A DNA stretch of 64,000 nucleotides from Paraburkholderia largidicola (GTDB taxonomy: Bacteria > Pseudomonadota > Gammaproteobacteria > Burkholderiales > Burkholderiaceae). Where the stretch lies: positions 2,278,402 through 2,342,401 of the forward strand of contig NZ_AP023176.1 in assembly GCF_013426895.1 (NCBI RefSeq), given 5' to 3'. This document shows, piece after piece, positions 1 through 64,000 of the stretch (position 1 is the first letter of the stretch; the number at the start of each line of letters is the position of its first letter). The notes under the pieces were generated by a model that saw only the letters and a program-made list of their open reading frames with translations, did no database searches and had not been told where the DNA came from. Made by a program: the position numbers and the translations under genes.

Positions 1-23
1 CGGAACGCGGAACTGTCGGGCAT
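1..23 (-). CDS. Start of an unidentified minus-strand gene cut by the window edge
   Basis: On the minus strand a GGGAGG ribosome binding site sits nine bases before an ATG, followed by codons for MPDSSAF before the window ends. The position just downstream of the class II aldolase gene, on the same strand, suggests the next gene of that operon. Only seven codons are visible, so no product can be proposed. Confidence 0.4.
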
Positions 24-110
24 GGCGAAATCCTCCCGGCCTGGACGCCGCTGGACAATCATGAGGTCGCAACGGCCCATTCTCGCATGGGTTTCCGGCC
101 CGCGCCGCGT

Positions 111-878
111 TCAGAACAGCACGTCCGGCTCCCGTTTGATCACGCGTCGTGCGAACAGCGCGAAGCTCGACTTGACGATGCTCGGCAGCAGCAGAAAATC
201 GTGCGACTCTTTTGCGCGCGCCGCGTCGATGGGTTTCAGTTCACCCACCGACTGCGCAAGAATCTGGCTGCGCGCCGCGCGCTCGATCAGCACCGACAGA
301 TACGCCGATTCTTCCAGCGAAGACGTCGCCGCGAGAAAGCCGTGGTTCGCCAGCAGAATCACACGCTTGTTGCCGAGCGCCGTCGAAATGATCTCGCCTT
401 CGCTATCGCCGATCGGCAAGCCGGGCCATTCGCGCAGGAACGCGCAGTCGTCGTGAAAGGGCGTGGCGTCCATGTGCGCGACTTCGAGCGGACGTCCCGT
501 CATGGACAAAGCATTCACGTACGGCGGATGCGTATGCACGATGCAGTTCACGTCGGGCCGCCGCCGGTAGACCCATAGATGAAAACGGATCGCAGGATTG
601 GCCATGCCGCGGCCTTCGATCACGTTCATTTCGTCGTCGATGCGGATCACGTTGCTGCGCGTCGCTTCATCGAAGCCGTATGCCATTGCCGTAGTCAGAA
701 ACGTGCCGTCGGTTTCGCGCACGGTGATCTGTCCGGCGAGCGTTTCGGAATGACCCTCGTGCGCGAGCATCCGGCACGCAAGCGCGATTTTCTGGCGCGC
801 GTCCCATGCGCCCTGTTCGAGCTTGCTGTCCATCTTCGCGGCGAGGCCGTCGTTCAGTTCCCGGTCGTGTTCATTCAT
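111..878 (-). CDS. Class II aldolase/adducin family protein
   Basis: A 255-residue single-domain protein of the class II aldolase fold, a family of Zn-dependent aldolases, epimerases and decarboxylases acting on phosphorylated or hydroxylated short-chain substrates. The zinc-site histidines are visible in HTHPPYVNALS and in the later ANHGFLAA motif. The family usually works as a cytosolic homotetramer. I chose the ATG with a GGAG six bases upstream; another ATG four codons earlier has no good ribosome binding site. The gene follows an MFS transporter gene on the same strand, which suggests uptake and breakdown of a sugar acid or related carboxylate. The substrate cannot be read from the sequence. 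Confidence 0.85.
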   Translation of the reverse strand: MNEHDRELNDGLAAKMDSKLEQGAWDARQKIALACRMLAHEGHSETLAGQITVRETDGTFLTTAMAYGFDEATRSNVIRIDDEMNVIEGRGMANPAIRFHLWVYRRRPDVNCIVHTHPPYVNALSMTGRPLEVAHMDATPFHDDCAFLREWPGLPIGDSEGEIISTALGNKRVILLANHGFLAATSSLEESAYLSVLIERAARSQILAQSVGELKPIDAARAKESHDFLLLPSIVKSSFALFARRVIKREPDVLF

Positions 879-918
879 CGACTGCTCCATTAGGAAGGCG
901 TATTTGCTTCACGGCGCG

Positions 919-2262
919 TCACGCAGAACGTGCGTCGCCAAGCGGGTTCGGGCGAAGTTCCGGCGCCTCAGTTAAGGGTTCCGCGTGCGTTGCATCGAGC
1001 GGACGTCGCGGCGCGAAGAACGTAAAGCACGCGGCGACCAGCGCGCTCGCGGTAATGTAGGTGGCCACGGCGTTCGGATTGCCGTGCCCTTGCGCGAGCA
1101 ACGACGAACAGATCAACGGATTGATCCCGCCGCCGACAATCGCGCCGATCGCGCCAATCGACACACCCGAGAAGCGCACGCGCACGTCGAACATGTCGGC
1201 GAAGAAGCCGCCTTGCGGACCGTACATCATCGGATGCACGACGCCGAGCGCGAGCACGACGGCGACGCGGATCCACACAGGATCGCGCGTATTGAGCATC
1301 GTAAAGAACGGCCACACGTAGAGCGCGCACGCGATCAAACCGGCGAGATAGATCGGCTTCCGCCCGATACGGTCCGACAGCGCCGCAAAGAACGGCACCA
1401 TAAAAACGCCGAGCGCCGCGCCGCTCATGATCGCGCCGAGAATCACGGATTTCGGCAGCTTGAGCTGCACCGTGACATACGCGACCGCGAACAGCACCAC
1501 GAACACCGACCACGTGATTTCACCCAGCCGCGCCATAAAGACGATCATCACAGCGCGCCCATGGTCGCGCATCAGGTCTCTGAGCGGAAAGCGGGACACG
1601 CCGTGACGCGCCTGCAATTGCGCGAACTCGACGGTTTCCGGCAGACGCGCGCGACCGATCAACCCGATCACCACCAGCACCGCGCTGAACAGAAACGGCA
1701 GACGCCAGCCCCATGACAGAAACGCGGGCTCGGGCAATAGCGAGGTCAGCAGCAGCGCGCCTGTCGATAGCAGCACGCCGCCGTAGCTGCCGGAGTTGCT
1801 CCAGCTGCCGTACAGTCCCCGTCGATGCGCCGGCGCGCTCTCGACGCCGAGCACGATCGCCCCGCTCTGCTCGCCGCCGATGGCGAAGCCTTGGAGCACG
1901 CGCAGCGTCGTCAGCAGGATCGGCGCCCAGATGCCGATGGACGCGTACGTCGGCAAGCAGCCGACCAGCGTCGACGCGATGCCCATCACGAGCAGCGTGA
2001 CCATCAACAGCGTCTTGCGGCCGATCCTGTCGCCGAAGTGTCCGCAGATCAGCGCCCCCGCGCCGCGCGCGAAATAACCGGCGGCGTACGTGCCGAGCGA
2101 TGCGATCGTGCCCGCGAGCGGATCGAGGTTCGGGAAAAACAGCCGGTTGAACACCAGCGCCGAGGCCGTGCCATAGAGAAGGAAGTCGTATTGCTCGATG
2201 GCCGTGCCGAGAAACGCGGAGACAAACACATACGGCCAGCGGGCGCGGGCAGGCGTGGACAT
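919..2262 (-). CDS. MFS transporter, metabolite:H+ symporter (MHS) type
   Basis: A 447-residue inner-membrane protein with about twelve hydrophobic segments and the MFS motif A signature GHFGDRIGRKTLL between the second and third helices. The N-terminal pattern (FLGTAIEQYDFLLYGTASAL) and the GFAIGGEQSGAIVLGVE stretch fit the MHS subfamily (ShiA/ProP/citrate type), which imports carboxylates or osmolytes with protons. The frame stays open 34 codons further upstream, but the ATG giving MSTPARARWPY has a GAGG ribosome binding site and matches the usual family start. It probably forms a transport and catabolism unit with the aldolase-family gene behind it. Confidence 0.88.
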   Translation of the reverse strand: MSTPARARWPYVFVSAFLGTAIEQYDFLLYGTASALVFNRLFFPNLDPLAGTIASLGTYAAGYFARGAGALICGHFGDRIGRKTLLMVTLLVMGIASTLVGCLPTYASIGIWAPILLTTLRVLQGFAIGGEQSGAIVLGVESAPAHRRGLYGSWSNSGSYGGVLLSTGALLLTSLLPEPAFLSWGWRLPFLFSAVLVVIGLIGRARLPETVEFAQLQARHGVSRFPLRDLMRDHGRAVMIVFMARLGEITWSVFVVLFAVAYVTVQLKLPKSVILGAIMSGAALGVFMVPFFAALSDRIGRKPIYLAGLIACALYVWPFFTMLNTRDPVWIRVAVVLALGVVHPMMYGPQGGFFADMFDVRVRFSGVSIGAIGAIVGGGINPLICSSLLAQGHGNPNAVATYITASALVAACFTFFAPRRPLDATHAEPLTEAPELRPNPLGDARSA

Positions 2263-2401
2263 GGGGACCTCGGGCGTGGGGTGTGATGCCTGCAGTATCG
2301 TTTTTGACGCGCCCGAGGATTTGTCCATGCGCGAACCGATGTCTTGTTTGCGGGTGCACTCCATGTGGCGCGACGCGGATGTTTTTGCGTCACGATCGGG
2401 C

Positions 2402-3991
2402 TTATCCGCGAAGAACGCGTCCCCAGTTTTTCACCGCATCGCCCGAGCAATGGCCGCTTCTCCATCCGATATGCCCATCCGGCCGCACGATCCACACCAT
2501 GCCGCCCGACGCGCGACATGCCGCCGCAAACTCGCCCTTTGTATCCGTCAACACCGTCGTCAGTTCGCCGCCCGACACGTCGCAGCCGGGCGCCGCAACC
2601 AGCACAGCCGAGGCCGCATCCGGCAACAACCCGGCGAGCGCCCGGTAGCCATCGACAAACGCATCAACCTGCGCGCCAGCCGCATCGACATAACCAAGCA
2701 GCACATGCCGTCCATGCCCGATGAACTCATGCAGCCGTCGCGGGCGCCCCACGAAGCGCTGCGACAAACCACACGCATCAGGCAGCCGGTCGCCGGGTGC
2801 GGGCAACTCCGGGTCCGCATCCGCGCACATGTCGGCGACGATCGGACTGCCGCGATAGGTCACCAGCAACTGCGTCTCGCGCATCGCCGGATTGGCGGCC
2901 TGGCGGGCGAGCACGGCGTTGAGCGCCGCGCTCGTCGACTGCACGACATCCACGCCGACGGGATGACGTTCCGCCGAATAACTGTCGAGCAACTTGGAAT
3001 GCGCAAGACCTTTCGCCACGTACGCGAGCTTCCATGCGAGGTTGTGCGCGTCCTGCAAACCCGTATTCATCCCCTGACCGCCGACGGGCGGATGAATATG
3101 TGCGGCATCGCCCGCAATGAACACGCGGCCGTGTCCATACCCGGACGCGATGCGATGGCTCACCCGATACACCGACGACCAGCGCATCGAAGACAACTGC
3201 GTGCCTTCGGGCAGCGAAGGCAACAGCAGCGCACGCATCGTGTCGAAATCGGGTGCGGCAACGCCCGCCAGTGAGGCTGAATGCTCGTCAGGCACGATCA
3301 TCGACAGCCGGTAGCGCCGCACCGATCCGCGAACGGGCACCGCCGCCACGCTGGTTTTCGCGCGCGCCGCATCGCTCCATTCAAAGCGGTACATCGGCCC
3401 GCGCGGATGATCCCAGTCGACGTCCACATCGGCTAGCGCAAAAGTCTGCGGAAATTGCGCGCCTTCATATGACAGCCCCAATGCCGAACGCACCTTGCTA
3501 TGCGAGCCGTCACATCCAACGAGCCATCGGCAACGCACCGTACGCGCCTCGCCCTTGGGCCCCGTCAGAAACGCTTCGACACCCTCGTCCGTTTCGACGA
3601 AGCTGTCGAGCTTGAAACCGTAGTGCACGCGCCCGCCATGTTCGGTGAACGCCGCTTCGAGCAGCCGCTCCGTCTCGTACTGCGCAAGCGAAAGCGACCC
3701 ATAGGGCAAGCCCTGCTCCGGCACCTGCATGCTGCGCGTGGCCACCCTCGCCCCGTCGACCCACGTCTCGACGCCCGTGAGCCAGACACCCGCCTCGATT
3801 GCGCGATCAACGATTCCCAGATCGTCGAAGATCTCCAGCGTGCGCGGCGTAATGCCGAGCGCCTTGCAGAAGAATCCTCTCGCCGGCATCGTGTCGATCA
3901 CGCTCACGGCGACGCCGTCGCGCTGCAATTCGGTGCCGAGCAGCAAGCCGACGGGACCCGCACCGACGACGAGCACATCCACGTCTTCCAT
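2402..3991 (-). CDS. FAD-dependent aromatic monooxygenase (PheA/TfdB/MhpA family)
   Basis: A 529-residue class A flavoprotein hydroxylase. The N-terminal Rossmann motif is GAGPVGLLLG, the middle DG motif is GCDGSHSKVRSALG, and the second FAD motif is FIAGDAAHIHPPVGGQGMNTG. The C-terminal 150 residues form the thioredoxin-like dimer domain typical of phenol hydroxylase relatives. Such enzymes hydroxylate phenols or polyketide-like rings with NAD(P)H and O2. The start with GAGGAGCGG just upstream gives MEDVDVLVVG and is preferred over an ATG seven codons earlier. It lies upstream of the MFS and aldolase genes on the same strand, with a 139-base gap. The substrate is unknown. Confidence 0.88.
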   Translation of the reverse strand: MEDVDVLVVGAGPVGLLLGTELQRDGVAVSVIDTMPARGFFCKALGITPRTLEIFDDLGIVDRAIEAGVWLTGVETWVDGARVATRSMQVPEQGLPYGSLSLAQYETERLLEAAFTEHGGRVHYGFKLDSFVETDEGVEAFLTGPKGEARTVRCRWLVGCDGSHSKVRSALGLSYEGAQFPQTFALADVDVDWDHPRGPMYRFEWSDAARAKTSVAAVPVRGSVRRYRLSMIVPDEHSASLAGVAAPDFDTMRALLLPSLPEGTQLSSMRWSSVYRVSHRIASGYGHGRVFIAGDAAHIHPPVGGQGMNTGLQDAHNLAWKLAYVAKGLAHSKLLDSYSAERHPVGVDVVQSTSAALNAVLARQAANPAMRETQLLVTYRGSPIVADMCADADPELPAPGDRLPDACGLSQRFVGRPRRLHEFIGHGRHVLLGYVDAAGAQVDAFVDGYRALAGLLPDAASAVLVAAPGCDVSGGELTTVLTDTKGEFAAACRASGGMVWIVRPDGHIGWRSGHCSGDAVKNWGRVLRG

Positions 3992-4118
3992 GTTCCGCTC
4001 CTCACGGTTCATCGCGCACTCAAATGGAATCAGGGCGAACTGTCACGCAAACCCAAAAAGAATAGGCGATACGGCACCAGGTATCAGCGCAAGTCCGCAG
4101 TGAATGCGCTCGCGCGCT

Positions 4119-6606
<2,488 letters not shown>

Positions 6607-6635
6607 GCGGTTGCTGCCGTTGCAGCTGTTGAATG

Positions 6636-6679
6636 CGCGGTGCGTTCGCCGTTGAAGCGGCAACGCACCGCGTTATTTT
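6636..6679 (+). terminator. Rho-independent terminator of katG
   Basis: A perfect 11-base inverted repeat (CGCGGTGCGTT / AACGCACCGCG) is followed by TTATTTTTT, 30 bases after the katG stop codon. Confidence 0.9.
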
Positions 6680-6807
6680 TTGCGCACCGCGCATCACGCG
6701 AACTGCAGTGTCTGTTCTGGCGCGATATGAGCGAAAACCCGCACCGCTCGACATCGCTTTCCTGGTCCAGGAAGCCTCGCAAACATGCGCCGAGGCGGCC
6801 ACAAAAC

Positions 6808-6836
6808 TTGAAATCGACGATTCGTCCCGCTATACC
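6808..6836 (+). promoter_or_regulatory. Predicted sigma70-type promoter of the lactate permease gene
   Basis: TTGAAA and TATACC are separated by exactly 17 bases, about 100 bases before the permease start. The 328-base gap between katG and the permease gene otherwise holds only the katG terminator and a TTGGTC motif (6844-6849) that resembles one arm of an LldR-type site, without a clear second arm. Confidence 0.5.
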
Positions 6837-6934
6837 ACAAGCATTGGTCGGGAATTTGTAAGGATCGAGCGCCGCTGCGGCGCGGGCCGCCCATGGCAGG
6901 ACGGGCGTGAATCCCTGGATCAGGAAGGAAAGCC

Positions 6935-8749
6935 ATGTACCAGCAAACCTATAACCCGTTGGGCAATGCATTCCTTTCCACGATCATTGCCGCGATCCCG
7001 ATCCTGACGCTGCTGTACTTCATCGCCCTGCACCGCCACCGCGACGCGCAGGGCAACGTGCATCTGGGCATCTCCGCGCCGTATGCGGCGTTTTTCGGCG
7101 TCATCGCCGCGTTCATCATCTCGTGTCTCGTCTTCAGAATGCCGGTGGCGTCGGCCGTTTCCGCGTTTGCGCTCGGCTCGCTTTCCGGCTTTCTCGGCAT
7201 CATCTGGATCGTGCTCGCCGCCATGTTTCTGTACACGATGAGCGTCGTGACAGGCAAGTTCGAGATCGTGAAGGAATCGATCGTCCATATTTCCTTCGAT
7301 CGGCGGCTGCAATGCGTGCTGATCGCTTTTTCGTTCGGCGCGATCATCGAAGGCACGTCGGGCTTCGGCACGCCTGTTGCGATTGCGGGCGCCGTGATGG
7401 TCGGGCTTGGCTTCCGGCCGTTCCAGTCCGCCGTGCTGAATCTGCTGGCGAATACGGCGCCCGTCGCGTGGGGCGCGATCGGCACGCCGATCGTCACGCT
7501 CGCGGCCGTGAGCGAGCTCGATCAGGTCACGCTGTCGGCGATGGCGGGCCATCAATTGCCGTTCGTCTCGGTCCTCGTACCCTTCTGGCTGGTCGCGACC
7601 TTCGTGAAGATGGAAGGCGGATCGTGGAAAGAAGTCTTCGAAGTCTGGCCCGCGATGCTCTGCGCAGGCGGATCGTTCGCGCTCATGCAGTTCTACGCGT
7701 CGGGCAGCCCCGCGCTGCATCTGATGACGGACGTCGTATCCGGCGTGTTCTCGGTGATCTGCACGGCGTTGTTCCTGCGCTTCGTGTGGCATCCGAAAAC
7801 GCGCTTCCTGCTGCGCGATGAACGCGAAGCGCTCGCGCGCGCCGGCAAGGGCACGACACCCGTCACGGCGGACCGCGGCGAATGGAAGTACCCGTATTCA
7901 GCGGCGGAAACGGTCTATGCGTGGATGCCATGGGTGATCCTGATCGCCTGTTGCGCGCTGTGGGGCGTGCCGGAGTTCAAGAAGCTGCTCAACAACCTGT
8001 TCGCGGGCGTCACGTTTTCGACGACGCTGCTCGGCTCCCCCTTCAAGGGCACGCTGTCGCTGCCCGTCTGGGACATGCCCGCGCTGCACAACCTCGTGCA
8101 ACGGATGCCGCCCGTGGTGCCCGCCAACGCCAAAGCGGAAGCAGCGCGCTTCACGATCAACTGGCTGTCGGCGGCGGGCACGGGCGTCTTCGTTGCAGCG
8201 CTGCTGTCGGGTCTCGTGCTGAGGCTGAGCGCCACGCAGTGGAAAGACGCCTTCATTCAAACCATGCGCCGGATGAAAATCCCCGTGCTGGTGATCGCCC
8301 AGGTGCTGGGCCTCGGATTCCTCACACGCTACTCAGGCACCGACGCCGTGCTCGGCCTCGCGTTCACGGGCGCGGGCGTGCTCTACCCGTTCTTCGCGGC
8401 GTTCCTCGGCTGGCTCGGCGTGTTCCTGACGGGCTCCGACACGGCGTCGAACGCGCTGTTCGGCAGCCTGCAGCGCATCACGGCGCAGCAGCTCAATCTG
8501 AACCCGATCCTGATCGTGGCGACCAACTCGACGGGCGGCGTGATGGGCAAGATGATCGACGCGCAGTCCATCATGGTCGCGTGCGCGGCCTGCTACGACG
8601 ACCCGAAGGAGCGCTCATTCGCGCTCGGCCCTATTTTCCGCACGGTATTCTTCCATTCCATTGCCGGCGCCGCGTTAATCGGCGTGATTGCGATGTTGCA
8701 GGCCTATGTTTTCCCCGGGATGATTCCGATCCCGCCTGCCGGCAAATAA
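6935..8749 (+). CDS. lldP: L-lactate permease (LctP family)
   Basis: A 604-residue inner-membrane protein with about fourteen hydrophobic segments, of the lactate/glycolate permease family that imports L-lactate, D-lactate or glycolate with protons. The family signature SFGAIIEGTSGFGTPVAIAGA is present around residue 130, and conserved C-terminal blocks such as LTGSDTASNALFGSLQ and NSTGGVMGKMIDAQS are intact. AGGAAGGAAAGCC precedes the ATG. No lactate dehydrogenase gene (lldD, dld or lutABC) lies nearby, so the permease is a single-gene unit. The central loop near residues 370-410 is longer than in E. coli LldP, as in other Burkholderiaceae forms. Confidence 0.93.
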   Translation: MYQQTYNPLGNAFLSTIIAAIPILTLLYFIALHRHRDAQGNVHLGISAPYAAFFGVIAAFIISCLVFRMPVASAVSAFALGSLSGFLGIIWIVLAAMFLYTMSVVTGKFEIVKESIVHISFDRRLQCVLIAFSFGAIIEGTSGFGTPVAIAGAVMVGLGFRPFQSAVLNLLANTAPVAWGAIGTPIVTLAAVSELDQVTLSAMAGHQLPFVSVLVPFWLVATFVKMEGGSWKEVFEVWPAMLCAGGSFALMQFYASGSPALHLMTDVVSGVFSVICTALFLRFVWHPKTRFLLRDEREALARAGKGTTPVTADRGEWKYPYSAAETVYAWMPWVILIACCALWGVPEFKKLLNNLFAGVTFSTTLLGSPFKGTLSLPVWDMPALHNLVQRMPPVVPANAKAEAARFTINWLSAAGTGVFVAALLSGLVLRLSATQWKDAFIQTMRRMKIPVLVIAQVLGLGFLTRYSGTDAVLGLAFTGAGVLYPFFAAFLGWLGVFLTGSDTASNALFGSLQRITAQQLNLNPILIVATNSTGGVMGKMIDAQSIMVACAACYDDPKERSFALGPIFRTVFFHSIAGAALIGVIAMLQAYVFPGMIPIPPAGK

Positions 8750-8764
8750 GCCCGTCTTGACCGT

Positions 8765-8829
8765 CTGGCCGTCCTCGAACGGCCAGCAACGCTCCCCTGC
8801 TCCTTCCGGCCCGTTGCCCGCAGGCAACG
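8765..8829 (+). terminator. Two hairpins after the lactate permease gene
   Basis: CTGGCCGT/ACGGCCAG (8765-8786) and CGTTGCC/GGCAACG (8812-8829) are perfect inverted repeats shortly after the permease stop codon. Neither has a clear T tract, so terminator function is only likely. Confidence 0.4.
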
Positions 8830-8990
8830 CGGTCTTGCGCCTTGGTATAACCCCGCTTGCGTGCGCATTTTTGCGCCGTTAACATAAAACGATATATACG
8901 GTTTTCTACACTGCGGAATACGACGCAGCGTGGCGACAAGCGGAAATACCGCATCACATACATCGAGCCTGTGTGGCAAGGGGGCGCATC

Positions 8991-9698
8991 ATGTCCGACA
9001 AGCATCTCTCGAGTCAGTTCGACGCCTCGCTCAACATGCTGTCGACCAATCTGCTGGAAATGGGCGGCGTAGTCGAACGGCAAATCACCCGCTGTCTGTC
9101 GTTGCTCGACGCCTATGATCCGGCGCTCGTCGACGACATCCGCGCCAGCGAGCGCGAGCTGAACGCGCTCGAAATCGAAATCGACGAGGAAATCCATCGC
9201 GTGATTGCACGCCGGCAACCGGCTGCGCGCGACCTGCGGCTCTTGATGGCCATGTCGAAGTGCGTCACCAACCTCGAACGCATGGGTGACGAAGCGCGCA
9301 AGATCTCCAAACGCATGCGGCGCATCGACGAACATGGCGGAACACCGCCCATCTCGCTGGTCGAACTGAAGAAGTGCGGTGAACTGGCGTCGACGATCCT
9401 GCATCGGGTGCTCGACGCGTTTGCGCGTATGGACGCCGTGGCCGCCGCGCAGATCGTGCGCGACGACAAGGCCATCGACGAAGTGTTCCGCGCGATCGTC
9501 GAGCGGCTCGCGACGCACATGAACGAGACGCCGCGCACCATTTCGGTCGCGCTCGAATATCTGTTCATCGCGAAGGCGTTGGAGCGCATTGGCGATCACG
9601 CGAAGAACATCGCCGAATTCGTCGTGTTCGTCGTGAAGGGGCGCGATGTGCGGCACATTCCACTGCGCGAGCTCGAACGCGAGGCATTGACGAACTGA
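8991..9698 (+). CDS. phoU: PhoU family phosphate-signalling regulator (orphan copy)
   Basis: A 235-residue cytosolic all-helical protein made of two PhoU three-helix bundles. The duplicated metal-binding motifs are seen in LLMAMSKCVTNLERMGDEARKI and, in the second half, FIAKALERIGDHAKNIAEFV. PhoU links the Pst phosphate transporter to the PhoR-PhoB two-component system and represses the Pho regulon when phosphate is plentiful. The chosen ATG (MSDKHLSSQFD) has AAGGGGG upstream. Candidate promoter elements TTGCGC and TATATA (8871-8898) lie 90 bases before it with a 16-base spacer. No pst, phoB or phoR gene is present, so this is either a relocated phoU or a second paralogue. Confidence 0.93.
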   Translation: MSDKHLSSQFDASLNMLSTNLLEMGGVVERQITRCLSLLDAYDPALVDDIRASERELNALEIEIDEEIHRVIARRQPAARDLRLLMAMSKCVTNLERMGDEARKISKRMRRIDEHGGTPPISLVELKKCGELASTILHRVLDAFARMDAVAAAQIVRDDKAIDEVFRAIVERLATHMNETPRTISVALEYLFIAKALERIGDHAKNIAEFVVFVVKGRDVRHIPLRELEREALTN

Positions 9699-9935
9699 GC
9701 GCGCAACGGCACACCGCATTGACACACCGCTTTGACACAAATTAGCGGCGAATCGAAACACCAGGCATCCGCATCATTCACTGTTGCAGATGCCTGTTCA
9801 CGATAGCAAACGCAGCCGCACCAGAACGTGACAGGAAAGCATCGCAGCGCATATGAATAGCTCGAATGCTTTCTTGTCGCGACGTACTGCGTCGACAAGA
9901 ATGAGCGCTCAAAGACGACCACTGCGCTCACTCTC

Positions 9936-10745
9936 ATGTCGAAAGCACCCAGCCTGCAACTCGATTCCGCCAAGCTCGCCGACGACTACGATCGTCTCGG
10001 CATCCGCCAGTTCAATCACGGTCTGCAATTGCTCGACGCGCTCGACCTGCGCGAAGGCGAACGCGTGCTCGACATCGGCTGCGGCACGGGCCGACTGACG
10101 GAAACGGCCGCGCAGCGCGTCGGCGCGCAAGGTGAAGTGCTCGGCATCGATCCGTTGCCGCTGCGCGTCGAGCGCGCGCTGCAACGCGCGCAAGGCCGTT
10201 TCGCGGCGCGCGTCGGCCGTGCCGGGCAACTGGCGGACATCGCCGACGCGCACTTCGACGTCGTCTACCTGAACAGCGTGATTCACTGGATTCCCGACCA
10301 GCAAGAGGCATTGCGCGAAGCATGGCGCGTGCTGAAACCGGGCGGCCGGATCGGCTTCACGACCATGCCCGCAGACGTGCCGCACGACCTGCATCGCGTG
10401 CTGCACGCGCTGATCGCCGACGACCCCGCCTCGCAGCACGCGGAGATCGGCGCGCCGAACAAGCTCACGCGCGACAGCACGGTCACGCTGCTGGCCACCG
10501 TGGGCTTCGAACCCACGCTCAACGAGATCCGCGAGTTCGACGACGCATTCGATAACGTCGACGACGTGCTGTCATTCAGCCGCGCGAGTTCCTTCGGCAA
10601 TTTCCTGTCGTCGCTGCCTGATCCGCACGTCGCGCGTCTGCGTGAGCGCCTCGCCGCCGCGCTCGAAGCGCATCGCGGTCCGCGTGGTCTGCAGCTGACG
10701 CGCCGCCTGATCTTCACGACGGCTCGCAAACCGCTCGCGCACTGA
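9936..10745 (+). CDS. SAM-dependent class I methyltransferase
   Basis: A 269-residue cytosolic protein with a Rossmann methyltransferase domain: motif I is VLDIGCGTGRLTE, the acidic residue after beta-2 is in GIDPLPLRVE, and the post-I motif is DVVYLNSVIHWIPD, followed by VLKPGGRIGF. It resembles the UbiE/Methyltransf_11 group acting on small molecules. It is the first gene of a run continuing into a sulfonate-type ABC importer, with 71 bases between, and probably shares the operon. A role in modifying an organosulfur substrate or product is inferred from position only. Two TTGACAC motifs (9719 and 9732) lie upstream and could be -35 elements, but no good -10 is visible. Confidence 0.85.
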   Translation: MSKAPSLQLDSAKLADDYDRLGIRQFNHGLQLLDALDLREGERVLDIGCGTGRLTETAAQRVGAQGEVLGIDPLPLRVERALQRAQGRFAARVGRAGQLADIADAHFDVVYLNSVIHWIPDQQEALREAWRVLKPGGRIGFTTMPADVPHDLHRVLHALIADDPASQHAEIGAPNKLTRDSTVTLLATVGFEPTLNEIREFDDAFDNVDDVLSFSRASSFGNFLSSLPDPHVARLRERLAAALEAHRGPRGLQLTRRLIFTTARKPLAH

Positions 10746-10816
10746 TCGCACCTCGACGGTTCGCTGCCTTCGGCGCCCGCCCTTCATCATTTCTTCCGCT
10801 TGCATTCGCTCATTCA

Positions 10817-11899
10817 ATGGACAACCGATTCCGACGCACCTTCACGCTCGTGAAGTCCGTTCTGCTCGCAACCGCGCTTGCCTTCACGGTGCCGCAGGCG
10901 TATGCCGATAAACCCGCCGTGATCCGCATCGGCGTCGCGCAGCAAGGCGCGGGCGATCCGCCGACGTTCGGCGGTTCGCCCGCCGCGACGGTGCAGCAGT
11001 TGCAACTGCTCGAAAAGGAATTCGCCGCCGACGGCATCAAGGTCGAATGGCTGTTCTTCAAGGGCGCGGGGCCCGCCGTCAACGAAGCGATCGCCGACAA
11101 ATCGCTCGACTTCGCGTTTCAGGGCGACCTGCCTTCCGTGCTCGGTCGCGCCAATGGCTTGAAGACGCACATTCTGCTCGAGTCCGGCGTGCGCGTCGGC
11201 GTGAAGATCGCCGTGCCGCCCGATTCGAACGTGCAATCGGTGAAGGACCTCAAAGGCCGGCGCGTATCGATCTTCCGTGGCACCAATCTGCAACTCGTCG
11301 CGGACAACGTGCTCGCCGCCAACCAGCTCGACGAACGCGATCTGCGCGTGATCAATCTCGACTCGGCGAGTTCGCTGGCGGCGTTGTCGTCGAAGGGCAT
11401 CGACGCGTCCGTCAACGACTATCACCTCTACAAGCTGCGCGATCAGGGTCTCGCGAAGATCATCTACGAATCGCAGACGGACGGCCCGCAGTTCACGCGA
11501 CAGTCGCATCTGCTCGTGCTCGACGACTTCGACAAGGCGCATCCCGACGTCGTGCAGCGTGTGGTCAATGCGTTCGTCAAAGGCGCGCAATGGTCATCCG
11601 ACGAGGCGAACCGCGACGCGCTCTTCAAGCTGTGGGCGAAGAGCGGCGTCAGCTATGCGTCGTGGCAGGCGGAGTTCGGCAAGGACAGCCTGAAGTCGCG
11701 CAATTCGCCGCTCATCGATCCGTTCATCGTCGCGCGCTACAAGGCCGTGGCAAGCGACGCGCTCAAGCTGAAGCTGATCCGCCAACCCGTCGAAGTCGAC
11801 GGCTGGTTCGAGACGCGCTATCTCGACAACGCACTGCGCACGCAATCGCTCGAGCACTACTGGACGCGTTACGACGCGCAAGGCAAACCGCTGGGTTGA
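10817..11899 (+). CDS. Sulfonate-type ABC transporter substrate-binding protein (SsuA-like)
   Basis: A 360-residue periplasmic binding protein. An N-terminal Sec signal peptide ends near AYA-DK (about residue 31). The mature chain has the NMT1/SsuA-like fold, with conserved stretches FKGAGPAVNEAI, LDFAFQGDLPSVLGRANG and SVKDLKGRRVSIFRGTN. Such proteins bind alkanesulfonates, taurine, sulfate esters or nitrate-like anions and deliver them to the permeases encoded next. Two permease genes, an ATPase gene and a flavin monooxygenase gene follow closely on the same strand, which supports organosulfur uptake. The exact ligand cannot be assigned. Confidence 0.88.
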   Translation: MDNRFRRTFTLVKSVLLATALAFTVPQAYADKPAVIRIGVAQQGAGDPPTFGGSPAATVQQLQLLEKEFAADGIKVEWLFFKGAGPAVNEAIADKSLDFAFQGDLPSVLGRANGLKTHILLESGVRVGVKIAVPPDSNVQSVKDLKGRRVSIFRGTNLQLVADNVLAANQLDERDLRVINLDSASSLAALSSKGIDASVNDYHLYKLRDQGLAKIIYESQTDGPQFTRQSHLLVLDDFDKAHPDVVQRVVNAFVKGAQWSSDEANRDALFKLWAKSGVSYASWQAEFGKDSLKSRNSPLIDPFIVARYKAVASDALKLKLIRQPVEVDGWFETRYLDNALRTQSLEHYWTRYDAQGKPLG

Positions 11900-11910
11900 C
11901 GGAGTCCGCG

Positions 11911-12774
11911 ATGAGCAAGGCAATCGATCAGTGGGCCGCCATTACGGAGCGCGCCACCTCGGACCAGGAGCGGGCCAGCGCGGCATCGGAGCAGGCGCAA
12001 CGTCGCGTGCGCGCGGTCGTGTGGCATCTCGCGCCGTGGCTGCTGCCTGCCGTGTTGTTCACGCTATGGAGCATCGGTTGCGCGCGGGGCTGGATTGCGC
12101 CGCAAATTCTTCCGCCGCCGCAACAGGTCTTCGACACACTGTACGACCTTGCGATCAGCGGCGACCTGGCGCGCAACACACTGGTCAGCCTGCAACGCGT
12201 GCTGGTCGGCTTCGGCGTCGGCGCGCTCGCGGGCTTCCTGATCGGTGCTGCGTTGGGTTTGTCGCGCACCGTCGAAGCCTACTTGCTGCCCGCCTTCAAT
12301 GCGCTCGTGCAGATTCCCGTCTTGGGCTGGTTGCCGTTTCTGCTGTTGCTGGTCGGCGTCGGTGAACCGCTCAAGTACATCCTGATCGCGCATGCCGCGC
12401 TCGTGCCCGTCACGTTGAGCACGATGCAAGGCGTGCGCAACACGCCCGCCACGCTCGATGAAGTCGCGCGCGTGTTCGGCTACAACCGCTTGCAGCGCGT
12501 CGTGTACATCGTGCTGCCCGCCGCCGTGCCGACGCTCGCCACGGGCGTGCGTCTCGCGTTCACGAAGGCGTGGCTCGCGCTCGTCGTGGTGGAACTGGTC
12601 GCGTCGTCAGAAGGGCTCGGCTATCTGATCGTGTACGGCCGGCAGCTCTTTCAGCTCGACCTCGTGATGGCTTCCGTCGTGATCGTCGGCGCAATCGGCT
12701 TTGCGATCAACCGCGCACTCGATGCGCTCGAAGCCCGTCTGCGGCGCGGACAACCGTCGGCATTCCGCGAGTGA
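11911..12774 (+). CDS. ABC transporter permease, SsuC/TauC family (first copy)
   Basis: A 287-residue inner-membrane protein with about six transmembrane segments after a hydrophilic N-terminus of about 35 residues. The BPD_transp_1 domain has the EAA-type coupling loop around FGYNRLQRVVYIVLPAAVPT, which docks on the ATPase. The ATG has GGAG seven bases upstream and starts 11 bases after the binding-protein stop codon; the same frame runs open far upstream through that gene, but that is a shadow. A second permease gene follows, so the channel may be a heterodimer rather than the usual SsuC homodimer. Confidence 0.88.
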   Translation: MSKAIDQWAAITERATSDQERASAASEQAQRRVRAVVWHLAPWLLPAVLFTLWSIGCARGWIAPQILPPPQQVFDTLYDLAISGDLARNTLVSLQRVLVGFGVGALAGFLIGAALGLSRTVEAYLLPAFNALVQIPVLGWLPFLLLLVGVGEPLKYILIAHAALVPVTLSTMQGVRNTPATLDEVARVFGYNRLQRVVYIVLPAAVPTLATGVRLAFTKAWLALVVVELVASSEGLGYLIVYGRQLFQLDLVMASVVIVGAIGFAINRALDALEARLRRGQPSAFRE

Positions 12775-12798
12775 ATCATTCGATCGAGGACACAGGTC

Positions 12799-13692
12799 AT
12801 GCCATCCACACGTCCGCTTCCACGTCTCTTTTCGCCGCGCAAAGCCAGCGGACCGCCGCCTTGCAGTTGCGACGCACCCGTCAAGCCCGAGCGTCAGTCC
12901 GCACTCAAACAGCGTCTTTCCGCGTTCAACTGGCGCGGCCTCGTGCTGCCGCTCGCGGCGTTCGCGTTGTGGTGGCTCGTGTCGGCGTTGCATCTCGTCA
13001 AGAGCGGCCTGCTCGTCAGCCCTGCCGATGTTGCGCGCACCGCGTGGCAGCAGATTCAGAGCGGCGCGTTGCTGCGTGCGCTGTCGGCTTCGCTCGCGCG
13101 TGAAGCGAGCGGCTTCGTGATCGGCACGGCGGGCGGCCTGCTGCTCGGCGCAGCGCTCGGCTTCTCGCGCGTCGCCACGCGCCTGATCGGCCCGACGTTC
13201 GACACGTTCAAGCAGATCTCACTGTTTGCATGGATACCGCTGATCTCCGTGTGGTTTGGTCTCGGCGACATGGCGAAAGTCGTATTCCTGTCGCTGGCCG
13301 CGCTGCTGCCCGTCGCCGCGCATACCTGCGACGGCATCCACGCCGTGTCGCCGCGCTATGTCGAAGTCGCGCGCGCGTTTCGCTATTCGCGCCTGCAAAT
13401 GGCCCGCTTCGTAATCCTGCCCGCCGCGCTGCCGTCGATCTTCACGGGTATCTATCTCGCGCTGATCTACTCGTGGCTCGCGACGCTCGGCGCCGAATAC
13501 CTGCTCGTCGCGGGCAGCGGGATCGGCAACACCCTCATCGACGGCAGCGAGCAGTTCAGGATGGATCTGGTGCTGTTCGGCATCATCGTCGTGGGCGTGA
13601 CGGGCTGGGTGCTCAACGCGCTCGCACGCGGCGTCGAACGGCGTGTGCTCGCGCGGCGCACCGGCGTGTCGCGCGAACGCGCCGCTCCATGA
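12799..13692 (+). CDS. ABC transporter permease, SsuC/TauC family (second copy)
   Basis: A 297-residue inner-membrane permease with a hydrophilic N-terminus of about 45 residues that contains a Cys pair (PPCSCDAP), then a BPD_transp_1 domain with five to six membrane spans. The coupling loop is ARAFRYSRLQMARFVILPAALPS. It lies 24 bases after the first permease gene, and its stop codon overlaps an ATG of the ATPase frame. Paired permeases are common in NitT/TauT-type importers of Burkholderiaceae with extended substrate ranges. Confidence 0.87.
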   Translation: MPSTRPLPRLFSPRKASGPPPCSCDAPVKPERQSALKQRLSAFNWRGLVLPLAAFALWWLVSALHLVKSGLLVSPADVARTAWQQIQSGALLRALSASLAREASGFVIGTAGGLLLGAALGFSRVATRLIGPTFDTFKQISLFAWIPLISVWFGLGDMAKVVFLSLAALLPVAAHTCDGIHAVSPRYVEVARAFRYSRLQMARFVILPAALPSIFTGIYLALIYSWLATLGAEYLLVAGSGIGNTLIDGSEQFRMDLVLFGIIVVGVTGWVLNALARGVERRVLARRTGVSRERAAP

Positions 13693-13715
13693 CATCGACA
13701 TCGAGGAAACCGCAC

Positions 13716-14576
13716 ATGACGACGACCACCGTCTCCGAAGGCATCCGCATCCGCAACGTCAGCAAACGCTATGCGCAGCAGGACGAAGCGAACGGCACCT
13801 TGCTCGTGCTCGACGATATCTCGCTCGATATCGCGCAGGGCGAATTCGTCAGCGTGCTCGGCGCGAGCGGTTGCGGCAAGTCGACGCTGCTGAGGCTCGT
13901 CGCGGGACTCGACAGCGACTATCGCGGCGAGATCCGTGTCGACGGCGAGCGCGTGCGCGACACGTCGCTCGAACGCGGCATCGTGTTTCAGGATCACCGG
14001 CTGTTTCCGTGGCTCACGGCTTCGCAGAACATTCTTGCCGCGTTGCGCAACGCGCCGCTTTCGACGCAGCAAAAGCGCGAAGCGGTTGCCGAGCACGTTG
14101 CGCTCGTCGGTTTGGAAGGCTTCGAGCACGCGTATCCGCATCAGTTGTCCGGCGGCATGGCGCAGCGCGTCGCGATTGCCCGAGGACTCGTGAACCGGCC
14201 GCGCGTGCTGTTGCTCGACGAACCGTTCGGCGCACTCGATGCGCTGACGCGCGGCCGTCTGCAAAACGAATTGCAGCGCATCTGGCAGCACGAACGGATC
14301 ACGATGATTCTCGTCACGCACGACGTCGACGAAGCGATCTATCTGGGCGACCGCGTGGTGACGATGGCGCCGCGCCCAGGCCGCGTAAAGCGTATCGCGC
14401 ATGTCGATCTGCCGCGCCCGCGCGAGCGCAGCGATGCCCGCTTCGTACGGCTGCGCGAGCAGATCCTCGCCGATTTCAGCGACCAGCCCGCGCCCGCGGA
14501 TCACACCACGCCTGGCAGCGGTCTGCGTGCCAACGCGCACGAGCCACGCATCACCGAATGGCGCCTGGCGTGGTGA
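13716..14576 (+). CDS. ABC transporter ATP-binding protein, SsuB/TauB family
   Basis: A 286-residue ATPase that energises the neighbouring permeases. Walker A is GASGCGKST (residues 49-57), the Q loop is FQDHRLFPWLTA, the signature is LSGGMAQRVAIARGL and Walker B is VLLLDEPFGALDA, followed by the H-loop VTHDVDEAIYLGD. A C-terminal tail of about 50 residues is not part of the ATPase core. I chose the ATG with GAGGAAA nine bases upstream; an earlier in-frame ATG overlaps the permease stop codon and adds nine residues. It is the only ABC ATPase gene in the window, which matters because the convergent amino-acid-type importer has none. Confidence 0.92.
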   Translation: MTTTTVSEGIRIRNVSKRYAQQDEANGTLLVLDDISLDIAQGEFVSVLGASGCGKSTLLRLVAGLDSDYRGEIRVDGERVRDTSLERGIVFQDHRLFPWLTASQNILAALRNAPLSTQQKREAVAEHVALVGLEGFEHAYPHQLSGGMAQRVAIARGLVNRPRVLLLDEPFGALDALTRGRLQNELQRIWQHERITMILVTHDVDEAIYLGDRVVTMAPRPGRVKRIAHVDLPRPRERSDARFVRLREQILADFSDQPAPADHTTPGSGLRANAHEPRITEWRLAW

Positions 14577-14613
14577 AGCCCGAGTTCTTTCGACGTCGAT
14601 CAAGGAAACTACA

Positions 14614-15990
14614 GTGAGCGAAGCACGACACCACCCAAGACAGATCAGCCTCGGCGCCTTCCTGATGGAAACGGGACATCACATCGCCGCATGGCGTCAC
14701 CCCGACACGCACGCGACGGGCGGCCTCGACTTCGCGCACTACGCGCAGCTCGCGCAGATCGCCGAGCGCGCCAAGTTCGACGCAATCTTCTTCGCCGACA
14801 GCGTCAGCGTGCGCGACACGCATTTGCCTTCGCTGTCGCGCACGGCACGCGCCGATCACTTCGAGCCGTTGACGTTGCTGTCCGCGCTGTCCGTCGTGAC
14901 TTCGCATATCGGCCTCGTCGCCACGGTTTCCACGACGTTCAACGAACCGTACAACGTCGCGCGCAAGTTTGCGTCGCTCGATCATCTGAGCGGTGGCCGC
15001 TCTGGCTGGAATCTCGTCACGTCGAGCACGGAAACGGAGGCGCACAATTTCGGCTTCGACAGGCATCCCGATCACGCGCTGCGCTACGAGCGCGCGAAAG
15101 AATTCCACGACGTGGTGACGGGCCTGTGGGATAGCTGGGACGACGACGCGTTTCTGCGCGACAAGGCGAGCGGCGTCTACTTCGATCCCGACAAGGTGCA
15201 CGTGCTCGATTATCGCGGCAAGCATTTCAAGGTGCGCGGGCCGTTGAATGTCGCGCGCTCGCCGCAAGGGCGCCCCGTCGTGATTCAGGCGGGCGCCTCC
15301 GATGCGGGCAAGGACCTCGCGGCGCAAACGGCCGAAGTGATCTTCGTCGCGCATCAGACGCTCGACGAAGCGAAGCATTTCTATCGCGACGTGAAAAGCC
15401 GGCTTGCGCGCTATGGACGCCGGCCTGAGCATCTGAAGATCATGCCCGGCATTTTCCCCGTGATAGGCAGGACGCAGCAGGAAGCGCAAGACAAGTTCGA
15501 CGCGTTGCAGAACCTGATTCATCCGACGGTCGGATTGCAGTTGCTGTCGAACATGTCGGGTGGCGTCGATCTGTCGAAGTACGACGTCGACGGGCCTGTG
15601 CCTGAATTGCCGGAAACCAATGGCGGCAAGAGCCGTCAGCGACTGCTGCTCGACCTCGCGCGCCGCGACAACCTGACGATACGCCAGCTATATCTGCGCA
15701 TCGCGGGCGCGCGCGGGCATCAGCAGGTGATCGGCACGCCGCAAAGCATCGCGGACCAGTTGCAGCAATGGTTCGAAGAGGAAGGCGCCGACGGCTTCAA
15801 CATCATGTCGCCGTGGCTGCCGGGCGGGCTGAGCGAGTTCGCCGAACTGGTGGTGCCGGAGTTGCAGCGCCGCGGACTGTTTCGCACCGAATACGCGGGC
15901 CGCACGCTGCGCGATCATCTGGGACTGCCGCGCCCGGAGAATCAGTTCTCCACGCAGGCACAATCCGCGCAGGTTGCGCAGACGGCCTGA
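14614..15990 (+). CDS. Flavin-dependent monooxygenase, NtaA/SnaA/DszA family (LLM class)
   Basis: A 458-residue bacterial-luciferase-like monooxygenase that uses reduced FMN and O2. The family includes nitrilotriacetate, EDTA and dibenzothiophene-sulfone monooxygenases, and paralogues attack sulfonates and sulfones with release of sulfite. Typical blocks are ISLGAFLMETGHHIAAWRHP, the FNEPYNVARKFASLDHLS-GGRSGWNLVTSS region and the C-terminal MSPWLPGGLSEFAELVVPEL. The start is a GTG with AAGGAAA just upstream. The enzyme needs a separate flavin reductase, and none is encoded here. As the last gene after a sulfonate-type importer, it probably oxidatively cleaves the imported compound. Confidence 0.9.
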   Translation: MSEARHHPRQISLGAFLMETGHHIAAWRHPDTHATGGLDFAHYAQLAQIAERAKFDAIFFADSVSVRDTHLPSLSRTARADHFEPLTLLSALSVVTSHIGLVATVSTTFNEPYNVARKFASLDHLSGGRSGWNLVTSSTETEAHNFGFDRHPDHALRYERAKEFHDVVTGLWDSWDDDAFLRDKASGVYFDPDKVHVLDYRGKHFKVRGPLNVARSPQGRPVVIQAGASDAGKDLAAQTAEVIFVAHQTLDEAKHFYRDVKSRLARYGRRPEHLKIMPGIFPVIGRTQQEAQDKFDALQNLIHPTVGLQLLSNMSGGVDLSKYDVDGPVPELPETNGGKSRQRLLLDLARRDNLTIRQLYLRIAGARGHQQVIGTPQSIADQLQQWFEEEGADGFNIMSPWLPGGLSEFAELVVPELQRRGLFRTEYAGRTLRDHLGLPRPENQFSTQAQSAQVAQTA

Positions 15991-16005
15991 CCGGTTGATC
16001 CACTC

Positions 16006-16041
16006 GCGACGGGGCGAAGCGGCTACAGACGCCCCGGTCGC
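16006..16041. terminator. Hairpin between convergent operons
   Basis: GCGACGGGGCG and CGCCCCGGTCGC form a long GC-rich stem with a one-base bulge, at the point where the monooxygenase operon meets the cytochrome gene coming from the other strand. It overlaps the last codons of the cytochrome gene and has no T tract, so termination is only suggested. Confidence 0.35.
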
Positions 16042-16580
16042 GGATCAGCCACGAAGCCATCGCGATTGGGCATGCGAACCGACGCCAGCGAATGCGCATC
16101 GAGACGCGCGTCGTCGGGCACGATGCCGTTCTGGTTCAGAATCCACGCGCTCACCGCATAGACCTCATCGGCGCTGAGCGATTGCGGCGCGTTGTACGGC
16201 ATCGCACGGCGGATGTAGTCGAAGAGCGTCGTCGCGTACGGCCAGTAGCTGCCTACGGTGCGCTTCGGATTCGCAGACGCAAGCGTGCCGCGTCCGCCAA
16301 TCAGTTGATCGCCGATCAGCCCTTCTCCCTTCGCGCCGTGGCACGCGGCGCATTTGGCCGCGAAGACCTTGCCGCCCATCGCGACGTCGCCGCTGCCGGC
16401 GGGCAATCCGTGGCCATCGGGCGCGACGTCGATGTTCCATGCGGCGATGTCGGCATCGCTGACGGGCGTGCCGATCGCATCGGCGGATTTGCGCAGATCG
16501 GCATGCAACGCGGTCAACGAAGTCGAGCACGCAGCAAGCGACACGCAAAGCAAAGACGCCCGAAAAATGGACTTAAGCAT
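16023..16580 (-). CDS. Lipoprotein c-type cytochrome, partner of the sulfite dehydrogenase
   Basis: A 185-residue exported cytochrome. The N-terminus has a lipobox (VSLAAC, Cys18), so it is probably anchored to a membrane facing the periplasm. One haem-c site is present, CAACH at residues 77-81, with a likely distal Met in RRAMPYNAPQ. It overlaps the upstream sulfite dehydrogenase gene by eight bases, which implies coupled translation and a shared role: accepting electrons from sulfite and passing them to the respiratory chain. It corresponds in role to SorB or the cytochrome part of SoxD, but is shorter than SoxD. Confidence 0.88.
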   Translation of the reverse strand: MLKSIFRASLLCVSLAACSTSLTALHADLRKSADAIGTPVSDADIAAWNIDVAPDGHGLPAGSGDVAMGGKVFAAKCAACHGAKGEGLIGDQLIGGRGTLASANPKRTVGSYWPYATTLFDYIRRAMPYNAPQSLSADEVYAVSAWILNQNGIVPDDARLDAHSLASVRMPNRDGFVADPRPGRL

Positions 16581-17835
16581 TTTTCACGCTTCCATCGGCG
16601 CCGATGCGCCACTGGTGAATGCCGTTGTAGTGATAGGTCGAGTTCAGTCCGCGCGCCTGCACGAGTGCCTCGCGCGTCGGCTGCACATAACCGGTCGAAT
16701 CCGTGGCGCGCGACAGAATCGCTGCTGGTTCGCCGTTCCAGACCCAGCCCGACTGAAAGCGCGTCAATGCGCGATCGCGCGGCGTGTCGTCGAGCGTCGC
16801 GTCCTGCCAGGTCTTTCCGCCATCCGTCGAGACTTCGACCCGGCGAATCGCGCCGCGCCCCGACCACGCGATACCGACAATCGGATAAAAGCCGTGCACC
16901 GTCAGCTTTTGCCCCGACGACGGCCGCGTAATCACCGACTTCGCGTCCATCTCGAACACGAACTGCCGCGCGCTTCCATCCGGCAGCAGCCCCGTGTATT
17001 TCGATGTTTCCTCGCGCGTTTCCAGCGGCGCATCGACGATCTTCAGACGCCGCAGCCACTTCACGTTCGTATTGCCTTCGAAGCCCGGCACGAGCAGCCG
17101 CAACGGATAACCGTTCTCGGGCCGCAGACGTTCGCCGTTTTGCGCATAGACGACGAGCGCGCGGTCGAGAATGCGGTCGAGCGGCAGGCTGCGCGTCATC
17201 GCGGCGGCATCCGCGCCTTCAGCGAGCAGCCATTTCGGCGCACGTCCGTCCGTCGCTGCCGCAAGTCCGCCCGTCGCTTCGAGCAAGGTCGACAGACGCA
17301 CGCCCGTCCATTCGCAACAGGACAGCAGCCCGTGCGTGATCTGCACAGGCAGGCCGCTCGGGCCTTTCCATTCGCTCCCCGTGTTGCCCGAGCATTCCAG
17401 GAAATGAATCCGCGACTCCGACGGCAGACGCAGCAGATCGTCCATCGTGAAGAGCTTCGGCTCGCGCACGAAGCCATGCACGACGAGCCGGTGTGCGTCG
17501 GGATCGATATCCGGCACGCCGGAATGATGACGCTCGTACACGAGCCCGTTCGGCGTGATCGTGCCGTGCAGGTCCGCGAGCGGCGTGAGCGACGAGGCCG
17601 CGCCCGGCATCGGCCAGGCGCGCGCCGCGCGGCGCACCACGTTCGCCTCGCGCGGCGACGGTTGGCCGTATGGATGGTCGAGAATCGGCGCGCCAGGCGT
17701 TTGCGTCCACGGATCGACGTTCAGCGGGCGCAGCAGCGTTGCGGCCTTCACGCCGGGCGCGGCCAGCGCGGACAGCGCCAGCCCGCCGAGCATCCGGCGA
17801 CGGGTTCTGGATTCAGGAATCGGCGGATTGGACAT
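16573..17835 (-). CDS. soxC: Molybdopterin sulfite dehydrogenase, SoxC-like
   Basis: A 420-residue periplasmic sulfite-oxidase-family enzyme. The N-terminus has a twin-arginine signal (SRTRRRMLGGLALSALA). The Mo-cofactor domain carries the molybdenum-ligand Cys148 in HFLECSGNTGSEW and other conserved blocks such as GLLSCCEWTGVRL and VPGFEGNTNVKWLRRLK. The C-terminal dimerisation domain has EVSTDGGKTWQDA. It oxidises sulfite to sulfate. The start overlaps the upstream permease gene by 23 bases; longer starts are possible. No other sox genes are near, so the likely task is detoxifying sulfite released from organosulfur compounds, not lithotrophy. Confidence 0.9.
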   Translation of the reverse strand: MSNPPIPESRTRRRMLGGLALSALAAPGVKAATLLRPLNVDPWTQTPGAPILDHPYGQPSPREANVVRRAARAWPMPGAASSLTPLADLHGTITPNGLVYERHHSGVPDIDPDAHRLVVHGFVREPKLFTMDDLLRLPSESRIHFLECSGNTGSEWKGPSGLPVQITHGLLSCCEWTGVRLSTLLEATGGLAAATDGRAPKWLLAEGADAAAMTRSLPLDRILDRALVVYAQNGERLRPENGYPLRLLVPGFEGNTNVKWLRRLKIVDAPLETREETSKYTGLLPDGSARQFVFEMDAKSVITRPSSGQKLTVHGFYPIVGIAWSGRGAIRRVEVSTDGGKTWQDATLDDTPRDRALTRFQSGWVWNGEPAAILSRATDSTGYVQPTREALVQARGLNSTYHYNGIHQWRIGADGSVKNA

Positions 17836-18553
17836 GAGGGAACCGGGTGATGTGGGGCTGTGCATCGGGCTTGTTGCGACGCTGTGCGCCACCCAGCAGG
17901 CGCGTCGCGAAGAATTGCAGCGCCGAACACAGCAGCAGATAAACCAGACCGACGAACAGGAAGATCTGCACGGGATAGACCATCAGCCGGTTATTGATCT
18001 GGTTGGCGAGAAACGTGAACTCGGGCACGCCGACGATATACGCCAGCGACGTGTCCTTGATCAGCGACACCCACTGGTTCACGAACGACGGCGTCATGAT
18101 GCGAACGGCCTGCGGCAACAGCACATAGCGCAACGCCTGCCAGCGCGTGAGACCTAGCGACAACGCCGCCTGCTCCTGCCCCGCGCGCACGGCGGCAATG
18201 CCCGCCTGCACCGAATGCGACAGATACGCGCCGCCGATCAGCGCCAGCGCGCAAACAACGGTTGCGAGTCCCGGCACGTCGATGTGCAGCAGCATCGGCA
18301 TCAGGAAGAACGTCCAGAAGATCAGCATCAGGACGGGAATCGCGCGGAAAAAGCCGACGACGGCCGTGAGCACCAGATGCGCCGCGCCACGCGTCATCGA
18401 CAGTGCAACGCCGCCCGCGAATCCGATCAAAGCTGATAACAGCGCCGACACAATCGACATCACCAGCGTCAACGCCGCCCCGCCGAGCGGGCCATTCGGG
18501 AACGTGCCGAGCAGCAGATAACGCAACGTCGGCAACCAGTCGATTGCGCTCAT
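17813..18553 (-). CDS. Polar amino acid ABC transporter permease (HisMQ/GltK type)
   Basis: A 246-residue inner-membrane permease with about five spans and the coupling motif LGLTRWQALRYVLLPQAVRIMTP typical of polar amino acid importers (glutamate/aspartate, cystine, histidine). Its ATG overlaps the previous permease stop codon as ATGA, so the two are translationally coupled and probably form a heterodimer. The 3' end overlaps the sulfite dehydrogenase gene. No ATPase gene follows, although polar amino acid systems nearly always carry one. Confidence 0.88.
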   Translation of the reverse strand: MSAIDWLPTLRYLLLGTFPNGPLGGAALTLVMSIVSALLSALIGFAGGVALSMTRGAAHLVLTAVVGFFRAIPVLMLIFWTFFLMPMLLHIDVPGLATVVCALALIGGAYLSHSVQAGIAAVRAGQEQAALSLGLTRWQALRYVLLPQAVRIMTPSFVNQWVSLIKDTSLAYIVGVPEFTFLANQINNRLMVYPVQIFLFVGLVYLLLCSALQFFATRLLGGAQRRNKPDAQPHITRFPHVQSADS

Positions 18554-19281
18554 GCGTTGCCTCGCTGCCACGCGTGTGCGCTACGGCGCTTCCAGAGAAT
18601 CAGCCCGACTTCGATCGCCGCGATGGTCGCGATATAGAGGACAGTCGCCGCGCCGAATGCCTGGAAGGTCTTGAACGTTTCCGTATCGACCTGCCGCGAC
18701 GTGTATGACAGTTCCGCGAGACCGATCGCCATCGTCAGCGACGAGTTCTTCACGATGTTCATGTATTGCCCCGCAAGCGGCGGCGTTGCAATGCGGATCG
18801 CCTGCGGCAGGATCACGTAGCGAAACGTGCCGAACGGCGCGAGTCCCAACGCGGCGGCGGCCAGATACTGGCCGTCCTTGACGCCGCGCATTCCCGCGCG
18901 AAATTCTTCACCGACGAAGGTCGTCGCGTAACACGTCAAGCCGATCCAGCCTGCCACGAACTCGAACGGCGGCCATGCAAGGGTGAACGTCGACAAGGAA
19001 AGCGTATGCGGCGTGTTGAGCCATTCCATCCAGCTTTGCGGCAGCAGGGTCGCCGCGCCGAAGTACCAGAACAGCAGTTGCACGAGCAACGGCGAGTTGC
19101 GAAAAACGAGCACATACAGCGCAGCAATGCGCGTAACGAAGCCGTTACGCGCATTGCGCGCCATTGCAAGCGCGAAGCCCAGCAGCGTCGCCGACACGAT
19201 CACGCATGCCGACAACAGCAAGGTCATCTCGAAGCCGTGCGCGAGCCACCCGACGTACTTCGGTTCCAGCCAGCCGTTCAT
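18550..19281 (-). CDS. Polar amino acid ABC transporter permease (GltJ type)
   Basis: A 243-residue permease with an N-terminal membrane span near residues 15-40 and the coupling loop LGLAPFGTFRYVILPQAIRIATP, followed by NIVKNSSLTMAIGLAEL, characteristic of GltJ/HisQ-like subunits. The chosen ATG (MNGWLEPKYV) lies seven bases after the binding-protein gene. Upstream in-frame codons belong to the overlapping binding-protein sequence and are not convincing. Confidence 0.88.
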   Translation of the reverse strand: MNGWLEPKYVGWLAHGFEMTLLLSACVIVSATLLGFALAMARNARNGFVTRIAALYVLVFRNSPLLVQLLFWYFGAATLLPQSWMEWLNTPHTLSLSTFTLAWPPFEFVAGWIGLTCYATTFVGEEFRAGMRGVKDGQYLAAAALGLAPFGTFRYVILPQAIRIATPPLAGQYMNIVKNSSLTMAIGLAELSYTSRQVDTETFKTFQAFGAATVLYIATIAAIEVGLILWKRRSAHAWQRGNA

Positions 19282-19288
19282 ACGTCGT

Positions 19289-20107
19289 TCAGCTCTTTTG
19301 CGGATCGCCGATCTTGAACAGACGCGGCAGCGGCGCGCGGCTGGACGGACCGAACCATTGGTCGTAGATCTTGCCCGCCGTGCCGTTCGCTTCGAGTCCC
19401 TTGAGCGTGTCATCGACCACGTTCAACAGACGCGTCTCGCCTTTCGGCACGCCCACGCCTTCATAGTCGTTGGAAATGGTGAACGGCGAAATTTCGTAGT
19501 TCGCCTTGTCCGGCACGTTCGCCAGCAGCGCGACGAGTTTCGGTCCGTCCTGCGTGATCGCCTGCACGTTGCCCGTACGCAGCGCGGCGAATGCGAACGG
19601 CGTGTCGTCATACGCGACGATGGTCGCGCCCGGGAATTGCGCACGCACCTGCTGCTCGTTCGTCGTGCCTTTATCCGCGCCGACGCGCAGGCTGTTCAAT
19701 TGCTGCGGCGTTTTGAGCACGCCCTTCTTTGCGATGAATTGCGTGCCCGACGCGAAATACGGCGTGCTGAAATCGACTTCCTTCTTGCGCTCGTCGGTGA
19801 TCGTGAAGTTCGCGAACACCAGATCGACCTTGCCCGACTTCAGGAAGGCAATGCGATTAGCGGGATTGGTCGGCTGGATTTCGAGCTTCACGCCGAGTTT
19901 GTCCGCGACGGCGCGCGCGTAATCGACATCGAGCCCGGCAATCTGATTGTTCTTCGGATCGACGAAGCCGAACGGCGGATTGCTGTCGAAGGTCGCGACG
20001 CGCAGCACGCCCGCCTTCTTGATGTCGTCGAGACGGTCGGCGTGCGCCGCGCTGGAGACGGCGAGCATCAACCCCATGATGACAGCGCCAGCGAATCGGA
20101 TTTTCAT
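19289..20107 (-). CDS. Polar amino acid ABC transporter substrate-binding protein
   Basis: A 272-residue periplasmic protein of SBP family 3. A Sec signal peptide ends near SSAAHA-DR (about residue 24). The mature part contains RVATFDSNPPFGFVDP, the signature region AGLDVDYARAVADKLGV, and VDLVFANFTITDERKKEVDFS. Closest in style are GltI and related glutamate, aspartate or cystine binding proteins. It is the first gene of the operon ending in sulfite dehydrogenase and cytochrome, which raises the possibility of a sulfur-containing amino acid ligand (inference). The ATG is preceded by AGAAGGTC. Confidence 0.9.
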   Translation of the reverse strand: MKIRFAGAVIMGLMLAVSSAAHADRLDDIKKAGVLRVATFDSNPPFGFVDPKNNQIAGLDVDYARAVADKLGVKLEIQPTNPANRIAFLKSGKVDLVFANFTITDERKKEVDFSTPYFASGTQFIAKKGVLKTPQQLNSLRVGADKGTTNEQQVRAQFPGATIVAYDDTPFAFAALRTGNVQAITQDGPKLVALLANVPDKANYEISPFTISNDYEGVGVPKGETRLLNVVDDTLKGLEANGTAGKIYDQWFGPSSRAPLPRLFKIGDPQKS

Positions 20108-20244
20108 AGCAAGACCTTCTGATAGTTATGCGTGTAGCGGCGTACAACGGCTCATCGCCCGTATCGATGATGAGCCGCGACTTTAGCAACGCCCGTGCGC
20201 GTGACGAACCAATAAATCGTCACGAGCAAAGCGGTACACGTCAT

Positions 20245-20264
20245 ATGCGCCGAGTCCGGCGCAT
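20245..20264 (-). terminator. Hairpin at the end of the MdtABC-like efflux operon
   Basis: ATGCGCCG and CGGCGCAT form a perfect 8-base stem with a four-base loop directly after the stop codon of the outer-membrane factor gene. No T tract follows on the minus strand. The 158-base gap also holds CGTGACG/CGTCACG arms (20200-20224). Confidence 0.4.
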
Positions 20265-20265
20265 T

Positions 20266-21771
20266 TCACTTTTCGGAAGATGCCTTTGCGGTTTTGAGCG
20301 CCCCCACGTCGCCGTCCCAGCCGCCGCCCAAGGCTTTCACGAGCATGACGGCGTTCTGCAACGCGGTGCTGCTGTAATCGAGCGCGATCTTGCGGTCCTG
20401 GACTTGCGTCAGTTGCGTATCGAGCACGTCGATGCGGCTCGACGTGCCCGCCGCGAAATTGCGCTGCTGGCTGGCCGCGAGTTCGCCGCTGCGCTGCGCG
20501 ACATCGTTCGATGCCGCCGCCTGCCGCGTCGCGATCTGCACTGCGCTCAAGTAGTCTTCGACATCCTGGAACGCGCTCAGCACCGTCTGCCGGTAGGCGG
20601 CGACTTCCTGATCGTAGTTGGCGCGCGCGGCGCGCACCGACGCGCTCGTGGCGCCCGCGTCGAACACCGTTTGCGCAACGTCAAATCCCAGCGACCAGAA
20701 GCGCGTCGGCAGCGAGACGAGATGGGCGAGCGAGGTGCCGCTCCAGCCGCCATCCGCCGACAGCGTGATGGTCGGGAAATAGCCCGCCTTCGCCACACCG
20801 ATCTTCGCGTTGTACTGCGCGACCGTGCGCTCGGCCTGCACGACATCCGGCCGGCGCTGCAACAACGCGGACGGCAGCGCAACGGGCAACGCGGGCAACC
20901 CGAAGCGATAATCCGCCTGCACCGGCAACGAGAACGCCGCAGGCGCTTCGCCGATCAGCACGGCAATCGCATGTTCATACTGACGGCGCGTGAGTTGCGC
21001 GCTCGCGATGCTTTCGTCGATAGCTTGCAGCGTGTTGTGTGCAGTGCGCACATCGTCATACGACGACACGCCATGCTTGTACTTCGCCTCCGTCAGCGCG
21101 AGCAGTTCGGCGTCGATGCGGCGTTCTTCATCGAGAATCGCGAGATCGGCGTCGGCGGCACGCACGGTGAAATAGTCGACGGCCAGCGTCGCGAGCACGC
21201 TCAGGCGTTCACCTGCCAGTTGCGCATCCGATGCCTGCGCGCTCGCCTCGCTCGCTTCGACGGACCGCCGCACGCTGCCCCACAGATCCGGCTCCCAGCT
21301 CGCCTCCAGTTGCGCCGACACGCTCTTCGACGCATAGCTGCTGACGGTTCCGCTCGACGACACCTGCGTGCTGCTGCCACTGCCCGAGCGCGTGCCCGAG
21401 CCTGCGAACGACACCGTCGGAAACAGGCTCGCGCGTGCCGACGCCACCTGGGCGCGCGCTGACCGGTACGCGGCATCGTACTGCGCGAGGGTCTGGTTCG
21501 CCTTCAATGCCCGCTCGCACAGATCGTCGAGCGTCTGATCGCCGAACATCGTCCACCAGCGGCTATCCAGTGATGCCGCGGGATCGGGCTGCGCCTGTTG
21601 CCAGACGCCGCTCGCATCGGGGCTGTTCATTTCCTTGAATGTCGCGGGCACGGCAACGTCCGGCTTTTTATAGTCGGGCCCGATTGCGCAGCCCGCGCAC
21701 AGCGTGGCAATGGCAACAGCCACGATCGTTCGATGCACGCGCCGCATCGTGGGCGTTGCTTTGTCCATCAT
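20266..21771 (-). CDS. Outer-membrane efflux lipoprotein, NodT/OprM family
   Basis: A 501-residue outer-membrane channel of RND pumps. A lipoprotein signal ends at CAGC-AIGPDYKKP (Cys near residue 28). Two OEP (TolC-like) repeats follow, with long coiled-coil helices and the conserved LLQRRPDVVQAERTVAQYNAKIGVAKAGYFPTI-type block. The trimer forms the exit duct for the preceding MdtABC-like pump. Its start overlaps the stop codon of the upstream transporter gene. It corresponds in position to OpmB of the Pseudomonas MuxABC-OpmB operon. Confidence 0.9.
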   Translation of the reverse strand: MMDKATPTMRRVHRTIVAVAIATLCAGCAIGPDYKKPDVAVPATFKEMNSPDASGVWQQAQPDPAASLDSRWWTMFGDQTLDDLCERALKANQTLAQYDAAYRSARAQVASARASLFPTVSFAGSGTRSGSGSSTQVSSSGTVSSYASKSVSAQLEASWEPDLWGSVRRSVEASEASAQASDAQLAGERLSVLATLAVDYFTVRAADADLAILDEERRIDAELLALTEAKYKHGVSSYDDVRTAHNTLQAIDESIASAQLTRRQYEHAIAVLIGEAPAAFSLPVQADYRFGLPALPVALPSALLQRRPDVVQAERTVAQYNAKIGVAKAGYFPTITLSADGGWSGTSLAHLVSLPTRFWSLGFDVAQTVFDAGATSASVRAARANYDQEVAAYRQTVLSAFQDVEDYLSAVQIATRQAAASNDVAQRSGELAASQQRNFAAGTSSRIDVLDTQLTQVQDRKIALDYSSTALQNAVMLVKALGGGWDGDVGALKTAKASSEK

Positions 21772-24700
21772 GATGGGGTTCCGTTACGTGAGGCGCGCCG
21801 GCCGTTGAAGCGGTCGAGCCAGAGATAGATCACGGGCGTCGTGAAGAGCGTCAGCAACTGGCTGACCATCAGGCCGCCGAGAATCGCGACGCCGAGCGGA
21901 TGACGAAACTCATGCCCATAGCCCGAACTGACGATCAGCGGCACCGCGCCGAACAGCGCGGCGAGCGTCGTCATCATGATCGGCCGGAAGCGCGTGAGAC
22001 ACGCCTGATAGATCGAGTCTCCCGCGCTCGCGCCCTGTTCGCGTTCATACGTGACCGCGAAATCGACCATCATGATTGCGTTCTTCTTCACGATGCCGAT
22101 CAGCAACACGATGCCGATCAGCGCGATGATCGTCAGTTCGTAGCCGCAGATGTAGAGCGCGATCAGCGCGCCGAGGCCTGCTGAAGGCAGTGTCGAGAGA
22201 ATCGTCAGCGGATGAATGAGGTTCTCGTACAGAATGCCGAGCGCGATATACACGGCAATCAACGCACCGATGATCAGCAGCACTTCGCTGCCGCCCGACT
22301 GCTGCATCATCGCGCCTTGCCCCGCGAACGCCGGCAAAATCGTATTCGGCAGATTCAGCGACGCCACGGCCGCCTTGATGGCCGCATTCGCATCGCTCAT
22401 CGTCACGCCTTCGCGCAGGTTGTACGACAGCGTGACAGCGGGAAACTGGTTGTCGTGCGCGATCGTGACGGGCGCGTGCGACAGCGTGCGTGTGGCTAGC
22501 GCGGACAAAGGCACGAGGGTTGCGCTCGTCGAAGAAGATGTACTGCTTGTCGCGTTCGATGCTGGCACATAAAGGGTGTCCAGCGTCTTCGGGTCTTCCC
22601 AGTACTGCGGCGCAACCTCCATCACCACGTGATACTGGTTCGCTGGGCCGTACACCGTCGCAATCTGGCGCTGGCTGAACGCGTCGTTCAATGCATCGTC
22701 GACGGCTTCGAACGGCACGCCCATGCGCGCCGCCGCGTCGCGATTCACCTGCAGCATCATCGAAAGACTCGCGCTTTGCACGTCGGCGTTCACGTCCCGC
22801 AGTTGCGGCAATGCACGCAGCTTCGCTTCGATGCGCGGCAACCACGTATCCAGTTCGTCCTGGTTCTCCGCCGTCACCGCGTACTGAAACTGCGCCGAGC
22901 TTTGCCGCGCGCCGAACATCAGATCCTGCGCGGATTGCATCAACAGCCGCACGCCGGGAATGTCAGCTGTGCGATGACTCAGATCCGCGATCACCTGATT
23001 CGCGTTGTGCTTGCGTTCTGACAGCGGCTTGAGCGTGATGAACATCATGCTGTTGCTGACGGCATTGCGCCCGCCGACATAGCCCGACACCGATTGCACA
23101 TCCGGGTTCTGCAGGATGCGCCTGTTGATCTCGTCGAACTTCTGCTTCATCGCCTGAAATGAAATGCTCTGCGACGCCTGCACGTTGCCCATCAGCCGCC
23201 CCGTGTCCTCGATCGGGAAAAAGCCTTTCGGCATCACGGCCACCATGCCGACATTGGCGAACAGCAGGAACACGGTGACGGCGAGCATCGACTTCGGATG
23301 ACGCAGCGCCCAGCGCAAACTGCGCCCGTAAGCGCGTTCGACTCGCGGCCCCAGCGCTCCTTCATTCTGCTTGTGCGGCACGTGGCGCAACAGCAGACGC
23401 CCGAGCGTCGGCGCAAGCGTCAGCGAAATCACCATCGAAATCAGGATCGCAATCGCGAGCGACACCGAGAACTCGCGGAACAACCGCCCAACCAGTCCGC
23501 TCATCATGATGAGCGGCAGAAACACGACCACTAGCGACACGCTGATCGTCAGCACCGTGAAACCGACTTCGCGCGTGCCGTCGAGCGCGGCGGCAAGCGG
23601 CGACTTGCCCTGATCGAGATGCCGCATGATGTTTTCGACGACGACGATCGCGTCGTCGACCACGAAGCCCGTCGATATGGTCAGCGCCATCAGCGTCAGG
23701 TTGTTCAGGCTGTAGCCGAGGAAGTACATCGCGGTGAAGGTGCCCGCGAGCGCGAGCGGCACCGTGATCGCCGGAATCAGCGTGCTGCGCCAGTCGCGAA
23801 AGAACGCGTAGGAAACAGCCGTCACCAGCAGCACGGCCGCCAGCAGCGAGACTTCGACGTCGAATACCGATGAGCGGATCGTCTGCGTGCCGTCCAGCAC
23901 GACGTTCAGCTTCACCGTCGACGGCAGACTCGCGGCGAGTTGCGGCAGCGTGGCGCGAATCGCGTCGACGGTCTTGATCACGTTCGCATTCGGCTGCTTC
24001 GACACGATCAGCAGCACCGCCGGCTTGCCGTTCGCGAGGCCGTAATTGCGCAGGTCTTCCGTCGACTTCACCACTTGCGCGACGTCGGTGACGTGCACCA
24101 CCGTGCCGTCGAGCGTGCGGATCACGAGCGGCTTGTAGTCGGCGGGTTCCATCAGCTGATCGTTCGCGCCCAGCACATAGTGCTCGCCGTTCATGCTGAC
24201 GGCGCCCTTCGGCAGATCGACGCTCGCGTTGGCCAACGCGGTGCGGACGGAGTCGAGCGCGATGCCGTAGTGGCTCAACTGATCGGGATTCAGTTCGACG
24301 CGCACGGCCGGCAACGCGCCGCCGCCCACGGTCACATCGCCGACGCCTTGCACCTGCAGCAGCTTCTGTTGCAGCACCGAAGAAGCATAGTCGTACATCT
24401 GCCCGACGCCGACCGTATCCGACGTCAGCCCGACGATCATCACGGGCGCGGCAGCGGGATTCATCTTGCGATAAGTCGGCGTTTGCGTGAGCGTCGTAGG
24501 CAGATTGCTGCGCGCGGCGTTGATGGCCGCCTGCACGTCGCGCGCGGCGCCGTCGATATCGCGGTTCAGATCGAACTGCAACACGATCTGCGACGAACCC
24601 GACGAGCTTTGCGACGTCATCTGCGTGAGACCCGCAATCGATCCGAAGGCGCGTTCGAGCGGCGCGGTCACGGTCTTGGCGACCGTATCGGGATTCGCGC

Positions 24701-24857
24701 CCGACAGCGTCGCGCTGACCATCACGACAGGAAAGTCCACCGACGGCAACGCCGCGACAGGCAGCAGCCTGAACGCGACGATGCCGAACAGCGCAAGACC
24801 AATCGCGAGGAGCATCGTGCCGACGGGACGGCGAATGAACGGAGCGGACAAATTCAT
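21768..24857 (-). CDS. mdtC: RND multidrug efflux transporter, MdtC/MuxC-like
   Basis: A 1029-residue inner-membrane proton/drug antiporter of the HAE-1 family. It has twelve transmembrane helices, two large periplasmic loops and the proton-relay residues Asp401-Asp402 ([17 protein letters not shown]) and a Lys in IVKKNAIMMVDFAV. Together with the previous MdtB-like gene it should make the MdtB2C-type heterotrimer. The spacing to that gene is three bases, and a run of serines and threonines (ASNATSSTSSSTSATL) interrupts the second periplasmic loop. Typical substrates of this class are bile salts, novobiocin and some beta-lactams. Confidence 0.92.
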   Translation of the reverse strand: MNLSAPFIRRPVGTMLLAIGLALFGIVAFRLLPVAALPSVDFPVVMVSATLSGANPDTVAKTVTAPLERAFGSIAGLTQMTSQSSSGSSQIVLQFDLNRDIDGAARDVQAAINAARSNLPTTLTQTPTYRKMNPAAAPVMIVGLTSDTVGVGQMYDYASSVLQQKLLQVQGVGDVTVGGGALPAVRVELNPDQLSHYGIALDSVRTALANASVDLPKGAVSMNGEHYVLGANDQLMEPADYKPLVIRTLDGTVVHVTDVAQVVKSTEDLRNYGLANGKPAVLLIVSKQPNANVIKTVDAIRATLPQLAASLPSTVKLNVVLDGTQTIRSSVFDVEVSLLAAVLLVTAVSYAFFRDWRSTLIPAITVPLALAGTFTAMYFLGYSLNNLTLMALTISTGFVVDDAIVVVENIMRHLDQGKSPLAAALDGTREVGFTVLTISVSLVVVFLPLIMMSGLVGRLFREFSVSLAIAILISMVISLTLAPTLGRLLLRHVPHKQNEGALGPRVERAYGRSLRWALRHPKSMLAVTVFLLFANVGMVAVMPKGFFPIEDTGRLMGNVQASQSISFQAMKQKFDEINRRILQNPDVQSVSGYVGGRNAVSNSMMFITLKPLSERKHNANQVIADLSHRTADIPGVRLLMQSAQDLMFGARQSSAQFQYAVTAENQDELDTWLPRIEAKLRALPQLRDVNADVQSASLSMMLQVNRDAAARMGVPFEAVDDALNDAFSQRQIATVYGPANQYHVVMEVAPQYWEDPKTLDTLYVPASNATSSTSSSTSATLVPLSALATRTLSHAPVTIAHDNQFPAVTLSYNLREGVTMSDANAAIKAAVASLNLPNTILPAFAGQGAMMQQSGGSEVLLIIGALIAVYIALGILYENLIHPLTILSTLPSAGLGALIALYICGYELTIIALIGIVLLIGIVKKNAIMMVDFAVTYEREQGASAGDSIYQACLTRFRPIMMTTLAALFGAVPLIVSSGYGHEFRHPLGVAILGGLMVSQLLTLFTTPVIYLWLDRFNGRRASRNGTPS

Positions 24858-24860
24858 GCT

Positions 24861-27800
24861 TTAGCTCGCGCTCGTATCGCCGGACGGCGTGATCGCGGCG
24901 CGCGTCGCGAGACGATGCAGCGCGAGGAAGATCACGGGCGTCGAGAACAATGTGAGCAGCTGGCTCACCACCAGCCCGCCGATGATCGCAATGCCGAGCG
25001 GCTGCCGCAATTCGTGGCCCATGCCCGTGCCGAGCGCGAGCGGCAGCGCCCCGAACAACGACGCGCAGGTCGTCATCAGGATGGGCCGGAAGCGCAGTTC
25101 GCACGCGCGGCGCATCGCATCGTGCGCGGTGAGGCCGAGCGTGCGCTCCTGTTCGAGCGCGAAGTCGACCATCATGATCGCGTTCTTCATCACGATGCCG
25201 ACCAGCAGCACGATGCCGATCAGGCCGATGATGTCCAGTTCGCCGCCGCAGAACAACAGCGCCGCGAGCGCGCCGCATGCGGCGGAAGGCAGCGTCGACA
25301 GAATCGTCAGCGGATGGATGAGGCTTTCGTACAGGATGCCGAGCAGGATATACACGGCGATCAGCGCGCCGACCAGCAGCAAGGCTTCGTTGCCGAGCGA
25401 CGTGCTGTAAAGCTGCGCCGCGCCTTCGAGGTTCATCTGCACGCTTGCGGGCGGGTTGAGCTTCGCTTCGATCGCTTCGATACGGTCGATGGCCGTGCCG
25501 AGCGTCACGCCATCGGCGAGATTGAACGACACATCCGCGTATGGAAACTGCGCCTGGCGTTGGATCGTCAGCGGCGCGGCGCCGACCGTCGCGCTGGCGA
25601 TGCTCGACAGCGGAGAGAGTGAAGCCGACGTGCTGGTCGATGTCGTGGTCGACGAGGAAGACGAGGAAGACGAAGCACTGGTAGTACCCACATACAACCC
25701 GTCGAGCAACGCCAGCGGCGACTCGCCGACCAGCCGCACGTCCGCGCCCAACGTCACGTGATACTGGTTCACGTGCGTATAGATGGTCGAAATCTGCCGG
25801 TCGCCGAACGCGTCGTAGAGCGCGTTGTCGATGTCCTGCGCGGTGAGGCCAAGTCGCGACGCCGTCGCACGGTCGAAGTCGAACTTCAGCACATTGCCTT
25901 GTTGCTGCGCCTGGCTTTGCACGTCGGTGAACATCGGGTCGGCGCGTAGCGCAGCGAGCAAACGTTGCGTCCAGTCGTTGAGTTCGGTGCGATCAGTGGC
26001 CTGCACGCCGACGCGATAGCTGTTCGCGTTGATCTGATCGTCCAGCGTCAGGTCCTGCACGGGATGCAGATAGAGCTTGAGATCGGCACGTTGCGCCGCG
26101 TCTTGCGTGAGCCTTTGAATCACGGAGCGGCTCGAATCGCCATCTTTCAGGCTGATGAGCATGCGCCCCTGGTTGATGGTCGGATTGTTCTGGTCGATGC
26201 CGACGAACGACGACACATTCGCCACCGCACTATCGCTTGCGACACGGCCCGCCAATGTACGCGTCGACGACGCCATCCGCTCGAACGACGCACGCGGCGA
26301 ACCCAGCGAGATCCCTTCGATCAGGCCCGTGTCCTGTTCCGGAAACAGGCCCTTCGGCAGCAGCACGAACAGCACGCACGTCAGCAGCGTGGTGATGGCG
26401 ACGATCACGAGCACCGTCACGCGATGCACGAACGCCCAGTCGAGCGCACGCAGATAGCCGCGATTCAACCGCGCAAGCCAGTCCTTCGCATCAGCATCGC
26501 TATCGCTCGCGGCGTGATCGGCGCGCAGCATGCGGGCGGCCATCATCGGCGTGAGCGTCAGCGAGACCCACGCGGAAATCACGATCGCTATCGCCAGCGT
26601 CAAGGCAAACTCGCGGAACAACCGGCCGATCACATCGGGCATGAAGAACAGCGGAATCAGCACGGCAACCAGCGCCACCGAGATCGACAGAATCGTGAAG
26701 CCGATCTGCCGCGCGCCCTTCAACGCGGCGTTGAGCGGTGTCTCGCCGTTCTCGATGTGGCGCATCACGTTTTCGAGCATCACGATCGCATCGTCGACCA
26801 CGAAACCCGTCGCCACCGTCAGCGCCATCAGCGTGAGGTTGTTGACGGAAAAACCGAGCGCGTAGATGCCCGCCACCGTGCCGACCAGCGCGAACGGCAC
26901 CGTCACGGCGGGAATCAGCGTGAATTCGAGCCGCCGCAGAAACACGAACACGACCATCACGACGAGCGCAATCGCGGCGGCCAGTTCCATCTTCACGTCA
27001 TGTACGGAAGCGCGGATGGTCTGCGTGCGGTCGCTGAGCACGCTGATCTTCACGGTCGCGGGCAACGACGCGCGCAGTTGCGGCAACAGCGCTTCGATCC
27101 GGTCCACGACTTCGATTACGTTCGCGCCCGGCTGCCGCTGCACATTGATGATGATCGCAGGCGTCGCGCCGCTCCATGCGGCCTGGCGCGGATTTTCAGC
27201 CGTCTCCGAAATCTTCGCGACATCGGCGAGACGCACGGGTGCGCCGTTGCGATACGAGAGCACGAGATCCTGGTAATCGGTAGCGGACGTGAGTTGATCG
27301 TTCGCGTCGATCGTGAAAGCCTGCAACGGACCGTCGATCGTGCCTTTCGCGCTGTTCACGTTGGCGTCGCCGACTGCTGTGCGCACATCTTCGAGCGACA
27401 GACCCATCGCGTTCAAAGCGCGCGTGTCGGTCTGCACGCGCACGGCAGGCCGCGCGCCGCCCGACAGCGTGACGAGCCCGACGCCCGACACCTGCGAGAG
27501 CTTCTGCGCAATGCGCGTATCGGTGAGGTCTTCGACACGCGTGAGCGGCAACGCATCGGACGTGACGGCGAGCGTGAGCACGGCCGTATCGGCGGGATTG
27601 ACCTTGCTGTAGACGGGCGGATACGGCAGATTCGTCGGCAGCGTGCTGTTCGCGCTGTTGATCGCGGCCTGCACTTCCTGCTCGGCTTCGTCGAGATTCG
27701 TCGAGGTCTGGAACTGCAGCGTGACGAGCGACACGCCGAGCGAACTCGTCGAATTCATGCGCTTGAGTCCCGCCATCTGCCCGAACTGCTTTTCGAGCGG

Positions 27801-27995
27801 CGCGGTGACGGAAGTGCTGATCACATCGGGCGATGCACCCGGATACTGCGTGTAGACCTGAATCGTCGGATAGTCGATTTCAGGCAGCGCGGAAACGGGC
27901 ATCAGCCGGTAAGCGATCAGGCCGATCAGCAGCAGGGCAAGCGTCATCAGGCCCGTCGCGACAGGACGGCGGATGAACGGGCGGGAAATATCCAT
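24861..27995 (-). CDS. mdtB: RND multidrug efflux transporter, MdtB/MuxB-like
   Basis: A 1044-residue HAE-1 RND protein with proton-relay residues Asp401-Asp402 (ATGFVVDDAIVMLENVM) and the TM10 Lys in IVMKNAIMMVDFALEQ. It has the standard duplicated topology of six plus six helices. In the second periplasmic loop a low-complexity Ser/Thr tract of about 22 residues (around GTTSASSSSSSSS) follows LDGLYV, longer than the similar tract in its MdtC-like partner. The gene is directly followed by mdtC, and the adaptor gene lies 27 bases upstream. Confidence 0.92.
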   Translation of the reverse strand: MDISRPFIRRPVATGLMTLALLLIGLIAYRLMPVSALPEIDYPTIQVYTQYPGASPDVISTSVTAPLEKQFGQMAGLKRMNSTSSLGVSLVTLQFQTSTNLDEAEQEVQAAINSANSTLPTNLPYPPVYSKVNPADTAVLTLAVTSDALPLTRVEDLTDTRIAQKLSQVSGVGLVTLSGGARPAVRVQTDTRALNAMGLSLEDVRTAVGDANVNSAKGTIDGPLQAFTIDANDQLTSATDYQDLVLSYRNGAPVRLADVAKISETAENPRQAAWSGATPAIIINVQRQPGANVIEVVDRIEALLPQLRASLPATVKISVLSDRTQTIRASVHDVKMELAAAIALVVMVVFVFLRRLEFTLIPAVTVPFALVGTVAGIYALGFSVNNLTLMALTVATGFVVDDAIVMLENVMRHIENGETPLNAALKGARQIGFTILSISVALVAVLIPLFFMPDVIGRLFREFALTLAIAIVISAWVSLTLTPMMAARMLRADHAASDSDADAKDWLARLNRGYLRALDWAFVHRVTVLVIVAITTLLTCVLFVLLPKGLFPEQDTGLIEGISLGSPRASFERMASSTRTLAGRVASDSAVANVSSFVGIDQNNPTINQGRMLISLKDGDSSRSVIQRLTQDAAQRADLKLYLHPVQDLTLDDQINANSYRVGVQATDRTELNDWTQRLLAALRADPMFTDVQSQAQQQGNVLKFDFDRATASRLGLTAQDIDNALYDAFGDRQISTIYTHVNQYHVTLGADVRLVGESPLALLDGLYVGTTSASSSSSSSSTTTSTSTSASLSPLSSIASATVGAAPLTIQRQAQFPYADVSFNLADGVTLGTAIDRIEAIEAKLNPPASVQMNLEGAAQLYSTSLGNEALLLVGALIAVYILLGILYESLIHPLTILSTLPSAACGALAALLFCGGELDIIGLIGIVLLVGIVMKNAIMMVDFALEQERTLGLTAHDAMRRACELRFRPILMTTCASLFGALPLALGTGMGHELRQPLGIAIIGGLVVSQLLTLFSTPVIFLALHRLATRAAITPSGDTSAS

Positions 27996-28022
27996 CGGTA
28001 TCTTTGGGTCCGGAAGCGCGCG

Positions 28023-29186
28023 TCAGGGGTGAACGATCATCACGGCGCTGCCGTCGTCGAGCTTGTCCGCGCCGTCCAGCACGATCGTGTCGCCTGCCTT
28101 CAGGTCGCCTTGCCCGATCACGGTCGCGTCGTTGTAGGCGACGCCCGCCGTCACGCGGTGCAGCGCGACTTTGCCTTGGCCCCGCTTCGCATCGGCGGCG
28201 GCGAGCGTCAGCACGAAATCGCCCGATGCGCCGTGCTGGATCGCGACCGTCGGCACCGTCAACGCGTCGTGCAAGGTGCCGACCGTCATCCGTACGTTGA
28301 CGAAGCGGTTCGGAAACAGCCGGCCGTCGCGGTTCGGCGCGCTCGCCTTCAGCTTGACCGTGCCCGTCGTGGTGTCGGCCTGGTTGTCGATGGCGGCAAG
28401 CGTCGCGTGGTCGAGCACGGTGCGCTTGTCGCGCGCGAAAATCTCGACGGCCAATGCGCCCTTGTCGTGGAACGCATCGACCACGTCGCCCATCTTGTCT
28501 TCGGGCAGCGCGTAGACGACGGTGGTCGGCGAGTCGCTGGTGATGGTCGCGATGCCCGTCGTGTCGCTCGTCGTCACGTAGTTGCCGGCGTCGGTGGACA
28601 GCAGGCCGATCGTGCCGTCCATCGGCGCGACGATTTCGCAGTAGCCGACCTGCACGCGCAGATTCGCGACGCTGCCCTGATCCGCCTTGACGGTGCCTTG
28701 ATACTGACGCAGCGTCGCGCGCTGCGTATCGAGCGTCTGATGCGAAATGGAGCCACCGTCGATCAGGCTTTCGTAACGCGTCAGGTCAGCGCGCGCATTG
28801 GCGAGCAGCGCTTCATCGTGTTCGAGCGTGCCTTGCGCCTCGAGCAACTGGGCGCGCAGCGCGCGTGAATCGATCCGCGCAATCGGCTGGCCCGCTTTCA
28901 CACGCTGGCCTTCTTTCACGAGCATCGCTTCGAGCGTGCCGTTGACCTGCGTTTTCACGGTGACAGTGGCGCGTGGCGTGACGGTGCCGAGCGCATCGAG
29001 TTGCAGCGGCACATCAGCGCGCGTCACGCTGCCGACGGTGACGGGCGTGACTTGCGCCACGGGATGCGGCGGCTTGTGAAGCGCGGCGAACGCCTGCCAG
29101 ACGATAACGCCGGCAGCCACGATGCCTGCGGCGATCAACACACGACGGATTGGACGATTGAATTTCACGCGAAGATTTGTCGGCAC
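28023..29186 (-). CDS. mdtA: RND efflux periplasmic adaptor, MdtA/MuxA-like
   Basis: A 387-residue membrane-fusion protein. One N-terminal membrane anchor (residues about 15-37, VLIAAGIVAAGVIVWQAF) is followed by the lipoyl half-motifs (VKTQVNGTLEAMLVKEGQ and YCEIVAPMDGTIGLLSTD), a short hairpin of two helices and a beta-barrel domain. It bridges the MdtBC-like transporter and the outer-membrane factor. It is the first gene of a four-gene operon. No dedicated regulator is adjacent; the 172 bases upstream separate it from the BpeAB-OprB-like operon. Confidence 0.9.
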   Translation of the reverse strand: MPTNLRVKFNRPIRRVLIAAGIVAAGVIVWQAFAALHKPPHPVAQVTPVTVGSVTRADVPLQLDALGTVTPRATVTVKTQVNGTLEAMLVKEGQRVKAGQPIARIDSRALRAQLLEAQGTLEHDEALLANARADLTRYESLIDGGSISHQTLDTQRATLRQYQGTVKADQGSVANLRVQVGYCEIVAPMDGTIGLLSTDAGNYVTTSDTTGIATITSDSPTTVVYALPEDKMGDVVDAFHDKGALAVEIFARDKRTVLDHATLAAIDNQADTTTGTVKLKASAPNRDGRLFPNRFVNVRMTVGTLHDALTVPTVAIQHGASGDFVLTLAAADAKRGQGKVALHRVTAGVAYNDATVIGQGDLKAGDTIVLDGADKLDDGSAVMIVHP

Positions 29187-29315
29187 TCGGGCCGCTCAAC
29201 GTTTGCCACAAGGAATAAAAGAACGACGCCACGCGGGCGTCGCCGGAAAGCAGCGCCGCGCCTCACGGGAGGACGGGCGGCTGCTCAGGAGATGGAGGGG
29301 AATGTAGCAACGGGA

Positions 29316-29340
29316 AAGCGCGCCCAGGTTTAGCGCGCTT
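29316..29340 (-). terminator. Terminator of the BpeAB-OprB-like operon
   Basis: AAGCGCGC and GCGCGCTT form a perfect 8-base stem with a nine-base loop. On the minus strand it ends in TTTCCCGTT, about 20 bases after the stop codon of the outer-membrane factor gene. Confidence 0.55.
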
Positions 29341-29358
29341 AGTGGATGTTTCTGCGTG

Positions 29359-30870
29359 TTACGGTTGCGCGGCGACGCGCGTGGGCTGCTGTGCCTGCTG
29401 CGCGTACGGCGCATCGGCGGAACGCGGCGTGTCGCCCGTTCGCTCGATCCAGCCGCCGCCAAGATACTGATACAGATCGACGAGGTTGGTCAGGCGATTT
29501 AACGATGCCGTAATCAGCGACTGCTGCGCCGAATAGAGATCGGTCTGTGCCGTCAGCACGTTCAGGTAACTGTCCACGCCCTGGCGATAACGCAGATCCG
29601 ACAGATCATAGCGACGCTGCTGCGACTCGACGTTCTCCTGCAGCGCCTTGATCTGCCGGTCGTAGGTGCCGCGCGCCGCCAGCCCGTCTGAGACTTCGCG
29701 GAACGCCGTCTGGATCGCCTTTTCATACTGTGCGACAGCGACGTTCTTTTCGAGCTTCGCGAGATCCAGATTCGCGCGATTCTCGCCGCCCTTGAAGATC
29801 GGCACGGAGATCGTCGGCCCGAAGCTCCATGCGAGTTGCCCCGGCTTGAAGAGCGTGCCGAGGCTCGCGCTCGCCGTGCCGAAGTCGCCCGTCAGCGAAA
29901 TGCTCGGGAAGAACGCCGCGCGCGCCGCGCCGATATTCGCGTTCGCGCCGATCAACGTCGCTTCGGCTTCCATGATGTCGGGGCGACGCGTCAGCAATTC
30001 GGACGGCACGCCCGCAGGGATATCCGCAAGCAGTTGCTGGCTGGCGAGCGGCAAACCTTGCGGCAGATCGGCAGGCAGCGGCGCACCGACCAGCAGCACC
30101 AACGCGTTCTCCGCCTGCGCGCGCGAGCGCTGCTGGCTTTCGTAGTTCGCCTGCGCCTGCTGCATCGTGCCTGCCGCTTCGCGCAGATCGAGTTCGGAGC
30201 CCGTGCCCGTGTCGTACTGGAGCTTGGTCAGTTCGTACGAGCGGCGCGCCGTGTCGTACGTATTCTTCGTGCTTGCCAGCATTTCGTCGTAGGCGACGAG
30301 CGTCAGGTATTGATCGGCGACTTGCGACACCAGCAGGATTTCTTCCGCCTTGCGCGCCTGTGCGGTCGAGAAGTACGTCTGCAACGTCTGCTCGGTCAGG
30401 CTGCGCACCTTGCCGAAGAAGTCGAGTTCCCACGACGCGCTCGCCGCTACCTGGTACTCCGCGCCCACCGTCGCCCTGCCGACGTACGACAGGTCCTTCG
30501 GCGTGCGGCTGCGCGTGCCCGTGCCATCGACGGAAAGCGACGGCATCAGATCGGCGCGTTGAATGCGGTATTGCGCACGCGCTTCTTCGACCTTGAGCGC
30601 CGACACGCGCAAGTCGCGGTTGTTCTGCAACGCGAGTTCGATCAGCCGTTGCAGACGCGGATCGACGAAGAACTCGCGCCAGCCGATGTCGGTAGCAGCG
30701 TGGTCGCTTGCGGTGCGCGTCGCCGCACCTTTAGCGGGCTGGTTGTCGTAGACGCCGCCTTGCGGGAAGGTCGCCGCCACAGGCGCAGCCGGACGCTCAT
30801 ACGTCGGCGCGAGCGTGCAGCCCGTCGCGAAGAGCGCGGCGGCGAGCGTCGTCAGTAGTGTTCTGTTCAT
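29359..30870 (-). CDS. oprB: Outer-membrane efflux lipoprotein, OprB/OprM-like
   Basis: A 503-residue TolC-like channel with a lipoprotein signal (ALFATGC-TLAPTYERP, Cys18) and two OEP repeats, including ELLTRRPDIMEAEATLIGANANIGAARAAFFPSISLTG. It ends in a Gln/Ala/Pro-rich tail (YAQQAQQPTRVAAQP). It is the last gene of an adaptor-transporter-channel operon whose order and divergent TetR regulator match Burkholderia bpeAB-oprB. The chosen ATG (MNRTLLTTL) lies 10 bases after the transporter stop codon. Note that this OprB is an efflux channel, not the glucose porin of the same name. Confidence 0.88.
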   Translation of the reverse strand: MNRTLLTTLAAALFATGCTLAPTYERPAAPVAATFPQGGVYDNQPAKGAATRTASDHAATDIGWREFFVDPRLQRLIELALQNNRDLRVSALKVEEARAQYRIQRADLMPSLSVDGTGTRSRTPKDLSYVGRATVGAEYQVAASASWELDFFGKVRSLTEQTLQTYFSTAQARKAEEILLVSQVADQYLTLVAYDEMLASTKNTYDTARRSYELTKLQYDTGTGSELDLREAAGTMQQAQANYESQQRSRAQAENALVLLVGAPLPADLPQGLPLASQQLLADIPAGVPSELLTRRPDIMEAEATLIGANANIGAARAAFFPSISLTGDFGTASASLGTLFKPGQLAWSFGPTISVPIFKGGENRANLDLAKLEKNVAVAQYEKAIQTAFREVSDGLAARGTYDRQIKALQENVESQQRRYDLSDLRYRQGVDSYLNVLTAQTDLYSAQQSLITASLNRLTNLVDLYQYLGGGWIERTGDTPRSADAPYAQQAQQPTRVAAQP

Positions 30871-30880
30871 ATGCTTGTCC

Positions 30881-33800
30881 TTACTGGGCCGTTTCTTCTT
30901 CGACGTCGTGTTCGGTGCTGAGCGGCGCCGCGCCATCGCGCGAGAACTTCTCGCGGATCACGACGTAGAACATCGGGATCATGAAAACGGCGAGGAACGT
31001 GGCCGTCAGCATCCCGCCGATCACGCCCGTGCCGATGGCGTGCTGGCTCGACGAACCGGCGCCGTTGCTGATGGCGAGCGGCAGCACGCCGAGCACGAAC
31101 GCCAGCGACGTCATCAGGATCGGGCGCAGCCGCAGACGCGCCGCTTCAAGCGCGGCCTGCACGGCCGTCATGCCTTCCTTGATCTGCAATTCGCGCGCGA
31201 ACTCGACAATCAGAATCGCGTTCTTCGCGGACAAACCCACCGTGGTCAGCAAGCCGACCTGGAAGAACACGTCGTTCTCCAGCCCGCGCATCGTGACGGC
31301 GAGCAGCGCGCCGATCACGCCGAGCGGCACGACGAGAATCACCGCGAACGGAATCGACCAGCTTTCGTACAACGCGGCGAGACACAGGAACACGACGAGG
31401 ATCGAGATGCCGTACAGAACCGGCGCCTGCGAGCCCGACTGGCGCTCCTGGAACGACAGTCCCGTCCATTCGTAGCCGATGCCTTGCGGCAGCTTCGCGG
31501 CGAGCGCTTCCATCGCGGACATCGCCTGGCCCGTGCTCTTGCCTGCGGACGCCTGCCCCTGGATTTCGACCGACGAGATGCCGTTGTAGCGTTCGAGCTT
31601 CGGCGAGCCGTAGGTCCAGTGTCCCGACGCCACCGACGTCAGCGGCATCATCGACCCGGAACTGCCGCGCACGTACCACTTGCTCATGTCCTCGGGCGTC
31701 ATGCGGAACGGCGCGTCGCCTTGCAGATAGACCTTCTTGATCCGCCCATCGGTATCGAGGAAGTTGTTCACGTACGCCGATGCCCACGCAATCGAGAACG
31801 TCTGGTCGATGTCCGACACGGTGACGCCGAGCGCCTGCGCTTTCTCGCGGTCGATATCGACCTTGAACTGCGGCGTATCGGACAGCCCGTTCGGACGCAC
31901 CAGTGCCAGCGACGGATCTTTCGCGGCCATGCCGAGCAGCTGGTTGCGCGCGGCCATCAGCGCGTCGTGGCCGACGCCGGCGTTGTCGGTCAGTTCGAAG
32001 TCGAAGCCGGATGCCGTGCCGAGTTCGGGAATCGACGGCGGGTTCACGGCCAGCACGGTCGCGTCCTTGTACGACGCGTAGTGCCCGAACACGCGGCCCA
32101 CCAGCGCCTGCACTTTCTGGTTCGCATGCTGACGTTGCGAGTAGTCCTTCATCCGCACGAACGCGATACCCGCGTTCTGTCCGCGACCCGCGAAGCTGAA
32201 GCCGTTCACGGTAAATACCGAGTCGACGATGTCTTTTTCGTCGTGAAGCAGATAGTCGGTGACGTTCTTCAGCGTGCGTGCCGTGGTCTCCTGCGTCGAT
32301 CCTGGCGGCGTCTGCACGAGCACGAACATCGTGCCCTGATCTTCATCGGGCAGGAACGACTTCGGCAGACGCATGAACAGGAAACCTACCCCGACGATCA
32401 CCGCGAGATACAGCACGAGCCAGCGTCCCGAGCGGCGGATCACGTGCTGCACGCCCGAGTGATACTTGTCGCGGCCGTTGTCGAACGTGCGGTTGAACCA
32501 GCCGAAGAAGCCCGTCTTCGTGCCGTGATGCCCCTTCGGGATCGGCTTGAGGATCGTCGCGCACAGTGCGGGCGTGAGTACCAGCGCAACGAGCACGGAC
32601 AGCACCATCGCCGCCACGATCGTCAGCGAGAACTGACGGTAGATCGCGCCAACCGATCCGCCCGAGAACGCAACAGGCACGAACACCGCCGACAGCACCA
32701 GCGCCACGCCGACCAGCGCGCCCGTGATCTGGCCCATCGCCTTGCGCGTGGCTTCTCTTGGCGATAGCCCTTCCTCGGACATCACCCGCTCGACGTTTTC
32801 GACCACCACGATCGCGTCGTCCACGAGCAGGCCGATGGCGAGCACGAGACCGAACATCGACAGCGTATTGATCGAGAAGCCCGCCGCGCTCATGATCGCG
32901 AATGTGCCGAGCAACACGACGGGCACGGCAATCGTCGGGATCAGCGTCGCACGCAGGTTCTGCAGGAACAGATACATCACGAGGAACACCAGCACGATGC
33001 CTTCCAGCAGCGTCTTGACGACTTCCTCGATCGACATCTTCACGAACGGCGTCGTGTCGTACGGATACTGCACGACGAGACCATGCGGGAAGTTCTTCGA
33101 CAATGCATCGATCTTCGCGCGCACCAGCTTCGCCGTCTGCAGCGCGTTCGCGCCCGTTGCGAGCTGGATGCCGAAGCCCGCTGTCGGCTGGCCGTTGTAC
33201 TTGGTGTCGAAGTTATAGTTTTCGCCGCCCAGATCGATGCGCGCAACGTCCTTGATGCGCACCTGCGAGCCGTCCTGATTGACCTTCAGCAGCACGTTGC
33301 CGAACTGTTCCTGGGTTTGCAGCAGAGTGGCCTGCGTGATCGTCGCCTGCAATACCTGGCCGGGCACGGAAGGCGTGCCGCCGAGCGAACCTGCTGCGAC
33401 CTGCACGTTCTGATTCGTCAGCGCGGTCTCGACATCGACGGGCGTGAGGCTGTACTGGTTCAGCTTGTTCGCGTCGAGCCAGACGCGCATTGCAAATTGC
33501 GAGCCGAACAGCTGCACGGTGCCGACACCGTCGACGCGGCTCACGGGGTCTTCGACATGCGAAGCCACATAGTTCGCGAGGTCGTAGCGGTCCATGCTGC
33601 CGTCCGTCGAGACGAACGCCATCACCAGCAGGAAGCTGCTGCTCGACTTCGTCACCTTGGTGCCCTGCTGCTGCACGCTTTCGGGCAGCAGCGGCGTCGC
33701 GAGTTGCAGCTTGTTCTGCACCTGCACCTGTGCGATGTCGGGATTGGTGCCCGCTGCGAAGGTCAGCGTGATCGTCGCGTTGCCGGAGTCGTCGCTCGAT

Positions 33801-34039
33801 GACGACATGTAGAGCAAATGGTCGAGACCGCTCATCTGCTGCTCGATCACCTGCGTGACGGTGTTTTCCACCGTTTTCGCCGATGCGCCCGGATACGTCG
33901 CGCTGATCTGCACCGCGGGCGGGGCGATGGTCGGATACTGCGCGATAGGCAGATTGAAGATCGAAGCGATGCCCGCGAGCATCAGAATGATTGCGATGAC
34001 CCACGCAAAGATGGGCCTGTCGATAAAAAACTTTGCCAT
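30881..34039 (-). CDS. bpeB: RND multidrug efflux transporter, BpeB/AcrB/MexB-like
   Basis: A 1052-residue inner-membrane drug/proton antiporter. Residues Asp407-Asp408 ([20 protein letters not shown]) are at the same numbers as in AcrB, and the TM10 Lys is in [13 protein letters not shown]. The N-terminus [21 protein letters not shown] is typical of MexB/AcrB-type pumps. It should work as a homotrimer and export aminoglycosides, macrolides, fluoroquinolones or acyl-homoserine lactones, as reported for BpeAB-OprB of Burkholderia pseudomallei. The adaptor gene ends 14 bases upstream. The product assignment is firm; orthology to bpeB rests on gene order and similarity of style. Confidence 0.93.
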
Positions 34040-34053
34040 TGAATGCGTCCTCG

Positions 34054-35274
34054 TTACTGCGCGCTGTGCGCGTCGGACGCGGGCGCTGCGGCTGCTGTCT
34101 GCGCGGCGGCATCGGCTTCAGGCAGTTGTGCGTCGACCGTTTTCACCGTCATGCCGGGGCGCACCTTGTCGACGCCTTGCACGATCACGCGGTCGCCCGT
34201 TTGCAGGCCGCTCTCGACCACCCAGTTCGCGCCATACGTGCCGGACGTCACCAGTTGCCGCGTCGCGACCTTGCCGTCCGCGCCGACGACGAGCGCGGTC
34301 GGATCGCCCTTCTGGTCGTGCGTGACGCCCTGTTGCGGGACGACGTACGCCTGCTCGTTGATGCCTTCCTCGATCTTCGCGCGCACGTACATGCCCGGCA
34401 GCAACACGCGCTGCGCGTTGTCGAACAGCGCGCGCACGGTGACGGAGCCTGTGGTCTGGTCGACGGTCACGTCGGAGAATTCGAGCTTGCCCGTGCCGCC
34501 ATACGGACGGCCGTCTTCGAGGATCAGCGTGACCTTCGCCGCGTTCGGGCCGCTCGTCTTGAGGCGCCCTTCCTGCGCGTCGCGGCGCAACTTGAGGCCG
34601 ACGAGACTCGATTGCGTGAGGTCCACGTAGACGGGATCGAGCTGTTGCACCGTGGCGAGCAGCGTCGCCGCGCTCGACTGCACGTACGCGCCTTCCGTCA
34701 CCGACGACTTGCCGATGCGCCCCGAAATCGGCGAGGTCACGTCGGTATAGCCGAGGTTGATCTGCGCCGTTTCGACGGCGGCCTTGCCGGCTGCGACATC
34801 GGCGGCGGCCTGGCCTTCCGAGGCGACGGCGTTGTCGTAGTCCTGTTTGCTGATCGCGTTCGCAGCGACCAGCACCTTGTAGCGCTCGGCTTCCGCATGC
34901 GTCGACACCAGCGTGGCCTGCGCCTTCGCGAGCGTCGCCTTCGCGCTGTTGAGCGAGGCGAGGTACGGCGCGGGATCGATCTTGTAGAGCGTCTGCCCCG
35001 CCTTGACTTCGCTGCCTTCCGTGAAGGCGCGCTTCAGCACGATGCCGTCGACACGCGCGCGCACTTCGGCGACGAGATGCGCGCTCACGCGGCCCGGCAG
35101 TTCGACGGTCACGGGCACGCCCGTCGGGTTGACGCTGACGACGCCGACTTCAGGCGTCTGTTGAGGCGGCGCTGCGGGCTTGTCGCTGCACGCGGCGAAA
35201 AACGGAATGATGGCGGAAATCGCAGCCGTGGCCGCGAGCAAACGAAAGTTACGGTTCTTTAATAGCGCTGGCAT
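34054..35274 (-). CDS. bpeA: RND efflux periplasmic adaptor, BpeA/AcrA/MexA-like
   Basis: A 406-residue lipoprotein adaptor. The lipobox is FFAAC (Cys29), so the mature protein is anchored in the inner membrane. The lipoyl halves ([20 protein letters not shown] and [19 protein letters not shown]), an alpha-hairpin ([15 protein letters not shown] to [10 protein letters not shown] region) and the beta-barrel are in the expected order. The frame is open far upstream, but the ATG giving [13 protein letters not shown] creates a proper lipoprotein signal and is the likely start. The C-terminal tail is Ala-rich and ends in SDAHSAQ. Confidence 0.92.
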
Positions 35275-35278
35275 CGTA

Positions 35279-35290
35279 CAAACTTGTTTG
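35279..35290. promoter_or_regulatory. Short palindrome in the bpeA leader
   Basis: CAAAC-TT-GTTTG is a perfect 12-base palindrome just before the bpeA start codon. It could influence translation or bind a regulator. Confidence 0.3.
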
Positions 35291-35316
35291 AATTGAACGG
35301 GGCCGGCGCGCAACGA

Positions 35317-35331
35317 GTGTTGATCCAACAC
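35317..35331. promoter_or_regulatory. Probable operator of the efflux TetR regulator
   Basis: GTGTTG-ATC-CAACAC is a perfect 15-base palindrome, 42 bases upstream of bpeA, between it and the divergent tetR-type gene. TetR-family repressors of RND pumps usually bind one such palindrome in this place. Confidence 0.6.
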
Positions 35332-35400
35332 GCACCGACACGATAAGGTCGTGACGATAGGGGTTGTTCGCCTTTCCCGGGTTACAGCCACCAGGCTGCC

Positions 35401-35415
35401 GTAAGACTTGTTAAG
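35401..35415 (+). promoter_or_regulatory. NTAAG-N5-NTAAG direct repeat upstream of the efflux regulator gene
   Basis: GTAAGACTTGTTAAG is a direct repeat with a ten-base period on the same strand as the tetR-type gene, 100 bases before its start. It differs in one of fifteen bases from the copy before the two-component operon (38751). The period of one helix turn fits an OmpR-family response regulator. Confidence 0.5.
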
Positions 35416-35515
35416 CCAATGCCGCGTCGCGCCGACTACGATGGCCGCGTGATTCACACGGTCGCTGCGCGGATTGGGGTGCGCGGCGCCGAACGGCAGG
35501 AGAAAGGCACCCGTC

Positions 35516-36169
35516 ATGGGACGAACGAAGCAACAGGCGCTCGACACGCGGGCAAAGATCATCGACGCCGCCGAGCGCGTGTTCTTCGTGCGTGGCTTTG
35601 CGCGCGCCGCGCTGGAAGACATTGCGTCGGAAGCGGGCGTCACGCGCGGCGCCGTCTACGGTCACTTCCGGAACAAGGAGGCCGTGTTTCAGGCGATCTA
35701 CGAGTGCGCGGACATGCCGCTCGATCCATTCGTCGTACAGTCGTGCGAGCAGGACGCCGATCCGTTGCAGCATCTGCACGCGCAATTGCTTCAGCGACTG
35801 CGCGACGCGCTGCATCTGCGGCGCGCGCGGCGGCTGTACAGCATCGCGCTGACGAAGTGCGAAGTGACGGCGGAGACGGCGGCGTTTTACGAGCGTGTCG
35901 CGATGGCCGCGTTGCGCGCCGAAGCGCAGATCGACGCGGCGCTCAGGGCCGCATCGCTGCGCGGACAGTTGCCGCCCGACCTCGATACGCGCGCGGCCGC
36001 CGGCTTCATCCACGCGGCGCTGACCGGGTTTTTGCACAAACGTCTGTTGATGTCGGCCGAGCCGCGCGCCGACCTGGAAGCGGAGCAGACGCTTGCTTCG
36101 GCGCTGAAGTGCGTCGGCGGCGACATGGTGTTCGACGCCATTTCCACAAGCGCCCCGAGCCCGGCATAG
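35516..36169 (+). CDS. bpeR: TetR/AcrR family repressor of the adjacent efflux operon (BpeR-like)
   Basis: A 217-residue regulator. The N-terminal TetR helix-turn-helix spans residues about 10-57 (AALEDIASEAGVTRGAVYGHFRNKEAVFQAIY). The C-terminal ligand domain resembles the TetR_C_2/AcrR-like type and presumably binds pump substrates. The start MGRTKQQALDTRAKI follows GAAAGG by eight bases. It is transcribed divergently from bpeA with 241 bases between, the arrangement seen for bpeR and its pump. A palindrome near bpeA is the likely operator. A direct repeat upstream may place the regulator itself under a two-component system. Confidence 0.9.
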   Translation: MGRTKQQALDTRAKIIDAAERVFFVRGFARAALEDIASEAGVTRGAVYGHFRNKEAVFQAIYECADMPLDPFVVQSCEQDADPLQHLHAQLLQRLRDALHLRRARRLYSIALTKCEVTAETAAFYERVAMAALRAEAQIDAALRAASLRGQLPPDLDTRAAAGFIHAALTGFLHKRLLMSAEPRADLEAEQTLASALKCVGGDMVFDAISTSAPSPA

Positions 36170-36219
36170 GATCTCACGAGCAAAGCGAATCGGCCATCTG
36201 ATCAGATGCGGGTGTGTTA

Positions 36220-36234
36220 CTAAGAATCAGTAAG
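36220..36234 (+). promoter_or_regulatory. NTAAG-N5-NTAAG direct repeat upstream of the small-peptide island
   Basis: CTAAGAATCAGTAAG repeats with a ten-base period, about 200 bases before the 16-codon reading frame and on the same strand. It is part of an AT-rich 409-base stretch between the TetR gene and the M29-like gene. Confidence 0.4.
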
Positions 36235-36386
36235 AATTAAAAGACAGGTACACAACGAGTGTTTGATCGGTGATCGATCTGTATATTGGATGACAGATTA
36301 ATCTGAAACAACCCAACTAAATCTTACAGGGTAAATCCGCATTAAATAATATTCATCTCGAAAAAATCCTCGAATAGACTGGCTGC

Positions 36387-36405
36387 ACACCTTATTTCAA
36401 GGTGT
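36387..36405 (+). other. Hairpin before the small reading frame
   Basis: ACACCTT and AAGGTGT form a perfect 7-base stem with a five-base loop, ending 26 bases before the start of the 16-codon frame. It may be a 5' untranslated structure. Confidence 0.35.
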
Positions 36406-36431
36406 CTTGCAACCCACTATCGAGGCTCAAT

Positions 36432-36482
36432 ATGAAGAATCGAAAGAAGAATGCCGAATATCTCGGCACGCTGCTTGGTTAA
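36432..36482 (+). CDS. Possible 16-residue peptide gene (precursor or leader peptide)
   Basis: An ATG with GAGG six bases upstream opens a short frame encoding MKNRKKNAEYLGTLLG and a TAA stop. The peptide is basic at the N-terminus and hydrophobic with glycines at the C-terminus. It lies 97 bases before a gene for an M29/NicX-like metalloenzyme and azlC-azlD exporter genes on the same strand, with a hairpin in between. It could be the precursor of a small peptide product, or a regulatory leader peptide with the hairpin as attenuator. The ribosome binding site is better than those of the two genes behind it. No homologue is known to me; coding status rests on the start signal and context. Confidence 0.4.
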   Translation: MKNRKKNAEYLGTLLG

Positions 36483-36508
36483 AGCGGAAGCGGCGTAAGT
36501 GAAGCGGG

Positions 36509-36546
36509 GGTTCTGCTTTTCGGGGCATGCAACGAGCGGCAGAACC
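36509..36546 (+). terminator. Attenuator-like hairpin between the small frame and the metalloenzyme gene
   Basis: GGTTCTGC and GCAGAACC form a perfect 8-base stem around a 22-base loop, followed by TTTAATCGTT. It sits 26 bases after the stop codon of the 16-codon frame and 32 bases before the next gene, a place fit for partial termination or attenuation. Confidence 0.4.
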
Positions 36547-36578
36547 TTTAATCGTTCAATTCGTCCGTTTCGATAGAT

Positions 36579-37661
36579 ATGAAATCCATCAATATCAATC
36601 CCTCCCGTATTCGAGCATTTGGACGAGCGACGGAAACCCATTTCGTCGTCGTCACCAACCGGTCATTGAACGAGACGCTCTCGATTGAACAAAACGGTGG
36701 CTATTCGAGCTATCGAACGGTGTTATTCGAACACGGCCAGACATTCGCGGATCTCTTCAAAGACCAGATTCCACCGCGAGCGCATGTACTCGTTATATCG
36801 CCCGATGTATTCTTTCAATCGCCTCCGCAAAATATGCTCGGCGCACACCGGAAATTGCTCGCGATGGCGTGTAACTCGACTCCGACCGATATCGACGCAA
36901 TCAGGCATTTTCTCGCCGTTATTGAAAACACCAATCCCGAGAAGCAGCAAGAACATATAGACCGCTTCTTTGATCTCGGAGAAAAGGCGGATTATCTTGA
37001 GTTTTCGGATGAAAAGAACGGTACGCTCGCCAGATTCAATCATCTGGACGAAAGCTATTTGTGGAGCGAGCAAGCCGGCACACTGGGCGACGGCGAGCAA
37101 CAGTTAGCGCCATCCGGGGAGATCAGCGTCCTGCCGTTGCGCATTCAGGACTTCGAGGAGAACCTGCGACTCGACTTCAACGGCACGATTGCATTGAACG
37201 GAACGCCGATCCTGCACAACGGTACGCCCAGCTTCTTGCGCGCCGATCAGGCGCGCCTGCACGGGCTGTTAAGCAGCATGTCTCACGATGCTGTCATCGC
37301 AACGGTTGAAAACGGCGTGATCACCAGCGTGGGTGCGGATCGTGCTCCCGACAACCCTGCAGTCGCGGCATTGCAGGCCTTATTCGACGTGGATTCCCGC
37401 TACCGGATTCTTTGGGAAATCGGCTTTGGCATCAACACCGAAAGCCGGATCCTGCCAGGCAATCACGCGATGAACGAAACCTATGGCGGCACCGCCGGAG
37501 CGATTCACTTCGGCATCGGCTTGACTCCCTACACTCAGTACCACCTGGACATCATTTGCCCGAACACGACGGTCAAAACCAGTCATGGCGACTACCTGAT
37601 CGGCGGCAAACCGTCATCCATCCACAGAACGCGCGGGGCCGGGTGTCCCTGCCTCGAATAA
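36579..37661 (+). CDS. M29 aminopeptidase-/NicX-like metalloenzyme of unknown function
   Basis: A 360-residue cytosolic protein. The last 100 residues match the COG2309 fold shared by M29 aminopeptidases and 2,5-dihydroxypyridine dioxygenase NicX. Candidate metal or catalytic residues are Glu280 (WEIGFGINTESR), Glu300 (MNETYGGTAG), His310 (AIHFGIG) and the His322-x-Asp324 pair (YHLDII). The His in AIHFGIG favours the peptidase-like branch; this is inference from motifs. The N-terminal half is poorly conserved and lower in GC than neighbours. There is no clear ribosome binding site. The C-terminus ends in CPCLE. The azlC-azlD exporter genes follow after 16 bases, so the product or a by-product may be an exported amino acid or small peptide. 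Confidence 0.6.
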   Translation: MKSININPSRIRAFGRATETHFVVVTNRSLNETLSIEQNGGYSSYRTVLFEHGQTFADLFKDQIPPRAHVLVISPDVFFQSPPQNMLGAHRKLLAMACNSTPTDIDAIRHFLAVIENTNPEKQQEHIDRFFDLGEKADYLEFSDEKNGTLARFNHLDESYLWSEQAGTLGDGEQQLAPSGEISVLPLRIQDFEENLRLDFNGTIALNGTPILHNGTPSFLRADQARLHGLLSSMSHDAVIATVENGVITSVGADRAPDNPAVAALQALFDVDSRYRILWEIGFGINTESRILPGNHAMNETYGGTAGAIHFGIGLTPYTQYHLDIICPNTTVKTSHGDYLIGGKPSSIHRTRGAGCPCLE

Positions 37662-37677
37662 CACGTCATATCAGTCA

Positions 37678-38388
37678 ATGAAATCGTCCATATTGCGCGT
37701 GCTTCCTGTCGGGCTTGCGTTGGCGCCAGTCGGCATCCTGTTCGGGGTTCTCGCGGAACAAGCCCATTGGAGCGCAGCGGGGGTTTTTCTACTAAGTGCA
37801 ATCGGCTTCACAGGAAGCGGGCAGTTCGCGTTCCTTGCGTTCTCCCAGCAAGGCGCTGCATCCACGGGGATGCTCGCTATTTTCCTCGTGATTTTAAGCA
37901 TGAATCTGCGCTACATCCCCATGTCCCTTTCGGCCTCGCAGCCGCTAAAGATCTCCGCCCCGTGGAAACTCTTGCTCGCCCACTGTCTTGCCGACGAGTC
38001 ATACGCGACTGAGCGAAACACCGATGATCTCAAGTCGCGCGTCGTCATACGCATGGGTATCTTTCTCTTCTGGATCGCCTCCACCGTCGCGGGCTGTGCT
38101 TTGGCCAGTTTTTTGCCGGATTCGGTGAGCAATGTTCTAACCGGGCTGACGTTCCCGGTCAGCGCGATTCTGTTTGCGCTGAGCTTCATGAACGTCATGC
38201 ATTACGTTATCGACTCGCGAACGCGTTTGCGCGAATCGGGTACACGTTGCGTCATTGCTATCCTTATCTGCCTGTTGATTTCAGTCGCTCTGGTTGCGAT
38301 ATTCGGCGAGAAATATTTCTGGATACCCAGCATTTTATTGTGCTATCTGGTTCTGACCAAGTATGGGAAGCATCGTGTCAATGAATGA
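37678..38388 (+). CDS. azlC: AzlC family branched-chain amino acid exporter, large subunit
   Basis: A 236-residue inner-membrane protein with about seven hydrophobic segments, matching AzlC/YgaZ. The conserved opening GLALAPVGILFGVLAEQAHW and the block SAIGFTGSGQFAFLAF are visible. With AzlD it exports branched-chain amino acids or analogues; E. coli YgaZH exports valine and methionine. It follows the M29-like gene by 16 bases and overlaps azlD. There is no good ribosome binding site, which suggests coupling to the upstream gene. GC is lower than in the surrounding window. Confidence 0.88.
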   Translation: MKSSILRVLPVGLALAPVGILFGVLAEQAHWSAAGVFLLSAIGFTGSGQFAFLAFSQQGAASTGMLAIFLVILSMNLRYIPMSLSASQPLKISAPWKLLLAHCLADESYATERNTDDLKSRVVIRMGIFLFWIASTVAGCALASFLPDSVSNVLTGLTFPVSAILFALSFMNVMHYVIDSRTRLRESGTRCVIAILICLLISVALVAIFGEKYFWIPSILLCYLVLTKYGKHRVNE

Positions 38389-38695
38389 AGAAATACTGGC
38401 GGGCATTGCCATCCTGTTTGCCGTGAGCGTTATCGTTCGCATCGCACCGACGTTCTCAAACCTGAATCTGTCGGCGCAAGCGAGTTTCGATATCAAGAAC
38501 ATTCTGCCTATTGCGGTGCTCATCAACCTTCTTGTCTATTGCGTGGTCAGTGAACTGCATCACGACAGTATTGCAGCCGTAGCCGGATTTACAGTACTTG
38601 GCATGATGATCCTCTCGCAGCGAATCAATCTGCTGGTTATGGTCGTACTCGCATCCGTTACGTATATCGCAGCAGGGAACGGGTTCCACGGTTGA
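38381..38695 (+). CDS. azlD: AzlD family branched-chain amino acid exporter, small subunit
   Basis: A 104-residue membrane protein with about four short hydrophobic helices, partner of AzlC. The chosen ATG overlaps the azlC stop codon in ATGAATGA and has GGGAAG ten bases upstream; another ATG lies six codons earlier. The N-terminus MNEEILAGIAILFAVSVIVRIAPTF fits the family. The usual pair of prolines near the end of the first helix is reduced to one, an unusual but tolerated change. Confidence 0.82.
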   Translation: MNEEILAGIAILFAVSVIVRIAPTFSNLNLSAQASFDIKNILPIAVLINLLVYCVVSELHHDSIAAVAGFTVLGMMILSQRINLLVMVVLASVTYIAAGNGFHG

Positions 38696-38750
38696 CGGAA
38701 GGAAAACTGTTAGAGCCGCGTCGTTCAGGCAATGTCGGACCTGCGGGCTT

Positions 38751-38765
38751 GTAAGACTTGCTAAG
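38751..38765 (+). promoter_or_regulatory. NTAAG-N5-NTAAG direct repeat upstream of the two-component operon
   Basis: GTAAGACTTGCTAAG has a ten-base period, 116 bases before the response regulator gene and on its strand. Near-identity to the copy at 35401 suggests autoregulation plus control of other genes by the same regulator. Confidence 0.55.
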
Positions 38766-38881
38766 TCGCCCGAACCGGGGCCGCGCAGCGTTGCGCTATA
38801 GTCATACGCACATCCGATACCTGGCGGCAACGACGCAGCCCCGCCCAACGCGGCAAAGCGCCGGCGCAGCCTGCTCACATC

Positions 38882-39652
38882 ATGCCCGACACGCCCATCC
38901 AGGTGCTGCTCGTCGACGACGACGCCGACCTGCGCGACCTGCTTCGCAATTTCTTCCAGCAACGCGGCATCGAATTCTCGGTGCTGCACGATGCCACGCA
39001 TCTCGCGCGCAGACTCGAGCGCGAGCGTCCGTCCATCATCGTGCTCGACCTGATGATGCCCGGCGTCGACGGACTCACGGCGCTCAAGCAGTTGCGCGCC
39101 AGCGGCGACACGATTCCCGTCGTCATGCTGACGGCGCGCGCCGATGGCGTGGACCGCGTGATCGGCCTCGAACTCGGCGCGGACGACTATCTCGGCAAGC
39201 CGTTCATGCCGCAGGAATTGCTCGCGCGCATTCATGCCGTGCTGCGCCGCCATCAGCTGCATCCCGAAGCGCCCGCCACCGAGCATCGCGAGGCGCTCGT
39301 GTTCGGCCGCTTCCGGTTGGACTTCGCATCGCGCACGCTCTTTCGCGACAACGAACCCGTCAAGCTGACGGGCAGCGAATATGCGCTGCTCGAAGTGTTC
39401 GCGCAGCATCCGATGGAAACGCTGTCGCGCACGCGCATCGTCGATCTGCTGCATGGGCCGGATTCGGAAGTGACGGAGCGCGGCATCGACGTGCCCGTGT
39501 GGCGGCTGCGGCGTCTGCTCGAGGACGATCCCGCTGCGCCGCGCCGCATCCAGACGATGCGCGGCATCGGCTATATGTTCGTGCCGGGCGAAGGCGGTGA
39601 AGTCGACGACGGCGGCGACGACAGCGAAGGCGACGACAGCGCATCGCAATGA
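38882..39652 (+). CDS. OmpR-family response regulator
   Basis: A 256-residue cytosolic transcription factor. The receiver domain (residues about 6-118) has the acidic pocket DDDAD, the phospho-acceptor Asp56 (IIVLDLMMPGVDG) and Lys near PFMPQE. The C-terminal winged helix (about 145-240) contains FARHPMETL-like and LSRTRIVDLLHG regions and ends with RIQTMRGIGYMFVPGEGG. An unusual acidic tail (GGDDSEGDDSASQ) extends past the DNA-binding domain. The stop codon overlaps the kinase start as ATGA. It resembles RstA/OmpR-type regulators. It likely binds the ten-base-period direct repeats found at several promoters in this window. Confidence 0.92.
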   Translation: MPDTPIQVLLVDDDADLRDLLRNFFQQRGIEFSVLHDATHLARRLERERPSIIVLDLMMPGVDGLTALKQLRASGDTIPVVMLTARADGVDRVIGLELGADDYLGKPFMPQELLARIHAVLRRHQLHPEAPATEHREALVFGRFRLDFASRTLFRDNEPVKLTGSEYALLEVFAQHPMETLSRTRIVDLLHGPDSEVTERGIDVPVWRLRRLLEDDPAAPRRIQTMRGIGYMFVPGEGGEVDDGGDDSEGDDSASQ

Positions 39653-40902
39653 AAAACCCGTTCAATACGCTGTTTGGCCGTCTCGCGACGCTGACGGTCG
39701 GTCTGATCGTGGCCGTGCACGTGACGTCGCTGTTCGTCGTCGATCGCGATCGCGGCCATATCGACGCCGAGCACGCGCGCCGCGACGTGCTGCTGGCCGT
39801 GCAGGCCAAGCACGACGGCGACGCAGCCGCTACGCACGTCGCGCAGACGCTCGGCATCGAATATGTCGCCGATGCCGATGTGATCCGCCTGGGCTGTCCG
39901 AACCAGTGCCAGGGCTCCGACGCGCCGTTCGAGCACGATCTGTTGCCGCGCCTGCCCGCAGACAGCCGCGTCGTGTTCGATCCGCACACGGGCTCGTTGT
40001 GGGTACGGTACGGCAACGAGCCGTACTGGCTCTTCATGCGCAATGCGAATCTGCCGGGCATGCGCTTTCTCGGCTCGTCGCTGGTGATGCTGGTGCTGGC
40101 CGTTTGCGCCGCGCTGCTGGCCGCGTGGCAGTTTCAGCGGCCGTTGCACCGGCTGGCGGACGCGGCGCGCGAGTTCAGGATCGGCCGGCGCGTGCCGCCC
40201 GTGACGGCGAGCGGTCCCGCTGAAATGCGCGCGCTGATCGGCGACTTCAACCAGATGATGCGCGAGCTCGCGCAGTCCGAGCAGGAGCGCGCCGTGATGC
40301 TGGCGGGCGTCGCGCACGATCTGCGCGCGCCGATCACGCGCATGCAGGTGCGCGCGGACCTGCTGCCCGACGCGGCGAATCGCAGCGGCTTCCTGCGCGA
40401 TGCCGAGTCGCTGTCGCGCATCGTCACGCAGTTTCTCGACTATGCGCGCGATACGGCTGATCCGTCACCGCACGCGAACGTCGATGCGCATTGCCGCCGT
40501 CATTATGGCGACGGACTCGACGACGAAGCACTCGTGCGTCTGCATCTGAATGCGGGCGATGGCTTCAATCTGCCGCTCGTGGACCTCGACCGGATACTGT
40601 CGAACCTGATCGAAAATGCGATGAACTACGGCGAGCCGCCCGTCGAGATTTCGACGTCCGCGCATCACGGGGTCTACACGCTGATCGTTCGCGATCATGG
40701 CCCGGGCATTCCGCGCGAGCAACTCGAACGCGCGCTTCAGCCGTTCACACGGCTCGATCCGGCGCGCGGCGGCGACGCGCATTGCGGCCTCGGCCTCGCG
40801 ATCGTGCGGCGGCTTACGCGCTACAACGGCGGACAGTTCGAATGCGATAACGCCCCCGATGGCGGGTTTCGCGTGACGCTGACGTTCGGGCGCGAAGCCT
40901 AG
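39649..40902 (+). CDS. Sensor histidine kinase, partner of the OmpR-type regulator
   Basis: A 417-residue membrane kinase. TM1 is about residues 10-30, the periplasmic sensor about 31-140, and TM2 about 143-163 (SLVMLVLAVCAALLAAW), followed by a HAMP linker, a HisKA domain with phospho-His223 (LAGVAHDLRAPITRM) and a HATPase domain with N-box NLIENAMNYG, G1 DHGPGIP and GLGLAIVRRL. The small periplasmic domain holds a CPNQC pair (Cys83 and Cys87), which could bind a metal or sense thiol redox state. The adjacent RcnB-like gene makes an envelope or metal signal plausible. Confidence 0.92.
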   Translation: MKNPFNTLFGRLATLTVGLIVAVHVTSLFVVDRDRGHIDAEHARRDVLLAVQAKHDGDAAATHVAQTLGIEYVADADVIRLGCPNQCQGSDAPFEHDLLPRLPADSRVVFDPHTGSLWVRYGNEPYWLFMRNANLPGMRFLGSSLVMLVLAVCAALLAAWQFQRPLHRLADAAREFRIGRRVPPVTASGPAEMRALIGDFNQMMRELAQSEQERAVMLAGVAHDLRAPITRMQVRADLLPDAANRSGFLRDAESLSRIVTQFLDYARDTADPSPHANVDAHCRRHYGDGLDDEALVRLHLNAGDGFNLPLVDLDRILSNLIENAMNYGEPPVEISTSAHHGVYTLIVRDHGPGIPREQLERALQPFTRLDPARGGDAHCGLGLAIVRRLTRYNGGQFECDNAPDGGFRVTLTFGREA

Positions 40903-40935
40903 CGGCGCGTTTCTTGTCACGCAGCGTCGCAAACG

Positions 40936-40962
40936 AAATGCCGCCCACGACGGGCGGCATTT
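40936..40962. terminator. Bidirectional terminator between the kinase and RcnB-like genes
   Basis: AAATGCCGCCC and GGGCGGCATTT form a perfect 11-base stem with a five-base loop and a T run on both strands. It lies between two convergent genes and serves both. Confidence 0.9.
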
Positions 40963-40969
40963 TCATGAA

Positions 40970-41389
40970 TCAACGATGCGGCGCGAGCAGGATGCTCGAA
41001 ATCACGCCTGTCGCGATCGCGGCGAGCACGAAGTCGCCATTGACCTGCACCCATTGATAACCCGACGGCGGCGGCTGAAGATCGTGCCCACGCCAGTCGT
41101 CGACGACATATTGCGGACCGCGATAGTCGGGCGGCAAGCGGTCGCCGCGATGCCAGTCGCGGTGCGGCACCGGACGATGCGATGCCTCGGCGCGGACCGG
41201 GCCGCCAGCGCGTTGCGGCCCACCGGGGCCACCAGGACCGCCGGGACCATCATCGGGACCACCGCGCTCGTCGGCAGCGGGATGGCGGCCCGGGCCGCCG
41301 TCATCGCCCGGCGCGTATTGCGCGAACGCCTGAGTTTGAGCAACGGCACACGAAGCAGCAAGCAACAATACAGATACGACTTTTTTCAT
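40970..41389 (-). CDS. RcnB-like periplasmic protein
   Basis: A 139-residue secreted protein. A Sec signal peptide ends near QTQAFA-QY (about residue 23). The middle is a low-complexity Gly/Pro/Arg/Asp region with several GGP repeats. The C-terminal 55 residues carry the RcnB pattern: GDRLPPDYRGPQYVVDDWRG, then LQPPPSGYQWVQVNGDFVLAAIATGVI. RcnB is a periplasmic factor of nickel/cobalt homeostasis in E. coli; many Burkholderiaceae homologues are uncharacterised. GGGGGAG precedes the ATG. A perfect GTAAG-N5-GTAAG repeat on the same strand lies about 60 bases upstream, suggesting control by the nearby two-component system. Confidence 0.82.
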   Translation of the reverse strand: MKKVVSVLLLAASCAVAQTQAFAQYAPGDDGGPGRHPAADERGGPDDGPGGPGGPGGPQRAGGPVRAEASHRPVPHRDWHRGDRLPPDYRGPQYVVDDWRGHDLQPPPSGYQWVQVNGDFVLAAIATGVISSILLAPHR

Positions 41390-41447
41390 CAAACACTCCC
41401 CCAAATAAAGTGAGAGTGTTTTCCGGCGCAACGATTCAAACGGCGTC

Positions 41448-41462
41448 CTTACTGTGTCTTAC
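41448..41462 (-). promoter_or_regulatory. Perfect GTAAG-N5-GTAAG repeat upstream of the RcnB-like gene
   Basis: Read on the minus strand the site is GTAAGACACAGTAAG, the most exact copy in the window, 59 bases before the RcnB-like start codon and pointing towards it. Confidence 0.6.
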
Positions 41463-41471
41463 AGGCCGCTT

Positions 41472-42641
41472 TTAGCCTTGCTCCACAGGCAGTTCGAGAC
41501 GCGCCAGCTCCGCGAAATATCGCGCGCCCGTCAGCAGGATATCGTCGTTGAAATCGTAGGTGGCGTTGTGCAAGGGCACGCCGCCCTTCTCCGCCGACTC
41601 ACCATTGCCGATGAAGATAAAGTTGCCGGGAACGGCCTGCAGGAACGCGCCGAAGTCTTCGGAGATCATCATCGGCGGCACGTCGGCATCGACGTGTTCC
41701 GCGCCCGCGATATTGCGCGCCGCGCTCACCGCCACATCGACGCATTGCGCGGAGTTCACCGTCGGCGCGAACTCGTGCGTGTATTCGAAGGTGCAATCCG
41801 CACCATGTGCCCGGCAGATGCCTTCGCTCACTTCACGCATGCGCGTTTCGAGCAGCGTCTGCACTTCACGCGAGTAACTGCGCGTATCGCCCTTGATGAC
41901 CACGTTCGACGGGATCACGTTTCTGAGTCCATCCGTTATGAACTCCGTGCAGGAGATCACCGCTTGAAGACCCGGATCGAGATTGCGTGACACGATGGTT
42001 TGCAGCGCGAGCACGATCTGCGATGCAACGACGATGGGATCGACGCCCATATGCGGACGCGCCGCATGCGTGCCGCGCCCCTTGATGTGAATGACGAAGT
42101 TGTCTTCGCTCGCCATGATGCCGCCGGCGCGCGTCGCAAATGTTCCTGCACGCATGCCGGGCATATTGTGCGCGCCGAAAATGGCGTCGACGGGAAAGCG
42201 CTCGAACAGTCCATCCGCCATCATCGCCTTCGCGCCGCGTCCGTGTTCTTCGGCGGGCTGGAAGATGAAGCGCACCGTGCCGTTGAAATCGCGTCGCTCG
42301 GCAAGCAGTCGCGCTGCGCCGAGAATCATCGACATATGCCCGTCGTGTCCGCAAGCATGCATCTTTCCCGGCGTACGCGAAGCATGCGTGCGCGCGGGCG
42401 CGTGCTCCGTGATGTTCAGCGCGTCCATGTCGGCACGCAGGCCGATTGCACGTTTGCCGCTGCCGACCGTCAGGTTCGCAACCAGCCCCGTTCCGCCGAT
42501 GCCGCGATGCACGTCGAGCCCCAGAGTCGCAAGAATGTTCGCGACATAGTCGGACGTGTCGACCTCTTCGAAACCCGTCTCGGGATACTGATGCAGATGT
42601 TGGCGCCAGTTCTTCAGTTGTCCCTGCAGCGTGCTTTCCAT
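41472..42641 (-). CDS. M20 family amidohydrolase (hippurate/N-acyl-amino acid hydrolase type)
   Basis: A 389-residue cytosolic metallopeptidase-like hydrolase that cleaves N-acyl or aminoacyl amide bonds. Metal ligands of the M20D group are visible: Cys and His in KMHACGHDGHM, Glu-Glu in FQPAEEHGRGAKAM, His in GAHNMPGM and a late His in VPLHNATYDFND. The lid domain in between mediates dimerisation. The start (MESTLQGQLKNW) lies 37 bases after the diaminopropionate ammonia-lyase gene, with which it likely forms an operon. A joint role in using N-acylated or oxalylated diamino acids or similar compounds is possible (inference). Confidence 0.9.
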   Translation of the reverse strand: MESTLQGQLKNWRQHLHQYPETGFEEVDTSDYVANILATLGLDVHRGIGGTGLVANLTVGSGKRAIGLRADMDALNITEHAPARTHASRTPGKMHACGHDGHMSMILGAARLLAERRDFNGTVRFIFQPAEEHGRGAKAMMADGLFERFPVDAIFGAHNMPGMRAGTFATRAGGIMASEDNFVIHIKGRGTHAARPHMGVDPIVVASQIVLALQTIVSRNLDPGLQAVISCTEFITDGLRNVIPSNVVIKGDTRSYSREVQTLLETRMREVSEGICRAHGADCTFEYTHEFAPTVNSAQCVDVAVSAARNIAGAEHVDADVPPMMISEDFGAFLQAVPGNFIFIGNGESAEKGGVPLHNATYDFNDDILLTGARYFAELARLELPVEQG

Positions 42642-42678
42642 TTCGGTTGTCCTTGTCGTTCGGGTTCGTGTGCGCCGG

Positions 42679-43899
42679 TTAGCGGACGCAGCTTGGCAGC
42701 CACGCCTGCTGACGCGCGGCCACGGCTTGCGCCGATTCGCCGACGAACTGCGCATAAGCTTCCGGCGCCGTCGCGCCTTCCGTGTTGATGACGAGCACGC
42801 GTGCGTGACGATCGAGGCCTGCCGCGCGCGCGCGTTCGCCATCTCGCATCAACGCGCAAAGGCCCGCAAAACCCGCCGCGCCCGATTCACCGGCGACAAG
42901 CGGCACATCGTCGCCCGCGCTCTTTGCCAGGCGGCGCATCGCGTCGACTGCGTCGTCGTCATCGATCAGCATGAAATCGTCGATGCATTGCTCCAGGATC
43001 TTCCACGCGAGCGGCGATGTTTCGCCGCAGGCGAGACCCGCCATCACGGAATCGACCGATCCCGTCGCTCGCGCTGCGTGTCCGGCAATGGCGCTCTGAT
43101 ACAGGCAGTCCGCCTGACGCGGTTCGACGACGATGAAACGCGGCCTTTGCGCGCCGCCGCGTTCCCAAAGATAGCTCGCGACACCCGCCGCAAGTCCGCC
43201 TACGCCGCCTTGCAAAAAGACATGCGTGAACGCCGGCGCATCCGCGGATTGCTCGATGATTTCAGCGGCAATCGTGCCGTAGCCTTGCATGACGTCGCGC
43301 GGAATGGCCTCGTAGCCGTCATACGATGTGTCCGAGACCACGTGCCAGCCGTTGTTCTTCGCGAGCGTCGCCGCGTGTTCGACCGATTCGTCGTAGTTGC
43401 CCGCAATGCGGACGATACGCGCGCCATACGCGGCAATCGCCTGTTCCCGCTCGGCGCTGACGTTCGCGTGCAGCACGATCACGCAATGGCAACCGATGCT
43501 CTGCGCAGCGGCCGCGAGCGCCTTGCCGTGATTGCCGTCCGTCGCGCTGATGACGGTGAGATTGGCGAGCATCCCGGCATAGCGGCCTTCGATAAGCGCC
43601 TGCGGTTCGATGTCGTGCGCGTGCCATAGACGCATGACGAGACGCATCAACGCGATCGGTGCGCCCAGCGCCTTGAAGCTGCCCAGCGGCGAGCGGAACG
43701 ACTCGTCCTTGACGCACAGACCCGCGATGCCCAGTTGTGATGCCGCATCCGGCAGTTCCCACAATGGCGTGGCCTGCTGGCTGATGAGGTTCCAGACCGA
43801 CAGCCATGCGCGGCTTTGATCCGCCGACTCGACATTGAGAATGGTCCGCAGCGTATCCGGGTAGGCGACGTGAATGGCGCGGGGATTGGAGATCAGCAT
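42679..43899 (-). CDS. dpaL: Diaminopropionate ammonia-lyase
   Basis: A 406-residue PLP-dependent fold-type II lyase that converts 2,3-diaminopropionate to pyruvate and two ammonia molecules. The PLP lysine is Lys76 in SPLGSFKALGAPIAL, the substrate-binding motif is SATDGNHGKALA, and the phosphate-binding glycine loop is LQGGVGGLAAGVA. The motif context RSPLGSFKALG distinguishes the family from threonine dehydratases. The ATG for MLISNPRAIHVAY has GGAG about ten bases upstream and gives a length close to E. coli YgeX (398). The frame continues open 45 codons upstream. An Lrp-type regulator gene is divergent. Confidence 0.9.
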   Translation of the reverse strand: MLISNPRAIHVAYPDTLRTILNVESADQSRAWLSVWNLISQQATPLWELPDAASQLGIAGLCVKDESFRSPLGSFKALGAPIALMRLVMRLWHAHDIEPQALIEGRYAGMLANLTVISATDGNHGKALAAAAQSIGCHCVIVLHANVSAEREQAIAAYGARIVRIAGNYDESVEHAATLAKNNGWHVVSDTSYDGYEAIPRDVMQGYGTIAAEIIEQSADAPAFTHVFLQGGVGGLAAGVASYLWERGGAQRPRFIVVEPRQADCLYQSAIAGHAARATGSVDSVMAGLACGETSPLAWKILEQCIDDFMLIDDDDAVDAMRRLAKSAGDDVPLVAGESGAAGFAGLCALMRDGERARAAGLDRHARVLVINTEGATAPEAYAQFVGESAQAVAARQQAWLPSCVR

Positions 43900-44069
43900 C
43901 CGTTGTTGCTCCAGAAATCGGACCGCTTCGGCGGTCCGTTGATCAAAACTCGGCGTGCTTATGCGCAAAGCCCTGATGAAATGATATTGCGCAACACCAT
44001 CAATAAAGTCTCGAAGTTTGGCGTTATCGTGCAAAAATATCTCTTACATAACGGCCCCGACGCGAAACC

Positions 44070-44549
44070 ATGGCGACTCAACTCGACAACTTCGATCGCA
44101 AGCTTCTGATGGAAGTCCAGCGCGATGCGCAGATTCCCCAGACCGAACTCGGTGTGCGCGTCAATCTGTCGACGGCCGCCGTCAACCGCAGATTGCGCCG
44201 TCTCGCGGACGAAGGCGTGATCGACCGATACGCGGCGATCGTCGCGCCCGAGGAAGTGGATTACCCGCTGACCATCGTCGCGAACGTCGAAGTCGAGAGC
44301 GAGCAGATCGATCTGCTCGACGCAATGAAACGCACCTTCGCGCAGTGTCCGCAGATCCAGCAGTGCTACTACGTCGCGGGCGAATGGGACTTCGTGCTCG
44401 TCATGACGGTGCGCAACATGGACCAGTACACCGAACTCACGCGGCAACTCTTCTTTTCCAACAACAACGTCAAGCGCTTCAAGACGCTGGTGAGCATGAG
44501 CCGCGTGAAAGTGGGCCTGGGCGTGCCTGTCGATATCGTCGACGAATGA
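44070..44549 (+). CDS. Lrp/AsnC family transcriptional regulator
   Basis: A 159-residue regulator with an N-terminal winged helix (residues about 5-60, QTELGVRVNLSTAAVNRRLRRL) and a C-terminal RAM ligand domain (VANVEVESEQIDLLDAMKRTF to MSRVKVGLGV). Such proteins form octamers that respond to amino acids. It is divergent from the dpaL-amidohydrolase operon, and a LivK-type gene converges on it, so it most likely controls these genes in response to an amino acid substrate. The 170-base divergent region holds TTGCGCAA and a GTTAT/ATAAC inverted repeat (44021-44054), possible binding sites. Confidence 0.9.
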   Translation: MATQLDNFDRKLLMEVQRDAQIPQTELGVRVNLSTAAVNRRLRRLADEGVIDRYAAIVAPEEVDYPLTIVANVEVESEQIDLLDAMKRTFAQCPQIQQCYYVAGEWDFVLVMTVRNMDQYTELTRQLFFSNNNVKRFKTLVSMSRVKVGLGVPVDIVDE

Positions 44550-44553
44550 CGCC

Positions 44554-45690
44554 TCACCGTACGACAGTGCGGTCGGTCCAGTTGCCCTGATCGAACTGCC
44601 GGACAGTGATCGCACCGTTACGGATATCGCCTTTGTCGTCGAACTGGATCGGCCCCGTCACGCCGTCGAGCTTCGCCGCGCGCAGCTTCGGCAGATAGGC
44701 TTTCGGATCCGTCGATCCCGCCGCCTGCATCGCATTCGCAATCGCGATCACCGCGTCGTACGCATACGGCGCGTATAACTGCACGGGCACGCCGAAGCGC
44801 TGTTCATAGCGTTTGAAGAACTCCGGCCCTTGCGGCATCTTGGCGGGCGGCACGCCTGCCAGCGTGCAGTACGTGTGGCTGCTCATCGACGCGCCCGCCA
44901 GCTTGATGAACTGCGGCGTGCACGCTTCATCGCCTGCAACGAACTTGACCTTCAGCCCGAGCTTCTGCGCCTGCTGCACGAATGCGGCGGCCTGCGTGTC
45001 GCCGCCCGTGAACGCGATACCGTCCGGTTGACGGCTCTTGATGGTCGTGAGTATCGCCATCCAGTTGGTCGTCTTGTCGGTGCCGTATTCGCGCGCGACC
45101 ACGTTGCCGCCCGCCGCCTTGACGGCCTTTTCGACTTCGTCGGCAAGACCTTGCCCGTATGCCGTGCGGTCGTCGACGATCGCGATTTTGCGCGCGCCGA
45201 GATCGCGAACCAGATAGGTGCCGATCACCGTGCCTTGTCTCACGTCGTTGGCCACCATGCGGAACACGTTGGTGAAGCCTTGCTGCGTCAGTTTCGGATT
45301 GGTGGCGGACTCGGTGATCATCGGCACGCCCGCGTCCGAATAGATTTTCGATGCCGGAATCGACGTGCCCGAATTCGCGTGCCCGACGACGCCCGCCACG
45401 CCGTCGTCGATCAGCTTCTGCGCAACGGTTACGGCCGTTTTCGGATCGGCCGCATCGTCCTGCGAATCGAGGACGAACGTCACGCTCTGTCCATTGATGC
45501 GAATCTTGCGGCTGTTCAGATCCTCGATCGCGAGGCGTACGCCGTTCTCGTCGTCTTTGCCGATGTGCGACAGCTCGCCCGTCAAAGGCGATACCTGTCC
45601 GATCTTCACGGTGAGATCCGCATGCGCCGCAAGCGGCTGCAATGCCAGCGCGGTGAGCATCAGGAGCGATAGGGGTCGAAGTGTTTGCAT
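44554..45690 (-). CDS. Branched-chain amino acid-type ABC transporter substrate-binding protein
   Basis: A 378-residue periplasmic protein of SBP family 4 (LivK/LivJ). A signal peptide ends near LAAHA-DL (about residue 24). Conserved stretches are KIGQVSPLTGELSHIGKDDENGVRLAI, the GVVGHANSGTSIPASKIY ligand region and IAIVDDRTAYGQGLADEVEKA. It binds branched-chain or related amino acids and delivers them to a LivHMGF importer, whose genes are not here. It converges on the Lrp gene with a gap of four bases. A ligand related to the dpaL pathway is possible but unproven. Confidence 0.9.
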   Translation of the reverse strand: MQTLRPLSLLMLTALALQPLAAHADLTVKIGQVSPLTGELSHIGKDDENGVRLAIEDLNSRKIRINGQSVTFVLDSQDDAADPKTAVTVAQKLIDDGVAGVVGHANSGTSIPASKIYSDAGVPMITESATNPKLTQQGFTNVFRMVANDVRQGTVIGTYLVRDLGARKIAIVDDRTAYGQGLADEVEKAVKAAGGNVVAREYGTDKTTNWMAILTTIKSRQPDGIAFTGGDTQAAAFVQQAQKLGLKVKFVAGDEACTPQFIKLAGASMSSHTYCTLAGVPPAKMPQGPEFFKRYEQRFGVPVQLYAPYAYDAVIAIANAMQAAGSTDPKAYLPKLRAAKLDGVTGPIQFDDKGDIRNGAITVRQFDQGNWTDRTVVR

Positions 45691-46023
45691 GGTCGTCAGC
45701 TTGAAGAGTGGGCTCGCGCTCGGGGATGGAGGTTTTCGCCATCCGGTTTCGCCTTGGGCTGCTTTGCAAGGCTGTATCGATCGTATTCGCGCGCCCTGAT
45801 CGCCAAAATTTGCAGCCCGCCCGTTCCCGCAAAATCCAGTCGATACAGCCGACGTTCGAGAGATTTTTTATCGCGCCGCCGCTTTTTGCCTGATTCCGCC
45901 CGAAGCATGCGCCCTCATTCTTCGCTAATTCCCCGCCGATACGATGCAGATCATTCGAAGTGCAGTCCGTCATCACCGATCCGAAACCATTTCGTCTGAC
46001 GCATTCGTCTGAAGGAGAACATC
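45691..46023. other. Intergenic region between divergent genes
   Basis: This 333-base stretch separates the LivK-type gene (minus) from a small membrane-protein gene (plus) and must hold both promoters. I see no strong promoter match, hairpin or credible small gene in it. AAGGAGAACATC at its right end is the ribosome binding site of the membrane-protein gene. Confidence 0.6.
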
Positions 46024-46551
46024 ATGTCGCTCGCAGCCATCATTCACGGCACGCCCATCTGGGTTTGGGTACTGCTCGCCTACCTGCTTTCGCGCGGGTT
46101 CAAGGCCATGAACAGCGGCACCGCGCCGCTTTCCCGCCTCGCCATCGTGCCGCTCGTCTTCACGGTCTGGGGCATTGCGCACCTGGTAACCGACCCGCTG
46201 ACGGGTTGGGCCGATGCGATCGTCTGGGTAGTCGCCGCGCTGGTGGGCGTCGCGGCTGGCGTGTTCATGGCGAGCCGCACGCGCTTCATCGTCGATCCGA
46301 TTGCGAACACCGTGATGCTGCCCGGTTCGATGCTGCCGCTGGCGCTGATCGTCATCACCTTCGCAACCAAGTTCTGGCTCGGCGTCGAATTGGCGACGGC
46401 AACCAGTCTCGCGTCGCTCGGCACGTATATGTTGATCAGTGCAGCCGTATCGGGCGCCGTCGCAGGCATGTTCGGTGGCCGCTTCCTGACCTACTGGCGA
46501 GCCATGAGCGCGCGCCGCATTCTCCGGACCTGTTCGCAGCAAGGCGCGTAA
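46024..46551 (+). CDS. Small hydrophobic membrane protein (DUF6622-like)
   Basis: A 175-residue inner-membrane protein with four to five hydrophobic segments. The opening IIHGTPIWVWVLLAYLLSRGFKAM, with a Trp-Val-Trp motif after TP, is typical of an uncharacterised proteobacterial family I recall as DUF6622. AAGGAG precedes the ATG by six bases. The C-terminus is basic (RRILRTCSQQ) and probably cytosolic. No catalytic residues are apparent and no function is known to me. Confidence 0.75.
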   Translation: MSLAAIIHGTPIWVWVLLAYLLSRGFKAMNSGTAPLSRLAIVPLVFTVWGIAHLVTDPLTGWADAIVWVVAALVGVAAGVFMASRTRFIVDPIANTVMLPGSMLPLALIVITFATKFWLGVELATATSLASLGTYMLISAAVSGAVAGMFGGRFLTYWRAMSARRILRTCSQQGA

Positions 46552-46690
46552 GCGAGGCACCAGCGGAAGCGGGCACGTCCGTTGCGACCCACGATTCCGA
46601 CGAAATATCGCCAAACTTGTTACTCCCAGCGTCCGCTTTCCGGGTCCAGACTGTCTCACGGCAAGCAACGCGCGATGAACAACCACCGAA

Positions 46691-46716
46691 GCCGCGCCTC
46701 ATCCCCGAGGCGCGGC
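46691..46716 (+). terminator. Strong hairpin before the DUF899 gene
   Basis: GCCGCGCCTC and GAGGCGCGGC form a perfect 10-base stem with a six-base loop. It lies 140 bases after the membrane-protein gene and just before the AGGAGG of the DUF899 gene. There is no T tract, so it is either a terminator or a structured leader. Confidence 0.45.
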
Positions 46717-46747
46717 AACGCGTTCAAATCAGGAGGTCGCAAGCGCC

Positions 46748-47533
46748 ATGACTACATCGGACGAAAACGGAAGCAACAGCGGACAACGGGCGATGCGCAC
46801 ACCACCCGTCGTATCGCAGCAGGAATGGGAAACCGCGCGCGAGCAGTTGCTCGTGAAGGAAAAAGCCCACACGCGCGCCCGCGACGCGCTCGCCGCCGAG
46901 CGCCGCCGCATGCCGTGGATGGCCGTCGACAAGTCCTACGCATTCGAGGGACCATCGGGCAAGCTCAGTCTGGCCGATCTGTTCGACGGGCGGCGTCAAC
47001 TGATCGTGTATCGCGCGTTCTATGAACCGGGCGTGTTCGGCTGGCCGGAGCATGCGTGCCGCGGCTGCTCGATGGTGGCCGACCAGGTCGCCCATGTCGC
47101 CCACCTGAACGCCCGCGATACGACGCTCGTATTCGTTTCGCGCGCGCCTCAAGCGGACATCGCCCGGTTGAAGGCGCGCATGGGCTGGCAGATCCCCTGG
47201 TTCACGATCACGGATAGCTTCGACACCGACTTCGGCGTCGGCGAATGGCACGGCACGAACGTGTTCTATCGCGACGGCAACCGGATTTTCCGCACCTACT
47301 TCATCAACAATCGCGGCGACGAGCAGATGGGCGGCACGTGGAACTATCTCGACATCACACCGCTTGGCCGGCAAGAGGTCTGGGAAGATTCACCCGAAGG
47401 CTATCCGCAGACGCCGACCTACAAGTGGTGGAACTGGCACGACAGCTATGTCGACGACGCGCCGCCCGACAGGAAGTGGGTCGAGGTGTCGGATGCGGGC
47501 GAGGCGGCGTTCAGGAACAAGCCTCAGACGTGA
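46748..47533 (+). CDS. DUF899 thioredoxin-like protein
   Basis: A 261-residue cytosolic protein of the DUF899 family, distantly related to thioredoxin/AhpC folds. Family marks are VVSQQEWETAREQLLVKEKAHTRARDALAAERRRMPW at the N-terminus and the redox-like CRGC motif (PEHACRGCSMVADQ), followed by IARLKARMGW and the C-terminal YLDITPLGRQEVWEDSPEGYPQTP. The biochemical role is unknown; a redox function is suggested by the CxxC. AGGAGG lies 11 bases before the ATG. The gene converges on the DUF4136 gene with 13 bases between. Confidence 0.9.
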   Translation: MTTSDENGSNSGQRAMRTPPVVSQQEWETAREQLLVKEKAHTRARDALAAERRRMPWMAVDKSYAFEGPSGKLSLADLFDGRRQLIVYRAFYEPGVFGWPEHACRGCSMVADQVAHVAHLNARDTTLVFVSRAPQADIARLKARMGWQIPWFTITDSFDTDFGVGEWHGTNVFYRDGNRIFRTYFINNRGDEQMGGTWNYLDITPLGRQEVWEDSPEGYPQTPTYKWWNWHDSYVDDAPPDRKWVEVSDAGEAAFRNKPQT

Positions 47534-47546
47534 GCGCCGGTGCAAG

Positions 47547-48149
47547 TCACCTGTCGATCTGTTTCACCGTGACCACTTCGGGCCCACGCGCCGCTTCGCC
47601 GTTGCGCAGCTTCACGCGCCAGCTTCCATATCCGGCAAACGGAAACTGCGCAAACGCGCTTTTGACGAGCCACGGTATGGGATGCAGCACATCGGCATTG
47701 CGGTCGCGGCTCGTCGCGATGACCTTGTAGACTTCCTTGCCGGTCGCGGCGTCGAAGAGGCGCAAGGTCATCGAATGCTGATACTCGCGCCCGAACAGCG
47801 AGAAGCCGGGCTTCGCGACGCCATTGCAGGCTGAATCCGCGCAGTCGCCCGCGATCACGCCGACGGCGGCCGGCCGCGTATCGTACGCGAGCGAGAGCAT
47901 ATAGCTGGCGCGCTCCGCCGATCGATCGACCAGCCCGTAATTGCCCAGTTCGCTGTGAATCAGCGCCTCGTACTGCTCGCGGGCGGCGCCCGTTTCCTGC
48001 GACGGCGTCTGCACGATCGCATAGGTGCGCTCGCCCTGCAGCACGACGGGCGTTCCCGACACCTGAACGTCCGTCGTCACGCCCGCGCATCCTGCGAGAC
48101 CCGCCACGCTCGCGACAACGACAGCGGCACCACCTAGCGTCTTCTTCAC
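47547..48149 (-). CDS. DUF4136-type lipoprotein
   Basis: A 200-residue envelope lipoprotein. The signal ends at GLAGC-AGVTTDVQ (Cys21). The mature part matches the DUF4136 pattern found in many uncharacterised outer-membrane-associated lipoproteins: ERTYAIVQTPSQE, then LIHSELGNYGLVD and SMTLRLFDAATGKEVYKVIATSR. It ends in VVTVKQIDR. It lies 56 bases downstream of the CHASE2 kinase gene on the same strand and may be the last gene of that operon. The function is unknown. Confidence 0.82.
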   Translation of the reverse strand: MKKTLGGAAVVVASVAGLAGCAGVTTDVQVSGTPVVLQGERTYAIVQTPSQETGAAREQYEALIHSELGNYGLVDRSAERASYMLSLAYDTRPAAVGVIAGDCADSACNGVAKPGFSLFGREYQHSMTLRLFDAATGKEVYKVIATSRDRNADVLHPIPWLVKSAFAQFPFAGYGSWRVKLRNGEAARGPEVVTVKQIDR

Positions 48150-48205
48150 GTTCTTCTCGCTTCGATCGAATACAGATTCATGTGCGCATGGCGCGCCCGG
48201 GTTAT

Positions 48206-50653
48206 TCAGGCGTTCGTCTCATCGAGCGCGGGCAGCGTGATCGTGAACGCCGTGCCCTGCCCGAGCGCGCTTTCCACGTGCACGTCACCGCCGTGCCGCG
48301 TCACGACCGCCTTCACGAACGCCATGCCGAGCCCCGTCCCCGTGGCCTCGGGCCGTTCGACTTCGTGAAAGCGCTGAAACCGCTCGAACAGATGCGCCTG
48401 GTTTTCGGCCGACATCCCGTAGCCTTCGTCGCGGACCGTGCAGCGCACGCGCGCCGGCCATTCGCCCGACGCAGGCGTATCCTGCGCGACCGTGCACGTA
48501 ATACGCGTTTCGGACGGACTATATTTCACCGCGTTGTTCAGAATATTGACGAGCGCGCGCGTCATCAGCGAGCGGTCCGCGTTGATCCAGTGGCCGTCGC
48601 CCTGTTCGTCGTACGCGGCTTCGAGGCGAATGTGCCTCGCTTGCGCCTGCGGCCACACTTCATCGCTTGCGTCGATCACGAGTTCGACGAGACTCACGGG
48701 TTCGAACGTATAAGCCTGCGATTCGGCGCGCGCCAGTTGCACGAAATCGTCGGCGAGCATCAAGGCCCGCTGCGCGTATCGCTCGACGCGGTTCAGCAAT
48801 TCGCGCAGACGTTCGGAGTCGGGCGTGCGCGCGCGTTCGAGTTCGACGAGCGCGAGGATCGATGCCTGCGGCGAGCGCATATCGTGCGACAGCAGACGCA
48901 GCGCATCTTCACGCAGCCGTTCGGCCGCATGCACGGCCGTCACATCGACCAGGCCCGCAATCCATCCGGTCACCGCGCCTTGCGCATCGGTGCACTTCGC
49001 ATAACGCAACAGATGATCGCGCTGGCTGCGATCGCGTACCTCGATGCCCCGCTCCATCATCTCCGTGAACGCGATGCGGCCGGGATCGAGCAGTGCGGGC
49101 CAATGCGCGCGTCCGAGCGCATCGGCCTCCGCGTGGGAACCGATCGCCTTCATGAACGCGAGTTCACCGAGCACGTGGCGCAGTTGCATGCCTTCGGGTG
49201 TCGCCGCGCCGAGCCGCTCGAAATACGTCTTCGCCGCGTGGTTCGCAATCAGCACGACACCGTGCACGTCGCTGACGAGAATCGGCTCCGGCACGCTATC
49301 GAGGCTGTTCCACACGAAGCGCTTCATGTCCTGCACGCGCCGCGCCGCCTGCGCCATCAGCGCCATCTGCTGGGCGAGCGCGTCGCCGCGAAATTCGCGG
49401 CTGCGTTGCGGCGCTTCGGGCAACAGATACGGCTCGTCAGCAAGGCGCTGCAGTTCCTTGCGCAGATACGACATCGTCATTTCGAGCCGCCGCCAGTTCC
49501 AGATCGGATAGACGGCAGCCAGTCCGACGATCGCGGGCACGGGCGACATCCACAGCCGCATGCCGTACAGCAGCGCCGCGCTGAGACCCAGCATCGATGC
49601 GCACAGCACGACCGTCATCAGCAGCGACCGCAGCGGCGACAGCACGAGCAGGCCCGCGAGCAGCACGCCGAGCGGCACCAGCGACACAGCGAACACCCAC
49701 AGTCCGTTGACGGGATCGATGGCGCGGCCCGTCACGAGCGTATCGAGCACGTTCGCGTGAATGTAGACGCCGGGCAGCGGCCCGAGCCGGCCGGACACAG
49801 GCGTCGAGAACCTGTCGTAGAGTCCCGAGGCCGTCACGCCGATCAGCACGATCTTGCCGCGCAGCGAGTCGCGCGGCACCTCGCCCGCAAGGACGCTCGC
49901 GAACGACACCTTCGGATACGTCTGCGCGAGCGGGCTGAACGGAATCAGCACGCGTTCTTCGTCATTGCCCTTCATGGCGGTGCGGTCGGGCACTTCCGCG
50001 GCGGCGCTCGCGGAATGCGGCAGCCTCACCGCGCCGCCCTTGATCGCGCGCCATACGGGCACCATCAATTGCGGCCAGCGCATCTGCGCGTCGCCTTCGA
50101 ACAGCGCGACACTGCGCACGATGCCGTCGGCATCCACTTCGAGATTGATGTGGCCGAGTCCCGCAGCGGCGCTCGCGAGCGGCTCGACCGGCTTGACGGC
50201 GACACGCTCGCCGTTGGCATCTTCGGGAGACAGGAGAATCGGCAGATACGTCGGCGTCGCGGCGATCGCGCGTGCCAGTTGCGCGTCGTCTGGCGCGGGC
50301 TCGGTGAACAGCACGTCGTAGACCACGGCCGCCGGCTGGGCCTTCGCGATTTCGTCGAGCAGTTGCGCATGCACGGCGCGCGGCCAGGGCCAACGGCCGA
50401 GCCGCGCAATGCTCGCATTGTCGATTTCGACGACGGCGATATCGGGCAGCACCGGTTGTGCACGCAAGCGCAGGAAGCCGTCGTAGACGAGATGATCGAC
50501 GCTCGCCGTCAGCCTGCCGAGCGAGCCGGCCAGAATCACCAGAATGCCGAGGCAGCCGATGCACAGCCATTCGAACAGGAAGCGGCGCCCGACTGGCCGC
50601 CCAAGACGTATGCGCGGATCGAAACTCATGCGCGGGCCGCTGGTGGTCATCAC
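48206..50653 (-). CDS. CHASE2-domain sensor histidine kinase
   Basis: An 815-residue membrane kinase. An N-terminal helix (about 25-45) leads into a long extracytoplasmic CHASE2 domain (about 45-330, with PDIAVVEIDNASIARLGRWPW), then about three membrane helices (about 335-400), a PAS domain (about 445-560), a HisKA domain with His590 (LSHDMRSPQASIL) and a HATPase domain with NILNNAVKYSPSE, RDEGYGMS and GTGLGMAFVKAVV. The start overlaps the FecR-LysM gene by four bases, and the regulator gene is first in the operon. The signal is unknown; the partner with a LysM domain suggests a cell-wall cue. Confidence 0.92.
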   Translation of the reverse strand: MMTTSGPRMSFDPRIRLGRPVGRRFLFEWLCIGCLGILVILAGSLGRLTASVDHLVYDGFLRLRAQPVLPDIAVVEIDNASIARLGRWPWPRAVHAQLLDEIAKAQPAAVVYDVLFTEPAPDDAQLARAIAATPTYLPILLSPEDANGERVAVKPVEPLASAAAGLGHINLEVDADGIVRSVALFEGDAQMRWPQLMVPVWRAIKGGAVRLPHSASAAAEVPDRTAMKGNDEERVLIPFSPLAQTYPKVSFASVLAGEVPRDSLRGKIVLIGVTASGLYDRFSTPVSGRLGPLPGVYIHANVLDTLVTGRAIDPVNGLWVFAVSLVPLGVLLAGLLVLSPLRSLLMTVVLCASMLGLSAALLYGMRLWMSPVPAIVGLAAVYPIWNWRRLEMTMSYLRKELQRLADEPYLLPEAPQRSREFRGDALAQQMALMAQAARRVQDMKRFVWNSLDSVPEPILVSDVHGVVLIANHAAKTYFERLGAATPEGMQLRHVLGELAFMKAIGSHAEADALGRAHWPALLDPGRIAFTEMMERGIEVRDRSQRDHLLRYAKCTDAQGAVTGWIAGLVDVTAVHAAERLREDALRLLSHDMRSPQASILALVELERARTPDSERLRELLNRVERYAQRALMLADDFVQLARAESQAYTFEPVSLVELVIDASDEVWPQAQARHIRLEAAYDEQGDGHWINADRSLMTRALVNILNNAVKYSPSETRITCTVAQDTPASGEWPARVRCTVRDEGYGMSAENQAHLFERFQRFHEVERPEATGTGLGMAFVKAVVTRHGGDVHVESALGQGTAFTITLPALDETNA

Positions 50654-52044
50654 CGTGCCAGTGTAAATGAGCGGATCGCGCTGCCCTTCTGGTAGAGCCG
50701 GCCGTTGTCGAACTGCTCGGCGATCACGGTCCAGTAGTAGACGCCCGGCGGCAGATCGGAGACCACGATCTGCCCCGCCGCGAGATCCGTGCGATCGACC
50801 AGCGGCTCGCGCAGATCGGCCGTCGTCGCCAGCACGAAGCGGAAGCGGGTCTCGACACCCGTGCGGCTCGCGAGCCAGCGGAACTCGAAGTCACGGCTGC
50901 CGGCACGCGGCCCGGCGGAGACATCGAGTCCAAACTGCCGGCGCTCGAACGCGTAGGTTTGCGGCAAGCCTTCGAGTCCCATGCCGTCGATCGATGCAAT
51001 GCGCACGAAGTAGTTGCCGTCAGGCAAGTCGGCGAACGTTGCGTGCGGCAGGTTCACGCGCTGGTCGCGGATCAGGTCGAACAGATCGGCGTCACGCGCG
51101 ATCTGCACGCGGTAAGCGCGGGCGTTCGCGGCGGGCACGAGATCGAAGGCGATCTCCTTGTCGTCCTGCACCTTGCCCGGGTCCGCGAGTGCGGGCGCGG
51201 GCAGCAAGGCCACCGGTGCGCCGACGCCGCCCGTCGAACGCGTGACACTGCCGAAATGCGCGCCAATCAGTTGCGTCGATGCCTGCAACGGCACGCCCGG
51301 TGCGCGCGGCGGCATGCGCGCCGCATCGACGCCGACCGCGCCGTCGAGCACGGCGACGGCGGTCGATTGTTCGTCGCCGTCGTAGCTCACGCGAAAGCGC
51401 GTGCCGCGCACGCCCGCCACCACGGACGGCGATCGGATCTGGAAGCGATCGTCCTTCTTCGTCGCGTGGTCGACCTCGCTGTCGACCTCGCCCCGCTTCA
51501 GGTCGATCACGCGATCTTTCGCGCCTGTCAGCACAGTCTGCCGCAGCGCGCCGATTGCGATCGTGCTGTCCTGCGGCACGGACACATGCGAGCCGTCATC
51601 GAGTTCCAGCGTGACGAAGCCGTTGTGACCCGTCTGCAGACGGTCGCCTTCGACGAGCACCATGCCAAGCGTGACGGGCGCGAACGGATTCTGCCTGAAT
51701 GCATGTGAGGCTGGACCACTGACGGCGACCACGCGCGCCGACCGGGGCTCCTGCTTCAGCAGCGCGATGGGCAAACGCAACTGCACGCCGGGCTGAAGAT
51801 GCAGCGGATCGGCGACATGATTCAGCTTGCGCAATACGGCCCAGTCGCGCGGATCGCGCAGATAGCGATCGGCGACGTCGTACAGCGTGTCGCCGGGCCG
51901 CGTCATGTAGATCGCCGTTGCCGGCGTTGCATGCGCATTGGATGACTGCGCGTTCGAGCTGGCAGGCAGCAGGCTCGACGCCGCGACCAGACACGCGATG
52001 ATGCCGAAAGCGCGCCGCGCCGCCCACGATACAGCCACCGTCAC
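50650..52044 (-). CDS. Secreted LysM-FecR domain protein
   Basis: A 464-residue exported protein. After a signal peptide ending around residue 33, a LysM domain (about 45-95, TRPGDTLYDVADRYLRDPRDW) should bind peptidoglycan. A FecR domain follows (about 120-245), with QTGHNGFVTLELDDGSHVSVP and SPSVVAGVRGTRFRVSYD. The C-terminal 200 residues form two fibronectin-III-like modules. In this family arrangement the gene is coupled to a CHASE2 kinase and regulator. It may act as a periplasmic signal-transmitting or surface-sensing partner of the kinase. Its ends overlap both neighbours by four bases. Confidence 0.88.
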   Translation of the reverse strand: MTVAVSWAARRAFGIIACLVAASSLLPASSNAQSSNAHATPATAIYMTRPGDTLYDVADRYLRDPRDWAVLRKLNHVADPLHLQPGVQLRLPIALLKQEPRSARVVAVSGPASHAFRQNPFAPVTLGMVLVEGDRLQTGHNGFVTLELDDGSHVSVPQDSTIAIGALRQTVLTGAKDRVIDLKRGEVDSEVDHATKKDDRFQIRSPSVVAGVRGTRFRVSYDGDEQSTAVAVLDGAVGVDAARMPPRAPGVPLQASTQLIGAHFGSVTRSTGGVGAPVALLPAPALADPGKVQDDKEIAFDLVPAANARAYRVQIARDADLFDLIRDQRVNLPHATFADLPDGNYFVRIASIDGMGLEGLPQTYAFERRQFGLDVSAGPRAGSRDFEFRWLASRTGVETRFRFVLATTADLREPLVDRTDLAAGQIVVSDLPPGVYYWTVIAEQFDNGRLYQKGSAIRSFTLAR

Positions 52045-52739
52045 GCATCCCCCTTTTCGATCCGTTCCAGCCGGTAGCCGTAGCCATAGATGGGAGTCAA
52101 GCGATAGCCGTGTTCAGGGCGCAGGCCGAGCTTGGCGCGCAGCATCGACACGTGGGTGTCCATGGTGCGCGATGGAATGTCGACGTCCTGACGCCAGATC
52201 GCTTCGAGAATATGCGCGCGCGACAGCGGCTGGCTCAGATGCCGGAAAAACAGCAGCGCGAGTTCGAACTCTTTTTGCGTCAGCGTGACGGGCGTGCCGC
52301 GCGCGACGACCTGTTTCGATCCCAGCTCGAACTCGAATTCCCCGAAGCTTTCTTTTGTCGCCATCTGGTTGAGTTGATAGGCGCGGCGCAGCAGCGATCG
52401 CACGCGGGCAAGCAGCACGCCCGTTGCAACGGGCTTCACGACGTAGTCGTCCGCGCCCTTGTTCAGCATCGATGCGATGTCCGTTTCGCGGCTGCGGCTC
52501 GTCATGAACAGCACGGGTAGACGATCGGACAGGCTCTGACGCACCCAGTGCAGCACCTCTTCGCCCGACATGTCGGGCACGTTCCAGTCGAGCACCAGCA
52601 GGTCGAAGGTCTGGCGGCGCAGATGCTTGACGAGCGCGCGGCCTTCGGCGAACGCATGGCAATCGTGGCCATCGACGGCCAGCGACTGGCAGACCAGATC
52701 GGCTTGCGCCACGTCATCGTCCAGGACTGCAATTCTCAT
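52041..52739 (-). CDS. OmpR-family response regulator of the CHASE2 system
   Basis: A 232-residue transcription factor. The receiver domain has the acidic pair in LDDDVAQ, phospho-acceptor Asp51 (LLVLDWNVPDMSG) and Lys in VVKPVATG. The winged helix (about 135-228) contains TQKEFELALLFFRH, HVSMLRAKLGLRPEHG and YGYGYRLERI. The start MRIAVLDDD is preferred over an ATG four codons earlier. It is the first gene of a three-gene operon with four-base overlaps, so regulator, LysM-FecR protein and kinase are made together. Target genes are not evident from the sequence. Confidence 0.92.
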   Translation of the reverse strand: MRIAVLDDDVAQADLVCQSLAVDGHDCHAFAEGRALVKHLRRQTFDLLVLDWNVPDMSGEEVLHWVRQSLSDRLPVLFMTSRSRETDIASMLNKGADDYVVKPVATGVLLARVRSLLRRAYQLNQMATKESFGEFEFELGSKQVVARGTPVTLTQKEFELALLFFRHLSQPLSRAHILEAIWRQDVDIPSRTMDTHVSMLRAKLGLRPEHGYRLTPIYGYGYRLERIEKGDA

Positions 52740-52839
52740 AGATCCCCGCACGCGAAATCATTCATCGGGCCAACAGAGCAAGCGCGGCTGGGCTCGCTCC
52801 GTGGACAGGCCGGCGCGATCGCCATGCCGGCTGTCGCGC

Positions 52840-53241
52840 CTACGCTTGCGCGCCGTTCAAGGCCACCACGTCATCATCACCGTTATCTTTCGACCGCAGA
52901 TGCGCGGTCAGCGCCGCCTCGAGATGAAGCCGCACGTGCTCCCAGGCAGCGTGCGCGTAGTCCGGCTCGCGCGCCGCCCACTCTTGCGCGAGGCCGAACA
53001 CGCGGCGAACCGTCGATGCGCAATGCGTCAGCCCCGTATTGCCGCCTGCCGCGGAATCGCGCAGCCATTCGGCCAGCCACGGCATCTCGGACGCACACGA
53101 ATCCGCATACGCCTCGGTGGCCGCGCGCGCGTGCGAATCGCTCGCAGGATCGAGTTCGATCCGCTGCGGATAGCCGCTGCGTTTGCGCGTGCGTTTGCCC
53201 GTCTTGAACGGAATCCGCGTGGTGCCTGGTCTGAAAAACAT
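52840..53241 (-). CDS. Hypothetical protein
   Basis: A 133-residue soluble protein that I do not recognise. GAGGGATCGG directly before the ATG supports the start (MFFRPGTTRIPFKTGKRTRKRSG), which is rich in basic residues. The rest is mostly helical, with several Trp residues (EMPWLAEWLRDSA, EWAAREPDY, AWEHVRLHLEA), and ends with DDDVVALNGAQA. GC and codon use match the region. It lies upstream of the regulator operon on the same strand. Confidence 0.6.
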   Translation of the reverse strand: MFFRPGTTRIPFKTGKRTRKRSGYPQRIELDPASDSHARAATEAYADSCASEMPWLAEWLRDSAAGGNTGLTHCASTVRRVFGLAQEWAAREPDYAHAAWEHVRLHLEAALTAHLRSKDNGDDDVVALNGAQA

Positions 53242-53835
53242 CCGATCCCTCGATATGCAACGACGATTCAGATCCACTGCGCCGACTTACCCCGTTTGCC
53301 CGCGAATCGCCATCCGGCATCAACGTTTTTCAACAATTGAGAGGGACAGTATAAAAAGAGGGCGCAATAAAATCATTTAAAGATTGTCAGATCGTGGTGC
53401 GCGCCCTGCCAGGAGGTTGCTGGTTGGTCTCCTCCCGCTGTCATGCTGCTGTCGTACTTCACCCCGTTCGATTTGTAAATTGGCATGCAAGACTTTGTAA
53501 GCCTCTCATTCATCATTCCATGAAGGAATGTGAAGCGCCGATTCTCCCTGATTGCTGCCTTTTGAATTCTGACCGGCTCGATCGAAACCGTGTCCGTACT
53601 ATATGAGATTCATCGCTTGAAAACTTTTAGCAATTGTCAAGTCATGACAACGCTTGAAAGGGAAGGCATTAAAAATGCACTTCATGCGACCGGAAATTTA
53701 ACTAACATTATTTGGCAAACTGGCTCGCGCCATTTTGGTAGTCTGCCGATGTGCCAGCCGTGCAAGGTGGTAGTGAAAAGGCGCTGCAACGAATCGCAGC
53801 TTGAGCAATGCCAGCTGAAATGCGAGGGGTTCATC
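53242..53835. promoter_or_regulatory. AT-richer intergenic region with a direct repeat and an inverted repeat
   Basis: This 594-base stretch is lower in GC than the rest and holds no credible gene. GCAAGACTTTGTAAG (53487-53501) is a weaker copy of the NTAAG-N5-NTAAG repeat found near 35-41 kb. TTGTCA-N5-TGACAA (53634-53650) is an inverted repeat. Either may regulate the small gene downstream. A TATAAA element lies at 53350. Confidence 0.4.
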
Positions 53836-54108
53836 ATGCTGATGTGGATTGCAAACTGGGCAGCACGCCACGCTCCGACTCCCGAAAAACAGGCCGAACG
53901 CGCGCTTCATGAATTGCGCATGGAATTGTTCCGCGCCGAACAACAGGTCATGGACGCACAATTGCGCGCCGAATATTTCCGCGCGCGGCTGCTCTTTCTC
54001 GAAGATGTCACGCGACAGGGCATCGAAGCGGTTTCGGATCAGCGCAAAGGTCAGCAGGAATTGACGCAGCCATCGCGGCCAGGTCCGAGACTCACTGCCG
54101 CGCAATAG
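53836..54108 (+). CDS. Small hypothetical helical protein
   Basis: A 90-residue protein predicted to be one long amphipathic helix or coiled coil (EKQAERALHELRMELFRAEQQVMDAQLRAEYFRARLLFL-type region at about 16-53) after a short hydrophobic start (MLMWIANWAAR). GAGGGG lies eight bases before the ATG. The frame is open further upstream, but that part lacks signals. Similar short proteins occur as single genes in Burkholderia; the function is unknown to me. A strong bidirectional terminator follows. Confidence 0.65.
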   Translation: MLMWIANWAARHAPTPEKQAERALHELRMELFRAEQQVMDAQLRAEYFRARLLFLEDVTRQGIEAVSDQRKGQQELTQPSRPGPRLTAAQ

Positions 54109-54134
54109 CGGCTAAGCCAATGCCATTCATGGCG

Positions 54135-54170
54135 AAAAAAAAAGCCGCAGCGCGGTTGCTGCGGCTTTAA
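54135..54170. terminator. Bidirectional rho-independent terminator
   Basis: Nine A bases precede AAAGCCGCAGC, which pairs perfectly with GCTGCGGCTTT across a six-base loop. It terminates the small plus-strand gene and the convergent fatty-acid oxidation gene. Another repeat, CGCGGT/ACCGCG, lies at 54180-54197. Confidence 0.92.
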
Positions 54171-54288
54171 CTTGCCACTCGCGGTACGGTCACCGCGATT
54201 TCATTCTGGGACGTCAAGCGGAATGCTTCAACGTTGAATTGGCAGATTTGACTATCTTTAACAAGCGTCGCCCGAGTTGGATTTCGAG

Positions 54289-56412
54289 TTACGCAGACTG
54301 ATTCAAGCTCGCCAACGTCTCCCCACGCTCGACCAGTTCCACCAGCAACGGCGATGGCTTCCAGAACAGCGGATCCTGTTTCTCGAACTCGCGGATATCC
54401 GCGAGCAACGCAGGCAAACCGATCGTATCCGCGTAATGCATCGGACCACCGCGATGCGCCGGAAACCCGAAGCCGTTGATCAACGTCACATCGACATCGA
54501 GCGGCCGCAGCGCAATGCGCTCGTGAATCACGTTCGCGCCTTCGTTGATCATCGCGGCCAGGTAGCGACGCACGATCTGCTCGTCGCTGAACGTGCGCGG
54601 TGTGACGCCCGCACGCTCGCGCTCCGTCACGATGATCGCTTCCACATCGGGGTCGGGCGTGCCGGCGCGCTTGCCTTCGTCATACCGGTAGAAGCCGCGC
54701 GCCGTCTTCTGGCCGAACCAGCCGCGCTCGCAAAGACGATCGGGAATCTGTACGTAACGCGCGTCTGGGTTGCGCGTCGCAGCGCGGCGCTTGCGTGTCG
54801 CCCAGCCGATGTCGCCACCAGCAAGATCGATGACCTGGTACGGTCCCATCGGAAAACCGAATTCACGCACGGCCTTGTCGATCTGATACGGCGACGCGCC
54901 GTCTTCCATCAGATGGTCCGCCGCCGCGCGATACACCGCGAGCATCCGGTTGCCGATAAAGCCGTCGCACACACCCGCGCGCACGGGCACCTTGCGCAGC
55001 TTCTTCGCCAGATCGAATGCGGTCGCGACGACGTCGGCGCTCACGCGCGCGGGCACGACGACTTCCAGCAGCTTCATGATGTGCGCGGGCGAGAAGAAGT
55101 GCAGCCCGATCACATCCTGTGGCCGCGAGATGCTGGCTGCGATCGCGTCGATGTCGAGATACGACGTGTTGGTCGCGAGCACGGCACCTTGCTTGCACAC
55201 GCGGTCGAGTTCCGCGAACACCGCCTGCTTCACGGCCATGTCTTCGAACACGGCTTCGATCACGATGTCGACATCGGCGAGTGCGTCGTACGACGTGCTG
55301 CCGATGAAGCGAGCCAGCTTCTTCGCCTTCGCATCACTGGTCAGGCGTCCTTTCGCGATCAGACCGTCGTAGACCTTTTCGACATGCGCGCGGCCGCGAG
55401 CCAGCGATTCGTCGTCGCGCTCGATCATCGTCACGGGCAAGCCCGCGTCGAGCAACGCGACGGCGATGCCCGCGCCCATCGTGCCGCCGCCCACTACGCC
55501 TGCCGACCCGATCGGCCTCGGCTGCGCGCGGCGCGTTTCAGGCGCCTTCTGCACTTCCCTTTCCGCATGGAACGCGTGGACGAGCGCCGCGCGCTGAGGG
55601 CTATCGAGGCATTCGAGAAACTGCTTGCGCTCGAAGCGCATGCCTTCGTCGAACGGCAGGTTCAGCGCGGCCTCGACGCAATCGACGATCTTCAGCGGCG
55701 ACAGCAGGCCGCGCGATTTCTTCGCGGTGTCGGCGCGCGCGGCGGTCACGGCGGCTGTACTTGTCGCCTGGTCCGCGAGCGCTTGCGCATCGCGCGTGCG
55801 CCGCACGGGCGCATGGTCGACGAGCAGTTGCTGCACATACGCAAGCCCCTCGGCGAGCACGTCATCGCTCTGGCCGACGCGATCGATAAGCCCGATCTTC
55901 AGCGCTTCCTGCTCGCCGATTGGCTTGCCGCTCAGCATCAACGGCAAGGCCGCCCCGGCGCCGATCAGACGCGGCGCGCGCTGCGTGCCGCCTGCGCCGG
56001 GCAGCAGGCCGAGAAGCACCTCAGGCAAACCGAGCTTCGCGCCCGCCACCGCGATTCGATAGTGCGAGGCCAGCGCAATCTCGAGTCCGCCGCCGAGCGC
56101 CGCGCCATGAATTGCGACGACGACCGGCTTGCCGCAGGTCTCGAGACGGTTGCATACGTCGGGCAGCGTCGGCATTTGCGGCGGCTTGCCGAATTCGCGG
56201 ATGTCGGCGCCCGCGATGAAATTGCGGCCCGCGCCGACGATCAGCACCGCGCGCACGGCCGGATTCGCTTCCGCGACGTCGATTGCCGCGACGAGGCCGC
56301 GCCGGACGTCCACGCCCAGGGCGTTGACGGGCGGATTGTCGACGGTGACGAGCAGGATATTGCCGCGTAGCTCATGGGTCACCGGCAATGCGGGGGCGGC
56401 GGTCGGCGTCAT
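54289..56412 (-). CDS. Enoyl-CoA hydratase/3-hydroxyacyl-CoA dehydrogenase (FadB/FadJ-like)
   Basis: A 707-residue bifunctional beta-oxidation enzyme. The N-terminal crotonase domain (about 15-200) has the oxyanion-hole stretch GAGRNFIAGADIREF and the catalytic glutamates in GGGLEIALA and GLPEVLLG. The NAD-binding domain (about 300-480) starts at GVVGGGTMGAGIAVAL, with the catalytic His in IGLHFFSPAHIMKLLE. A duplicated C-terminal 3HCDH domain follows to the end. It hydrates and oxidises acyl-CoA intermediates. It is shorter than FadB and has no isomerase mark. It is transcribed divergently from a LysR gene. Confidence 0.93.
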   Translation of the reverse strand: MTPTAAPALPVTHELRGNILLVTVDNPPVNALGVDVRRGLVAAIDVAEANPAVRAVLIVGAGRNFIAGADIREFGKPPQMPTLPDVCNRLETCGKPVVVAIHGAALGGGLEIALASHYRIAVAGAKLGLPEVLLGLLPGAGGTQRAPRLIGAGAALPLMLSGKPIGEQEALKIGLIDRVGQSDDVLAEGLAYVQQLLVDHAPVRRTRDAQALADQATSTAAVTAARADTAKKSRGLLSPLKIVDCVEAALNLPFDEGMRFERKQFLECLDSPQRAALVHAFHAEREVQKAPETRRAQPRPIGSAGVVGGGTMGAGIAVALLDAGLPVTMIERDDESLARGRAHVEKVYDGLIAKGRLTSDAKAKKLARFIGSTSYDALADVDIVIEAVFEDMAVKQAVFAELDRVCKQGAVLATNTSYLDIDAIAASISRPQDVIGLHFFSPAHIMKLLEVVVPARVSADVVATAFDLAKKLRKVPVRAGVCDGFIGNRMLAVYRAAADHLMEDGASPYQIDKAVREFGFPMGPYQVIDLAGGDIGWATRKRRAATRNPDARYVQIPDRLCERGWFGQKTARGFYRYDEGKRAGTPDPDVEAIIVTERERAGVTPRTFSDEQIVRRYLAAMINEGANVIHERIALRPLDVDVTLINGFGFPAHRGGPMHYADTIGLPALLADIREFEKQDPLFWKPSPLLVELVERGETLASLNQSA

Positions 56413-56503
56413 GCGATTTGTCTCCTCGTGCTGCGTGTCAGCGGAATTGCCATGCGATTCGGGATTGTCTTGGGGACAAACGGAATTGACAATCGCATCG
56501 CCA

Positions 56504-56518
56504 ATTGACAGAGTGTCA
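56504..56518. promoter_or_regulatory. Palindrome between the beta-oxidation and LysR genes
   Basis: TTGACA-GAG-TGTCAA is a perfect inverted repeat in the 131-base divergent region. Further TTGACA motifs lie at 56485 and 56528. It may be a regulator site overlapping -35 elements. Confidence 0.45.
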
Positions 56519-56543
56519 AATATTCTTTGACAGTAGGGCCGCC

Positions 56544-57470
56544 GTGGACCTCAACGCGCTCACGCTGCTGGTCGAGATCATCGATGCCGGCAATCTCAGC
56601 GAGGCTGCGCGCCGGCTCAAGATGACCCGCGCCAACGTCAGCTACCACCTCAACCAGTTCGAAAAGTCGATCGGCTTGCAACTGGTCCGGCGCACGACGC
56701 GCCGCGTCGAGCCGACCGAGATCGGGCTGAAGCTGTACGAGCACGGCCGCGCGATCCGCAATTCGCTGCTGGCCGCGAAGGAATCGGTATCGACGCTCGG
56801 CGAAAGCCTGCAAGGCCGCGTGCGCCTGTCGGTGCCGAGCGGCTACGGGCAACTGGTGATGTCGGCGTGGCTGATCGACTTCAAGCGCGAATATCCCGGC
56901 ATCGTGCTCGACGTGATGTTTGAGAATCGTGTCGAAGACCTGTTGCGCGACGAAGTGGACATTGCCGTGCGCGTGATGTCGGAGCCGCCGCAAAATCTCG
57001 TCGCGCGCGATATGGGGCCGGTGAGATGGGTTGCGTGCGCATCGTCCGCGTATGCCGCGCAACGCGGCATGCCGGTGGAACTCGACGACCTTCGTACCGC
57101 GCCGATCATCACGTCCGCCGTAGTGGGCCGGCAACTGCGCGTCGCCGCGTATCTGCGCGACGAACGGCATGAGGTGTTGCTGGAACCCGGCCTCATCTCC
57201 GAGAACTTCCTGTTTCTGCGCGACGCGATTCTCGCCGGGCTCGGCGTCGGACTCGTTCCGGATTACGTGGTGCACGACGACATCCGGCGCGGCGACGTCG
57301 TCACGGCGCTCGACCCGTGGCGGCTCAGCATCTTCGGCACGAATATGTACATGCTGTATATGCCGAATCTTCACCATACACGCGCGACGTCACGGTTCAT
57401 CGAGTTCATGCTCGACGAAGCGCGCAAGGCGGGACGCGGCGCCATGCCGACCCGACCCGCTCTTTTGTAG
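56544..57470 (+). CDS. LysR family transcriptional regulator
   Basis: A 308-residue LTTR. The N-terminal winged helix (about 5-62) contains LNALTLLVEIIDAGNLSEAAR and MTRANVSYHLNQFEKSIG. A C-terminal periplasmic-binding-like effector domain follows (about 90-295). It belongs to the group with HxxR-type recognition NVSYHLNQ instead of the common AVSRxIxxLE. I chose a GTG start because it gives the standard LTTR N-terminus; the only upstream alternative is a TTG. The gene is divergent from the FadB-like gene, so control of that gene is likely. The effector is unknown. Confidence 0.88.
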   Translation: MDLNALTLLVEIIDAGNLSEAARRLKMTRANVSYHLNQFEKSIGLQLVRRTTRRVEPTEIGLKLYEHGRAIRNSLLAAKESVSTLGESLQGRVRLSVPSGYGQLVMSAWLIDFKREYPGIVLDVMFENRVEDLLRDEVDIAVRVMSEPPQNLVARDMGPVRWVACASSAYAAQRGMPVELDDLRTAPIITSAVVGRQLRVAAYLRDERHEVLLEPGLISENFLFLRDAILAGLGVGLVPDYVVHDDIRRGDVVTALDPWRLSIFGTNMYMLYMPNLHHTRATSRFIEFMLDEARKAGRGAMPTRPALL

Positions 57471-57474
57471 CGCA

Positions 57475-57501
57475 ATGTATCCACCGCAGCAGCGGATACA
57501 T
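57475..57501 (+). terminator. Inverted repeat after the LysR gene
   Basis: ATGTATCC and GGATACAT are perfect 8-base arms with an eleven-base loop just after the LysR stop codon. It may terminate that gene or serve as a regulator site for ohr. There is no T tract. Confidence 0.35.
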
Positions 57502-57604
57502 ACGCATACACACGTCCCTTCCCACGACACAAGCGAGATACATCCGCACGCTTCAATACGGTCATCGATTGTTTGCCCCTCACCTACTCAACGGAGCACG
57601 CACC

Positions 57605-58021
57605 ATGACACGTATCGACAACGTACTGTACACAGGCAAGGTTCACACGACGGGCGGCCGCGAAGGTGCCGCGCTTAGTTCCGACGGTCGCCTCGATATC
57701 AAGCTATCGACGCCGGGTGGCAATGGCACAGGCACGAACCCCGAGCAACTGCTCGGCGCCGGCTGGTCGGCATGTTTCATTGGTGCGATGGGCGGCGCTG
57801 CGCGCGCGCTGAAGATTTCGCTGCCGGCCGACACCAGCGTCGATGCCGAAATCGATCTCGGCACCACCGACAACGCATATTTCATTCAGGCACGTCTGAC
57901 CGTGAGCCTGCCCGGCCTGCCGCGCGATGTGGCCCAGGAAGTGGTCGACCGTGCGCATCAGACCTGCCCGTACTCGAAGGCGACGCGCGGCAACATCGGC
58001 GTCACCATCACGCTCGTTTAA
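57605..58021 (+). CDS. ohr: Organic hydroperoxide resistance protein Ohr
   Basis: A 138-residue cytosolic thiol peroxidase of the Ohr/OsmC family that reduces organic and fatty-acid hydroperoxides. The catalytic Cys57 (GWSACFIGAM) and resolving Cys121 (HQTCPYSKATRG) are present, as are Arg19 (TGGREG) and Glu47 (NPEQLLGA) used in catalysis. It acts as a homodimer reduced by lipoyl proteins. A terminator follows and a MarR-type gene is next; OhrR is the usual regulator of ohr. Confidence 0.95.
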   Translation: MTRIDNVLYTGKVHTTGGREGAALSSDGRLDIKLSTPGGNGTGTNPEQLLGAGWSACFIGAMGGAARALKISLPADTSVDAEIDLGTTDNAYFIQARLTVSLPGLPRDVAQEVVDRAHQTCPYSKATRGNIGVTITLV

Positions 58022-58035
58022 GCCGTACGAAGAAG

Positions 58036-58056
58036 GGCAGTGCCAGCACTGCCTTT
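58036..58056 (+). terminator. Terminator of ohr
   Basis: GGCAGTG and CACTGCC form a 7-base stem with a four-base loop followed by TTT, 15 bases after the ohr stop codon. Confidence 0.6.
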
Positions 58057-58062
58057 CCCGCG

Positions 58063-58078
58063 ATATTGCATATGCAAC
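58063..58078. promoter_or_regulatory. Operator-like palindrome before the MarR gene
   Basis: The core TTGCATATGCAA (58066-58077) is a perfect 12-base palindrome, 14 bases before the MarR start. A similar site, TGTTGTATGTGCAACA, follows the gene (58572-58587). Confidence 0.55.
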
Positions 58079-58091
58079 ACGAGCATCGACG

Positions 58092-58556
58092 ATGACTTCG
58101 GACCATCGGCGCGACGCCTCTTCCAATGTCAGCCGGAAGATCGCGCAAAGCTGCCTGCTCACGCGCACTCGGCAGATCTCAAGAGTACTGACGGCGATCT
58201 ATGACGAAGCGTTGAGGCCCTTCGGCGTCAACGCTTCGCAATTCACGCTGCTGGTGCTGATCATGGAATTCGGACCGCTCAGCCGTGCCACGCTCGGGCG
58301 CAAAAACCATCACGACCGCTCGACGCTCACGCGCAATCTTCAGCCGCTGATCGCGCAGGAATGGGTCGTCGAAGGCATGCCTGGCGACGACGGCCGCAGC
58401 CGCCCTCTTTCGCTCACGGCGCAAGGCAAGGCCTTGTTGCACGACGCCGCGTCCGCGTGGTCGGCGGCGCAATCGAAGGCCCAGTCGCTGCTTGGCGAAG
58501 CGGGTGCAAACGCGCTGATGGGCATCGCGGGCGAGTTGCCGCATCGAGGCGGCTGA
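58092..58556 (+). CDS. MarR family transcriptional regulator with a conserved N-terminal Cys
   Basis: A 154-residue winged-helix regulator. The start of the first long helix has Cys21 (AQSCLLTRTRQISRVL), in the region where OhrR-type proteins carry their peroxide-sensing Cys. The DNA-binding part contains LSRATLGRKNHHDRSTLTRNLQPLIAQEWV and the wing GDDGRSRPLSLTAQG. The ATG is preceded by a palindrome. The gene lies between ohr and an epoxide hydrolase gene, and a similar palindrome precedes the latter, so it may control itself and both neighbours. Whether it senses peroxides or another electrophile cannot be told. Confidence 0.85.
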   Translation: MTSDHRRDASSNVSRKIAQSCLLTRTRQISRVLTAIYDEALRPFGVNASQFTLLVLIMEFGPLSRATLGRKNHHDRSTLTRNLQPLIAQEWVVEGMPGDDGRSRPLSLTAQGKALLHDAASAWSAAQSKAQSLLGEAGANALMGIAGELPHRGG

Positions 58557-58571
58557 TTGTTGCGTCGCTGA

Positions 58572-58587
58572 TGTTGTATGTGCAACA
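58572..58587. promoter_or_regulatory. Second operator-like palindrome, before the epoxide hydrolase gene
   Basis: TGTTGTATGTGCAACA matches the palindrome in front of the MarR gene in its outer arms and in the following ACGA. A hairpin TGCAAGT/ACTTGCA (58629-58646) lies further downstream in the same 248-base gap. Confidence 0.5.
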
Positions 58588-58804
58588 CGAAGCACGTTCG
58601 ATCCGCGTGGCGCAAAGTATCCGCTGAGTGCAAGTGGGTACTTGCAGCTACACAGGCATCGTTTCAGAAAACACGCGCGATACATCCGCGCGTTCCAATG
58701 CGCTCTCGCCGGACGTGCACTGCGTCCGGATCGTGCGTCCGATGGCGCGTGCGACCACGCGGCCATCACCTGGAATCATTGGCGCAAAGCCAATCGGAGT
58801 TCTT

Positions 58805-60157
58805 ATGTCAGACCACCTTCCTCCTTCATCGCCGTCGCGTCGACGCTTTGTCGGTGTCGCCGCAGCCACTCTCGCCGCAGGTTCGTTGAGCCAGCTTGCC
58901 TTTGCACAAACGAATCAGGCGATGACGTCAGTCGCGCCGCCGGCAGGCGACAAGTCGGCGATTCGTCCGCTTCGCGTGCATGTGCCCGACGCGCAACTGA
59001 TCGATTTGCGTCGACGCATCAAGGCGACGCGATGGCCCGAGCGTGAGACGGTCGCCGACAACACGCAAGGCGTTCAGCTGGCGATGATGCAGGAACTCGC
59101 GCGCCATTGGGCCACCGGCTATGACTGGCGCAAGTGCGAGGCAAAGCTGAATGCGCTGCCGAACTTCGTGACCGAGATCGACGGACTGGATATTCATTTC
59201 ATCCACGTCCGCTCGAAGCATGAGAACGCGATGCCGTTGATCGTCACGCACGGCTGGCCGGGCTCGGTGATCGAGCAGTTCAAGATCATCGATCCGCTGG
59301 TCAATCCGACGGCGCATGGCGGGAGCGCATCGGATGCGTTTCATCTCGTCATTCCGTCGTTGCCGGGCTATGGTTTTTCCGGCAAGCCAACCACCACAGG
59401 CTGGGGCCCGGAACGCACGGCGCGCGCGTGGGTCGTGCTGATGAAACGGCTCGGATACGACAGATTCGCGGCTCAGGGCGGTGACCTCGGCGGTGTCGTC
59501 GCGAACGTGTTGGGCAAGCAGGCGCCGCCCGAGTTGCTGGGCATCCACGTCAACTTCCCGGCGACAGTTCCACCCGAGATCGCCAAGGCACTTCAGGCTG
59601 GCGACCCGCCACCGTCCAGCCTTTCGGACGACGAAAAGCACGCATACGAGCAGTTGAGCAGCGCAGCCAAAAAACGGCGTGCCTACGCGCTGGAGATGGG
59701 AACGCGCCCGCAAACGCTCTATGGCATTTCGGACTCGCCGATCGGGTTGGCCGGGTGGCTGCTCGATCACGGCGACGGCTACGAGCAGCCGGCAGCGGCG
59801 CTTACTTCTGCGGTGTTTGGCCGGGCCGTCAATGGAGAATCGTCCGGCGCGCTGACACTCGACGACGTGCTCGACGACATCACGCTTTACTGGCTGACGA
59901 ACACGGGTATCTCCGCGGCGCGCTTCTATTGGGAGTCCCATTTCAACTTCCTCGCCGCCGCCGATGTGTCCGTCCCCGCCGCCGTCAGCGTCTTTCCTCG
60001 CGAGAACTATCAGGCGCCGCGCAGTTGGACCGAGCGCGCGTATCACAACCTCATTTACTACAACCGGCTCGACAAGGGCGGGCATTTCGCGGCGTGGGAA
60101 CAGCCGCAACTGTTCGCCGAAGAAGTGCGGGCGGGATTGAGGCCGTTGCGTCGATAG
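58805..60157 (+). CDS. Tat-exported epoxide hydrolase (EHN family)
   Basis: A 450-residue alpha/beta hydrolase with an N-terminal EHN domain. A twin-arginine signal (SPSRRRFVGVAAATLAAGS) directs it to the periplasm. The oxyanion motif HGWPGSVIEQF, the nucleophile Asp in AAQGGDLGGVVAN and the catalytic His in YYNRLDKGGHFAAWEQP are all present. It hydrolyses epoxides to diols; related secreted enzymes act on juvenile-hormone-like or aromatic epoxides. GGAG lies five bases before the ATG. The adjacent MarR regulator and ohr suggest a response to reactive electrophiles. Confidence 0.9.
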   Translation: MSDHLPPSSPSRRRFVGVAAATLAAGSLSQLAFAQTNQAMTSVAPPAGDKSAIRPLRVHVPDAQLIDLRRRIKATRWPERETVADNTQGVQLAMMQELARHWATGYDWRKCEAKLNALPNFVTEIDGLDIHFIHVRSKHENAMPLIVTHGWPGSVIEQFKIIDPLVNPTAHGGSASDAFHLVIPSLPGYGFSGKPTTTGWGPERTARAWVVLMKRLGYDRFAAQGGDLGGVVANVLGKQAPPELLGIHVNFPATVPPEIAKALQAGDPPPSSLSDDEKHAYEQLSSAAKKRRAYALEMGTRPQTLYGISDSPIGLAGWLLDHGDGYEQPAAALTSAVFGRAVNGESSGALTLDDVLDDITLYWLTNTGISAARFYWESHFNFLAAADVSVPAAVSVFPRENYQAPRSWTERAYHNLIYYNRLDKGGHFAAWEQPQLFAEEVRAGLRPLRR

Positions 60158-60176
60158 AGGGCTGGGCGGGGAGTCG

Positions 60177-60800
60177 TCACGCCCCGTCTGTTCGGCTCCC
60201 CCTCGCCGCATCCACCAGCGCGCGAATTGCCCAGCGCTTCACTTTCCGGGCTCGCGCGTCGTCGAGTTGCAGCACGTCCTTGAACACCACCATCGCCTCG
60301 GTGCCAATCACGAGCGCGAGCGCTTGCGTCAAGGTTTCGAGCGCGGCGGGCTTGAACTGATCCTGCACGGGTTCCAGCGCCGCCTCGATCAACGCGGTCC
60401 GCCGATTTTGCCGCAGCGGAACATCACTGTCGGTATCGCCCTTCGCCACGCGTTCCAGCGCATGCGCGAGCATCATCCGCAGCGGTGCTTCGTTGGCGAG
60501 GATCATGTCGTGAAGCGCCGTATCGACGCGCGTGAGTCGCGCCACGGGATCATCCGATGCGCGCGGCCCGAACAGCGCCGACGCATCCGGCGTCGCGACA
60601 TCGAGCGACGCTTCCAGCAGCAGCGCATCCATGCTCGGAAAATGGCGATACGCGGTGGCACGCGACACCATCGCTTCCTCCGCAATCTCTTCGAGACTCG
60701 GCTTGCGCCCCTGCTTCATCAAACGCGAAGCCGCCTGCAACAAGTCCTTGCGCGTGCGCCGCTTCTGGTTCTCGCGTCCGTTGGTCGTGACGTCGGCCAT
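60177..60800 (-). CDS. TetR family transcriptional regulator
   Basis: A 207-residue repressor. The N-terminal helix-turn-helix (residues about 17-60) is SLEEIAEEAMVSRATAYRHFPSMDALLLEA. The ligand domain is poorly conserved. The start (MADVTTNGRENQKRRTRK) lies two bases after the SnoaL-like gene on the same strand, so the two form an operon. The convergent epoxide hydrolase gene ends 19 bases away. The likely operators are palindromes upstream of the SnoaL-like gene. Confidence 0.88.
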   Translation of the reverse strand: MADVTTNGRENQKRRTRKDLLQAASRLMKQGRKPSLEEIAEEAMVSRATAYRHFPSMDALLLEASLDVATPDASALFGPRASDDPVARLTRVDTALHDMILANEAPLRMMLAHALERVAKGDTDSDVPLRQNRRTALIEAALEPVQDQFKPAALETLTQALALVIGTEAMVVFKDVLQLDDARARKVKRWAIRALVDAARGSRTDGA

Positions 60801-60801
60801 A

Positions 60802-61224
60802 TCAGGATTGCGGCAACTGCCGGATGATCGCCGCGAGATCGACCCATACGTTTTCACGCGCGATCTGTCCGCTTTCTGCGAACTCGAGTACATGCAACAT
60901 GCGAAATTCCAGCGGGCGCCCTCGCCCTTCGAGTCCAAATGGCCGCCCCGGCGCCTTGCCGCGCCACAGCGATTCGTCGACGACGAAACCGTCTCCGTAC
61001 AAACGACGTAAGCACTCGACCCGGCTCTCCGACAAATCCGCGAACAGCGCCTCGTAGAACGGCCGCACTTCACCGCGGCCGCGCACCGGCCCCGCCGGCC
61101 AGCCGACGACGTCATGCTCGACGTCCGGCGTGAGCGTGGCAAGCACGCCTTCGACATCGTCGCGTCTCTCGAAACCGAAGTGTTCTTCGATCTTCCCATC
61201 CATCTGCACCGGCGTCAGCGTCAT
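60802..61224 (-). CDS. SnoaL-like/NTF2-fold polyketide cyclase-type protein
   Basis: A 140-residue single-domain protein of the NTF2-like SnoaL superfamily. It has HFGFERRDDVEGVLATLTPDVEHDVVGWPAGPVRGRGEVRPFYEALFADL, which fits the alpha+beta barrel cone. The end is ARENVWVDLAAIIRQLPQS. Family members isomerise, dehydrate or bind small hydrophobic molecules; many are of unknown function. It is co-transcribed with the TetR gene, so it may act on or near the TetR ligand. Confidence 0.8.
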   Translation of the reverse strand: MTLTPVQMDGKIEEHFGFERRDDVEGVLATLTPDVEHDVVGWPAGPVRGRGEVRPFYEALFADLSESRVECLRRLYGDGFVVDESLWRGKAPGRPFGLEGRGRPLEFRMLHVLEFAESGQIARENVWVDLAAIIRQLPQS

Positions 61225-61272
61225 GATTGCCTCCTCGCGATTGCATTCGCACCGTTCGCCAATTCATTCTAG

Positions 61273-61304
61273 TGAGACTCTTGTCTCATTACAAGATCGT
61301 AATG
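61273..61304. promoter_or_regulatory. Two overlapping palindromes in the divergent TetR/AraC promoter region
   Basis: TGAGAC-TCTT-GTCTCA (61273-61288) is a perfect 16-base palindrome of a form common for TetR operators. CATTAC-AAGATC-GTAATG (61287-61304) is a second perfect palindrome overlapping it by two bases. Both lie between the SnoaL-TetR operon and the AraC gene. Confidence 0.6.
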
Positions 61305-61413
61305 TTGCTTTGACCTCAGGTAGAATTTCGTCCGACATCGACGTTATGATCGAAGCGCGGTCCAGGCAGTCTCCCTGCAATCGGAATCACCTCATCCGGG
61401 TTCATCCACAGCC

Positions 61414-62406
61414 TTGAAGATCGAGCATCCGACCGACGGCCCGACGCGTCTTCCATGGGCTCACGACTACTTCAGCACCGCCAGCGAGTCGCCGCAGCAG
61501 CAATTGCTCGCCTGGCGAAACCGCATCGGGCATATCCTGGATGTGCCTGTCGCAAAGCGTCAGCGCGAGAGCGGCTTTCGGGGGAGCATCGACAGTTATC
61601 GCTCCGCGGATCTCGCCTTCATGGACTGCCGCACCGACGCGGTCCTGCAAACGCGCACCGCCGCGCGAATCTCAACGGATAGCGCGCGCCAGTTCGTGTT
61701 CCATGTGCTCGTCGATGGCCAGATCGAGACGACGACGGGCATGTATCCCAAGCGCGTCGCCACGCAGATCAGGCCCGGCATCCTCGCGCTGGACATGGGG
61801 CAGCCGATGCGCATGGAACGCACCGACTGCCGTCTGCTGGCGTTCTTCCTGCCGCGCGAATGGCTGGCGCCCGTACTACCCGAGCCCGAGTCGGTTCACG
61901 GTCATGTCATCGAGTACGATTCGCCGCTCGCGCGCCTGATTCCGGGCTATCTCGCCGCGCTGTCGCAAACCGCTCAGTCGACGAATCCCGCCGACTTTCA
62001 CGACGCGCTGAAAACCTGCGCCATGCTGATTGCCGCCGCGTTCGGCAAGCGGACGGGCCGCGCGGGCGGTGCACGCGCGGCCGCGCGCGCCGCCGTGTTC
62101 GGCACCCTGCGGCGCTACATCGAAGCCAATCTGCACGAACCCGATCTTTCGCCCGAAAGCGTGCTGCTCGCTTCGCAGCTGTCGCGCCCGACGCTCTACC
62201 GGTTGTTCGAGAGCGAAGGCGGCCTTGCAACGTATATTCGCAACCGACGGCTGAGCCAGGCCGCGGATGAACTACGCCGCTATCCGAACAAGGCGGTCAT
62301 CGAGATCGCGTATGGTCTCGGCTTCAACAGCGCGTCCGATTTCAATCGCGCGTTTCGCCGCGCATTCGATATGTCGCCGCTCGATTTCCGGATGTTCACG
62401 CTTTAA
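61414..62406 (+). CDS. AraC family transcriptional regulator
   Basis: A 330-residue regulator. The N-terminal part resembles the AraC-binding-like domain of the AdiY/FeaR-like group (about 20-200, STDSARQFVFHVLVDGQIETTTG). The C-terminal double helix-turn-helix (about 225-325) contains LASQLSRPTLYRLFESEGG and IAYGLGFNSASDFNRAFRRAFDMSPLDFR. The start is a TTG because no ATG or GTG exists between the upstream stop codon and the conserved region. A Na+/H+ antiporter gene follows on the same strand after 33 bases and could be its target or a co-transcribed gene. Confidence 0.87.
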   Translation: MKIEHPTDGPTRLPWAHDYFSTASESPQQQLLAWRNRIGHILDVPVAKRQRESGFRGSIDSYRSADLAFMDCRTDAVLQTRTAARISTDSARQFVFHVLVDGQIETTTGMYPKRVATQIRPGILALDMGQPMRMERTDCRLLAFFLPREWLAPVLPEPESVHGHVIEYDSPLARLIPGYLAALSQTAQSTNPADFHDALKTCAMLIAAAFGKRTGRAGGARAAARAAVFGTLRRYIEANLHEPDLSPESVLLASQLSRPTLYRLFESEGGLATYIRNRRLSQAADELRRYPNKAVIEIAYGLGFNSASDFNRAFRRAFDMSPLDFRMFTL

Positions 62407-62439
62407 CGTCTCCGCTACAAACGCTCAACAGGAGAAGTC

Positions 62440-64000
62440 ATGTCGGCTGTATCGGCATTCAAGCTGGTGCTGCTTTCGCTGATTGCGATCATCGCGCTCG
62501 AACTGATCGCGAAGCGCTTGCGCCTGCCACCCGCGGCCGCGTTGCTGGTCGGCGGCGCCGCGATGGCGTTCGTGCCGGGCTTGCCGCCCGTCGTGCTCGA
62601 CCCCGACCTCGTGCTGATCGTCTTCCTGCCGCCATTGCTGATGGACGGCGCGTACTTCTTCGTCTGGACCGATTTCAAGCGGCATCTGAAGCCCATTCTG
62701 CTGTACGCGATCGGCGCAGTCGCGTTCACGACGTGGATAGTCGGGGTCGTCGTGCATGTCGTCGTGCCGTCGCTGCCCTGGGCGGCCTGCTTCGCACTTG
62801 GCGCCGTCGTCTCGCCGCCTGACGCCGTCGCGGCGAAAGCGGTGCTCGAACGGCTCGCGCTGCCGCGCCGCCTGATGGTGCTGCTCGAAGGCGAAAGCCT
62901 GCTCAACGACGCCGCCGGCCTCGTGCTGTTCCGCTTCGCCGTCGCTGCCGCGCTGACGGGCGCGTTCAGCGCGTCGCATGCCGTGCTGAGCTTCGCGGGA
63001 CTCGCGGTAGGCGGCGTGGTGGTCGGATGCGTGGTCGGCTATGGCGTCGTGTGTCTGCTGCGCCTGCTCGACGACGACTATCTGATCATCACGACTTCGG
63101 TGATCTCCGCGTGGATCAGCTACATCGCGGGCGAAATGCTCGGCGTATCGAGCGTCATCTCGACTGTGACCTGCGGCATGCTGCTCGGCTGGCATCAGCA
63201 CGAAGTCTTCTCCGCCACCGTGCGGACGCGGGGCTCGGCGTTCTGGCACGTCGTCGTGTTCGTGTTCGAGGCGCTCGTGTTCGTGCTGATCGGGCTGTCA
63301 CTGCGCGGCGTGATGCAGCGGCTTGGCGGCATCGACAATGCGCTCGCACTGCTCGGCCCCGCCGCGATGGCGACCGTGATGACGGTGGTCGTGTCGCGCT
63401 GCGTGTGGACGGTCGCGCTCGAATCGATCAACGCGGTACTGCATCGCATCTCGCCTCGCGCCGCGCCGCCCGCCGACTGGCGTTCCGCTGCCGTCGTGAG
63501 CTGGGCCGGCATGCGCGGCGTCGTAACACTGGCGATCGCACTTTCGCTGCCTGAAACAATGCCGGGCCGCGATCTGATTCTGTTCTCCGCGTTCGTCGTC
63601 ATTCTCTTTACGGTGCTGCTGCAAGGCACCACGATCGGAATCGTGATCCGGCTCGTCAAACCGGCAAGCGATACGCACGCATCGACCTATCTGAACGAGA
63701 TGCAGGCATGGGCGCGGCTGGAAGCGGCGCAACTGGAAGCGATCAAGCCGCTCGTCTATGCGCCGGACGGCAGCGTGCTGCATCCGCGGCTGCTCGAACA
63801 GTACAGCTACCGGGCGCGCCTCACGGAAGAGTTCCAGCACGCACCGAGCTTTCCGCTCGAAGCGCGCAGGGCGCACTACGACGTCATCCTCGCCGCGATC
63901 GCCGCAGGCCGCGTGGAACTGTTGCGACTGCATCGGGGCGGCCAGATTCACGACGACCTGTTGCACGAGATAGAACACGATCTCGACCTGCAGGAAATCG
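62440..64000 (+). CDS. CPA1 family Na+/H+ antiporter (partial, cut by the window end)
   Basis: The first 520 codons of an inner-membrane cation/proton antiporter, running off the right edge. About twelve membrane helices occupy residues 5-400. The CPA1 motif GAVVSPPDAVAAKAVLE, with the ion-binding aspartate, is near residue 130, and a second conserved block LLEGESLLNDAAGLVLF follows. SWAGMRGVVTLAIALSLP is the family mark around residue 350. A soluble C-terminal domain of over 100 residues is visible. It exchanges Na+ (or K+) for protons and aids pH and salt balance. AGGAG lies five bases before the ATG. Confidence 0.93.
   Translation, partial: MSAVSAFKLVLLSLIAIIALELIAKRLRLPPAAALLVGGAAMAFVPGLPPVVLDPDLVLIVFLPPLLMDGAYFFVWTDFKRHLKPILLYAIGAVAFTTWIVGVVVHVVVPSLPWAACFALGAVVSPPDAVAAKAVLERLALPRRLMVLLEGESLLNDAAGLVLFRFAVAAALTGAFSASHAVLSFAGLAVGGVVVGCVVGYGVVCLLRLLDDDYLIITTSVISAWISYIAGEMLGVSSVISTVTCGMLLGWHQHEVFSATVRTRGSAFWHVVVFVFEALVFVLIGLSLRGVMQRLGGIDNALALLGPAAMATVMTVVVSRCVWTVALESINAVLHRISPRAAPPADWRSAAVVSWAGMRGVVTLAIALSLPETMPGRDLILFSAFVVILFTVLLQGTTIGIVIRLVKPASDTHASTYLNEMQAWARLEAAQLEAIKPLVYAPDGSVLHPRLLEQYSYRARLTEEFQHAPSFPLEARRAHYDVILAAIAAGRVELLRLHRGGQIHDDLLHEIEHDLDLQEI

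Follow-up and report, generated by a model that had tools for sequence, protein, structure and literature searches.

Direct repeats of the GTAAG-N5-GTAAG type as a probable shared operator of a local two-component system and RND efflux locus in Paraburkholderia largidicola

The CpxR box (GTAAA-N5-GTAAA) and the PmrA box (CTTAAG-N5-CTTAAG) are direct repeats of 10 or 11 bp, and the repeat described here is of similar build, with GTAAG as its half-site and a 10-bp period. OmpR uses tandem 10-bp half-sites (PMC7380067). The closest described system of Burkholderia that joins a two-component system (TCS) to an RND pump is that of DzrR, whose module with DesABC/RND-8 occurs in Dickeya, Ralstonia and Burkholderia and in which, as we propose below, a response regulator controls an RND pump via a direct-repeat operator (PMC10052836). 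However, DzrR is 52% identical to AdeR and its box consists of two CTCCAT repeats 11 nt apart (PMC10052836). The CTCCAT box, with up to one mismatch, was absent from the window (the whole 64-kb stretch of DNA analyzed) and from the pump promoters of the 35 orthologue loci described below and of L160, a B. cenocepacia locus on a 1.1-Mb replicon; its only match was in L101 at 9161, beyond the kinase gene. DzrR was ruled out as the regulator here by regulator type and box. The TCS that controls penL in B. thailandensis was also rejected, because it acts through a different cis element (PMC9426598). AgrR of Cupriavidus metallidurans resembles the regulator studied here in being an OmpR-family protein of the Burkholderiaceae with positive autoregulation and a box positioned for activation, but that box is an inverted repeat (consensus ATKACANNNNTGTMAT) and serves silver resistance and not this pump (PMC7380067).

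In pump and repressor type, the present locus corresponds to BpeAB-OprB/BpeR and to RND-1 of B. cenocepacia (PMC4396416, PMC2753365, PMC8300704). The excerpts available from these sources name no TCS for either pump, give the RND-1 regulator as N.A., list essential oils as its only substrates in a review and report a deletion without phenotype in one study (PMC4396416, PMC2753365, PMC8300704). The L160 pump is most likely RND-1, because its RND protein (1065 aa) and adaptor (418 aa) have the published lengths of BCAS0592 and BCAS0591 (PMC4396416, PMC2753365, PMC8300704); the DzrR pump, in contrast, is RND-8. In the accessible text of the open-licence PMC papers on regulator and operator, the repeat reported here was undescribed among the matches listed.

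The window encodes an OmpR-subclass response regulator (38882..39652, plus strand) with the recognition helix TERGIDVPVWRLRR, a receiver domain (Response_reg, PF00072) and a winged-helix output domain (Trans_reg_C, PF00486), both above cut-off. Its gene overlaps that of an EnvZ-like sensor histidine kinase (39649..40902, plus strand; HAMP, HisKA and HATPase_c) in the same operon. The pair has the domain architecture of E. coli OmpR/EnvZ, which were also the best NCBIfam matches at scores below the cut-offs (276.9 of the 331 bits required for OmpR and 186.4 of the 415 bits required for EnvZ). The regulator scored far under the NCBIfam cut-offs of CpxR and PmrA, and its nearest solved structures were general OmpR-family proteins. 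Upstream of the TCS lies a gene for an AcrR/BpeR-like TetR-family regulator (35516..36169, plus strand; TetR_N and TetR_C_2), and divergent from it are the genes for an AcrA/BpeA-type RND periplasmic adaptor (mfp; 34054..35274, minus strand; TIGR01730 above cut-off) and an AcrB/BpeB-type RND permease (30881..34039, minus strand; TIGR00915 above cut-off). With its HAE-1 permease, adaptor and divergent TetR gene, the pump belongs to the AcrAB/BpeAB type. The corresponding genes of AP028202 (P. largidicola) carry the annotations BpeR, BpeA and BpeB, and OprB comes next. A gene for a small RcnB-domain protein (40970..41389, minus strand; PF11776 above cut-off) lies downstream of the TCS and is convergent with it.

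The original prediction had placed an NTAAG-N5-NTAAG direct repeat between genes at the efflux regulator, the TCS, the RcnB-like gene and a peptide island, and four exact copies were present there, all of them intergenic by the ORF list. TAAGN6TAAG matched exactly at 35402-35415, 36221-36234 and 38752-38765 on the plus strand and at 41461-41448 on the minus strand, giving four matches in the 64-kb window compared with 0.11 expected from shuffles; none of 100 dinucleotide shuffles of the window reached four. Box A (35401..35415, plus strand; GTAAG-N5-TTAAG) is located between mfp (acrA/bpeA-like, minus strand) and tetR (plus strand), box D (36220..36234, plus strand; CTAAG-N5-GTAAG) at the left edge of the peptide island, box B (38751..38765, plus strand; GTAAG-N5-CTAAG) at the response regulator promoter, and box C (41448..41462, minus strand; GTAAG-N5-GTAAG) upstream of the rcnB-like gene. 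When one mismatch was permitted, the window gained 53488 (GCAAGACTTTGTAAG) and 58019, and no others. A fifth, weaker site proposed at 53487 did not hold up: it is one mismatch from the box, conserved in two near relatives (G041 and G042) and lost in a third (G019), and the stretch from a fourth (G052) had no matching region.

In the whole genome (9.47 Mb, 5 contigs), TAAGN6TAAG occurred 24 times, and pairs of TAAG at this spacing were not in excess of those at neighboring spacings (12 at N5, 24 at N6 and 38 at N7). A broad, genome-wide regulon was therefore not supported, and the idea was dropped. The coding and intergenic classes of the 24 sites were given no weight because the simple gene call, which puts box A inside a read-through ORF, was unreliable. 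The stricter string GTAAGACNNNNTAAG was found three times in the genome, in each case inside the window and within 6.1 kb, a length in which about 0.015 boxes would be expected at the genome-wide TAAGN6TAAG rate by our own arithmetic. The signal is a local cluster and not a genome-wide motif. The same string was present in 27 of 117 genus genomes, mostly as a single copy away from this locus, so that the string alone is not diagnostic.

We then compared 35 orthologue loci, found via the regulator in named genomes of Paraburkholderia, Burkholderia and Trinickia, with 45 loci of RisA-type regulators of the Burkholderiaceae, which share the domain architecture and came out of the same scan. At N6 the orthologue loci contained 47 TAAG pairs, and no other spacing between 0 and 20 gave more than 6; the count of 47 includes triple boxes twice, two loci that overlap on one contig (L083 and L084) and a few pairs away from the TCS (in L097 and L106). 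The 45 RisA-type loci had a single N6 pair. The box was found in 32 of the 35 loci, including all 28 in which an RND permease and adaptor were matched. Three loci (L085, L105 and L112) had neither box nor pump match, L105 despite the same kind of recognition helix, and four (L082, L091, L092 and L106) had the box without an RND match within the available locus DNA, so that the box is not in every case accompanied by an adjacent pump. The kinase was matched in 34 loci, TetR in 10 and RcnB in 3.

Gene order varied among these loci, and the box remained with the pump or the TCS. It was located between tetR and mfp in two groups, the window clade and that of P. tropica/bannensis, and between mfp and the response regulator gene where there was no TetR match, B. 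cenocepacia included; loci of the P. tropica/bannensis type had no exact box at the response regulator promoter. In the near clade, the box A block GGCTGCCGTAAGACTTGTTAA[GT]CCA was invariant in all seven aligned sequences, six of which end the box with TTAAT instead of TTAAG; the TTAAG ending was also seen in L158 and L162. The response regulator box of island-free near relatives consists of three half-sites, [CT]TAAGA[CT]TT[GC]GTAAGACT[CT]GCTAAG. Near relatives also carry the box at the rcnB-like gene, and both half-sites of box C were kept in 6 of 6 aligned sequences. Conservation in orthologous promoters, one of the tests named in the original prediction, thus supported an operator of OmpR-family type common to the promoters of the TCS and the rcnB-like gene and to the region between tetR and the RND genes.

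The position of the boxes relative to possible promoters was analyzed with 73 boxes from these loci, in which the ending TAAT was allowed and, for triple boxes, the downstream box alone was used. The boxes were grouped into 24 clusters by downstream sequence; the clusters are related by descent, so that the counts are not independent events and no P value is claimed. A -10-like TANNNT word was conserved 5-50 nt downstream in 18 of the 24 clusters, and in 17 of these 18 it was located at 11, 21, 31 or 41 nt. The one cluster out of phase was that of the window's island box (-10-like word at 47 nt), and the remaining six clusters, rcnB among them, had no conserved -10-like word. In the controls, the opposite side of the boxes gave 3 of 12 in phase and single TAAG words 5 of 59. 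The distance depended on the gene: 21 nt for tetR, 31 or 41 nt for the response regulator, and for mfp 11 nt with CTAAGC-type boxes or 21 nt with GTAAGTTTC-type boxes, the latter found in Burkholderia, P. podalyriae and others. In the window, the putative -10 of tetR is TACGAT (35437..35442, plus strand), 21 nt after box A and conserved in a cluster of 10 sequences, and that of the TCS operon is TATAGT (38797..38802, plus strand), 31 nt after box B and invariant in seven aligned sequences; boxes C and D had no -10-like word at 11, 21, 31 or 41 nt. A family-wide search for the box with a -10-like word at 11 nt found it in 3 of 299 genomes, an uninformative outcome. A phase of 11, 21, 31 and 41 nt is as expected of a helix-phased activator.

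From this sequence evidence, we consider it probable, at roughly three in four, that the OmpR-type regulator at 38882 has GTAAG-N5-GTAAG (TAAG-N6-TAAG, with a 10-bp period) as its operator and that its targets are local. The regulator would bind the boxes when phosphorylated and would activate rather than repress, the signal probably being envelope stress or a substrate of the pump. The predicted targets are its own TCS operon, which would make the system probably autoregulated; the adjacent RND pump operon, the gene for the pump's TetR repressor, or both; the rcnB-like gene in near relatives; and the inserted peptide/AzlCD island in two genomes. Of the regulon first envisaged around this regulator, the local operator shared by the TCS, tetR/RND and rcnB-like promoters stood, and the genome-wide extension and the 53487 site did not. 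The locus is better described as a local, probably autoregulated TCS-RND efflux module, in which TCS and pump are linked by a shared operator and by adjacency. Such a module would provide a concrete operator and a candidate regulator for the AcrAB/BpeAB-like pump family, most likely including RND-1 of B. cenocepacia.

Alternatively, the boxes might serve repression instead of activation, or might reach the pump only via tetR where that gene is present, a reading that we regard as possible but somewhat doubtful. Among the loci of the window clade and of the P. tropica/bannensis group, the box does face tetR, with the -10-like word 21 nt on, and in loci without a TetR match it faces mfp, with the -10-like word at 11 or 21 nt. 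However, OmpR-family activators take up positions like 11 to 31 nt upstream of the -10, which is where these boxes are located, and the intergenic region is common to tetR and mfp, so that mfp may respond too.

The recognition helix TERGIDVP[VI]WRLRR was present in 24 of 24 orthologues compared (that of the window and those of 23 of the 35 loci), whereas the RisA-type regulators, with their single N6 pair in 45 loci, had TDRGIDVQVWRLRR (DVQVWRLRR) in 7 of 7 proteins compared of the 45. A paralogous regulator (G000:C1:3348188-3348922; helix RDRSLDVPIWRLRR) also has DVP[VI]WRLRR. Of 30 loci fetched for it, 29 were parsed, and 23 of these have GTAAG-N5-GTAAG in the promoter of the paralogue gene, 645-646 or 655 nt ahead of the helix codon; the other six loci had no box at these distances despite the DVP helix. 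TAAG pairs at the paralogue loci numbered 46 at N6 and at most 1 at any other spacing from 0 to 16. Helix and box are associated closely enough for the box to be assigned to the DVP[VI]WRLRR regulator subfamily. The 10-bp phasing of the boxes and the DVP versus DVQ difference make DNA-recognition experiments in this OmpR subclass straightforward.

Given the common helix and the same box at the paralogue's own promoter, the boxes of the efflux locus might be bound mainly by the paralogous regulator, or by both proteins, so that the local TCS would not be the sole regulator. We judge this unlikely, because 32 of the 35 orthologue loci combine the efflux boxes with the TCS across differing gene orders, and because the -10-like word at the paralogue promoter is at 33 nt, out of phase, in the window genome and in G041. 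A wider proposal, which we put forward only tentatively and hold to be rather improbable as a whole, is that two paralogous sensor systems are linked by one class of operator, GTAAG-N5-GTAAG, which DVP[VI]WRLRR OmpR-like regulators would read. Within one of the two systems, evolution would have re-pointed the operator, to the pump where there is no adjacent tetR and otherwise to tetR. In two genomes the operator array would have received an unrelated export cassette (peptide/M29-like/AzlCD) that has its own box and would thereby have fallen under the control of the efflux regulator. Coincidental matches between genes would fit the genome-wide counts (12, 24 and 38 at N5, N6 and N7) but are a highly improbable explanation in view of the local density, the conservation, the spacing spectrum and the phasing with its controls.

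The peptide/360-aa protein/AzlC/AzlD island (36124..38747, plus strand) separates tetR from box B. In comparison with L158, a locus free of the island, homology ends within the 3' end of tetR, at 36123, and restarts at 38748, at the operator repeat. The 360-aa gene was present in 2 of 144 genus genomes, the window genome and G019 (P. azotifigens by protein match), and, among 398 family genomes sampled, in that of the window alone, G019 evidently not being in that sample; the nearest relatives examined were without the island. Box D and the four following bases (CTAAGAATCAGTAAGAATT) were identical in G019, with poorly conserved flanks. The predicted box in front of the peptide genes was thus supported, by two carriers only. 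The island is an insert and not a founding member of the module; it seems to have been added late and may have come under the same control.

Outside the cluster, the spacer strings of three sites recurred in all four near relatives (G041, G019, G042 and G052), recurrence in G019, G042 and G052 being judged on strings alone and not on places. Two of the three lie at the paralogue TCS, and the third has fliE and fliF as its neighbors on either side. In addition, the spacer string of a box beside rplM recurred in three of the four near relatives.

The Shine-Dalgarno region of the rcnB-like gene was paired, in the predicted fold, within a leader hairpin (window 41391-41422, minus strand) of -15.2 kcal/mol (z = -2.0); 8 of 200 shuffled sequences folded equally well or better. 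Both arms were kept in all six aligned sequences, and the hairpin is possibly a translational switch. Between the divergent mfp (RND adaptor) and tetR (efflux regulator) genes, an inverted repeat, GTGTTG-ATC-CAACAC (window 35317-35331), was found by eye. The majority of its bases were conserved in an alignment of related sequences, and it is perhaps the TetR operator.

The peptide island, inserted between tetR and the regulator's box, carries in order a 16-codon ORF reading MKNRKKNAEYLGTLLG, a gene for a 360-aa protein, AzlC and AzlD (window 36434-38695). The 360-aa gene was present in 2 of 144 genomes of the genus. Profile searches with its product returned neither a Pfam nor an NCBIfam match; some sources name its relatives in Verminephrobacter, Cystobacter and Frankia as M29 family metallopeptidase or leucyl aminopeptidase.

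Across the whole P. largidicola genome, TAAG pairs with an 11-bp period (N7; n = 38), many with a TTAAG end, outnumbered those with the 10-bp period of the box. They resemble the PmrA/QseB-type box and may mark another regulon.

A second box at the paralogue locus, GTAAGGCAAGGTAAG (L076, G000:C1, 10330-10344, minus strand), lies past the kinase gene of that system, in the gap of a convergent gene pair, and no target gene was found for it; the same string occurs in four near relatives. The string GTAAGGCGCCGTAAG, between the divergent fliE and fliF (L014, G000:C1:3532572), is likewise present in four near relatives.
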